DNA of 52,363 nt from Porogramme epimiltina (Eukaryota; Basidiomycota; Agaricomycetes; Polyporales; Polyporaceae), in the NCBI GenBank assembly GCA_900155495.1, contig FTLJ01000148.1, positions 1 to 52,363 on the forward strand, written 5' to 3'. Position numbers and translations under genes: made by a program. A model generated the notes under the pieces. The model was not told where the DNA came from. It was given only the letters and a program-made list of their open reading frames with translations, and did not search any database. Shown here in pieces: positions 1 through 52,363 of the stretch (positions are counted from its first letter, which is position 1; every line of letters starts with the position of its first letter).

Positions 1-253
1 TCAGCGACATCATATAGATCGCTGACCGTAATAATATCTTCGAGCCTCAGAAAAAAAGCCGCCGGCCCGTTGCGCCACAGGGGCGGGTGTATCGCATTCC
101 ATAGCGCCGGCACACGCCTCATTGCGCGCTGTAGCCGCTATAGCACTCTGTAGCAGCGCAGGGGGGGGTCTATAGCATTCTATTGCATCGCATAGCAACG
201 TGCAAGGTTTGGTAGCACTTTATAGACCCCGGTGGTAACTTTATTGTATTGGA
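1..253. repeat. TATAGC-rich low-complexity stretch, left copy
   Basis: No gene is seen. The words tatagcact, ctatagc and gcatagc recur every 15-30 bases with a purine- or pyrimidine-rich filler, giving imperfect palindromic spacing. The same kind of sequence recurs at 3298-3504, so the pair brackets the two genes at 364-3297. It resembles a decayed satellite or MITE cluster; no terminal repeats could be defined. Confidence 0.5.
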
Positions 254-363
254 TTGCGGAAGGCAAGGTACTATAGCACTTGGTTGACAGTGCTACCGGC
301 CAGGAGTATCATCGGGCACACAATCCAAATGGCTCGTAAAACAAATTTTATTCAAACTGTCTA

Positions 364-1532
364 CTACATAGTACTCCATGAGCTCGTCGTGCACGTGCCG
401 GACGACGACGGCGCGAGCCTCTCAGCGAACACGTCCATGCTCGCAAACGTCTTCCAGTTGCGAGTTAGACGGGCGCGCGGGTCAGCTCGACTGTGGCGCT
501 CCGATGCGCGAGAGAGAGGTGGCGGCGCAGACGCACCAATGATCGAGTTCTGGACCGTCGGACGGCCACGGGAACTTCACGTCGATCAGCAGTGTCGGCG
601 CGAACCCGACCGTCGAGGATTGCGCGCGCGCGCCCCCGACGAGGGAGAGGGCGAGGATGGCGAGGATGGTGGAAAGGGCGACGGACGCGATGGCGATGGC
701 GGTGTGGGTGATAGTGGGAGCAAGAGAGGTGGGAACCTAGGAACTGAGAGGGGCAGGGAGACAGCGCATGTGCCCCGGGGTGGCGAGGGGAGAAAAAAGC
801 GAGAGGAGGATTGGGAGCGCGCGCTCGCCCTGTGCATGACGATGCGAAGGCGTTAGGGGACGAGTAATCGTTGAGCTGGGGCGTAACGTACACGGAGACG
901 TGGGCACCGTTCATGTAATGTTCGTCAAGGATCAAGGGGCCGCCGGATGAGGGGACGTCGTGTTCCGAAGGGTCGTACTCCGCGGTGATGGAAACACCCG
1001 AGGGGTTGTCGCCGTTGAAAGGGCCAAAATCGCCGTCCGCGCCGTCTCTTGGTGGGAGATCGGAGTAGCTGGAGTAAGGGGAGTTCTGGAAGGAGCTGTT
1101 GTAGGACGGGGCGTGGGGGAAGTGGGAAGAGGAGTCCGGGAAGGCGTCGAAGTCGTATGAAGAGTGGTTAGAGGAGAGGTCGAAGACGTTTGTGTGGGAG
1201 GACGGGGCGATGCCAGAGTCTTGCTGGTGTGGATGGACCGCGGGAGCGAGGAGAGCGTCCATGACCGAGTGCTTTAACGGAAGGAGCGGCGGAGGGGGTG
1301 CGCAGGCGATGATGTGGGCCGACACTAGAGTCAGCGCAGCTCTCGCAGTGCTAGCTGTGGAAGGGAGGCGGTAACGCGAGAGGAGTGCTAGAAGTGTGCG
1401 GAAAGAGGGTAGACGACGAGGACGAGGACGAAGAGTGGAGAGAGAGCACGCGAAGAACGCTAAGTTCGCAAGCGCCAGCGTCAAATTTTTCGGGCGCTTG
1501 TGCCTTGCCGTCGTGGCATGCCTCTTGCTCAT
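364..1532 (-). CDS. Putative serine-rich membrane protein, spliced
   Basis: Family not recognised. The start at 1532 (MSKRHATTARHKRPK) is preferred over an in-frame ATG at 1589 because a basic head then leads directly into a hydrophobic run (LTLALANLAFFACS). A Ser/Asn/Tyr/Asp-rich middle follows, with many potential phosphorylation or glycosylation sites. A further exon, read from about 738 downward, encodes a clear membrane helix (AIAIASVALSTILAILALS) and a short tail. The last intron runs from about 536 down to the acceptor cacag near 491 (donor gtgcgt after codons for DH), and the final exon ends at a TAG at 364-366. The donor of the middle intron, between about 900 and 739, is uncertain: gtgtac keeps the frame with acceptor cctag but is a weak site. 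Two or more membrane segments suggest a surface or endomembrane protein. It is divergent to the DUF7729 gene, sharing about 180 bp of upstream DNA. Confidence 0.5.
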
Positions 1533-1714
1533 GCCTTTCCCTTCTCCCGTCACTGTCCCACCGTTCCCGATCTTACTGCAAGCCCCCACCCTCCTCTATG
1601 TCGACTCTTCTAGTACTAACTATGTTCACGCCCTCAGTGTTTCCGGATCCCTGACGACCCACCGCAAACCGTCCTCGGCGTCGACGATCGCATCAGATAC
1701 GTCCCTCAGGCCTA

Positions 1715-3297
1715 ATGTCTACGGTGATTTTTTCCTCAGCCCTCCCCCAGCAGCTGCTGCTCAAGAAACGTCGCACGCGTTGGACCGTCATCCTCGTGCC
1801 CCTCGCCCTCGTCCTCATCAATCTCTCCACCCACTTCCTCACCCACCCCGTCGCCCTCGACGTCTTCGCCGCCCGCGACCTGAGCTGGCAGATCGTCGCC
1901 GACTGGACGCCGCACAAACGACATGTGAATCCCGACCCTCCGCCTGCCGAGTCGACCGCCACCACTGTTGGCAGCGCGATGCGCTCTCTCTCGCGTCCTC
2001 ATCAACCGCCGCGCGGACGGTGACCGCGGGGAGCGCGACGGTGCCGACGGGCACGCCGGATCTCCCGAAGCCATTCCCGCAGCCGTTCGACGACACGTTC
2101 CCGACCAACCACCCGACGATCGGCTGCCAGGACCTCATGACGAACATGACCCAGACGTCCGCGTGCCGCGAGTGCCGCCCGTTCTTGCTCCTCGTCCAGG
2201 ACTCGGACGCGTTCATCACAGTGAGTCTCTTCGATTTCCGTGCGCCCCCTTTGGCCGGTCCCCTGCCTTTTTCTCTATCTTCACCCGTTCGCGCATTCTT
2301 TTCCCCTTCGCTGTTTATTCTTTTTTAAATTTGCGGTCATGGATTCATGGATTCGAGCCGTAGGCGGTGTGTTTGGATGGGATGGCTGGAGGGCCAGGAC
2401 AGACGAACGAACAAACAGGCGGGTGCGCCCGTCTTTGACACGTCCTCGTGCTCCAGCACTCCCGCAGGGGCTGCCTATGGGAAGCCACGGAATTTTTTCC
2501 CTTCTCTCCCTGGACAGGGTTCGAAAACTCGGCTTGCTAACCTCGGCCGTGATCGAAGCAGAGCCAAAGGAGTATCACCGCGCTGAACGTCGTCCTCTGG
2601 GGGACGTACAACACCGACCTGAGCGAGGACCAGTGCGTCGCGGGCACGGCGTGGTTCGAGGAGAACATTCAGACGAGCTGCAAGATGTACCTGAGCACGA
2701 AGAACTCGGTCGTCCTTGATGCCCTCGCAGGTACGTCCGTCGTCAACCGCCCTCCACGAGGGCTGTCGTTCGTGCGAACGGACGCTCACACGCCTTCTCC
2801 CTCTGCCCCTCTGTCGTTTTGCCCCGCACGTGCCCCCGCCTTTCCGCCCGTCCGCCCTCCCCTCAAATCGCGCCGGCCTCCAAGCGTACTCAGTGATGCG
2901 CACCGCTGCGTGTGCGGTGAACAGCACCAACACGTACTGCTACATCGATGCGCTGCAGGCCGCGAGCGCGGCGGACCTCTACCCCTACCAGCTCCCGCTC
3001 GGGCTGCCCCTGCTGAATGCGACGGTGCCGTCGTGCGACGCGTGCGCGCAGCGCGTCAAGGGCGCGTTCGCCGAGGGCGGCGCGGGCGTCGACGCGCTCA
3101 TGGAGACGTGCGCGGAGGTAGGCACGGTCAACCGCGTGTGCGGCGCTACGCAGGCAGCAGGATCCGGCGCTGCCGGGCTTCGTGCACAGTGGGCAGTGGC
3201 GTCGTCTCTATCTCCCCTCCTTCATCGTCGCTGCGTAGCTACCCCATGTATGACCCCACCCAAATATATTTCTATTAGTGCGCTATCCTGGATATAG
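1715..3297 (+). CDS. DUF7729-like secreted or anchored cysteine-rich protein, possibly frameshifted
   Basis: The N-terminus has basic residues followed by a signal anchor (WTVILVPLALVLINL). The conserved cysteine part lies in three exons: up to 2220 (IGCQDLMTNMTQTSACREC), 2562-2730 (ITALNVVLWGTYNTDLSEDQ) and from 2885 (TYCYIDAL, DLYPYQLPLGLPL, PSCDACAQ). Introns 2221-2561 (gtgagt) and 2731-2884 (gtacgt) keep frame. The spaced cysteines and the YPYQLPLG block recall DUF7729 proteins of Agaricomycetes, which are secreted and of unknown function. Between the first and second parts the frame changes near 1985-2030 without a convincing intron, which could be a 1-nt indel, an assembly error or a weak intron. 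The C-terminus reads from a CGAT motif into non-conserved sequence and stops at 3297, at the edge of the TATAGC repeat, so the true 3' end may be lost. Confidence 0.55.
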
Positions 3298-3529
3298 AGA
3301 ACTGCAGTGCACTATAGAAACGTCGCCGGGAAGAATATAGCATTGTAACGCACTATATAAGGCCCCCCTCCGATTATAGAGAGCTATAGGGTCACCCACC
3401 CGCGCTATGGTGCGCTATGGCGCGCTACATGGCACCTAGCGCGCATGATATAGCGTATTAGAAAGGGGGGTAGCTATGGGGCTACGGGCGCTATATAGCG
3501 CCCATTGCGCTACATAGCATCTGGATTTT
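3298..3529. repeat. TATAGC-rich low-complexity stretch, right copy, with 18-bp palindrome
   Basis: Same word composition as 1-253: repeated ctatag, gcgctatgg, tatagcg and agctat. It includes the perfect 18-bp palindrome GGGCGCTATATAGCGCCC at 3486-3503. It directly abuts the HECT exon fragment on its right and the DUF7729 reading frame on its left. It may be a breakpoint-associated repeat. Confidence 0.55.
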
Positions 3530-3644
3530 TTTCTGATGAGGACAGCTATACGGAGATCATGCGCCAGATGCCAAACGACCTCAAGAAGCGCTTGATGATC
3601 AAGTTCGAGGGAGAGGATGGTCTTGATTACGGAGGTCTTTCTAG
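3530..3644 (+). pseudogene. HECT E3 ubiquitin ligase (Rsp5/NEDD4 type) exon fragment
   Basis: The translation contains [18 protein letters not shown] followed by [12 protein letters not shown], the strongly conserved start of the HECT N-lobe in Rsp5/NEDD4-type ligases. The piece ends at 3644 in a good splice donor (AG|GTACGA), so it looks like one exon cut out with its donor. No C2, WW or earlier linker coding is seen upstream: the TATAGC repeat abuts it. The expected next residues (EFFFLLSHE) and the catalytic-cysteine C-lobe are absent downstream. It therefore cannot encode a ligase. It is probably a captured or translocated fragment of the single-copy Rsp5 gene. Confidence 0.75.
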
Positions 3645-3839
3645 GTACGACGGCTCCGCGCCGGGAGCAAGTTCGGCCTCAAGTCTCGCCAGCCGCGGCG
3701 GCTGAGGGGCGGCACGAGTGGGTGGTGGCGGTAGTCGAACGCGTACAGATGCGTCTCCGTATGTCCACCATGCTCTCCTGTGCAGGTCTTTGCCTCCACT
3801 CATCCCTTCATCCTCATTAACAGCGCAATAAGTCCACGA

Positions 3840-4603
3840 CCCCTACTCACTTTGTTGAGCTCGAACGCGGTGAGTCGTAGCTCTACAACCCTCATCATGT
3901 CTACGACGGCAGATCCACAGTTTGGTGTGCGCCCCAGCCTCGTCCGCTCCTGCCGTCCTGCTCCCATCCGTGCTCGCCCAGGTATCCCCTGGTCCCACCG
4001 CCGGGCTTTGTTCCCCCCACGACAAAGTCTCAACTCGCGACGATCCACAGCTAGAACCCCTCCGCCAGATCTTCTCGCTCCCCACGACCTCGAGCTACTG
4101 AATTGACACGACCGCAACGCCCCCCGCGCATTGCCTCAAGATGCCCCGACTGTCCCACGTCCCGTCAACATCGGCCCTTCCTGGACGCGCGGCCTCGCCA
4201 TCCACCCCGTCGGTGCGCCCCCTCCCTCCCCCTTCTCTCCGCACAAACCTGAGACTCACTGCCGCGCCGTGCAGGACAGCGACGGGCGTGATGCTCGTCG
4301 CGTTCCTCCTCTCGCTCTCGACGCACGTCACCGTGACGCTCCTCGCGTCACTCACGTCCTTCCTCGCCACGGCGCTCGTACTCATCGCGTTCGCCGTCGA
4401 CATCGCGCTCTTCGCGGTTCGTCAAGCACGAGACGGCCAAGCTCGACGGCGTCGACGCCAGCACCGACACCGCACCTGGTGGGTTCCCCTTCCTTCCGGC
4501 GCAGCGGCGCCTCCATTCCGTGCCTGCCCCTGCTAAGTGCACTCATATACACCCCTCCTAAACAGGTCTATGCCTCGTCCAAGCTCAGCCGTTTCAGTAG
4601 TTG
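3840..4603 (+). pseudogene. PalI/Rim9 (SUR7/PalI family) membrane protein remnant
   Basis: PalI/Rim9 proteins are four-helix plasma-membrane components of the fungal alkaline-pH sensing pathway. Recognisable parts are SWTRGLAIHPV (to 4212), an intron 4213-4279 (gtgcgc...gacag), then ATGVMLVAFLLSLS and a second helix around VLIAFAVDIALFA. Right after ALFA an extra base near 4416-4417 breaks the frame: the family-like continuation FVKHETAKLDGVDA is in +1. A possible last intron (donor gtgggt near 4482, acceptor aacag near 4565) leads to a stop at 4603, without the expected fourth helix. Upstream, a short piece reading PQFGV after a gtgagt intron may match the ectodomain, but the first helix was not found. 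I call it decayed; a sequencing error at the extra base would not restore the missing parts. Confidence 0.6.
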
Positions 4604-4856
4604 AGCGTTATGGGGTCGGGCGCGCGCGTGAGGGCATTAGTAATTGTAGCCATGTGTGTAATAGTAGACGTATAATATATCTATTCTATTCAATGGACCC
4701 GCTGTGAGCAAAGCAATGCCCGAACCCCTACCTTTTGTTGCAATGGGGGTGGAATCAATCCCAATCCTTACAATTGCTTGTGCAGATGGAAATCTGTCTC
4801 AATCCCTCGTCCACATTGTGAGCGATTCGGGGTGGATTGCAAATTGACGCGCAAGG

Positions 4857-4923
4857 ATTGCGATCAATTCCGGGGGATTGCAAGTCGGGCCCCATGTATT
4901 GCGATCAATTCCGGTATATTGCA
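4857..4923. repeat. Direct repeat, period 41 bp, two copies
   Basis: The 17-mer attgcgatcaattccgg occurs at 4857-4873 and 4898-4914. Each is followed three bases later by attgcaa, giving a 41-bp period. A partial third unit (ggattgcaaattgac) precedes it near 4834. Confidence 0.75.
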
Positions 4924-5067
4924 ATGGTCAAATAAGCAACGCGATATAGGCCCTATTATTTTGGCGATTTATACCATTGTAAGCGATTTCCGCCACTTCC
5001 AATACACACCAAGTTTTTGTCGTGTCTGCTGATGTCGAGGATTCAGGCCTGAACCAACTACGAGGAT

Positions 5068-5135
5068 TCCCCGGACCTGCTAGCTTTGTCTAGCATGTCT
5101 TCCTATCGCACGGGTTAGCGTTCAGAGGCCTCCTC
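5068..5135. repeat. Dispersed repeat copy 1
   Basis: The segment beginning ccccggacctgctagctt and containing ttagcgttcagaggcctcct aligns over about 68 bp with 8082-8151. Both lie in gene-free DNA, on either side of F1 in the same orientation, which suggests a degraded interspersed element. Confidence 0.55.
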
Positions 5136-6383
5136 AGGCTGCATCCATAGCGGTCTTCTGTACACGTTGAACCCATGCCCTGGTGACCAGTGCAAGAAGC
5201 ACTGGCAACGCTTGCCGCCGTCATGCGCCGGCCACACTGCCGCTCGACCTGACGGCACGTGATTACGCGATTGGGCGCTTTGCAAAAGACCCACCGAAGC
5301 TCCAACGAGACCATATGTTGTCGGGTGTCTGGGACGGGGTCCACGTCCGTCTTCCCTCCTTCCTTCTCTTGCCATCATTCTCATGTTTACTTGTCTTGGT
5401 TGAAAGAGACTTGTTATACCCGGAGACTGAAGATACCTCATGGCATGCACAGGGTTCCGCTTGTTCACGCTCGTGCGTCTGGAATCTGGATCCAGACAGC
5501 CTCAAGTATGTGCACCTTCGCAATGCTTTTCTCCCTGGCAGAGTTCCTCACCTCATTCCGTCGAACAGTATTTGCGGCGCACTCCGTAACATTGTGCCAG
5601 ACTCCCTGCAGATGTCTGCCATGCGACAAGGTCCTTGCAGCGAACGAGCACGGCACGCGCTCCTGTTCTCCTCAAGGAGCGTGCGCGGCGGCAGAATGGA
5701 GAGGAGTTTGCGCGTCGCGTGAACTGTGCTGTGATACAGTGGATGTCAGGATGAGAGAGGGAGGAGGCGAACGTGTTGCATTGCCAGTTGCGATTCGTTT
5801 TTTTCTGCCTCCTGTGAAGGGAATGCTAAGGTGCGGATGCAGCGATATAGCGAGGTGTCCAATGCGGCTTGAGCAAACATTTGAGCAAGGTACGCAGATA
5901 ACGGCATCATATGACCACCGGTTGTGGACGGCTATAGTCCACGGACGCGATCGCACGAAAACACAGGGAGAAGTAAGGGGTTCAAAGCAAAGAAGAGCGC
6001 CATGTTGTCGGGGAGTCGATTAAGACCGAATTTGAACATTTGTCGACAAGGAAATCGAGGTAGGGGGGCACCCTGGTGAGTCACGTAGACGTCGAGGTGG
6101 AACGAGAAGACGGAGAAGGCAGTGGTTGCGATGCTGTCTCTACGGGTATAGAGGCTGACAAAGACTGGGTATGCAACGGCGAGGGATAACAACTTCAGAC
6201 ATGTGAAGTGCCCGCCGTTGGGGAGGGGGATTATTGGGTGGTAGTATTCATGTGGCGGGGCTGGTTTCTACGCGGAAAATGTTCATATTAGGGTAGAGGA
6301 ACGTTCTCGTAGCACTATCACGGAACGTATAAGTACGTAACATCCTCGTATTTCCCATCCATCACCAATGCATACCCCTGCCG

Positions 6384-7742
6384 TCACGTACTGTATGGTG
6401 GTAACTGATCGTTTGACCGTTGTATCCTCTCCATCCCCCCGCGCAGTGTTGCGATTTCGTGCCTCAAGAAGGAAAGCTCTGCAACAACTGATGCACTCCC
6501 ACTGACCTCCGTGCTCCTCTCTTCTTCTACATCCCCTTCCACTCCCTCTTCCTCGGTGGCCACGTCGACCTTCTGTGTCCCGTCATTGCCGCGACCACCG
6601 AAAAAGCTGACTTCCGGACTACTGCTCTCAAAACGAGTGGCGGGGACTTGTTTTGTCAATTCCCGAACCTGCGCCTCAAGGCCCTGGATGCGCTGAATAA
6701 GCACTGTAGTGCAGTCCGACTGTGACGCGGTTCGGAGCGTTGGTGAAGCCACCATCGAGAGCTCGTCAAGCTCCGAACGTCCGGGGGAAGAACCCACTGA
6801 AGAAAGCGTGAGACACGTTTCCTTGTCGTACGAGACGGCGCAGATGCACTCACCCAAGGCAGGTGCAGAGGAAAGCCGAGAGAGGCTAGGCGCGGAATAT
6901 TGATGTCTCGCGCCTTCCGTCCGCTCATCCTTTCTAACACCATCTACTCCGTCGTCTTCATGAAGAGCAAGCTTATCTACATCGCTATGCAGTGGTCTGA
7001 GAGGAGTGCGTCTTCGATGTCGGATGAGATAGGCGGTAATGGCAAGTACAGAGACGATGGCAGCGACCCCGCCACCCACGGCGCCACCTAGCCTGGTAGC
7101 AGCGACTGGAGTGCGCGAGTCCTGTGTGCTTGGAGCGACGTGCGTCGAGCTTATGGGCGTATAATTTCCCGACGAAAGCGAAGATGTGTTCGCGGAAGAA
7201 GGCTTCGAGTCTTCATCGACAGTATACTCGATGTAGTCGAAGAGAACAAGGGAATGTGTAGGCCCGCCAGACACAATCTCGAGTGTATGGGGCCCATTTG
7301 AAAGTCCTGTTTTGGAGAACACAGGGACTCTGTACTGAATCCCCACGACACCGTCGGGCTGAGTCGGGTGGAAGGTGTCTGCGGCCTCGCCGTCCAAGTA
7401 GAAGGTGAGATTTGTCGATGCTTGCAGCGCGATGACGTTGAAGACGTAGACGGCGATGCCAGAGAAGGATGCGGTAACGTTGAAGTCGGTACTTCCGGGG
7501 ATATGCATAGCAGAGTGCCAGGAGCCATTGAATACTTGGCTGATGTCGACATTGCGTGAATTAAAGGAGCACCCCGTGCAATTCTGGCCTTGTAACCAGC
7601 CCTGGGGAGCATATGTCGGTACAACACCGGTTACGCTGTCGCCGAATTCGTCGTCGATGGTGCGGTTTACAAGGGAAGCGATGGTGGGTATGATGAGGGC
7701 GAGGTGCGTTAAGAGACTTGAGAACCATCTGAATAGCAGCAT
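6384..7742 (-). CDS. NRTIDD-family type I membrane protein F1 (divergent, PPxY tail)
   Basis: 452 residues, single exon. The start at 7742 (MLLFRWFSSLLTHLALIIPT) is chosen over an ATG at 7886 because it gives a signal peptide. The ectodomain starts LVNRTIDDEFGDSVTG, with a C-x-x-C pair (NCTGC), SFSGIAVYVF, NLTFYLDGE and SLVLFDYIEYT, so it is the most diverged copy (SWHSAMH in place of TWHDSTY). A Ser/Thr stalk, a Gly-rich helix (GGAVGGGVAAIVSVLAI) and RHRRR mark a single pass. The cytoplasmic part has an acidic stretch, a coiled coil (IQGLEAQVRELTKQV) and ends LPPYST, which contains a true PPxY motif. It lacks the juxtamembrane intron of most paralogues. Its position at the left end of the array and its divergence suggest an old copy. 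Ligand unknown. Confidence 0.85.
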   Translation of the reverse strand: MLLFRWFSSLLTHLALIIPTIASLVNRTIDDEFGDSVTGVVPTYAPQGWLQGQNCTGCSFNSRNVDISQVFNGSWHSAMHIPGSTDFNVTASFSGIAVYVFNVIALQASTNLTFYLDGEAADTFHPTQPDGVVGIQYRVPVFSKTGLSNGPHTLEIVSGGPTHSLVLFDYIEYTVDEDSKPSSANTSSLSSGNYTPISSTHVAPSTQDSRTPVAATRLGGAVGGGVAAIVSVLAITAYLIRHRRRTPLRPLHSDVDKLALHEDDGVDGVRKDERTEGARHQYSAPSLSRLSSAPALGECICAVSYDKETCLTLSSVGSSPGRSELDELSMVASPTLRTASQSDCTTVLIQRIQGLEAQVRELTKQVPATRFESSSPEVSFFGGRGNDGTQKVDVATEEEGVEGDVEEERSTEVSGSASVVAELSFLRHEIATLRGGMERIQRSNDQLPPYST

Positions 7743-8371
7743 GGTGGGTAGTGAGAGAATGGGGCTCTCGAGATCTGGGGATGTCGCTTCCCGCCGGGGA
7801 TGCAGAGAGGAGGTCGAGCCATGCCGGGAAAAGCGCGGGGAGAGCCCTATTCTCTGCCATTCTATCACAGCGATGTGCATATGCATGTCTGGCTACCAAA
7901 ACAGGGGTCCCCTGGCAGAGAAGACCATCAAGAATTGCTGACAGTTCAACCAGATCGAAGGAACGTCACTATTTAGTAGAATAAGATCCATAAGCGGAAG
8001 AACTTGATAGGGAGGGAAGACTATAAATCATTTACCTGTCGTATATCGGACCGGAAGAGGCTGCCGACTCTCGGCGAGTAGGCCCCGGACCCGCTGGCCT
8101 TGTCTGGCATGCCATCTCATTAGCACAGAGGTCAGCGTTCACAGGCTTCCTGTGTGTATGTCATTGAGTCGTTCAGTAGGAGTTGGTTACCTTGAACTTT
8201 AGCTTAAAGACAGATGGGGGATGATGATGGCCTGGGTCACGGGCCCGGAAATTGAAGTCCCATAGTACGACATAGTCAAGATGCGATGTTACCATCGGAA
8301 TACATATTGACGCCTTTGCATCTCGGCTCTTTGACCCCTCTCTATTCCTCGCTCTTGTCTCCGCCCCATAT
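7743..8371. other. Intergenic between F1 and the F-box-like gene
   Basis: Shared divergent promoter space of F1 (minus) and the F-box-like gene (plus). It contains dispersed repeat copy 2 at 8082-8151. No other coding signal is seen. Confidence 0.5.
8082..8151. repeat. Dispersed repeat copy 2
   Basis: The segment beginning gccccggacccgctggcctt and ending cagcgttcacaggcttcct matches 5068-5135 in the same order and orientation, with scattered substitutions. Confidence 0.55.
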
Positions 8372-9379
8372 ATGTCTGCTCCTCATCAAGAACTCCCCAC
8401 CGAAACGGTCGAGTATATCGTCCAACTGGCGTGGACGTCTACGCAATCTCCGTCAGCTCGTCAATCCCTTTACAACTCCCTTTCCGCCGCTCACCCTCGT
8501 CTTCGGGTGATCATCCTCCATATCGCGACCAAGTTTGCCATCTTCGACTTCGTTGATTTCCCTCCACCCGATATACGGCTCTACTGTGACCACATCATTC
8601 ACCAAATGGCTGCCGACTCCGGTTATAGCAAGGAATCCGCAGAGCTGAAGCGTCTTCTCTTCCACAACTCCCATGTACGCCTCCAAGGTTACTCCTTCGT
8701 CGAAGTCGGCCCCGCTCCCCTCCACATGCTCCACAAGCGCGAAATAGAGCCTTTCCTCAATGTCCTTGTCGACATAATCGGCGACTGCAAGTCCTTCACC
8801 GTCGCCACTGTCCCTAGCATTCCCCAACTCTACCTTTTCGAACGCGAGTGTCTCTTCAGGCATGTCCTTCCGCAGCTTCCTTCCCTCGAAAGCGTTTACC
8901 TGGATTGCCTCTGGATGTTGCCGGACTCCAAGCGGAGCCTGCCACTACGACCATTATCCACCGTCTGGTTCCTACGTATGCGGCAATACCCACCCTGCTC
9001 GTGCGGCACGTCCCGCGATAGTGCCTCCCCGCACTTGTGCATGTCCGGCACCCTCCACGACCTATTTCCGTGCCTTCGCCATCTCCATCTCGATACCCCG
9101 GTCTCCCTCTCGGATGTGTGTGTCTCTCACACGCTCGACACGCTCACCCTTCAAGCCCCGCCCCCGGATCGCGAAGACCCGCCGAAGGTGCTCACGCAAT
9201 ACCAGATACCCCAAGCACTCTCGCACGGCTTCATGGGCTGGCCGCGGGAGGGAGAGGGGACAGCTCGAAGGAGGATCGTTGTGCACGCGGGGATGGAGGA
9301 TCCGGATGGATGGGAGGATGTGCGGAGGGCCTGTGAGGAATACGGGATCGAGCTGGTGAAGGTTCTCAGCTACCTATAG
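8372..9379 (+). CDS. F-box-like protein, basidiomycete type
   Basis: 335 residues, intronless. The N-terminus LPTETVEYIVQLAW is a weak F-box-like helix typical of the expanded agaricomycete F-box/LRR-like families, whose members recruit substrates to SCF ubiquitin ligases. The rest is a mix of leucine-rich strands (LPQLPSLESVYLDCLWML, LFPCLRHLHLD, HTLDTLTLQAP) and a C-terminal part that resembles the usual end of these proteins (DPDGWEDVRRACEEYGIEL). No signal peptide or membrane helix. The start is the first ATG of the frame and lies directly before the F-box-like segment. It is divergent to F1. The F-box match is partial, so 'F-box-like' is an inference from overall pattern; no substrate can be proposed. 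Confidence 0.65.
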   Translation: MSAPHQELPTETVEYIVQLAWTSTQSPSARQSLYNSLSAAHPRLRVIILHIATKFAIFDFVDFPPPDIRLYCDHIIHQMAADSGYSKESAELKRLLFHNSHVRLQGYSFVEVGPAPLHMLHKREIEPFLNVLVDIIGDCKSFTVATVPSIPQLYLFERECLFRHVLPQLPSLESVYLDCLWMLPDSKRSLPLRPLSTVWFLRMRQYPPCSCGTSRDSASPHLCMSGTLHDLFPCLRHLHLDTPVSLSDVCVSHTLDTLTLQAPPPDREDPPKVLTQYQIPQALSHGFMGWPREGEGTARRRIVVHAGMEDPDGWEDVRRACEEYGIELVKVLSYL

Positions 9380-9965
9380 CGTCGGTGAGCTCTTCGCTTT
9401 TCGTTTCGTGAGCCCTTGGCTCAAGTCTCCACCCGTCCACCCCACGCCCTACGACGTGTTCCGCACGTAGCTGCCTAGGCTTAATACCCCTCCAAACCCC
9501 TTTACGTTCCGCCATCCCAGGGCGAGTGCTGGTCAGGCACATGTGCTGCCTGTACGTCCCCCCTGTTCGCTGTAGCGCGATGCGCACGAACAACCGAGAC
9601 TTGGACCACTGTGAGAGCTCTTCTATCCCCTTTATACTCGTTGAACTAACAATGGTCATGATCTAGTCCCCTGCGGGGGCGACCGCTGGCCACTGCCTTC
9701 GTAGCTGGCCGAGGGACGATTCGACGACGCGAGGTTGTTCAATACCCATCTTCGACGATCTCACTCAATGCACGCAGACGCATTCGTCGTTGGTCTCTAC
9801 TTCAAGGGAGGCTTTGAGGGTACTACAGGCGTCGGTTGTGTACCGGGGCTCGTCGGTGCCCTGAGGGAAACGTAGGGGAGGTTGCCGTAGTTAACTATCT
9901 TCGTTATGCTATATAGTATTGTAGAAGCGTCATACCATACACAATGTCCAATACCGCCTTCGTGT
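9380..9965. other. Intergenic, 3' ends of two convergent genes
   Basis: Lies between the F-box-like stop and the stop of the DUF6533 gene. Short frames on both strands have no recognisable content. Confidence 0.5.
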
Positions 9966-11561
9966 CTACACTTCAGCCAATTCACCCCCACCAAGAATCC
10001 TAGAGTCACCTCCAAAGTCGAAATCAAGGTCCGCGTGATGGCTGTCAGACGTCCCGCAAGCATCCTCTCCACCTCCATCGTCGGCGGGCACGGATCCAAC
10101 AGATCCCACAGCTCTCTGCGCGAACGTGACCGATTCGACCGAGCCTATTGACGTCTGAGGGGTATCGCCAGGGTCTAGCTGGACAGTTGACTGGCTCGCC
10201 TCTTGTAGGTCTAGTAGGAAGCGGGAGACGAGGATCGTCGTAAGGCTGCGCATAACACCATAGTTAGAGCTGCGAGGGCTGCAAATAGCGCATACGCTTA
10301 CGGGTTAGTTATCTGCAGACCAAAACCCTAAGATAAGAAACGCAAGGATAGGTGAGTCTAGAGGCGACTGCCAGCGCTTTCGACATACCGAGGTCAGCGA
10401 TGAAATTAGGTGGAATACGTTGAGGACGAGGATGATGCTATGGTGTACACCCGTTAAGCATACGACAGAAACGGGAAGTGCGTCGAATACATACACGAAA
10501 TAGATGGTTCCTTGAGGCGGCGATGTCGTGAGCTAGGCACTATGTCATGAATCACGGACGGACGCACCGTCGACTAACAACACGTTCACGAAGGTGAGGC
10601 GGTGGAGCACATCTGACAGGGAGTTGCTTAGACAAAATAGCTTCCGCCAGGTGATCCCGATGATGAGCGAGTCGGCGAAGATGAGGCAGACCCGAGCAAC
10701 AATCGGCGCTGAGGGAAGGACGGTGTGAGTCGAGTCCCAGCAACCAATCACATATGCCTACAGCTATAGATATGGGTAAGAATGCGACTCGATGATCGGA
10801 GCCTGTTTACGCACATTACTGCTAGAGAACCTGGCAAGATGGGGTTGATTGCTGTGCACCCGTAATATGGGATATTGACACCTGTGACACCTCCAAGATC
10901 GAAGATACTCTGAAACGAGAATCAGCTTCTCTATCAGCAACTCTTAGATGATTGAAGGATAAAAACGAACCCAGAAGTTGAGGATGACTGGGACGGCGTA
11001 CAGCGCGAGGACCAAGACAGCCATGCATACACTTTGGCTCAACGCAAGCGCGCGCATTGCCGAGAAGGCTAGAAAGAGGCCATTCAGTAATTACGCGATA
11101 CCCTGATCAACGATCGCGTTGGTGGCCGTACCTGCCCATGGGAAGTATGCGGCGAAGTCAAACACGTACATTCCTTGCACGAGGCGAGTGCAGCTATTGT
11201 GTTAATTGAGCTTAGGCAAACAGAGATGCGGACAGATGCGGACCGACCTCTGCGGTCGCGGTACAGTGAGCCCCAAACATGCATTCAACCAGGAAAAGGT
11301 GACTCACAGCATCTGAAGATGTCTCACGAAAAGCAGCTACTGAGAGTATTGCAGACACAGTGAATGTGTATCTGTTAGAGAGGAACAGGATGCTCGCGCC
11401 AGAGGGCCGTCGCGTCCAGAACAGCGAAATCTCTCGGTCGGAGGTGATGATGTGATCGTAAACGAGTACACCTACCGCAACGGGGTTGATTAGGGGGATT
11501 GAGCAGTTGAAACAGGTTCTTACTCACACATGAAGGCTAGAATTCCGCTTTTGTCCACCAT
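9966..11561 (-). CDS. DUF6533-type seven-helix membrane protein, about ten exons
   Basis: DUF6533 proteins are a large basidiomycete family of predicted 7-TM proteins of unknown role. The diagnostic N-terminal block is VLVYDHIITSDREISLFW...FLSNRY (exon 11308-11471). Further exons fit by frame and splice sites: MYVFDFAAYFPW (to 11132), AFSAMRALALSQSVCMAVLV (10971-11068), SIFDLGGVTGVNIPYYGCTA (10811-10909), IGCWDSTHTVL...RVCLIFADSLIIGITWRKL (10568-10757), TIYFV (10495-10510), IILVLNVFHLISSLTS (10389-10437), a possible 11-nt exon (10302-10312) and RSLTTILVSRFLLDLQEA to the stop (9966-10269). The junction near 11132-11320 is uncertain: donor gtgagt at 11307 gives the wrong phase, while gtgaga just upstream with a later acceptor restores it. 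The start at 11561 gives only 11 residues before the conserved block, so an upstream exon may be missing. The cytosolic tail is acidic and Gly/Ser-rich. Confidence 0.75.
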
Positions 11562-12561
11562 AGTGTTGACTGAAAGCAGTTGAGGCTAATACGAGGGTCA
11601 GAGTCGAGTTCTCTGTTGGGTATGAACTGTGTCCGGCACGTACCGTCATATTCTTGCCCTTACACCTGTAGGAGACGCAGTGGGCTCGGGGCAGAGGGCC
11701 TCCCAGTGTCGGAATACGAGATGCGAGTGTCGCAAAGCACCCACGATCGCAATTGGCTCACTATATATGTTTTGCTACCTGTTGTAATCGACGGGTTTAG
11801 CAAGATCGGAGCTCGAGAGATTTGTCAGACCACATACGAAAGGCATGATAGTTTATCCGGACGTGGCAGATTGGACGTCGCATCAGGAAGGATGTCGTGA
11901 CCATTATGGCTTCGGCGGACAGGAATCTCAAGTATCGCCTGGCTCGAAGTGGCATTGCGAGGCCTATGATAACGTGAAAAGATATGGTGAGTCTACGAGC
12001 CCGCAGTGTAGGGACTGTTGGACATACTATAACTTAAGCACCTCTGCCAGCAATCGTGTCACAGATCCTGGAGCGATAGCCTACATGGTGTTATCTTGCA
12101 CTTCCATTGATATAAACCCGCGGTAGTAAGCGGCAAGCCCCGGGACGTTTGACGTGTCGTCTTCTGGTCGCTAGAGACCTCGCGCACATGCTTGGCAGCT
12201 TCGACGCGACGGTCCTGGAGCTGTACCGCCCTAGTGAAGGATGTCAAATGAATCAATGAGATATCATATGTATCTGGATTTTGCCGTACTTAAGGTTGAG
12301 GCAAACATCACGGCGGGACACGGGCGTAAGATCCCGCAGTCGCAGTGGTCGGACGTGTGCAGCGGGAGAAAGCAAGTGCTCGTCTTGAATCGGAAGCGCC
12401 GGCTGCCGAGGCTCTGACAAAGTCGTCACGTGCATTACACGGGCGCTAACCGCCGATACACTAGAACTCTACTACGTGCATCCCCCTTGCGGAACAGATA
12501 CCGTATCTCAACCACGAGTATATCCGAGAAGTGGTACGACAACATATCTCTCATTTCCATC
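11562..12561. other. Intergenic between DUF6533 gene and F2
   Basis: No gene supported. Bases 12401-12500 form the 3' flank of F2 and match the 3' flanks of F8 (27575-27720) and F12 (36600-36680), for example the shared block aggctctgacaaag and tcacgtgca (first two) and ctactacgcgcat-like words (all three). Confidence 0.5.
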
Positions 12562-13967
12562 TTATTGTTCGGAGTACGTCGGCAATGGCTCATCCGCGTT
12601 CACTGCGCACCAAACGTCATGCTGTGCGAGCGCGATTCTCAGGCTCGCAAGCTCAGTACGCATCTGTTCAACCTCCGCAGCTGACAACTCCACTATGCTG
12701 GTAGCCTGGGCTCCTGTATCTGCTCTTGGAGGACACGAGTTCTGAGCGGAGGGAACGCTTACAGCGTGATCGCTTGCGAGCGGATGCTGCCACGGTTCCA
12801 CCCAGTTGTATTCCTGGGATACGGTGACTGGGTGTCTGATTCCTCCAGACCTCTGGGTCTCAGGTGGTGTGGGATGTGTGGTTGAAGAAGACGGGTGATG
12901 AGTTCTCCTCGGAGCGCTGGGGGCGCGCAGCTGTGCCTCAAGAGCGTTAACGCGGTTTGCAAGAAGGGTGATGTCCTCGATACATGTGGCGGAATAAGCA
13001 GTAAAGCTCTGCCCGTTACCCTGTAGCGTTTGAAGCATGGCTGTGGACGCTTTCCATGAGTATTAAACCAGTAAATGCAAGGTTAAGACTCACAAGTTGC
13101 ATGATAATGGCTGGAATCAACGTGCGGGTATATAAATGGGGTCCTAACAGTCGACGCACGCGAAGCGAGGCGCCGCCAGAGGAAAACGCGGAATAGGATT
13201 GCAACCACAATTACGAATGTGGTCCCAGCAACAGCGCCGCCGATGATTGAGGGCGATGAAGATTTATTATTTGAAGATGTTGCTGTGGTCATTGTGGAGA
13301 TCGCCGAGGGGATTGAGGTAATCGAGAGCAGGGTGGTGTTGGAGGAAGATGAAATAGGGGGAGAAGTCGCGGTGTCTTCCACGGCTGTGTATACAGCGTA
13401 GTCGAAGAGCACGAGCGTGTTGCTAGACCCGCCCGTGTGTATCTCGAATACATGAGGCACCGAGGGAAGCCTTGTACGGCCGAATGCTGGTACATTGTAG
13501 AGGATAGCATTGGTGGTGTTGTCCGGCCAGTATGTGAAATTTCCCGCGAGCTCGTTGTCGATGCGGAATGTGAGGTTTGTGAATGTAGTCCTGCCTGGCA
13601 CCCCGTTCACGAGAAGGACGAAGGCATACACCGCGACCCCGGTGAAATTCATGGAGATGACTCGTTCTGGGTCCCCGACATCCCAGGTGGAGTCGTGCCA
13701 GGTTCCGTTGAATATTTGATTAATGTGGGCGGTAGCAGGGTTAATGATACAGCCGCCACAGATGTTCCCTTGGTTCCACACGCCGACAGTCGGGAGGTAG
13801 GACGGGGGCACCTTGGTGATTTCGTCGCCGTAGAAGTCGTCGATGGTGCGGTTTACAAGAACGCTCATTTCTGATACCGCCCAGGAGAAGAATGGAGAGG
13901 TGGGCCGTCTGTTTGTCCTGCTGGGAGACGGTAGGTAGGGGGTAGAGATAGGGGATCTCGTCTTCAT
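12562..13967 (-). CDS. NRTIDD-family membrane protein F2 (FYGDE subgroup)
   Basis: 450 residues from exons 13094-13967 and 12562-13040; the intron (gtgagt...ccacag) joins HYHAT to SMLQTLQGNG in frame. The ectodomain has VNRTIDDFYGDEITK, CGGC, FNGTWHDSTWDVGDPERVIS, FTGVAVYAFVLLVN, TTFTNLTFRIDNEL and TLVLFDYAVYT. After a Ser/Thr stalk come a Gly-containing helix (IIGGAVAGTTFVIVVAILF), a WRR stop-transfer, a coiled coil (ANRVNALEAQLRA), a second one (VEQMRTELASLRIALA) and the tail LPTYSEQ. The N-terminus (MKTRSPISTPYLPSPS...) has no hydrophobic signal core, unlike F9; an acceptor-like cccagcag lies at the same place as in F8 and F12, so a first exon may be missing. Gene and both flanks are duplicated as F8 and F12. 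Confidence 0.8.
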
Positions 13968-14354
13968 ATACCCTCTGCTATCTAAAATGGGCCTGACAGA
14001 TCTAGAGTGAGTCACACCCCAGGAACGGCACATCGTATCAGAAATTCAAAGGAAAGTTCGATATCGGGCTCAACTTGTGGTCAGTATGTGAAACAAGGAT
14101 TGTTTGCGAGGAGATACGGTTTAGCACTACACTATCCCCGAGGCTGCGTATGTTAGCCAATAGGAAGAATTTAGTCGCTGATGAGGGTGAAGCCTCGCAG
14201 CTAATATATGAATGGCACACACCCACGGACAGTGTCCGCACGGGCTTCATTCCCCTGCTTCCGACGTTGTGTTTACGTTCGGAGTTTTACTCTGTCGCTG
14301 ATACTTAGTATTGGACGTGGGGGCGCTGACGACAGAATCTACTTTCACTGACGG
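13968..14354. other. 5' flank of F2, duplicated with F8 and F12
   Basis: Promoter-side DNA of F2. The blocks tcatatcgggc..., cctcgcagctaatat and ttccgacgt...ttcggagttttactctgt recur at 29206-29520 and 38069-38520, showing that the duplicated unit includes several hundred bases upstream. Confidence 0.6.
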
Positions 14355-15246
14355 CTAGCTATACGTGTTCTCTGTGGGCACGTTTCTGTGATATTTGGAA
14401 TAGGGCGAAGAGGAATGGTAATCAGAAACACTGATTATAGGGAAACGATGTAGATCACCGAGAGTCCTACCAGTGATCGAACCCAGTTCCGGGGATGGAC
14501 GAGTTGAATAAGATGGACTGCTTTGAGATAGAAGAAGCCGCGGGTGTGATGATTGGAGAGTAAGGCAGTACCCCAGATGTTGTAGGGGGGAATGCCCCTG
14601 GGATGGGGGACCAGAGAGACAGCGACGGCATGTTCGAAGGGGAAAATATGGTAGCACTTGGGGCTGGGAGCCTTGGGTCCTGTGCTGTGGGGGTGGTGGG
14701 TTTGGGAATGACGTGGAGGGGACCGTGTCATCCTCTTTGATAGTGTATACCGCGTAGTAGAAAAGTAGGAGCGAGTCGCTGGGCCCGCCCGCACGTATTC
14801 CGGAATGGTGGAGTCTGTTGGGGAGGTCATGGAGTCCGAAGATGGACGCGTTGTAACGCATGTCTGTCGATTTGTCCGGCTCGTGAATGAATATTTCAAC
14901 AATAAGTTTGTCAAGGTAGAACGTAGGGTGTGCCATTGTGGTGGCATGTAAGTCTGGTTAGCGAGGGAGACGAAGGCATACACCGCGGTCCCGGTGAAAT
15001 TTATAGAGATATATCGCTCAGGGCCCAGGTCTTGTTAAATGCTCGGCTGATGTCAACCACAGTTTCTTTGACACAGAATCCGCCGTAAGCGTCACCCTAT
15101 GTCCATCCTTGGCTGTAAGATGGTTCCACATGCCCCGAATTATCCCCGTGCTTGTCTTCTACGGTGCAATTGACGAGGTCAGATACTACGGAGCCGGCGT
15201 GAAGATGGAGAACAGTAAGAATAGCAGAGTCTACGGTCTGCTAGTA
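14355..15246 (-). pseudogene. NRTIDD-family pseudogene F3 (relative of F5)
   Basis: Aligns along most of its length with F5 (18600-19877), including the signal-peptide region, but is broken in several ways. The start ATG is replaced by non-start sequence. The ectodomain opening reads LVNCTVEDKHGDNSG. A TAG follows YSQGWT, and a deletion after FNKTWALSDIS leads to TAA and a frame change. The second half reads YLDKLIVEIFIHEPDKST and LLLFYYAVYTIKEDD in two alternating frames. The stalk and membrane region are scrambled by further shifts (SPSYSTRPSPELGSITG is the remnant before the helix). No product is expected. Its 5' flank (15247-16020) still matches that of F5, so the whole unit was duplicated before decay. 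Confidence 0.85.
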
Positions 15247-16222
15247 TCGCGCTAGGACACAGCTAGCAAGGTATCGATTGCAGACTAGTGTGTGAGTGAG
15301 ACATACCTTGAAGCGATGACTGGGGATATTGTTTTCCCTTACACAATAACTTTGATCCTGCTTGTGCCCTAAACCGATTTCCTCGAAAAAAGTGAGACTG
15401 ACGGAATCATGATTAGTGCAATTGGTGAAATCGTCGCACGGCCAAAACCAACTCACCTCGCTAAGAAGCCACCCGAAATCCGCTGTGAACGCAATCGAGC
15501 CACATGCTTTTTACCATGATACCGGATCCGATTGGGGAATCTCGTCTTCCTAAACGAGATATTTGATAAAGGTGAACAACCATCAGGCGGAGTACGACCA
15601 CAACAGAGTCATACGTCCCCTCCTATGTGAAACGTATACTGAGCCAAGCTTACTGTTGAGCTCATCTTGGAGCATTCATAGTCAGATTGAGAACATCATC
15701 CGAGATATGCCATCAACGCGTAGTCTATACTCTGCGTGATAGAGCGCGATCATTTTGACGAGTAGCGGAGACAAGCTGTCGGTAGGGCATAATGGGCGCC
15801 GGTCACAGCTGCCCTAGAGCACATGGGCAAGGCCAATCTCGGAAGGACTATAACGTGATAAGGCATTTGTGACTTACATATGGAGTCCAGTTTACGAGGG
15901 TAGATGTTTCAGGGTAAATGAGAAGCAAGAAAAGAGTAGGAATAAGGTAAATAAAGCAACGATGTACATCCGCAATCTCGACTTAAGACAGTCGCTCCTG
16001 GCCGTCCGACAAAGGTCCACTGCAGTCGGCGGCCGTGGGATGATCGATGATGCATAGATGATGACACATGCCTGGGAGGTGCGATCATTAGACGCTGCGC
16101 CCCCCTTTTGGATGCCGGGCTGCCATACCTGTGTTAGCAATAAATATTATGCAGTTGTAAGTACTATTCCTGCGTGCCATACGATTACAACATGACCGTC
16201 TTCATCTTCCTCCCCCATGTCC
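15247..16222. other. 5' flank of F3 and 3' flank of F4; duplicated with 19878-20600
   Basis: Blocks such as tgcagacta, gagtgagacataccttga, ctaaa-gagat and acgacagtc-like words appear in the same order upstream of F5. No gene is supported. Confidence 0.55.
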
Positions 16223-17797
16223 TTATCCCGAGTACGCCGGTAATGTCTCCTCTCCGCCACGCTGCACAATCGCAAACGCCGCCCTTAGGTTAGCAAGTTC
16301 AGCGCGCAACTCATCAATCGCAGCAGAGCTGACATGGCTCTCCAGTGAGCCCACGTGCGAAATTGCGTTCGTCGCGCTCGAAGCGGCCTCGGAGTACTCC
16401 GAGGACGACGAAGGCGGTGAGCAGTGTCCTACTATGAAGTCATCCTGTATCTCCGTAAACCCCTCATCCGAGAGCTGCACGATAGGTCTGTTCCTGTTCA
16501 TCGCGCGGTTCGCAGACGTCTCCATGATAGAGCGCGAAAGTTCGTCATGTTTCTCAAAGGCTACAATAGCGCGCAGTTGTGCCTCCAGCACTTCTACGTG
16601 TTCCGTGAGGAGGGTTGTTCCTTCAGATCGGGCTACCGACAGCGCAGGGAGGTCAGTGAGGACGTTCAGTGCGTGTCTGGATGGAGGAGAACGAGACCGA
16701 GGCACTCGGTAGAGCGCGATAAGGGCGGTCAGCACAAGCGGTCTCAGGTATAAGGATGGCTGCCACTCGCATGTAGCACTCCGATTATGGCGAGGGGGGC
16801 CGGGGAGAAACGACTTGAATGGGGTTACACTGGGCTGGGGCGGTGATGTTTGGCGGCGGCGACAATGGATAATGAGAGCCACGCCGGCAGTTGCACTTGC
16901 TACGAGTGCAAGCCCTCCCAGGACTCCGCCCACGACAGGCCCGATCTCGTGTGATGCATGCGTTGGAGGTTCATGGATGAGCGAACCACTGTGCTCCATA
17001 GAATGAGCATCTGTCGAACTAGTAGTGAATGTGTTTGCGAATGTAACATGAGAGGTTTCGACTTGACTTGAAATGGGGGGCGTAGTGAACGAATTGCTAT
17101 GTGTCAAGGGGCATGTGGGTAGAGAAGTCCCCCATGTGACGGGTGCAGAAATGGGAGAAAGAGGTGAAGTGAAGATTAAGCTTGAAGTCGTTGAGAAGGC
17201 AGTTGTGGTGTTTGTTACGGGGCTTTTCCCCATCTCTTCGGAAGTGTGGACCACGTAATCAAATAGTAGGAGGGAGTCTGTCTCTCCGCTCATGCGTATC
17301 TCAAACTGGTGGACTTTGTTGGGGAGGCCTGTACGACTGAACATCAAAACATTGTATAGGATGTTTGTGGTGTTGTCTGGCCAATGTGTAAATATCCCCG
17401 AATACTCGCCGTCTATGTGAAAGGTCACGTTGGTGAAGGTCGTCGTCCAGATGATCTGGTTAGCAAGGATAGTGAAGGCGTACACGGCGGTGCCGGTGAA
17501 GGACATTGAAATGACATGCTCGAGGTATCCGACGTGGTATGTCGAGTCTTTCCAAGTCTGATCGTACGCTTCCTTGACATCCACAATGGTTCTGTTGACG
17601 TGACAGCCCATGCATGTGCTTCCTTGGTTCCATACTGATCCATTTGAGTAGGAAGGTACGATGCCAGTAATCTCGTCGCCGTAGGTGTCGTCGATTGTGC
17701 GATTAATGATGCGTGACGCCGCAAAGGTGATATGTTGTGCACTGAAGAACGTGAGCGCGATTGGTAATAGCATGAGCCTCCGACTAATTGTGTTCAT
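16223..17797 (-). CDS. NRTIDD-family membrane protein F4, long form with exonised intron
   Basis: 524 residues in a single open frame, the longest member. Signal peptide (LMLLPIALTFFSAQHITFA), then IINRTIDDTYGDEITG, CMGC, TWKDSTYHVGYLEHVIS, FTGTAVYAFTILANQ, NVTFHIDGEYSG and SLLLFDYVVHT. A long Ser/Thr stalk (about residues 190-285) leads to the helix VVGGVLGGLALVASATAGV and CRRR. Where F6 has an intron beginning gtgagctacagcc, F4 has gcgagtggcagcc: the donor GT is lost and the stretch stays open in frame. It would add a second hydrophobic segment (SLYLRPLVLTALIALY). Coiled coil (LLTEHVEVLEAQLRAI), a second one (IDELRAELANLRAAFA) and tail LPAYSG follow. Splicing with a GC donor is possible but the obvious acceptor then gives a stop. 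Confidence 0.85.
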   Translation of the reverse strand: MNTISRRLMLLPIALTFFSAQHITFAASRIINRTIDDTYGDEITGIVPSYSNGSVWNQGSTCMGCHVNRTIVDVKEAYDQTWKDSTYHVGYLEHVISMSFTGTAVYAFTILANQIIWTTTFTNVTFHIDGEYSGIFTHWPDNTTNILYNVLMFSRTGLPNKVHQFEIRMSGETDSLLLFDYVVHTSEEMGKSPVTNTTTAFSTTSSLIFTSPLSPISAPVTWGTSLPTCPLTHSNSFTTPPISSQVETSHVTFANTFTTSSTDAHSMEHSGSLIHEPPTHASHEIGPVVGGVLGGLALVASATAGVALIIHCRRRQTSPPQPSVTPFKSFLPGPPRHNRSATCEWQPSLYLRPLVLTALIALYRVPRSRSPPSRHALNVLTDLPALSVARSEGTTLLTEHVEVLEAQLRAIVAFEKHDELSRSIMETSANRAMNRNRPIVQLSDEGFTEIQDDFIVGHCSPPSSSSEYSEAASSATNAISHVGSLESHVSSAAIDELRAELANLRAAFAIVQRGGEETLPAYSG

Positions 17798-18599
17798 GAT
17801 CTAGTACAAGAAGGTGATACATGAGCAGCGTGTTGTTCAAGGGTAGGTCATGGAGACCGACTCACTGCAGTAGTAGGTGTGTTCAGGAAATGCTCATAAG
17901 GAGAGTACATGTAGATGTATTTCATGAGTGTCGTAGGGTAGTGGGTCTGAGAGTCGTTGAGATATCCGGTGCCACAGACAAGCCTCAGCCTCATACACCA
18001 CCATTTGGTCTCACTCCTGGATATCGCCTGGTGGGCCATGTCGGGTACGGTACACAGGAACTACCTCAAATAGAGAAAGTATCCCTCTTCAATAGGCAGG
18101 GAAGACTATTGTGACGCGGAGGCCACATCTAGTGGAAAACCAAAAGTTGATAAATCTATGAGGAGAGCCTGCGACTTAAATGCGGCGTCCCCTACTCTGA
18201 CCAGAGAATAGTGGAAATAAACGCCTCTGGCACTGAGAAGGAAGTGATAAGTGGTGACCAGATTCACGTGCCATGGAGCGTATGGTGAGCTCCATTGACG
18301 GCGCCGCATCGGATCTGTATCATACCAACCCATGAGATGGTTTCCTTGGCTCAGAGTGTGAGAGTGAGATAATAAATACAACACTATCGAATATGGATAA
18401 CCAAGACGACACACAGCAACTTGGAACGTAGGATATGTACGGATACTCCTCCCGAACCCTTTCAAAATCGTACAACAGTATTTCCCCTAGCTCCTTGGAA
18501 TGTCTGCCATAGTAGCAGGTACCTAATTACCAGGGTGGATTAAACATGCCGCCAATGCAGTGTCTACGAATGATCCACCTACATAGCACTGGGCCCTGC
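17798..18599. other. Intergenic between F4 and F5
   Basis: 5' flank of F4 and 3' flank of F5. Frames on both strands show no motif; nothing supported. Confidence 0.5.
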
Positions 18600-19877
18600 T
18601 CACATCACACTCCACGTGATGGAAGTCTCCGCTTGGCTGCAGCCCGACGGAGAGAGAGAAGAAGAGGATGAGTTGCTGTGACGGACAGTTGATGGAGCGT
18701 GGCGGGCTCTGGCCGTGGCTGTAGGGGCACGCATATCCCAGACCGAGCTCGGAGAGAACGGTGGTTCGGAGGGGGGCGGCTCGGTATGCTCGGAGAGCGG
18801 TGTTAGTGGGCCCCGACATTTCTCGGACCGAACATTGAAAAATAGGCGCGTGCTCAGTCGAGGTTTCAGGGCATCAACAGATCGGACTGTGAAGGAGGGC
18901 GGCGGGATATTAATAGAGAATGAGTCACCATAAACATTTGACGCACTGGTTTTATCTTCGGAGGATAGGGGTGGATGGAGGAGAGGTGAATTGAGAGGGG
19001 CCATAGGAGATCCAGGCCCTGGTGAGGCGAGGTGCCATCTACGCACCACATGGAACAAGACCGCAGCGATAATTCCCAAGGCAAACCCGCCAACAGTGCC
19101 ACCAATGATCGGACCCAGTTGCGGGGATGGACTAGTTGAGTACGGAGATGGGTCGCTTGGAAAACGACATGCTGCGGGTGTAATGGTTGAAGAGGGAGGT
19201 AGTACCCAGGAGGTGGTAGGGAGTAATGGGAACCAGATAGACGATGATGGCGTGTTCGAGGAAACTGTGGTGGCCCTCGAGGCTGGAAACTCTGGGGTCT
19301 GCGTCGTAAATGGTGGTGGGGTGAAAAGGGTCGTGTCATCCTCTTCGACAGTGTATACCGCGTAGTCGAAAAGGAGGAGCGAGGCGCTGGGCCCTCCCAT
19401 ACGTATTTCGAAATGGTGGGGTATGTTGCGTAGGCCGTCCATGCTAAAAATGGAGGCGTTGTAGCGAAAGTCCGTTGAGTTGTCCGGCTCGTGAAGGAAG
19501 CCTCCGACGAAAGCCCCGTCGAGGTAGAATGTAAGGTTGGTCATTGTAGTCGTAGCCCAAATTTGGTTAGCGAGGAGAGCGAAGACATACACCGCGGTTC
19601 CGGTGAAGTCCAGGGAGATATTTCGTTCGGGCCCTCCGACGTAGTAAGTGGAGTCGTGCCATGTCTTGTCAAATGCTCGGCTTATATCAACGATAGTGTC
19701 GTTGACGTTGCATCTGTCGCAGGTGTTGCCCTGGGTCCATCCTGGGCTGTAAGATGGCATATTCCCAATTTCATCCCCATACCCGTCGTCTACGGTGCGA
19801 TTGACGTGGACAGATGCTACAGGGCGGACGTAGAGATGAAGGAGAGCGGTAAGGAAGAACAGAATAACGGAGGCCAT
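18600..19877 (-). CDS. NRTIDD-family membrane protein F5, variant tail
   Basis: 425 residues, single exon. Signal peptide MASVILFFLTALLHLYVRPVAS, then VNRTVDDGYGDEIGN, CDRC (central pair altered from CxGC), FDKTWHDSTYYVGGPERNIS, FTGTAVYVFALLANQ, MTNLTFYLDGAFVG and SLLLFDYAVYT. A Ser/Thr/Pro stalk precedes the helix IIGGTVGGFALGIIAAVLF and a short VRRWH stop. The cytoplasmic part differs from other copies: it lacks the coiled coil and LPxYS tail and instead has a Ser/Pro-rich stretch (KPRLSTRLF, PSTVRHSNSSSSSLSPS). The same alternative tail is found out of frame after F7. F3 is its decayed duplicate. The start is supported by the immediate signal peptide. Confidence 0.85.
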   Translation of the reverse strand: MASVILFFLTALLHLYVRPVASVHVNRTVDDGYGDEIGNMPSYSPGWTQGNTCDRCNVNDTIVDISRAFDKTWHDSTYYVGGPERNISLDFTGTAVYVFALLANQIWATTTMTNLTFYLDGAFVGGFLHEPDNSTDFRYNASIFSMDGLRNIPHHFEIRMGGPSASLLLFDYAVYTVEEDDTTLFTPPPFTTQTPEFPASRATTVSSNTPSSSIWFPLLPTTSWVLPPSSTITPAACRFPSDPSPYSTSPSPQLGPIIGGTVGGFALGIIAAVLFHVVRRWHLASPGPGSPMAPLNSPLLHPPLSSEDKTSASNVYGDSFSINIPPPSFTVRSVDALKPRLSTRLFFNVRSEKCRGPLTPLSEHTEPPPSEPPFSPSSVWDMRAPTATARARHAPSTVRHSNSSSSSLSPSGCSQAETSITWSVM

Positions 19878-21055
19878 GGTCTACTGGTGTCGCGGCAGAA
19901 AACGGTGAGCTAGGTGTCGGTTGCAGACTAAGGCGGGAGTGAGACATACCTTGACGCGATGGCTATGGATATCGACACAGATTTGATTCTCCTTGCGGCC
20001 CAAACAAAAGATGAGGCTGACAGGATGATTAGTACTATTGGTGGAATCTTCGCATATCCGAAGCCAGCTCACTTCGCCACGAGACCACAAATCCACCCTG
20101 AATGAAATCGAGCCACATGCTACACGATAGAGGATCTGGAGGGATGTAGTCTTCTAAAAGAGATTATCGAAAAAGGCGACTCACACGACCATAATACTCA
20201 TACTTCTGCCTCTGGGTGAAACATGTACTGAGCTAATTTCACTATTGGGCTTTACCTAGAACGTTCATACTCAAGATGAGAACGCTGTAGAAACCCCATC
20301 AACACGATGTGCATACCCTGTGGGATAGCGGTCTCTAACTGGAGCCCCTGGAGCCGATGACTGTCCTGAGGAGAAGCTGAGAGCCGAGACAGGCTGTTGG
20401 TAGCGCGTAGCAGGAGCCAGTTACAGTTGTCGTGGAGTGCATAGGAAAGTACAAGCTCGGAGGGGTCGTGATATTGGGTGTACTAATGTGATAGGGTATT
20501 CTAAAGAGTACTTCATCCGCATACTTTCCGTATGTGGTCGAGTTGGCGGGATAACGCAACCCTGTACGTCCGCGACCTAGTCTTACGACAGTCACTGAAT
20601 AGTGCTGAAAGCTCCAGTACTAGTCCGATAACGTTACGGTCGACCTTGGAGACTTGGACTCTGGAGTGACTCGTCGGGAAGGTTGGACTCGGAGGGGCGC
20701 CAATGATACCGATGAGTCATGACGCATGCCTAGCCTCTTTCGGTAAATGCCGACGGTCTATGATCCGCATGCTGACATAACCCATTCTGAAGCCCCCCCG
20801 GCTCCCTCTGCGCTCGTTGACGCGCCCCACATCATGTGATGATTGTATAACCACCCTGGCCGCACAAGGTACTCGGAGTCTGCGTCTACCGACATTGGGG
20901 ACAGGCCGGACGGGCCCAGCCGCAGGCACTATGGTCGCATTCATGTCCCAAATATGGACACCCCATGCCGTGCAGCCGCCCTGGGGTACGCAACGGGGGT
21001 ACATGAAGAAACTCAGCGCTCAGAGTTTGCAACCAGATCCCTCCGCATCGCAGCC
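19878..21055. other. 5' flank of F5 and promoter side of the DUF3445 gene
   Basis: Bases 19878-20600 repeat 15247-16020. Bases 20720-21055 repeat 36150-36490 (gtctgcgtctacc, caccccatgccgtg, aactcagcgctca), the duplicated promoter of the DUF3445 gene. No separate gene is seen. Confidence 0.55.
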
Positions 21056-22611
21056 ATGTCGTTCTTGCAGCTCTCCGGACTTGTCGCCCTCGCTCTTCTG
21101 ATCTCCTTCGCACTCGACCAGTGCGTGCGGTACATCACCAGATCCAGCTTGCCGGGATCTATCGTGGCCGCCACCCTCGCCCGCCTGCTGTCCGTCGCCG
21201 AACGGCCTGCCAAACACACACCTTCGCTTCTGGATCCCAGCCCCTTGGCAGAACTCGACCTTGCCTCTAAAACCACGCGAAACTACATCTATGCGAATAG
21301 GACAATCAGGTATCCATATTATCAGGTACGTCGAGTCTCTCCCCTAGGTTCTCTATCTCTCGCGCAGCGTTGTGAGGCTTAATTTGCGCCGCGCAGACTA
21401 TGTCGCACCAGCCGATGCATATAGATAACTGGATAGAAATCGACAAAGACTTTAAGTGGTATCTAGACGAGAAGTCGAGGTTGATAGAAGAGCACGATGC
21501 GGTTGAAGTATAGGGCCCATTGCTGAGTACTTACTGACTTGCAATCTTATGCGCAGGCAAGACTGTGCTGGACTCGCTTCCTGAGAATGACGAGGCATGC
21601 AAAGAGCTCCTGCTGGAGCTCGCCAGATACTTGCCTAAGCGCTATCCAACTCTTTTTCATAACGAGGGAGACGATGCTATCGTCAATCTAGTGACTCAGG
21701 AACGTCACGAGGGGTTGAGTGGCAAAAATGGAGTAGATGCCCTGCGAGTAGTGTCCCGGTGAGTACATCGTTTGATTCTTGTAGAGTTAGATCCAAATTT
21801 GAGAATATCATGGCCAGCTTAGTTCAAGACGATTTCCTCATGGCTCGCGAGCGTGAGGACGGAAAAATCTACCTCGTCGGCGGGCTGATCGCATTCCCTG
21901 GTCCGTTGCGTGTCCTCCTAACGAATATACGTACTAAAGCATATCTCCCCTTTAGGATCGTACCTTCTGTCCAATATTATCGACAAACACATCGAAACCA
22001 TTCATGAGGTCGTCCCACACTTCAACGAGAAGCTTCTTATGAGCGTTGAACGAGCGCTCAAACGTTTTACGCCCGAACAGCCTTTTGAGCGTTCCAGCTG
22101 GGAGATAGTAGACAACCGCAACCTTTTCTGGCGTGAGTTGATGGATTCTCCTACTTGAAACGATACTTGCAGGAGCGATATGCTGACTTTCAAAAAGATC
22201 ATGTTACCGGTCCCCCGAACCCAAATGTGCACCCGAAGGACCTTTTTCTTCGCATAGACCACCAGACGTTTCGAAAGCTTCCCAAGACCAAGGTAATCGC
22301 CTTTGGAGCGTGAGCACTTCTGATGAGTCCCACCTGTCTTTCCATTGACGTGAATTGATCGCCAAGCCATCCTGTCCTGCGCAAGATCGAGGACCTCGCA
22401 GACAGTCCCCTGATCCCCGCTCTTCTTGAAAGGATCTACGCAGAGACCGATACTGCCATCATGAAGGCAAGCATGATAAGCCCGCCGGAATTACATAAGT
22501 TCTAACCACTTTCGGCGACAGTACAAGGGAACGCCGAAGTATGAAACTATATTGGTGCCGTACCTTCAGAAGCTTACTGCGAGCCAAATTGAGCGCGGCC
22601 TTATCCCGTAA
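21056..22611 (+). CDS. DUF3445 (haem-dependent oxidative N-demethylase-like) protein, eight exons
   Basis: About 379 residues after splicing: 21056-21325, 21397-21507, 21562-21758, 21818-21900, 21956-22132, 22198-22309, 22367-22466, 22522-22611. An N-terminal membrane anchor (LSGLVALALLISFAL) precedes DUF3445 blocks: NWIEIDKDFKWYLDEK, LLELARYLPKRYPTLF, LVQDDFLMARE...YLVGGLIAFPG, LLMSVERALKRFTPEQPF, LFLRIDHQTFRKLPKTKVIA and MKYKGT. Bacterial DUF3445 proteins bind haem and demethylate amines; fungal members are often annotated only by the domain. The sixth junction is odd: the conserved-looking RYADFQKDHV after acceptor ttgcag is in the wrong phase for donor gtgagt, while acceptor aaaaag at 22197 restores frame but drops it. 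The last intron appears to use a GC donor (AAG|gcaagc). Its promoter and first 80 bases are duplicated at 36150-36568. Confidence 0.8.
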
Positions 22612-23068
22612 GTAGTTCCTGTGTCTCAGGCTCTCTTTACATTGAGCTCAGGTCGCATACCTAGGGCGGACTACGACGTGAGAGCATTCCGCGAAGTTGC
22701 TATTTCACCAAAGCAAGAGAACTAGGCACAAGGAATCCGGCTCTCGCAACCTCGCGAGTAGATCCGGAACACTATGACTCCGTCCCTTGTCGCCTTAGTA
22801 TCTCCAACGGTCACTTACGTATACTTCATTTCCGGCTCTCATCCCTATCACAATAGATTTACGACGGCGTTATTAACTTTCTACGCTCACAATCAGGGTT
22901 CTATTTGGGTGGCATGTACCCATCAAACCCTAAATGGGGACGATCGTGGCTCTGCTTCGATTCGGATATCCAAGGTACTCTCGTTCTGCAGGCGTTGGAA
23001 ATCTGTGCGGAGATGCCAGGAGCACCAGCGATCCGGGCGTATGGCCCCTCTATATTACGCATACAGCA
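22612..23068. other. Convergent intergenic between DUF3445 gene and F6
   Basis: 3' flanks of two convergent genes. Short frames only; nothing supported. Confidence 0.5.
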
Positions 23069-24534
23069 TTACACAATGATGCCCGACCCTTCTCCCTCCC
23101 GTCCTGAGTACTCCGGCAATGTTTCGTCCTCTTCTACATGATGTCCAAGTGCAAGCGCCACCCTGAGATGTATGAGCTCAGCGCGCACCTCATTGAGTGC
23201 TGTGTTGACGTGACTTTCTATGCGTGAAGCGGCATTCGCCATTGTCGAATTGGGGTCGGGGTTCTCGGCTGGTACTGCAGAGCGAGAGCATCCTGTGGAC
23301 GCATCAGTGGACCTTCCAGGATCTCCCTCCAAGTTGTGAGAAATAGACCCACTTCTGTCGATGACTGCGCTCATGAATTGGGGTGCTACAACGGCATGCA
23401 ACAGCGCTTCAAGCGTTTCGGAGAGATGTTCAAGCCTAGAGGTTACGTTTTCTGGCTGGGATGCGGGGCACGTTGGAATGCCAGTGAATGAGGTCGGTGC
23501 ATGCTGAGGACGAGGAGACGTTCTCCTTATGGTCGCTGAGGGGTAGTACACAATGAGTGCCGTTAGTACGAGCGGCCCGAGGTTCAGATAGGCTGTAGCT
23601 CACAAGTCCCCGTCGGATGAGAGGAAGAGGTATCGGAAAATAGGTGCTTGAGAGGCACTAAGCCGACTTGCCGTTTGGATGAGGAGCGGCGACGACGGCA
23701 TCGGCGAAGCACACAAAATGACACCATGGATGTGATAGTCACGAGCGCAAGTCCACCAAGGATAGCCTCAACAATGGACGCAGCTTTGTTGCTACCTTGC
23801 TTCCAATGATGAGTTGTATTGGTGCTTGTGAATGTACTACTTTGGGGGAACACTGTGCCGAGGGAAGTGCTAGTAGGGCGGGAAGTGGCTGTGGACCGCA
23901 CAATTTTGGCAACACTAGAGCTTTGAGAATCCGATATTGGCGTTAGCGAGGGCGTTGTGAAGGGTGAAACTGAAGGCGTCGCATCTTCTTCGGTGGTATA
24001 CATGACATAGTCGAAGAGTATGAGTGAATCCTTTGGTCCGCCGCCCATACGTATTTCAAACTCATGGGGTTCGTTAGTGAGACCAGGAAGACTGAATACT
24101 GAGACATTATAAAGAATGCCTGTGGAGTTATCCGGCTCGTGAATGAAGTTTCCGACAAGACCTCCGTCGAGGTAAAAAGTAAGGTTTGTGAACGTTGTAG
24201 TGGCGGGTATCTGGTTAGCGAGGAGGGTGAAGACATACACCGCGTTGCCTGTGAATTGCATAGAAATGATTCGCTCTGGCTCTCCGGCGTGGTAAGTTGA
24301 GTCGTGCCATGTCTTGTCGAATGCTCTGTTAACATTGGCATTGGTTCGGTTGATGTTGCACCCGTCGCAAGTGCTCCCTTGGGCCCATAGGCCATATGGA
24401 ACGTAAGAAGGAGCGACGTAGGTTGATTCATCCCCGTTTTCGTCGTCAATGGTGCGATTGACGAGTACGGATACGCCGGGGTGAGCACAAAGATATAGGA
24501 AAATGGCCAAAATAGAGAGAGAACCTAGGACCAT
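23069..24534 (-). CDS. NRTIDD-family membrane protein F6
   Basis: 465 residues from exons 23604-24534 and 23535-23069; the intron gtgagct...ccctcag joins HPTGT to STIRRTSPRP in frame. The start at 24534 gives signal peptide MVLGSLSILAIFLYLCAHPG. Ectodomain: LVNRTIDDENGDESTYV, CDGC, FDKTWHDSTYHAGEPERIIS, FTGNAVYVFTLLANQ, TNLTFYLDGGLVG, HEPDNSTGILYNVSVF and SLILFDYVMYT, with many N-glycosylation sequons. Helix ILGGLALVTITSMVSFCVL is followed by RRCRRRR. The tail has heptad-like SRLEHLSETLEALLHAV and NEVRAELIHLRVALAL, then LPEYSGREGEGSG, placing the LPxYS motif ten residues before the end rather than terminal. It is convergent with the DUF3445 gene. Confidence 0.85.
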
Positions 24535-25491
24535 TGTCGGTTTCCGCGGCGGTGAAATGGTCGGAGGTAAGTCGAGTATGCTGCAGGGAGCATGAAGAGT
24601 GAACAATGCCGTTCTAATAGTCTGAGTCCAGTGGCATCGCTTCCTCTCATATAATGCATGTATGTACACCGCCATCGTGAATGAAGATCACGCAAAAGAG
24701 AAGGGTGAGAAGGGTTACTAGCACGAATATCCGGATCATCTCACACCCGGGAGCGACTCGTTTTGATATGAGGTCATCGACATGCCAGCACTATTATTTT
24801 CTCATAGACCACCTAAGACCTTGCTCAGGGATAAAGATCTTTCAGACTTGTCAGACAGTGAGCGAACTCCGCGAAGATATAACACAATGGAACCGAAACT
24901 TGAAGGCTCTTCTGGGAAAATCCTAGAGGGTGTCGGTTAGGAAGTTAGGCTAAATCTAAGAGGAAAGATTGACAACTATGCCCATTCCTCCAAGAAGGGA
25001 GTTAGTCCTCGTTCTCCTATGGCTGCCCAGGGGGTAACCATGGATTCAGCCTAACACATCTGCAAGCATTACTACGGCGAGGCGGCAATGGCTTAGCATA
25101 CTGTAAGCTATGTTATACGGTGCAATTGTGTGATGCAAACGTTGTATCCAATACATTCAGTCACGGTCCCGCCTCATCTTCTACAAGGTACGTACCTTGA
25201 CAACGGAAATCTTGAGACTCTATTCGTCATTTAGATCAGATATTATCCTACAGACTCCGACCTGCCGTATTTGCGCACGTGTAAAAGGAGCACACCTACA
25301 TTGTGATCCAATCTCGTAGTCACAAATCATCTATCCTGAGTATCGTCATCAGCCGCATGTGAATATACGTCGAATATGTACTAGCTACAGCGCGCGACGA
25401 AGAACACCATCAGCTCAACGCGAACGCCTCTCATTACAGGAGGAGGCACCCATGTCACCACCCCATCTGAACATATCTCGATAGGCGCTAC
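24535..25491. other. Intergenic between F6 and F7
   Basis: No supported gene. It holds the 5' flank of F6 and the 3' flank of F7; a plus frame at 24681-24926 has no recognisable motif. Confidence 0.5.
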
Positions 25492-26768
25492 CTATACAGC
25501 GCTATGCTGGATAGCAGTGCTAATCCGACTGGATCCAGATGACGAGATTGAAAACGCAGATGAGTCCGTGTGGCGGACTGTTGATGACCTGTAGTAGGTA
25601 GTACTAGCCGCCGTTCCTGAGATCTGGCGCATCGCTGCTTCCGGGCGTGCGAGAAGCGAAGGCTCTGAATACTCCGAGAGTAGCTTGAACCGTCGCGTGC
25701 TCAGCCGAGGCTTGTGCATCTCGATCTGTCGTGCTATGACGAGATAACCTGAGACGTTAATCTTGTGTTCACAGGACGTGGGATGAGGTGGGCGATAAAC
25801 GTACCGTCTTCTCCGTGAGTGAAGGTGGTTGAGTTGAGGACTGGTGAAGCGAGGGTAGCTTCAGGGGCACCAGATGCCCGAGATGCAAGGCACCGCTTGC
25901 GCACCACATAGAACGCAGTCGCAATGAGGACTCCCAACACGAACCCACCCAAAGTTCCACTAACTATGGGGGTCAGTGCTGGGGATGTGCGAGTTGAAGG
26001 GGGAGATGGGATTGGTCCCAATGAAGTCATGCTGGGGCTCGCGGTCGTGTTGGTCGGAGAGGAAGCTAGCCCGAGTGAGGCATTAGAAGACTGTGTTCCT
26101 GCGGCAGGGCGTTGGAGTGGCGGAGGCTGCATGGCCATGGATGACGTCGTGGTAGTATCCGGACTTAGGATTGCCGCTGTCGAAGACATGATGGATGACG
26201 AAGGTGGAGGCGTCACGTTTTCTTCTTCGGCCGTGTATACCACGTAGTCGAAGAGCATGAGCGAGTCAGTCGGCCCGCCCATATGTATTTCGAACTTGTG
26301 ATTGTTGTTAGAAAGATTTGATAGACTGAACACCGAGACGTTATAAAGAATGTCTGAGGAGTCATTCGGCTCGTGCACGAATTCTCCAACGATCATTTTG
26401 TCGAGGTAAAACGTAAGGTTTGTGAATGTTGTCGTGCCGTGTATATGATTAGCAATGAGGGTGAAGGCATACACCGCAGTGCCGGTGAATTGCATAGAAA
26501 TGATTCGCTCTGGCTCTCCGACGTGGTAGGTGGAGTCATGCCAGGTCTTGTCGAATGCTCTGCTGACGTCAACAGTGGTTCTGTTGATATTGCACCCGTC
26601 GCAGGTGTCACCCTGGGTCCACAAGTTCGATGGGCTATAAGATGGCAAGGCATGTGTCATTTCATCCCCTTGCATATCGTCAATAGTGTGATTGACGAGG
26701 ACGGAGACTGTAGGAGAAATGTGAAGATAGAGGAGAATGGTAAGGGAGGAAAGAGCAGCGGATCCCAT
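25492..26768 (-). CDS. NRTIDD-family membrane protein F7, tail cut by a stop
   Basis: The main frame (25734-26768, 344 residues) begins with signal peptide MGSAALSSLTILLYLHISPT, then LVNHTIDDMQGDEMTH, CDGC, FDKTWHDSTYHVGEPERIIS, FTGTAVYAFTLIANH, TNLTFYLDKMIVG and SLMLFDYVVYT. A long Ser/Thr/Pro stalk, helix IVSGTLGGFVLGVLIATAF and VRKRC follow. The frame stops at 25734 after LTSQVISS. Directly downstream (25492-25719) another frame encodes HKPRLSTRRF and SSTVRHTDSSAFSIS, clearly homologous to the tail of F5. So the F5-like tail was disconnected by an indel, or is joined by an intron I could not place: the only GT-AG pair in the gap spans about 24 nt, too short. The protein keeps ectodomain and anchor but loses most of its cytoplasmic part. 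Confidence 0.75.
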
Positions 26769-27787
26769 GGTCTGTTAGTGTCGTAGTGAGGAACAAGTAG
26801 AGTCTGAATCAGAGAGTGGGTGGGACATAGTCTTCTGACACGAGGGATAGTGATATCGTCTCTCCTTACACAGCATATACCTTCAATCAACATCTGCGGG
26901 AAAAGGAAGACTGATGGGATGAGAACGAGCAGCGGGTTCATCGCCTGCCCTGGGACAACTCACTTCGCCACGAGGTCCGCAACGCGCCACTAGACGCAAT
27001 TGAGCCATATGCCTGATTGCAGGATATCAGACTCGAGGGAAAGGCCGCATCCTGAAAGAAAATTTCCACGATGCAGGTAAGTAGCGGGCTTACATAGTAG
27101 CAACGATGACAACACCTACAAGTTCTATCCCAGATGAGATGCACATGGGCACTTAAGAAGGAGAATGTGTGATAGGGAGGAGGGATGCAAGTAAGGAGCA
27201 CCCTACTTATTCGAGGTAAATTTTAGCTATGACAACGTTACGGAAAACGCCGATTCAAATATGACAACTAGAGAGTCAGAGTCAGCCTGGAATGTCTGAA
27301 ACGGGTTTGAGAGCGCGATAAAATCACTCAGAGTTGTTTGGACACGCTGGCTATGCCATCGCACGCATTCGGGGCCCGCATCTCCTCCCCCCCAGTACCG
27401 ACCTGGGACCCCGCAAGGGACGACCCTGATTTGCGAATGGCTACTTTATAGTCAGTTGTACGTTCTGTTCTTCCGTTTTCCAAAAGCTGCAGCTTTAATG
27501 GCTCGCAAGAGAAGGAGATGATAAGAGCTGAGGCTTGAAGTTGCAACGCTTTCGAGTCAGGATATTTGGTGAAATCGACCCCGGCGGCAAGGCTCTGACA
27601 AAGGTATCACGTGCACTATTTGGGCGCCAATTGCTTCTTGGCGACGTTGTGGCATGAGTTGAACTTCATCAAAAAGTCCTTGGAGGCTGAACTCCACTAC
27701 ACGCGTTCCCCTTGAGGGAAAAATGCCATACTCCAGCCGAGAAGATATTATAGAGGTAGGTACGACAAAGTCCCTCTTCTGGTTATC
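26769..27787. other. Intergenic between F7 and F8
   Basis: No supported gene. Bases 27575-27720 are the 3' flank shared with F2 (12401-12500) and F12 (36600-36680). Confidence 0.5.
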
Positions 27788-29830
27788 TTATTGTTCGGAG
27801 TACTCCGGCAATGGCTCATCCGCGTTCGCCCCCAGTGCGCGCCGAGCGTCACGGCGTGCCACGAGCGCGATTCTCAAGCTCGCAAGCTCAGTGCGCATCT
27901 GTCCAACCTCCGTGGCTGACAAGGACCCTATGGTGGTATACGTGGCCTCTGTACCTGCTCTTGGAGAATACGAATCCCGCCCCACGGTGGAGGGAACGCC
28001 TGCGGGCGACCGGGTCATTAGATGCTGCTGGCGGGGCGGCACCAAGCCGTGTTCCTGGGATACGGCGACTGGGTCTCTGGTCCTCCCGGCCCTCTGAGTC
28101 TCGGGGGGCGTGTGGTGTGAGGCTGAAGAAGATGGGCGATGATGTTCCTTCGGAGCGGTGAGGGCATGCAGCTGCGCCTCGAGGGTGCTAATGTGGTTCT
28201 CGAGGGTAGCGTCTTCAGTACATGTGACGGAGCGAGCAGTAAGGTCGAGGTATGGGCTCTGTTCATCACCCGGGAGTGATTGAAGAGTATCTGTAGACAC
28301 TTCATATGAGAATCAAATCAGACGATGCAAACTGAAGGCTCACGAGCTGCATGATAAAGGCTGGGGTCAACGTGAGGGTATATAGGTGGGGTCTTGGTAG
28401 TTGAAGTTCGAGAAGCAAGGCGCCGCCAGAGAAGAGCGCATAGTAAGATTACCCCAATAATTATGAAAGTGGCCCCACCAACAACACCACCGATAATTGA
28501 GGGCAATGATGGTTTCTTCTTTGAAGACGTAGCTGTTGTTATTGTAACGGTGGAGATCGCCGAGGGGACCGAAGGAGTCGAGTGCAGGGTAGTAGCACTG
28601 GTGGTATTGGGAGGTAAGATAGAGACGGCCGTATAGATAGCGTAGTCGAAGAGCACGAGCGTCTCGTTCGCACCGCTCGCGTGTATCTCGAAAAGGTGGG
28701 GGGCACTAGGAAGCCCCGTAAGACCGAACGCTGGCACATTGTAGAAGATCTCCGTGGTGTTATCCGCCAAATGCATGAAATTCCCCGCGAGCTCGCCGTC
28801 GATGCGGAACGTGAGGTTGGTGAACGTCGTCCGGTCGGGTACTTGATTCACGAGGAGGACGAAGGCATACACTGCGACGCCGGTGAAATTCATCGAGATG
28901 ACCCTTTCCGGGTCTCCGACATGCCAGGTAGAGTCGTGCCAAGTTCCGTTGAATATTTGACTAATATTGACAGTGGCGGGGGTAATGATACAACCCGTAC
29001 AGATGTTCCCTTGGTTCCATCCGTTGAAAATTGGGAGGTAAGATGGGGGCACCTTGGTGACTTCGTCACCATAAAAGTCGTCGATGGTGCGGTTTACAAG
29101 AACACTCATTTCCGATGCCGCCCGGGAGAGGAGTGAAGAGGTGGGACGTCTGTCCTGCAGAGGAAGTGCAGATGGGGGTGTCAGTGACGGGGGTCTTGTA
29201 TTCATGACTGTCTAATATGTGAAACGGTTGTTGCTAGATCTAGATACAAATCAATGACGGTGAATTGAAAAGGAAACTTCGATATCGGGCACAACGTGCA
29301 GTTGAGTGATATAAATGCCGTTTGCGAGGACACACAATCGGGCACTACATTATCCTTAAGTCTGCATATGTGGGAAGAGTTTAGTCGTTGATGAGGGTGG
29401 AGCTCGCGGCTCATAGGTGAATGGTACACACACACTGACGGTATCCACACAGGCTTCATACCCTGCTTTCCGATGGAGTTTACACCTTCAGAGTTTGATT
29501 CTGTTGCTGAAACTTGCTAAACGAGGTGGAGTTGACGCCAAAACCGACTTTCATTGACGGCTAGCCATGCCCTTTTTCGGGGCACACGAGGGCGTGGTCT
29601 CTGTTCTATTTGGAATAGGGCATATAGGAATGGTAAATGCGGTAATCGGAAATGGTGATCACAGGTGACATCACGGAAGCCCTAGAGCGTGCGAGGATAC
29701 ACCAGGGGAAGGAATTCGGGTCTACAAACATGATGTACTCCCTGTGCGATCGCATCTTGTTGAGACTTTCATCCCTTTGATCGCATTTTGGGTCACCCAA
29801 TGGTGTCGCCTATATTTCCAGGGACAGACA
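27575..29830. repeat. Duplicated unit containing F8 (copies at 12.4-14.4 and 36.6-38.8 kb)
   Basis: The 3' flank, whole gene and about 600 bp of 5' flank match the F2 and F12 regions. The F12 copy extends further: both share a block with agccctagagcgtg-like sequence and end in aatggtgtcgcctatatttc plus cagggaca, at 29800-29826 and 38800-38827. Confidence 0.7.
27788..29205 (-). CDS. NRTIDD-family membrane protein F8 (FYGDE subgroup)
   Basis: 454 residues from exons 28344-29205 and 27788-28290; intron gtgagcc...gtctacag joins LYHAA to HTLQSLPGDE in frame. Ectodomain VNRTIDDFYGDEVTK, CTGC, FNGTWHDSTWHVGDPERVIS, FTGVAVYAFVLLVNQ, TNLTFRIDGELAG and TLVLFDYAIYT. Stalk is short; helix IIGGVVGGATFIIIGVILL and WRR follow. 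The cytoplasmic part has ENHISTLEAQLHAL, VGQMRTELASLRIAL and ends LPEYSEQ. The N-terminus MNTRPPSLTPPSALPLQDRRP lacks a hydrophobic signal core. A perfect acceptor (ctctgcag) sits just before the conserved RRPTS, so translation may begin in an unseen upstream exon. Closest relatives in the window are F2 and F12. Confidence 0.8.
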
Positions 29831-29891
29831 TCAAATAACTAGACGCCATCTGTCTCCCCTCCTAGCCACGACTCAGTACAAGGAGACGTGT
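29206..29891. other. 5' flank of F8 and 3' flank of F9
   Basis: Duplicated with 38069-38830; no gene supported. Confidence 0.5.
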
Positions 29892-31113
29892 TCACCAGGG
29901 TCGGTGGCACGCAATAGAGAAGTGGATGTAGATGCGCCGCACCACGCCGCCGCTACACCCGAGCTCCGAGCGCAACACCGGAGGTCCTGCACACATCGCG
30001 CCGCTCTCAGCACTGGCCTCCTTGCCGATGGTCCCGAATCTCAAGCACGCCGCAGACACGCGGAGGGCTTCCGTGGCGTCGCAGCACGTGTCGAGCTCTT
30101 TAAAGAGCTCAGGGTCCTGGGAAAACGGAAAGGGCGGTGCCCGCCACTTTTCGGATGCGAGGGGTGGGCCGATGCAGAGTGTCGGTAGTCGGGCCTCGGA
30201 TCGGCCCTCGATTCGGTCCTCGAGAGCCAACGCGTCCCGCTGTGGAAGGATAACTCAATGGCATATTTAGATATGGAGAGCGGACGGACACACCAATCTC
30301 TCGCTGAGTCGAGGAGGCCGCATCCGAGAGGACACCATAGGATCGCGCGGTCACGTGCCGTTTTCGAAGGCAGTAGAACAAGGCGGCCACAATAAGCCCA
30401 AAGGCGAATACTCCGAGGGCACTCCCTACAATGGGTCCCACAGTTCGAGACGGACGGCTTGCAGGCGACGAGGCCGCTTGTGTGCTAGGAGAATCTGATT
30501 GCATTGTCGGCGTCGAGGCGGTTGGTGGCGTGGAGGATGGAGATTGTGGGATCGAAAGGGAATTCGAAGACGTATCCTCAGTCGTGTAGACCGCATAATC
30601 GAAGAGCACGAGCGTCTCGTTCCCCCCGCTCGCGTGTATCTCGAATACATGGGGAGCACTGGGAAGTCCAGTATGACCGAACGCTGGCACATTGTAGAGG
30701 ATCTCCGTGGTGTTATCCGCCCAATGCATGAAACCCCCCGCGAGCTCGCCGTCGATGCGGAACGTGAGGTTGGTGAACGTCGTCCGGTCGGGTACTTGGC
30801 TCACGAGGAGGATGAAGGCATACACTGCGACGCCGGTGAAATTCATGGAGATGACCCGTTCCGGGTTTCCTACATGCCAGGTAGAGTCGTGCCAGGTTCC
30901 GTTGAATATTTGACTAATATTGGCGGTGGCGGGGTTAACGATACAGGCCCCACAGATGTTCCCTTGGTTCCACCCGTTGACAATAGGGAGGTAGGACGGG
31001 GCCACCTTGGTGACTTCGTCGCCGTAAAAGTCGTCGATGGTGCGGTTGATCAAGATAGACACCACTAGGGGAATGTTGAAGAAAAAGAGTGTGATAAAGA
31101 GGAAAGTGATCAT
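29892..31113 (-). CDS. NRTIDD-family membrane protein F9, unusual C-terminus
   Basis: The start at 31113 gives a clear signal peptide (MITFLFITLFFFNIPLVVS), then ILINRTIDDFYGDEVTK, CGAC, FNGTWHDSTWHVGNPERVIS, FTGVAVYAFILLVSQ, TNLTFRIDGELAG and TLVLFDYAVYT. The stalk is Ser/Thr/Pro-rich; helix IVGSALGVFAFGLIVAALF and LRKRH follow. Read straight, the frame ends at 30109 (334 residues) with a basic tail rich in RGPNRGPIRGP. An overlapping minus frame continues to a stop at 29892 (DPELFKELDTCCDATEALRV...); a splice into it via acceptor tttcccag near 30119 is plausible but no donor is decisive. There is no LPxYS motif in either version. F13 is a truncated duplicate of its first part. Confidence 0.7.
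30093..30110. repeat. 18-bp perfect palindrome
   Basis: GAGCTCTTTAAAGAGCTC reads the same on both strands. It lies in the candidate alternative 3' exon of F9, where it encodes ELFKEL. Confidence 0.9.
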
Positions 31114-31515
31114 TATTGTTGTCCAGCAATGGATTAGCGTATAGAGATGTTGTTGGTGAGTCGGGTGTGGGCCAAGATACAGCTGAAGCCTAAGCTGACG
31201 TCGAGGACTGGGTGACCGTTTTCTCGTACATCTCACTCGCCCTTATACACCACGTATGCGACTAGCCGCCACGCTGTATTGATGTCCGCCCGTGGCGTGC
31301 ACGGTTCGATAGATGGCAGAAGAGTGAGTGCTGTGTCTCCTGCGGGGACTTGAGGTCCTAAAGACGATCTACGAATACGTGAACAATACTAGTCAGTCAT
31401 CGCCAAAATGAATCGAAGAATATCTAAACACGAAGCGGGTTTTCATACCTTGAGGAGGGTTCGTGTACCTAACGCCTGCTGATTCAACGCGGCGAGAGAG
31501 TACTGGAAAACGGAC
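31114..31515. other. 5' flank of F9, duplicated at 39073-39449
   Basis: Near-identical to the upstream DNA of F13, for example gacgtcgaggactgggtgac and tacaccacgtatgcgactag. The match ends at cggac (31511-31515), where the 1.5-kb extra segment begins. Confidence 0.75.
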
Positions 31516-34013
<2,498 letters not shown>

Positions 34014-35356
34014 TTACACGTGGCACAGGCCTGCCATGTAGTCACGCCGCGCCTGAAACGCCGCACGCAATAACGCAACCTCCGCGCGTGTTTCCGCCAG
34101 CTCCGATCGCGAATAACTCTCGCCAGAAGCGCATGAGCTCTCGCCAATCACTGTCTGCTCACCAGAACACTGAGAAGCCGGCGCGTGCGAGGGTGGACCG
34201 GGGGGAGGCGTGTGTCTAGTTGTCCAGTCGTCGGCCCTGGGGAGACTGGAAGACGAGGGACTATTCGGGAGCGTTGGGCCTGTATCAAAGGAAGGTCTCG
34301 CCCTGAAGAGAGTGAGATGAAGCGCCGGAGGTGATAGAGAAGGCGAAGATCTCTTCTGGGTCGTAAGCGCGAGCAGTTGGGCTTCGAGAATCGCAACGTG
34401 CACCTCCAGCCGGGCTGTGTTCTCGGAGGGTGTAGAATACGAGCCAATTACGCTCAGTGTGCTCGAAGCTAAACGCCGATGCTTCGCTATTGGAAACGGG
34501 ATTCAGGACTTGAGTGTTCGGGAGAGGAGCGGAACTCACGTGTAGGGCCAAGGGAGAGGGGCGCATCGCGGAGAGAGGTCTTGCATAAAGCCAAATTGCT
34601 GTCCGGCATTGGGGCCGTGAGACGCCGACGAAGGAACATATGAAACGATATCCCAGCAGCCATGACCAGAGCAAGTCCACCGAAAACGCTGGCGATAATC
34701 AGACCGGTGGTCAGGGACTTTGACGTCATGGGACCCCCTGTTGAACTAAAGGACGACGAAGAGGCTTGTGCTTGCGTGGTGGGGGTAGTGGGCGTTTGCG
34801 TAAGGTTCTCGCGCTCCACCGTATAGACTACGTAGTCGAATAGTAGAAGCGAGTGGCCTGAGCCACCCATGCGTATTTCGAATTCGTGCGATGTGTAAGA
34901 CAGGCCTGTGTGGGCGAAGACTGGGACATTGTAGAGGATATCTGTGGAGCTGTCTGGAATGTGGTTGAACTGTCCCGCCAACGCCCCGTCGATGTGGAAC
35001 GTGAGATTCGTGAATGTTGACGTCTCGGGGACCTGGTTGGCGAGTAGGACGAAAGCATATACGGCGGAGCCATTAAACGACATGGAGATTACTCGCTCAG
35101 GGCCCCCTGGGGCGTACGTAGAGTCGTGCCATGTCATATCAAACGCACGGTTGACGTCTGCGTTGGTGTTGTTGACATGGCATCCGACACATGCGTTTCC
35201 TTGGGCCCATCCCCCCTCCGGAATGTAAGAAGGCCGCACGAATGTAACGTCATCGCCGTTTTCATCGTCGATGGTATGATTGAGGAGGATGGAGACCCCG
35301 TGGCATATCCGGCAGAAAATAAAGGCAATCAGGAGGCTCAGGGAAGGAATCGTCAT
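34014..35356 (-). CDS. NRTIDD-family membrane protein F10 (ENGDD subgroup)
   Basis: 429 residues from exons 34540-35356 and 34014-34486; intron gtgagttcc...ccaatag joins LSLGPT to PKHRRLASST in frame. Signal peptide MTIPSLSLLIAFIFCRICHG, then ILLNHTIDDENGDDVTF, CVGC, FDMTWHDSTYAPGGPERVIS, FNGSAVYAFVLLANQ, TNLTFHIDGALAGQF and SLLLFDYVVYT. The stalk is short; helix IIASVFGGLALVMAAGISF is followed by LRRRL. The cytoplasmic part has a coiled coil (RLEVHVAILEAQLLALTTQ) and SELAETRAEVALLRAAFQ, and ends ARRDYMAGLCHV, so the usual LPxYS motif is missing. F14 is its close duplicate with the same tail, so the loss predates the duplication. Confidence 0.85.
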
Positions 35357-35944
35357 CCACCTAGAGGTACCGCGATACTATGATAGAGAAAATCGCCAGG
35401 AAGTGAGTGGTATGCAAACTACGGCTGGAACCTGAACTTACGTAGGAGTTAGGAGGATATTGTCTTGTCGGTCGCCAGTTTTCCTGTCCGTAAGGTGCTT
35501 CATAATGGCTTCCCAGGGTTCGTATGCTGTACAATGTTGGCAATGTTCATGACGTCCACACCATCTCAGGATAGTCCACACCTCCGCCAGTGCGTCGCCG
35601 CGTGACGAAGAGCATATGGCGAGCTGGCTCCCTAATTGGGCCATCTTCGTGTGGATCGTATGTGTCAGGATCAAGATTATGTGTCCTGTAGTTAAGTGAA
35701 CGTACCATCTCAGTTCCGACCTCCGGCCCTCGACACATCTCCAAGCAGCGAGTCTACGAGGTCCTGCAGAGATGTTTTCGTCCCCGAGGACAGGAGCTGG
35801 TTGGTATCTGAAGACAAGTAGAGTCAGTATTGTTTTGGTCAAGCGCAAAAGCTCTGCATCTGTATGCGTACCAGCACACCCAAAGATGATCACTGTCAGC
35901 CATCCTCAGCGGCATCCTGCACTGAGAGGAAAGAGAGGGAAGGA

Positions 35945-36030
35945 TGCCGAAGGTCAGGGAGGGGCGGGAATGAAGGCGTACACTGCGATGAATTGCGGGC
36001 ATATGATTCACTCTTAATCTCCGAGGAGAG
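35945..36030 (-). pseudogene. Relic of an NRTIDD-family ectodomain (F11)
   Basis: The minus-strand sequence can be aligned with the ERIISMQFTGTAVYAF block of F6/F7: it reads II-CPQFIAVYAFI after a stop, with short deletions around TCGGAGA. Only about 85 bp are recognisable. It is not present at the matching place near 42.4 kb. Confidence 0.45.
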
Positions 36031-36149
36031 TGGTTCCAGAGAGGATACGAAGCAAAAAAACACGGCTAGGGGTAGAGAAAGTTCAAAGCAGCCGTATCCG
36101 CGATCTGGCCCACTTACGATGGACGCCGGCGCCTCAAGTGGTGACACGT

Positions 36150-36568
36150 GCTTGCGCTGTTTCGAGCAATGCCGACAGCTTATGATTCGCTTGCTGACGT
36201 AACGCACTCCGAAGTCACCGCACTCATCTCGGACGCGCCCGGGCCCCATATCATGTTGCTACTATGCACGACCACGGCCCGCACAAGGGAGTCTGCGTCT
36301 ACCAACCTTTGCGGCGGTCCCACGCGCGATTACTATGATCACATCTAAGTCCAAAATCAACACACCCCATGCCGTGTCACCGCCTCGCCGCACCCATCGA
36401 GGGACCAGGGTACCCAGGGTACATGCAGTGAAAACTCAGCGCTCATGTTTTATAGCCAGATCCCTCCACCTCGCCAGTAGCCCTTACCTATGTCGTTCTT
36501 ACAGCTCTCTGGGAGTGATTTCTTCGCCCTTCCGCTCTCCTTCGCTCTCGACCGTTGCGCCACATCAA
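36150..36568 (+). pseudogene. Duplicated promoter and first codons of the DUF3445 gene
   Basis: Aligns with 20720-21135. The ATG at 36490 opens MSFLQLSGSDFFALPLSFAL, matching MSFLQLSGLVALALLISFAL of the intact gene, and then breaks off before the second half of exon 1. It runs directly into the 3' flank of F12. It is a truncated copy with no possibility of a functional enzyme, though the promoter region may still fire. Confidence 0.75.
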
Positions 36569-36599
36569 ATCAGGACGTCCAGTTATCCCTACGTCGTCG

Positions 36600-38830
36600 T
36601 GCACGGCACTAGAACTCCACTAACAAGTTCAAAGCTGAAATCTACTACGCGCATTCCCCTTGCAAAACAGATGACATATTTCAACCACAAATATACCCGA
36701 GTGAGGTAAGTACGACAAAAATTTATCCTTGTCATCCCATAAGTTATTGTTCTGAGTACGTCGGCAATGGCTCATCCGCGTTGACTGCGCGCTGGTCAGC
36801 GTCACGGCACGCGAGAGCGATTCTCAGGCTCGCAAGCTCAGTGCGCATCCGTTCAACCTCCATGGCTGATGGCTCCTCCATGCTTGTAGCCGTGGCCTCT
36901 GTATCCGCTCTTGGAGCACATGAATCACGAGCGGAGGGAACGCTTGCGGCGTGATCGCCTGCGGGCGGCCGGGTCATCAGATGCTGCCACGGTACCACCC
37001 ACTGGTCGTATTCCTGGGATACGGTGACTGGGTGTCTGATTATTCCCAACCTCGGTGTCTCGGGGGGCGTGCGATGTGAGGTTGACGAAGACGGGCGATG
37101 AGGTTTCCTTGGAGCAGTGAGGGCGCGCAGCTGCGCCTCGAGGGTGTTGATGTGGCCATCAAGAAGGGTGGTGTCTTCGATAGATGTGACGGGGAGAGCA
37201 GCAAGGTCATGGTATGAGTTCTGACCATTACCCGGCAGCGATTGCAGCATAGCTGTAGACGCTTTTCATGAGCATGAAATCAGTCGATGCAAGGTGAAGA
37301 CTCACGAGCTGCATGATAAGGGCTGGGGTCAACGTGAGGGTATATAGCTAGGGTATTAACAGTCGATCTTCGCGAAGCAAGGCGCCGCCAGAGGAAAATG
37401 CGGAATAGAATTACGGCCACGATTACGAATGTGGTTCCACCAACAGCACCGCCGATGATCGTGGGCAATTTATTCTTTGAAGATGTCATTGTGGGGGTCT
37501 CCGAGGGGGCTGGGTTAGCCGAGAGGGTAGTGGTACTGGTGGTGGAGGAAGTTGAGGTAGAAATTTGGTTGTTTTCCACGGCTGTGTAGACAGCATAGTC
37601 GAAGAGCACGAGCGCGTCGCTCGACCCGCTGACGTGTATCTCGAAGACATGGGGGGCACTGGGAAGCTCCGTACGACCGAATGCCGGCACATTGTAGAGG
37701 ATATTCGTGGTGCTATCCGCCGAGTGCGTGAAACTCCCCGCGAGCTCGCCGTCGATACGGAACGTGAGGTTTGTGAACGTCGTCCTGTCTTCGTGTCCCC
37801 CGTTCACGAGGAGGACGAAGGCGTACACAGCGATGCCGGTGAAATTCATGGAGATGACTCGTTCTGGGTCGCCGACATGCCAGGTGGAGTCGTGCCAAGT
37901 TCCGTTGAATATTTGTTTAATGTCTGCGGTGGCAGGGTCAATGATACAGCCGTCACAGGTGTTCCCTTGGTTCCACGCGTCGAAAGTTGGGAGGTAGGAC
38001 GGGGGTGTTTTGGTGACCTCGTCTCCATAAAAGTCGTCGATGGTGCGGTTTACTTGAAGAGCGTTCATTTCCGATAGCGCCCGTGAGAGGAGTGGAGAGG
38101 TGGGCCGTCCTGTCTGTCCTACTGGGCGAGCGCAGGTGGGGTGGAGGTGGTGGCCCTTGTATTCATATACGCTCTACTATGTGAAATGCGTGCTGACGGA
38201 TCTAGACACACATCAACGACGGCGCATTGGGAAGGAAACTTCGATATCGGCCCCAACGTGTGGTTAGTGAGTACGAGTGCCGTTTGCGAGGGGATACGCT
38301 CGAGCCGCGAACTCTACGCTGGCATTCCCGAGACTGCGTATGTTAGACAAATGGAAGTAATTAGTCGTTGATGGGGGTGACGCCTCGTGGCTAACATTAG
38401 ATGAAATGGCACACACGCAGTGACAGTGTCCGCGTGGCAGGCTTCATCCACTGGCTTCCGACGTAGTCTTTACCTTCAGAGTTTGATTCTGTCGCTGACA
38501 TGTACACTTGCTAAATGCAGTGGAGCTGACGCCAGAATTGGCTTTTATTGACGGCTTGCCATGCGTGTTGTTCGGGGCACACGCAGATGCGGTTAATATA
38601 GGCTTCTGTGCTATATAGAGCTGGGAGGGAGGAATGGTAAATGCAATGTCATAAACGTTGATTACAGGTCAATAATGTAGAATCACCGAGGTCCTAGAGC
38701 GTGTTCGGATGCACCAAGAGAAGGAAGTCCTGTCTGAAAACATAACGTACCCCCCTGTGCAAGCGCAAATCGTTGAGACTTTCATGATTTTAGGTCGTCC
38801 AATGGTGTCGCCTATATTTCCAGGGACATA
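36600..38830. repeat. Duplicated unit containing F12 (copies at 12.4-14.4 and 27.6-29.8 kb)
   Basis: 3' flank, gene and 5' flank match those of F8 and, less extensively, F2. It is the first element of the second F8-F9-F10-like triplet. Confidence 0.7.
36744..38068 (-). CDS. NRTIDD-family membrane protein F12 (FYGDE subgroup), short N-terminus
   Basis: 423 residues from exons 37306-38068 and 36744-37252; intron gtgagtc...gtctacag joins PYHAA to PMLQSLPGNG in frame. The only available in-frame ATG gives MNALQVNRTIDDFYGDEVTK, so there is no signal peptide. The upstream ATG that matches the F8 start (ATGAATACAAG near 38165) is in another frame and soon meets TAG. Ectodomain: CDGC, FNGTWHDSTWHVGDPERVIS, FTGIAVYAFVLLVNGG, TNLTFRIDGELAG and LVLFDYAVYT. 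Helix IIGGAVGGTTFVIVAVILF and WRR follow, then DGHINTLEAQLRAL, VERMRTELASLRIAL and LPTYSEQ. Either secretion uses an unseen first exon or this copy is losing surface delivery. Confidence 0.75.
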
Positions 38831-38910
38831 TATCAGGTGACTAGTATCAATAAGTAATATGAACTTAACAGCCACATGTACACTCGGAGGCATGTTATGT
38901 AACACGAACA
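38069..38910. other. 5' flank of F12
   Basis: Matches 29206-29830 in order. After the shared cagggaca at about 38827 the sequence diverges until the truncated F13. No gene supported. Confidence 0.5.
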
Positions 38911-39072
38911 CACAGGTGTTCCCTTGGTTCCACCCGTTGCAAATTGGGAGGTAGGATGGTGGCACTTTGGTGACTTCGTCGCCGTAGAAGTCGTCGATAG
39001 TGCGGTTGATCAAGATAGACGCCACTAGGTGTATGTTGGATAGAAAAGTGTGATAAAAAGGAAGATGATCAT
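38911..39072 (-). pseudogene. Truncated NRTIDD-family copy F13 (5' end of an F9 duplicate)
   Basis: From ATG at 39072 it reads MIIFLFITLFYPTYT then stop: a small deletion relative to the F9 signal peptide shifts the frame. In another frame it continues ILINRTIDDFYGDEVTKVPP...WNQGNTC and then breaks off near 38911, just before the second cysteine. The remaining ectodomain, membrane helix and tail are absent. The 5' flank is nearly identical to that of F9, so this is the F9-equivalent of the second triplet, reduced to a stub. Confidence 0.85.
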
Positions 39073-40444
39073 GGCTGTTGTCATGGCTGTTCTCCGGAAA
39101 TGGAGTAGTGTATCGAGATGTTGGTGTGTCGGGTGTGGGCCAAGATACGGCTGAAGCCTAAGCTGACGTCGAGGACTGGGTGACCGTTTTCTCATACATC
39201 TTACTCGCCCTTATACACCACGTATGCGACTAGCCGCCATGCTGTCATATGTCTGCGCATGGCGTGCACAGTTCGATAGGGGACTCGAGATCCTGACGAC
39301 AATCTACGAATACGTGAACAATACTAGTCAGTCATCGCCAGATGGGTAGAAGAATATATAAACACGAAGAGGGTTGTCATACCTTTAGGAGGGTTCGTGT
39401 ACCTAACGCCCGCTGATTCAACGCGGCGAGAGGGTACTGGAAAACGGACGCTCATGATGAACTATAACATAAACGCAAGCCTAGTGACGGCATACCGTGA
39501 AAGTGGCGACTCTGGCAGTACCACAGCCCTTCTCCACTTCTTACCGTGCCTGTAGACCACAAACACAAAAGTTGATGATGTGGGGAGAGTGGCTCGTGAT
39601 AGAACATTCAACTGAGGCGAACTCGCTGTTGAGTTCGCCCTGCCGACCAGAGTCGGGGTCAGGGCGGGCAATACATTCAGTCCCGGTCTCCTGGTAAAAC
39701 AAGCGTACTGTCTCAATTCCAGCCTTTCACTTCGCTTCTAGCCCACATAAGCCCCTATCCTTCCATCTCGCCGCCGGGTTTTCATCCAAAGGCGCCGCCG
39801 TATCTCCTCTGCTAGAAGTAAGGGACTAGTCTACAGCAGCAACACGCCTATCATCCAACCGTCAACGTACTATTGAGACATCATAAGCTTACCTTGAGTA
39901 ACCAAAATGCTCTGGGCCTCCATGCCTGGTTCTCTGCCAAGCCATTTCGTCGTGAGGCATAGTGACTGCTTAGGCAGGAAAACTGCTAGTAGCAGGGGAC
40001 AAGCACGGGTAGGCACTTCTTCAATGTCGAGCTATGACTATCGCGTTAGCATAGTGTTCGATGATACGGCACAATGCAGGCAGGTGAGAGTCGCGGTCAT
40101 AACGAGAGGTACGGGCTACAAGGGAAGAAGTGACATCATTCCGAGCTCGTGTTGGCAAAGGGCGCTTATATCACACCTGCTGCGGACACAGCGAGACAGG
40201 GACCTTCGGCTTATACATATTTCTTCCATACCAATGTACGCTAGGGGTGATTGTGCAGTAGTGTTCTGAAGAACTGGTCCAGCCTTGACTCACATAGTGC
40301 GTACGAACGACATAGATTCGGAAACGTAAAGCGACTCGTTCAGACTTCAAGTTGCGCGTACAACAGCAGAACCTAAATACAGTATCGACGTAGTAAGAAC
40401 CTCCCTTCCTGCACCACCTCGATCCCCTCTGCCGCACATCACAA
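39073..40444. other. 5' flank of F13 and 3' flank of F14, duplicated with 31114-31515 and 33032-34013
   Basis: Contains the uninterrupted (empty) site at 39446-39449 corresponding to the 1.5-kb insertion. No gene supported. Confidence 0.65.
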
Positions 40445-41817
40445 TTACACGTGGCACAGTCCTGCTCTATAGTCACGGCGCGCCTGAAACGCCGCGCGCA
40501 ATAACGCAACCTCCGCGCGCGTTTCCGCCAGCTCCGATCGCGAATAACTCTCGCCAGAAGCGCATGAGCTCTCGCCAACCATTGTCTCCTCACCAGAACA
40601 CTGAGACGCCGGCGCATGCGAGGGTGGAGCGGGGGGAGGCGTGTGTCTAGTTGTCCAGTCACCAGCCCTGGGGAGACTGGCAGACGAGGGACGATTCGTG
40701 AGCGTTGGGCCTGGATCAAAGGAAGGCCTCGTCCTGAAGACAGTGGGAAGAAGCGCGGGAAGTGACAGAGAAGATCTCTTCTGGGTCGTAAGCGCGAGCA
40801 GTTGGGCTTCGAGAGTCGCAACGTGCGCCTCCAGTCTGGTTGTGTTCTCGGAGGGTGTAGGGCACGAGTCAATTATGCTAAGTGGGCTCGAAGCTAGACA
40901 ATGCATCGCTATTGAAAACGGGATTCAGGACTTGAGTATTCGCGAGAGAAGCGAAACTCACGTGTAGGTCCGAAGGAAAGGGGCTTATCGCGGGGAGAGG
41001 CCTCGCATAAACCTAGATTGCGATCCGGCATTGGGGCCGCGAGACGCCGACGAAGGAGCATATGGAACGATATCCCAACAGCGATGACCAGAGCAAGTCC
41101 ACCGAAGACGTCGGCGATAATCAGTCCGGCGTTTGGGGGCTGGTGATGAGGAGTTATTGTTGTCATGAGGCTAGGCTTTGATGTCGTGGGATGTCCTATT
41201 GAACTAAAGCTGAAGGACGACGAAGAGGCTTGTGCTTGCGTGGGGGTTGTGGACGTTTGCGTGAGGTTCTCGCGCTCCACCGTATAGACTACGTAGTCGA
41301 ATAGTAGAAGCGAGTGGCCTGAGCCACCCATGCGTATGTCGAATTCGTGCAATGTGTGGGGCAAGCCTGTGTGGGCAAAGACTGGGACATTGTAGAGGAT
41401 TTTTGATGAGCTGTCTGGAATGTGGTTGAACTGTCCCGCCAACGCTCCGTCGATGTGGAACGTGAGATTCGTGAATGTTGTCGTCCGGGGGATCTGGTTG
41501 GCGAGTAGGACGAAAGCATATACGGCGGAGCCATTGAACGACATGGAGATTACCCGCTCAGGGTCCCCCGGGGCGTACGTAGAGTCGTGCCATGTCGTAT
41601 CGAACGCACGATTGACGTCTGCGATGTCACTATTAACATGGCATCCGACACATGTGCTTCCTTGGGTCCATCCCCCGTCCGGAGCGTAAGACGGCCGCAC
41701 GAATGTAACGTCATCGCCGTTTTCATCGTCGATGGTATGATTGAAGAGGACGGAGGCCCCTGGGCATACCCTGCAGAGAAGAAAGGCAATCAGGATGCTC
41801 AGGGAAGGAATCGTCAT
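40445..41817 (-). CDS. NRTIDD-family membrane protein F14 (ENGDD subgroup)
   Basis: 439 residues from exons 40962-41817 and 40445-40908; intron gtgagtttc...caatag joins LSFGPT to PMHCLASSPL in frame. Signal peptide MTIPSLSILIAFLLCRVCPG, then VLFNHTIDDENGDDVTF, CVGC, FDTTWHDSTYAPGDPERVIS, FNGSAVYAFVLLANQ, TNLTFHIDGALAGQF and SLLLFDYVVYT. The stalk is slightly longer than in F10 (TTITPHHQPP insertion). Helix LIIADVFGGLALVIAVGISF precedes LRRRL; an Asp sits inside the helix start, where F10 has Ser. The tail has RLEAHVATLEAQLLALTTQ and ends DYRAGLCHV without LPxYS. It is the duplicate of F10, with both flanks. Confidence 0.85.
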
Positions 41818-42836
41818 GAGTACTAGTCTAGAGGCACCGCGATGCTATGATAGAGAGAATCGGCAGTGAGTGGGATGCAAACTACGGCTGGACCCTAAGC
41901 TTACGTAGGAGATAGTAGAATATTGCATTGTTGGTCGCCAGTTTTCCTGTCCGTAACGTGTCTCATAATAGCTTCTAGGAGTACGTATGTTATACAGTGT
42001 TGGCAATGTTCATGACGTCCACAACATACCAGGCAAGTCCGCGCCTCGGCCGGCGCGTCGCGATGAAGAGCGTATGGCAAGCTGGCTCCCTAGCTGGGCC
42101 ATCTTGGCGTGTAATCTATGCATCAGGATGGGGCGTAAGCTTCCTGTAGCGAAATGAACATACCATCTCAGTTCCAAACCCTAGCCTCCGGTCCTCGACG
42201 CATCTCCAAGCAGCTCTACGAAGTCCTGCAGACGTTTTCGTCTCCGAAGATGGAAGCAAGTTGAGATATGAAGACAAATAGAATCAGTACTGCTGTTTGT
42301 TAAGCGCAAAAGCTCTGCATCTGTATGCGTACCAGCGCACCCAAAGATAATCACGGTCAACCATCCTCAACTTCGGCATCCTGCACTGGCATACGGCATG
42401 CTTTGGGTTGGGGGCGGCGTGATTCGATCTGTTTCCAAGAGCACAGAGCTTCAGAGGCTGCGAATGAGAAAGATGTGAACTAGGACTGTGAGTGCAGAGG
42501 GTGGAATCCGGACAGAAGAGAGGACTCCGGGGGTCGAGACTGCGAGAGTCTGAAGAGGCGCCCATGGCGCGACGTCACCGAGGTCGCCTCGGGCGCCTCC
42601 ACTGGAGTAAATCAAGACAGACATGCGGTCCTCCGGTCAAGCCATCTGCATCAAGCTCAAGCATCTAATGACAGGTGAGCAGGAGATGTTGGCCAGTATT
42701 CATGAGTGTATAGGATAGTGTATTGCACGAGTGTGACTCTACGTGGCGGTGTGTGAAACACCTCTCACAGCGACTAAAACGACAAGCTACTAGTATATAT
42801 GTAAATCTAGTGGTATGCCCCCCCTTGGTGCCATCC
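41818..42836. other. 5' flank of F14 and 3' flank of F15
   Basis: Bases 41900-42370 match 35420-35900. Beyond 42380 the sequence is single-copy in the window. No gene supported. Confidence 0.55.
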
Positions 42837-44200
42837 TCATCGCGAGTACATCGGTAACGTCTCTCTTCGCTGCACCTGCTCGAGCTCCGCACGCAGCACA
42901 GAAAGCTCTTCCCGCACCGCCTCAAGATCGAGCGTGCTCCCATGCTCAGTCCAGCCGACTGACGACGCCATCTCGCCGCGGTCTACCACCGTCGACCTGC
43001 TGCCATATGGAGGGATGAGCACTGCCGTCGACCCGTCGTCAGAAGGAACGGGAGCAACTGAGCTCGCATGGAGCGAGGGGTCGTAGAACGTGGTTGGCGC
43101 GAGGGATCCGGCGCGGGCTGTGAGGGCGTAGAACTGGGCCTCGAGCGTTTCGATCTGTTGCCCGAGGAGCGTTGTTCCTTGTGACATCGCGACCGACCTG
43201 GTCGACCGCGTGGGGAAGTGGCTGCTTGGGGCGCGGCGGAAGCGCGGGTCTGCACGCGGGAGTGGCGCTGCTGCTGTGGTGACGGCGTCAGATGTCTATT
43301 CTGGAGAAGCATGGGAAGACGTGATAGGGGCGTACCGGTGCGGTTCGGGGGATGGGCGGCCGGAGGAGGGCGTTGAGGCAGAAAAGGGGTAACAGTTGCG
43401 CCGGACTTGCTCTGTGCGAGGTAGCGTCGGCGAATCACAAAAAAGGAAATGGCGGAGATAAGGGCGAGTGCCACCCCGCCCAACACCCCACCGAGGATGG
43501 GTCCTAACGTTGGGGTGTGGGTTACAGGGAACGACGTGGCTGTATTTGTTAAAGAAGAACTCGCCCCGAGCGAGGATGTTGATCTCAGCGAGGTGTTCCC
43601 GGTGGTGGAAGTGCGAGAAGATGCTGGGGTTGAAGTAGTCGTGGTTGTTGAGTCGCCCTCGTCGGCGGTGTAGATGACATAGTCGAAGAGCAAAAGTGAG
43701 TCGTTCGACCCACCCGCGTGTATCTCGAATTGGTGCTGCGTATTGGACAAGCCTGAATGGCTGAACACGGAGACATTGTACAGAATATCCGTGGTACTAT
43801 CCGGTTGGTGCATGAACTGAGGGCCAACGGGCGCACCATCGATGACAAATGAGAGGTTGGTGAGTGTGGTCGTCCAAATGATTTGGTTGGCGAGCAGGAA
43901 GAAGGCGTATACCGCAGTTCCGGTGAAGGACATCGAAATAACGCGTTCGGGCTGCCCAGGGTGATACGTCGCATCGTGCCAGGTCTTGTCGAATGCTCGG
44001 CTGACATTAGCAATAGTGCTGTTGACGTGACAGCCCGTGCAGGTGTCGCCCTGACTCCATCCTTCGGCTGGGGAGTAGGCAGGGGGGGTATGTGTGATCT
44101 CGTCCCCGTTCTTATCATCGATAGTGCGGTTGACGAGGATGGCGGCTCCTGGTGATATGTTCAGAACGAGAAGGCAGATGAAGAAAGCAAGAGTGACCAT
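42837..44200 (-). CDS. NRTIDD-family membrane protein F15
   Basis: 425 residues from exons 43336-44200 and 42837-43249; intron gtacgcccc...gcgtgcag joins NRT to DPRFRRAPSS in frame, although the unspliced frame also stays open to 42983. Splicing is preferred because only it yields the family coiled coil (SVAMSQGTTLLGQQIETLEA), a second helix (VREELSVLRAELEQV) and the tail LPMYSR. Signal peptide MVTLAFFICLLVLNISPGAA, then LVNRTIDDKNGDEITH, CTGC, FDKTWHDATYHPGQPERVIS, FTGTAVYAFFLLANQ, TNLSFVIDGAPVG and SLLLFDYVIYT. Stalk Ser/Thr-rich; helix ILGGVLGGVALALISAISFF and IRRRYL. It is the right-hand end of the array. Confidence 0.85.
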
Positions 44201-44469
44201 AAGAAAGATGGTCTTGGCCCACGCGAGAGGGTGGTAGGCGAGAGGGATACAGATTTATATGCTGATGGATCCGGGTCTTGAACTTCCGGAGCGACGTCGA
44301 TGCGCTGGGTTCACGACGGAGTGGAAGGGCCTAGGCAAAGGTTGATCAGTTGCAAATACCGTGCATAGCGTTTGACTCACTTATACAGCGCTGTCCAGTA
44401 GAACTCCTGCGGAGACCACAGAACCGCGCGATAGTGGCAATGGCTAGTAGCGAACATGAGGTGCCGGGA
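44201..44469. other. 5' flank of F15
   Basis: Promoter side of F15; nothing else seen. Confidence 0.4.
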
Positions 44470-45394
44470 TCAAGCGAGCATAGCTTCCAAGCGTTCGGAG
44501 GACCGGAGTAACGCCTGTTGCCAGATTCCTAGACGTCTACGCTCCTCGTAATCGATGATAGGGTTCAGCGGCTGGACTCCGGCGTGAGACCATTCTCGGC
44601 CTCTATTCGGCCGTGGACTACGTGCCTCGGGCACAGGTCTCTGCGACAAAGATACGTGAGTGGTTGATTATGGTGTAGAAGAAGCAAGCTAACCAAATAG
44701 AGACATACACAGCCGGCGACCGTGGCCATGAACAGCAATGTAGGAGGGGTGGCGCCCAAATGGAGCCCAATTGAGGTTCGATGAAGCGGTTCTTCAAATG
44801 AAGTGATAATCAGTTTTTGTGGAAATGGCGGTGGTTGTCAAAGGACGTAACAAACCTTCTGTCAGCCGGCGCCCCGGTCACAGCCAACGTATACGTAGCG
44901 AGAGCTACTGTGAAACATCTCCAACAAGAAAGAACTGCGAGAAGCATAAGGGACGGAGTGCGGAGCTAACTTAAGTTCTGGGAGGGCTCACCATAAGAAA
45001 TCCCGAACATGGCGACCCATCTAGCCAACAAACGTTGCGCATCTTGCGATTCGGGATCGAACCCCGCGGTGAGAGCGAAAAGCTTCTCGCACGCCAGGTG
45101 CACTCAGAGACTTCACGGCAGTTGAAGTGTCGGAAATGAACCTTTGATAAATAGAGAGAGGAAGGAGGAGGAAGATGATGTTGGCTGTCTAAGGCAATCC
45201 ATAACAACGGGCGGAAAGGGACGTACCAGATATGCCGCAAACAGAGTTGGCGGTTTTTATAGAGCACTCCAGCAGCATATACATCGCTTTTGACGATATG
45301 GGAAGGGACCTTAGGATGAGGTGGGAGACCGAGAAGCATATTAGACGGGAACTCACCGCCTTAGTCCTTCCCGTATAACTCCAGCTGCTGCCAT
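44470..45394 (-). CDS. Unrecognised multi-exon protein
   Basis: Not recognised. Coding-like exons on the minus strand are separated by good introns: MAAAGVIREGLR (start 45394, donor gtgagttcc), SLPISSKAMYMLLECSIK (donor gtacgtccc), HLACEKLFALTAGFDPESQD followed by LLARWVAMFGISY (donor gtgagccct), CWRCFTVALATYTLAVTGAP (donor gtttgt), NLNWAPFGRHPSYIAVHGHG (donor gttagc or gtatgt) and a last exon with SHAGVQPLNPIIDYEERRRL to TGA at 44470-44472. Some phases are unresolved: the third exon needs an acceptor inside 45100-45150, and the join to the last exon does not fit the best donor. No signal peptide, membrane helix or catalytic motif is evident. It could be a diverged or partly decayed gene. Confidence 0.4.
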
Positions 45395-45769
45395 GCGCCA
45401 AGTGCCTCTCCTGGATCCATGTGTTTGATATACCAATAGCGACCGGGTGTGACTACGCACTGTTTTGCTGTCGACACATGTGTGGTTCACCAATGGTGCG
45501 GAGAGGTGTGAAGAAGATACACGAGGGTAGCGGGTGGGATCATGAGGCGGGTCGCGGTGAGGGTAGCGGATAGGGTGGACGATGGGCGCTTACTGAAAAC
45601 TTGGATCACTGCTGACGGCGGTGTGCTTGAAGGACACAATGCAGGGCATACTATCTATCAGACCGAAAGACACGATAGATTTCTTCTCCGACTACAAAGC
45701 TTTCACTACGGGACGAGAAGGAATACAGAATACGGTCAAGGATACCATGTTACGTGACACTGACGGAGA
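45395..45769. other. Intergenic
   Basis: Between the unrecognised gene and the minus-strand glutathione transferase; nothing seen. Confidence 0.4.
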
Positions 45770-46695
45770 CTAGTATACGAACTGGTAGACCGGCTCTCCG
45801 CGCTTCACCCCAGACCACCTTCCCCAAGCTCCCAGCTGAGCATCCTACGCAAAGAGACCACTTAGTCGTGCCAACGTATAGGAATATAATGCACTTACAA
45901 AGTCCCACGTCGCCTTGAACGTAGGGTGAGCTTCGATATCTGCGACGTACTTCATCACCCGGGCGTACTTCGCCTCGCCGCGCAGTGTTGTCATCACTTT
46001 CTTCCCTTCGCCTTCGGGATACTTCCCAATCTCGTGGTCGAGCATCATGAACGCACGCACTAGGAATGGAGCGGCGTACATCTCCGCCATCGACCACTCC
46101 CCGTACGCAAACCCCTCGCCGGGTGGAAGTCGTGCCTGGATGACCTCCAGAGCGTCGAGGACCTTCTGCGCGGTCTCGCCGCGGTAGAAAGCGTCCATGA
46201 ATGCGCGCACAAGCTTCTGCTCGAAGAGCAACACGAAGCCGCGCACGGCAGCGCGACCGGCGGGGTCGCTAGGGAGGATGCCCTTATTCGGGAAGATGTC
46301 GGCGAGGAATTCAAGGCATACGAGCGACTCATTGACGATGGTGCTCTCGGAAGAGGGTTCTTCGGGGGAGCACTTCGGCCCACCGTATAGAATGGCAGGT
46401 ACCTAGCCATTCGGTCGCGAAGGTCAACGTCGATAGCACACAATGAAGTTTGCATAGACACTGACCTTCCCGTCGGGCGGGCTCACTCTGTCGATGAACC
46501 ACGCAGGCTTGTTTATGAGGTCCGGAGTATAGGAAGTATACTCAGCCTTCACATGCTCTAGCGCGAGATGAACGCGGTGTGCGTGTGGGGAGCTCTGGCA
46601 ACGCAACGTCGACATTAGGTTAACGTTGACTAGCATATAGCGATCTAGGTGCTTACGTAGAGTGTGTAGAAAATGAGTTGTGCTGCCTTAGACAT
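45770..46695 (-). CDS. Ure2p-like glutathione S-transferase, copy 1
   Basis: Five exons, with good GT-AG introns: MSKAAQLIFYTLY; SSPHAHRVHLALEHVKAEYT...VSPPDGK; VPAILYGGPKCSPEEPSSES...DPAGRAAVRGF; the C-terminal helical domain (FAYGEWSMAEMYAAPFLVRA, HEIGKYPEGEGKK) to KATWDF; and DAQLGAWGRWSGVKRGEPVY to TAG at 45770-45772. The N-terminal thioredoxin fold has the S-x-x-x-H-R-V start, the cis-proline VP-A and the E-S-x-x-x-x-E-S/L glutathione site (SSESTIVNESL). The second domain is all helical. These enzymes conjugate or reduce electrophiles with glutathione in the cytosol, and are expanded in wood-decay fungi. The catalytic residue is probably Ser of SSPHAHR. Divergent partner is the paralogue at 48416. 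Confidence 0.85.
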
Positions 46696-48415
46696 TGCGA
46701 AAGGAAGACCAGATTGGTTGGGCTGGGAGTCGTGGTGGGTTTGCATTTTCCTTGACTTGATTATATACTGCGCGAGTCCCACGTCCCCGGACAGAGCCCC
46801 AAGGGTATATCTCAGCCGTCATGGTGTGGTTTTGCTGAGTCACGCTGTGGAACCGTTGTCGCCGGTTGGTGATGCGACGAGAAACAGCAGGGTCGTATCC
46901 TCGCATAAGCAATCGGAGCATCTTGGAGGGGTAGAATGTTCCTTGAAGTGCTGCAATTGAAGCGTAAGCAATGTGCAAGAAGACTTAATGTGCGCGCAGC
47001 AACGACTTACTAGCATTTGCAATCGATGGCTTCCTCGGTGGTTGGGCCGCCCGAGCTTTAGCATATCGCTTTTGTCGAATGCTACACGCGCTCGGGATCG
47101 GACCCGCGTCCCTCATACCCGGTGGTGTGAAGAGCCGAGTAACCCGGGAGGAAGAGTTTTGCGGACGCACGCCGGAGTCACCGTCGACAAAATTAACAGT
47201 ACTGTCACCAACCAGTGCCTTGTAGACTCCAGTAACGCCGTGAGAGGCAATTTCTCTTACAATGCTGATGATCTTTCAGAAGATGACAAACGAATCATAA
47301 TCTGCGTATTGGAAGGGGTAGAGGCGTGAAGCATTCATGGCACATGCGCGAGCCGCTCCATCCAACTTCTGCCAGCGGTGCACGTGATGGCCGACGCGAA
47401 ACATCACGGTCATGTGATCATGTCACGAACGTAATCTTACTTGCCACGGTCGCGACCGCGTGCTTTGCTCCCGCGTAATCGCAGCAAACTTCCCTACACG
47501 AGCGCATATCCGAATCGATACAACACCCCAACAAATGCCACGGCATCTCAGGATTGGCTCGGAGTAGGGTACGTCAACGACCACTTTCTGGATGTTCACG
47601 AGGGAGCCGATCTGACTAAACACGCCATCCATGGAGTTCTACACCGACGTCCGGATGTCATCCATTGCAAATCCGCGTGTCTGTTTCAGAGGCTTTCCCA
47701 AGGCGAGTCAAGATGTTCGTCTTGGGAGGTTGTGGTGCGCACTTATGTTGATTTTGGTCCATCCGACGTTCTGATGCGGCACCATACTTAGACAGCATCG
47801 CCTAGCCAGGGCTAGCCTCGATGCAGATGACACGTCCAAAACGTACAAGGTGCTTCGCCGCCGAGACCGTGAGGCGGTAGGGGGGCCTCCCACTTTGGCA
47901 AGTCTTGCCTTTATTAGACCATCCTTCATGCAGGCTTTGCTCCCGGAGTTCTCGGACGTTTCGCATAACTGACGCTCACAGTGTGTAGTCCCTTTCTTCC
48001 GTTTTGAGCGGATTGTAAGGGAAGCTTGAGGCTGACTTGGCAATATAGATGTTATAATTCAGGATGTATCAGGGGTTCAATTACCCACCTGCTAGTAGGC
48101 CGTCGTTGTTGGTACTCCGCGCCGTAGACCTGTATGGAAGTAAGCACCTTCGGTTACCCAATCCCTCTGCAGCCCCTCAATACTGCCGTTCTACTTCCCA
48201 CAGCTCTCACGCTCTCCTGCTACGTGATAGGAGCAGATGACCTGCCGACTATCTGTCCCTCGCCAATTCCGCATGACTCAACGGTGTCTTCAGACCATAT
48301 GCAGTACGCGGTACCGATTTGTGTCCGCAGTCACCGGCCCTTATTTGCATATAACGTCTGCTAGCATGCTCGGTACCCTCACACATTGGCAAGACGTCAA
48401 GGTGCTCTTCTCACC
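46696..48415. other. Intergenic between the divergent glutathione transferases
   Basis: 1.7 kb. Several frames on both strands look weakly coding but none has a domain or a convincing exon chain. A tRNA-like TCGGGATCGGACCC word near 47090 does not fold into a cloverleaf by eye. Confidence 0.45.
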
Positions 48416-49325
48416 ATGGCTCAACCCGCGCAGATCGTACTCTACTCTCTCTTTGTGAGTGATTATATTGCCTCGCGGTTCTTCATCCATCCCTCAGTTC
48501 TCTACCAGACGTCTCAGTACGTACACCGCGTCCGACTTGGACTAGAGCAAGCCGGAGTAGAGTACACCATATACGACGTAAACATCCTTGAAAAGCCCGA
48601 CTGGTACCTCCAAAAGGTCAATCCAGAGGGAAAGGTACGCGCACTGAAGCTCCGATTCTTGCCCGAGCCATCTCATGTATCCGTCCCACAGGTTCCCTCT
48701 CTGCTACATGGCGGCCCCAAGTGTACGCCAGAAAACCCTTCTCCAGAGAGCACTGTTGTCACCGAGTCACTCGTCATCCTCGAGTTCCTCGCCGACGTGT
48801 ATCCCGATGCACATATTCTCCCCGTGGACCCTGCCGGCCGCGCCGCTGTCCGTGGTTTCATCGCACACTTCGAGGAGAAGTTTGTCAAACCGTTCCAAGA
48901 CACCTTCCTTCGCGGGTATTCCACGCAGCCCCTACTCGACGCGTTCGCCGTGGTTCAGGCGCGGCTTTCGGCAACCGGCTTTGCGTGCGGAGAGTGGTCG
49001 ATGGCAGATATGGCCGTCGTTCCGTTCTTCGTGCGCGTATTGGCGATGCTCGAAAACGATATTGGGAAGTACCCAGAGGGAGAGGGGAAGAAGGCTTTTG
49101 CGACATTGACCGGCGACGCCAAGTTCGCGCGCATTGCGAAGTACGTTGAGGATATCAAGACACACCCGGCTGTCAAGGCGACGTGGAACGAAGTAAGTGT
49201 TTTTTTACCCTTTCGGATGCATACAACTCACAAACTCGCACGACGATCAGGAGGCCCAGCTTAGTGCATCGCGGCAGTGGCCAGGTCTTCTCCGGGGCCA
49301 CCCTTACTTCTTCCTCTCCCCTTGA
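48416..49325 (+). CDS. Ure2p-like glutathione S-transferase, copy 2
   Basis: Four exons: MAQPAQIVLYSLF (donor gtgagtgat), TSQYVHRVRLGLEQAGVEYT...VNPEGK (donor gtacgcgca), VPSLLHGGPKCTPENPSPES...HPAVKATWNE (donor gtaagtgtt) and EAQLSASRQWPGLLRGHPYF to TGA at 49323-49325. The exon structure and wording match copy 1 (GGPKC, DPAGRAAVRGF, GEWSMA, IGKYPEGEGKK), so they are paralogues in opposite orientation. The N-terminal half carries the thioredoxin fold with PSLL cis-proline and the glutathione-binding PESTVVTESL; the C-terminal half is the helical domain. The last exons differ completely between the two copies. Likely a cytosolic detoxification enzyme; substrate unknown. The shared upstream space could allow joint control. 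Confidence 0.85.
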
Positions 49326-49639
49326 ATTCCTGTATTCAGCGGCTAGTACCACCAGATGTGTATCTATTGCCGTACGAAGTGAAATGCATGCTCCCAGAGT
49401 TCATGTTATCTTGAACAATGAACATAGTGAAATGCGATCTAGTAACTAGTTGAAGCGTCTGCTCGATTTGGACATCGTTCCAGGTACTAGCCGGCGGCTA
49501 CGTGAAGCAATTGAACTGCGCAATCACCGCCGGTTGCCCTCTTCTGCACCCCTCAAATGCGATGTCAATGTGTGAGCTGGCAAACGTTGCTTCACGCACA
49601 TATTTAACCTGACGTTTTCTCTGGGTTCAGTGAGCCGAC
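49326..49639. other. Intergenic upstream of the HET gene
   Basis: 314 bp. It holds a possible TATA-like cacatatttaacc about 40 bp before the HET start; nothing else seen. Confidence 0.4.
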
Positions 49640-51523
49640 ATGTGGTTGCTTAGCACCGACAGAGCAGAGCTGAAGTTTTTCACATCACCAGAAGGTGTCG
49701 CTGGGGGATACGCCATCCTTTCCCATGTTTGGGATGCAAAGGAACAAACCTTTCAAGACTTACGCTCCCTCGGTCCAAGATGCAAACTATTTGGCTTGAA
49801 CCCTCGCCATTTCGTCTCCCGGAAGATTCGCGAGAGCTGTATTCGCGCCGAGAAGCACGGCTGGAAATGGATCTGGATCGATACCTGCTGCATCGACAAA
49901 ACGAGCAGTGCCGAGCTCTCCGAGGCTATCAACTCCATGTTTCGGTACTATTCCCTCTCTGCCGTCTGCTACGCGTTTCTCCGCGATGTCCCAGCAAACA
50001 GCATCCTCGACAAGCATGAGTCCGCTTTCCGACGCAGCCGGTGGCATCAGCGTGGCTGGACGCTTCAGGAACTCGTTGCTCCCAAGCTCCTCATATTCCT
50101 TTCGTCAGATTGGACCATCCTTGGCTACAAAGCGGAGCTTGCTCAGTTGCTAGAAGAAGTAACGCACGTCCCCCTGAGCGTTTTGCGCTTCGAACAGGAT
50201 ATGGCAGATATCAGCATCGCGCGCCGGATGTCATGGGCAAGCACGAGGAAGACGACGCGTCTCGAGGACGAGGCGTATTGTCTCATGGGGATCTTCGGCA
50301 TCAACATGCCTACCCTTTACGGCGAGGGACGCAAAGCGTTCTATCGTCTCCAGGAAGAGATCATGAAGACGTCAGTCGACACTTCACTCTTCGTATGGGG
50401 CGCTCTGGGCCCTCTCGGTGCCCTCACCGAGGCATTGGAGTCCGACCCGGTCGCCGCGGCCGCTCGTATGCAGCACTTGCACTTCTCAGAGGAAACGCAT
50501 CTTCTCGCACCTGCGCCTGCCGAGTTCTGGAACTTTGACAGTGTAAACTTTAACGTGAGCGAGTGTTACCACTCTACACTGTCCGACGCTGATTCGTCAA
50601 CTTGACAACGACCGCTGCAGGTGGACGCCGGCGTAGGATCGATGGATATTTGGCCAGGAAAAGGAGAAAGCGAAGAACGCATCCGCGTCCCTACATTCAC
50701 CACCACACCGTATGGCATCCGCGCCCGTATCCCCGTCGTCAAATACACCAACTTCTCCGTCGCCCTCCTCTTCTGCACACATAAGAATCTACCAGTCGGC
50801 ATCGCTCTCACACGCTGCCCGGACGCCGCGGATGAGGACCGACCTCTCTACCACTGCAACGCACAAAGCATCCGTCTCGTGACATTCCCGCCCTCACAAC
50901 AAGTTGGCTTTGTGGTGCAGTGGCAGACGGTGTATCTTGCCGCGCAGCCCCCTTTCCGTGCAGACACATCAGCCGTCAGGCCGTTTGCGTCTGCAGTCGC
51001 ATACACCAACGTCACGACCACGACTCCGTTCCGCATTCCAGATGCTGTGATCAACGTGGATGGGCTGCACTGCATCGACGCAACCCCCAAAACTTTGCCG
51101 TTTGGATGGTTGGGCGATCCACCCCTGACGCTCGTGTACGAGACATGGGGTGGGTGGCATGACCCGTTCTTTGCACACGAGTACCGCAGGCCTTGTCTAC
51201 ACGTGACACTCGGTATGTGTGCGTCAGTAACAGAAGCTTCGGCCGGCCACTGGGCTGTAGTTCGTACCGGGCTTTCGCCGAACGACGGAGAAGGGAACGA
51301 GCTGACCGCACCTGGATTTGATGTCGTAGCCCGTGGGGAGCACGTCTGCCCAGACGATCACATCGCATTGTGGCCGCGGAACGAGCGGCGCGTGAGGGTG
51401 GTAGGGGATTTGAAGGGAGAATACGTGGAAATGGACATTACAGTGAAGTTTGTGCGGTGCCTCATGAACCAGAACGGGGGCACATTGGTAATGCATCTAG
51501 CAGCAATTCGCAAACGTCGTTGA
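49640..51523 (+). CDS. HET-domain protein
   Basis: About 605 residues from exons 49640-50554 and 50621-51523; intron gtgagcgag...cgctgcag joins SVNFN to VDAGVGSMDI in frame. The HET domain (residues about 20-160) shows YAILSHVWD, KIRESCIRAEKHGWKWIWID, TCCIDKTSSAELSEAINSM and SRWHQRGWTLQELVAP, followed by RMSWASTRKTTRLEDEAYCL and MGIFGINMPTLYGEG. HET domains in ascomycetes trigger cell death on non-self contact (heterokaryon incompatibility) and are TIR-related; basidiomycete members are numerous and mostly uncharacterised. The second half has no recognised domain, NACHT or WD repeats; it is beta-rich. No signal peptide or membrane helix, so cytosolic. It is single in the window, 5.4 kb right of the receptor-like array; any link is speculative. 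Confidence 0.88.
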
Positions 51524-51954
51524 GTACTGGTTAAGGGGAAGTATGTGTATGGTATAGCACCTATTTCATTGCCTATAAACAACCTTTGCTACTGGCAGAC
51601 ATGTGGACGACGGCAAGCGAGTAGGCTCGTCCCCAGCCTGTTCGGCGTGATGGAAATTCAAACTCAGACGTGCTTTCGCCGAACAGGCTGGGCAAACTGG
51701 TCGCCTCTTTGGCGGGAGGGGACCGTGAGAATAAAAAGACTTAGAATTTGAGCGCATTCCGCGTTTCTCTGTCACACCAATTTTGCCTGCCACGACTTCG
51801 TCCACTGTCCGGTGCACAAAAATATATTACAGCATATCGAAGGTACACGGAATGAGCGAGAAAAATAATTTTGAGAGGTCTGTAAGAGAAAACGAAGGTA
51901 TGAGGGGAATTTTTGGTCTGGGAGTGTCGGGGCGCAGTGTGCACGTGACCACAA
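51524..51954. other. Intergenic with a 16-bp inverted repeat
   Basis: 3' flank of the HET gene. The inverted repeat at 51632-51692 is the only structured element; no gene is supported. Confidence 0.5.
51632..51692. repeat. Perfect 16-bp inverted repeat with 29-bp loop
   Basis: CCCAGCCTGTTCGGCG (51632-51647) is exactly complementary to CGCCGAACAGGCTGGG (51677-51692). It lies about 110-170 bp after the HET stop. It could be a transcript 3'-end hairpin, a small MITE core or a small-RNA precursor. Confidence 0.9.
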
Positions 51955-52110
51955 CCAGGTGAAGTTGAGCATCTCGCGGCCGTGGCCCAGAGTGCCATAG
52001 GAGGCCCCACCTTCCGCGATGGACGTCTCGACCACACATCCGAGGTGATTCGTAACGTGCCGTTGGCCGAACTTGACCAGAGACGCACGAAATTGGGAGG
52101 AAGATGCCAT
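51955..52110 (-). pseudogene. Class-III aminotransferase (GABA-transaminase type) first exon fragment
   Basis: From ATG at 52110 it reads MASSSQFRASLVKFGQRHV, NHLGCVVETSIAEG and GREMLNFT, which matches the N-terminus of fungal class-III PLP aminotransferases just before their CGIGVTN-type block. After NFT a GT (gttgtggtc) follows, but no continuation is seen in the next 400 bp of the minus strand, and neither the PLP lysine nor the central domain is present. An upstream in-frame extension (from 52284) is basic and Ser-rich, so a mitochondrial presequence is possible. Most likely a truncated or captured exon; a long first intron reaching beyond the HET gene is very unlikely because the HET gene occupies that DNA. 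Confidence 0.65.
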
Positions 52111-52363
52111 GGTGCGGGTGGAGGTGCGTTGCGATGCTGGCTTGATGCTGGAGAAGGATCTCTGAAGGGCTTCGTGCACGTTCCGTGACAATGCCACAAC
52201 ATAAAACACACGCTGAGACCTAAAGAGGAGGGGGCGTGTCAGCGTCGAGTGCGCGCGGGTAACATTGCGCGCTCGGCGCGGCATCGTGCGCGGGCGAGAG
52301 GAAGCCGCAGCACGCGAGTGCGTCCTGGAGCGTGCGCCGGCCGCGCGCGGTGAAGTACTCGCT
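52111..52363. other. Upstream of the aminotransferase fragment, window edge
   Basis: GC-rich (gcgcgc-type words) DNA; no gene supported. Confidence 0.35.

Follow-up and report, generated by a model that had tools for sequence, protein, structure and literature searches.

Array of related genes on one strand

The window, a stretch of 52,363 nucleotides forming contig FTLJ01000148.1 of Porogramme epimiltina, carries a tandem array of related genes (Table 1). A six-frame profile search and alignment of the window located 12 intact ectodomains between positions 7215 and 44140, all on the minus strand, as the first-pass annotation had described. The same annotation counted about 15 loci; 12 intact copies, one broken copy and one truncated copy were recovered but its fifteenth, a 'relic', was not. 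Searches by tblastn with the 12 ectodomains (E ≤ 1) returned three weak matches elsewhere (E 0.046 to 0.59), none family-like, and with the 12 post-ectodomain parts or tail exons (E ≤ 0.05) 49 matches, all within known genes. The ectodomain of the broken copy is spread over four fragments with frame changes (profile search), and the copy contains a stop. The truncated copy retains the first 37 profile positions and lacks about 1 kb relative to the g30 unit. These two copies and the arrays themselves agree with the earlier view of a tandem family subject to duplication and decay; further related clusters lie on other contigs of the genome.

Table 1. Features of the array (positions in the window; sp, signal peptide; PY, [LP]PxY motif)
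Feature	Position	Strand	Ectodomain	N-terminus	Intron	Tail and remarks
g7	6384..7742	-	7215-7676	sp	single ORF	divergent; stalk, membrane helix, coils, C-terminal LPPYST
g13	12562..13868	-	13380-13862	starts at Met; no sp found	best 53 nt, 13041-13093	tail exon ends LPTYSEQ
Broken copy	14355..15228	-	14739-15177			g19-like, 70% nt; several frames
g17	16223..17797	-	17237-17713	sp		C-terminal LPAYSG after stalk, membrane helix and two coil segments
g19	18600..19877	-	19344-19811	sp		no coil or PY
g24	23069..24534	-	23989-24468	sp	best 68 nt, 23536-23603	coil and LPEYS, 16 residues from end
g26	25734..26768	-	26226-26702	sp		no coil or PY
Unit A (g30 then g28)	27686..31518	-				collinear with unit B
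g28	27788..29109	-	28624-29103	starts at Met; no sp found	best 53 nt, 28291-28343	tail exon ends LPEYSEQ
g30	30109..31113	-	30577-31056	sp		stalk and helix unlike g28's; short tail, no coil or PY
g35	34014..35356	-	34814-35290	sp	53 nt, 34487-34539 (71 and 125 nt equal score)	tail exon with both coils, no PY
Unit B (truncated copy then g37)	36634-39452					collinear with unit A
g37	36744..38068	-	37577-38056	starts at Met; no sp found	best 53 nt, 37253-37305	tail exon ends LPTYSEQ
Truncated copy	38669..39157	-	38903-39016 only			5' part g30-like
g41	40445..41817	-	41275-41751	sp	53 nt, 40909-40961 (68 nt equal score)	g35 sister; coils, no PY
g44	42837..44200	-	43661-44140	sp	near 43274-43335 (one among 37 candidates)	coils on the tail exon, which ends LPMYSR

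Part of the array repeats as a two-gene unit, units A and B aligning at 74.3% over 2267 columns and 82.1% over 580. Several open reading frames end by intron read-through, the tails of those genes lying on a second exon; the g17 frame may also read through an intron, for which there is no clear candidate. In the tree, g7 clusters with copies from contigs C123 and C173, apart from the other 11 window copies.

Ectodomain, topology and predicted fold

Judged from the sequence, the tandem copies share a conserved ectodomain with a cysteine pair; beyond it come the Ser/Thr stalk, the hydrophobic, Gly-rich helix, Arg residues and coil-like segments, in the order previously reported. Alignment revealed 38 columns invariant in all 12 copies, including LFDY and the close pair C34-x-x-C37, which had been recognised as a shared feature. 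The other motifs said to be common to all copies are more variable: N[RH]T[IV]DDxxGD is present in 12/12 but F[TN]GxAVYxF in 11/12, and TWHDSTY is exact in only 5/12. A simple signal-peptide rule applied to the sequences gave the type I membrane topology proposed earlier for nine of the 12 copies; for g13, g28 and g37 it is doubtful because no signal peptide was found.

An AlphaFold model of the ectodomain (AlphaFold2, g26 region 26217-26711) predicts with a pLDDT of 97 a galactose-binding-like beta-sandwich nearest to CBM35 and CBM6, the fold that had been guessed from the strand pattern. There were 27 structural matches at E ≤ 0.001, with TM-scores by query length of only about 0.41 to 0.55. 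Eph receptor ligand domains were also among the structural matches. CBM35 and CBM6 modules bind sugar, with calcium in many members; a CBM35-like fold alone is no proof of sugar binding. At the sequence level, the 12 ectodomains matched no Pfam CBM family at E ≤ 10, within HMMER's filters, and the ectodomain profile matched no PDB sequence at E ≤ 10; single-protein searches of the PDB gave only ribosomal eL28 (E 0.2 and 0.8).

Two Pfam matches outside the ectodomain were uninformative. PF03229 on g24 (E 1.3e-4, 23 bits, cut-off 21) covers stalk and helix only, and PF21314 (TM_ErbB1) fell on the helix of four of the 10 relatives scanned, below cut-off. PF21314 also stands as a precomputed annotation for P0068.

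Relatives in other fungi

Every named relative returned was an agaricomycete protein with no tested function in its name. The 'hypothetical proteins' of Trametes, Cubamyces, Ganoderma, Pleurotus, Mycena and others are family members by sequence, and the named relatives come from the orders Polyporales, Agaricales, Boletales and Auriculariales. The clade of 11 window copies contained no returned sequence from a named species. A search for viral relatives gave 27 pattern matches, none of which was confirmed. Among the open-access papers listed by literature searches, none describes the family in its title or in the opening of its abstract, and no function was found for it, in line with the first-pass annotation. 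Few surface receptors for sugars, hosts or neighbours are known to have been characterised in agaricomycetes. In Armillaria, many galactose-binding-like proteins are reported, as a class, to be upregulated (PMC7827401).

A tail ending in a WW-domain ligand motif

An intron-separated tail ending in [LP]PxY is a new observation, absent from the earlier description. The motif is found in seven of the 12 intact window copies (g7, g13, g17, g24, g28, g37 and g44) and is lacking in g19, g26, g30, g35 and g41. Among database relatives it ends the tail in 41 of 74, compared with 1.2 in shuffled tails. The genome set comprises 54 ectodomain-bearing copies, some incomplete, of which 32 have a coil-like heptad segment followed by [LP]PxY (Markov control 0.3). 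Without the coil rule the genome-wide count is weak (47/55 rows versus 12/55 antisense; Markov mean 14.4, maximum 23). The motif is commoner in these tails than expected by chance; its location on the cytoplasmic side of the membrane is predicted.

In the 33 relatives lacking the motif, some ends have decayed (EALPRR-type and AAPSYVS-type), while others may be automatic ORF calls missing the last exon. The WW domains of Rsp5/NEDD4 recognise [LP]PxY as their ligand; other WW proteins also bind it. The same genome carries an Rsp5-type ligase gene (contig C881, three WW and HECT exons).

Selection and age of the duplicates

Across the ectodomains dN/dS was about 0.16 (model M0), with pairwise values of 0.11 to 0.53 in those window pairs for which dS was finite (41 of 66). 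Neither M2a over M1a nor M8 over M8a gave any gain, in a setting where a small power check recovered simulated sites of omega = 4 in two of three runs and none of three null runs was positive. These results do not support diversifying selection on the ectodomain, for which a dN/dS test had been suggested; no positively selected sites were found. Most copies are old, since pairwise dS exceeded 0.3 or was saturated for 65 of 66 pairs. The family had been called rapidly duplicating; a single recent pair, g35/g41 (dS 0.14), does not bear this out.

A probable receptor that may internalise its ligand

The explanation preferred here, put forward with moderate confidence, is that the array encodes cell-surface receptors with a CBM-like predicted head, a stalk and a membrane helix, seven of 12 having a tail that would recruit Rsp5 and so likely internalise the ligand. 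The beta-sandwich and the surface topology are predicted; a glycan ligand, coil-driven dimers, Rsp5 binding and endocytosis we infer. The outer domain, held on the Ser/Thr stalk and single predicted helix, would bind a putative glycan, and the coil-like segments of the tail would drive dimers. The C-terminal [LP]PxY would recruit the Rsp5 ubiquitin ligase, which would probably pull receptor and bound ligand into the cell. The five copies without the motif would bind similarly but remain at the surface or signal otherwise. Against this explanation stand these five copies, the three of the seven motif-bearing copies for which no signal peptide was found, the 33 relatives lacking the motif, the weak count without the coil rule, the binding of [LP]PxY by other WW proteins and the modest structural matches of the ectodomain. 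A lectin-like head joined to a putative Rsp5-ligand tail would make it testable how these fungi may sense and take up surface ligands.

One ectodomain on different tails

An ectodomain cassette is common to genes with unrelated tails, a feature overlooked in the first-pass annotation. The adjacent genes g30 and g28 are 90.5% identical in nucleotide sequence over 473 bp, confined to the ectodomain and with sharp boundaries; no similarity was detectable at matching places before or after it, and g28 has the [LP]PxY motif, g30 not. Ectodomain divergence is similar within the trio g28, g37 and g13, yet these remain alignable over about 2 kb. Two copies on contig C367 match at 94% identity until 73 nt past the ectodomain and are unrelated beyond.

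In the AU test the tree joining g30 with g28 fitted best, while one placing g30 outside the PY-tailed trio was not rejected (p = 0.246). The claim is therefore limited to different histories of ectodomain and flanks, as their sequences indicate, and does not extend to recent gene conversion.

This pattern resembles that of animal paired receptors, and near-identical ectodomains may have been kept on tails with and without the Rsp5 motif so that one ligand is cleared or tolerated; the collinearity of units A and B would fit this. Such pairing is unlikely. Against it, the window offers one clear case, the AU test allows g30 to lie outside the trio, which makes ongoing conversion no more than possible, g28 has no signal peptide found and, under the automatic rule, both C367 copies lack a PY tail next to a coil. 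A precedent exists in primate CD300A/C, for which gene conversion is reported to keep the ectodomains of the pair alike (PMC12447643). Rather doubtful is a mushroom-fungus system in which the cassette would have moved between Rsp5-recruiting and non-recruiting tails, a single external ligand being endocytosed or left to act; if true, this would give fungi an equivalent of the activating/inhibitory receptor pairs of vertebrates, with ubiquitin replacing ITIM signalling.

Other roles for the array

Similarly improbable is a role as Rsp5 adaptors, whose outer or lumenal domain would grip glycoproteins while the PY tail brings in Rsp5. Short PY-motif membrane proteins that re-route a partner, Comm and PRRG4, have been proposed to act in this way (PMC5578492). 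The tails here conserve both motif and coil; the length of the Ser/Thr stalks and the size of the extracellular-type domain would better suit the cell surface.

It is quite unlikely that the proteins are Wsc/Mid2-like cell-wall integrity sensors, in which a sugar-binding head and Ser/Thr spring would read wall stress. Wsc1 is described with the same order of parts, namely head, glycosylated Ser/Thr stretch, one helix and tail (PMC9024836). In contrast to Wsc-type sensors, no WSC domain was found in the seven window copies (E ≤ 1) or 10 relatives (E ≤ 0.01) scanned, the family is large and tandem, running to dozens of copies and not just a few, and its tails end in a conserved Rsp5-type ligand that is not known to be a Rom2 site. 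Least probable is a role in allorecognition or non-self reception, with birth-and-death evolution diversifying the copies, a form of the recognition role first suggested. The arrangement in tandem, the broken copy, the truncated copy and a lineage-specific clade would fit; the site models gave no positive selection in the ectodomain (M1a = M2a, M8a = M8).

Comparison with known systems

The ectodomain is 8% identical to the Clostridium thermocellum CBM35 2w1w, and sits on a membrane anchor, not an enzyme. Comm, PRRG4 and other PY-motif membrane adaptors, compared by layout only, likewise pair a membrane helix with PY motifs on the tail side, but the array proteins differ in their lectin-like ectodomain, Ser/Thr stalk, coiled coils and motif at the very C-terminus. 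Mammalian CD300A and CD300C, like g30 and g28, place near-identical ectodomains on different tails; their fold is unrelated to that predicted here. With such shared-ectodomain, different-tail genes, receptor pairing becomes testable outside animals.

Gene models and N-termini

Searching all six frames with a profile built from the 12 ectodomains recovered the 12 intact copies reported by the first-pass annotation, all on the minus strand of the window (contig C121 of a 41.9 Mb genome in 926 contigs), together with its pseudogene and truncated copy (Table). The fifteenth locus listed there, a relic, was not found by ectodomain or tail searches of the window: the former added just three weak matches (E 0.046 to 0.59), which are not family-like, and none of 49 tail matches fell outside known genes. 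A stretch upstream of g19 (genes are named by position in kb) resembles the 3' flank of g17 at 68 to 78% over two short pieces, perhaps a trace of older duplication.

In six copies, the frame past the Arg cluster runs into intron read-through; the predicted introns, which lie at about one position in these copies, are tabulated. That of g44 is ambiguous (37 candidates), and a scan for GT-AG introns gave no clear intron in g17. In g13, g28 and g37, the Met lies at the ectodomain and no signal peptide was found in frame; N-glycosylation sequons and the PY tail are kept. By eye, the upstream indels differ by 4 to 5 nt, and the region near the Met shows no splice acceptor common to the three. Genome-wide, a simple hydrophobicity rule gave a signal-peptide-like start in 39 of 48 members examined; the membrane topology is a prediction.

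Table. Features of the window and of a second locus
Feature	Position	Strand	Remark
ORF with DUF7729 match	1531-2325	+	E 5e-9
ORF, 335 aa, between g7 and g13	8372-9379	+	Start F-box-like by eye; no Pfam match at E ≤ 0.1
Starts of g13, g28, g37	13868, 29109, 38068		Met at the ectodomain; no signal peptide found in frame
g13, g28, g37			Best-scoring GT-AG intron 53 nt; predicted to join second exon
g24			Best-scoring GT-AG intron 68 nt; predicted to join second exon
g35, g41			GT-AG intron 53 nt, equal-scoring alternatives; predicted to join second exon
Pseudogene (broken copy)	14739-15177
3' flank of g17	15627-15996
Stretch upstream of g19	20216-20596		Resembles g17 3' flank
Truncated copy	38903-39016
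Glutathione S-transferase gene	48416-49264	+	Flanks array on right
HET-domain gene	49640-50605	+	Flanks array on right
Two copies at L015 (contig C367)	8262-8747, 2243-2728		Compared in text

Conserved ectodomains on different tails

The ectodomain, with its predicted galactose-binding-like fold, is conserved rather than diversified. The dN/dS comparison proposed with the first-pass annotation gave an ω of 0.16 under M0; M1a assigns 76% of sites an ω of 0.11 and the remaining 24% an ω of 1. M2a and M8 add nothing by way of a positive-selection class. For g13, g28 and g37, all three pairwise comparisons show faster evolution of the stalk plus helix (0.51 to 0.78) and of the tail (0.47 to 0.68) than of the ectodomain (0.16 to 0.26). 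The youngest pair, g35/g41, is at about 0.5 throughout.

Ectodomains are shared between different tails. g30 and g28 have 473 bp in common at 90.5%, with both edges no more than six bases from those of the ectodomain; at matching places outside it nothing aligns at E ≤ 1e-4, the sole other match being a stretch that is physically both the g30 3' flank and the g28 5' flank. The pairs g28/g37, g28/g13 and g35/g41 are alignable over 2.0 to 2.7 kb. The g30 plus g28 unit has a collinear counterpart in the truncated copy and g37, in which the g30-like gene lacks about 1 kb. The L015 copies match at 94% identity as far as 73 nt beyond the ectodomain and are unrelated from there on, a further example of one ectodomain joined to two tails. 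One apparently has a terminal coil and a decayed motif, whereas the other lacks a coil and apparently ends in LPDY.

Distribution of the family

Three single-protein queries gave 57, 64 and 67 whole-genome matches (relics and split domains counted), many in other clusters (contigs C611, C367, C239, C410 and C780). Databases hold at least 101 relatives, a partial list because part of the searching scored just the 7996 candidates with most words in common. Among those returned, all that bear organism names come from agaricomycete fungi. Their labels are 'hypothetical', 'uncharacterized' or 'unnamed', and the UniRef name 'Transporter' is attached to two entries from Ganoderma sinense. No informative Pfam match reached the cut-off in the 7 window copies, 12 ectodomains and 10 relatives scanned. 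Sub-threshold matches to PF21314 (ErbB1 transmembrane segment) on the helix of relatives P0068, P0023, P0013 and P0099 were rejected and are a trap for automatic naming.

In a FastTree phylogeny of 143 ectodomains, a clade of 20 (support 0.965) containing no species-named sequence unites 11 of the 12 window copies with one copy from C611 and eight relatives without organism name, and g7 lies elsewhere. To judge by this partial sample, most of the array is thus a lineage-specific expansion, within a family that is itself old. Some relatives without organism name match individual window copies almost perfectly.

The C-terminal motif and Rsp5

Window tails bear two coil-like segments. LPxYS stands at or near the C-terminal end of g7, g13, g17, g24, g28, g37 and g44; g35 and g41 keep the coils and lack the motif, and g19, g26 and g30 have neither, their tail regions being matched by no coil or PY tail. 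Relatives end in PPRY, PPSY, PPPY and similar: among the 74 with tails of ≥ 50 aa, 41 have the C-terminal motif versus a shuffled mean of 1.23, and two have it elsewhere within the tail. In some lineages it looks decayed in place while the coil remains, as EALPRR-type (P0033, P0038, P0043, P0046, P0063) or AAPSYVS-type ends (P0039, P0048, P0051, P0052).

Genome-wide, the motif lies near a stop, in any frame, in 47 of 55 rows, which represent 54 genes because one of them appears twice. As it is common by chance (12/55 antisense; Markov mean 14.4), only the 32 members with an adjoining coil were counted (antisense 1/55; Markov mean 0.33, maximum 2). This strict rule passes over g28, for which a different match came first in the output, as well as two members that are plain by eye, C611_10589 and L026_1900.

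The ectodomain would bind a glycan ligand and the tail would recruit Rsp5, upon which the receptor would be endocytosed. That these proteins are surface receptors turned over through Rsp5 we judge evenly balanced between right and wrong; a bolder reading, as paired receptors, seems unlikely. On contig C881, HECT exons come after three WW domains, and the sequence upstream looks C2-like by eye. In yeast, LPxY and PPxY are both ligands of Rsp5 WW domains (PMC1557994).
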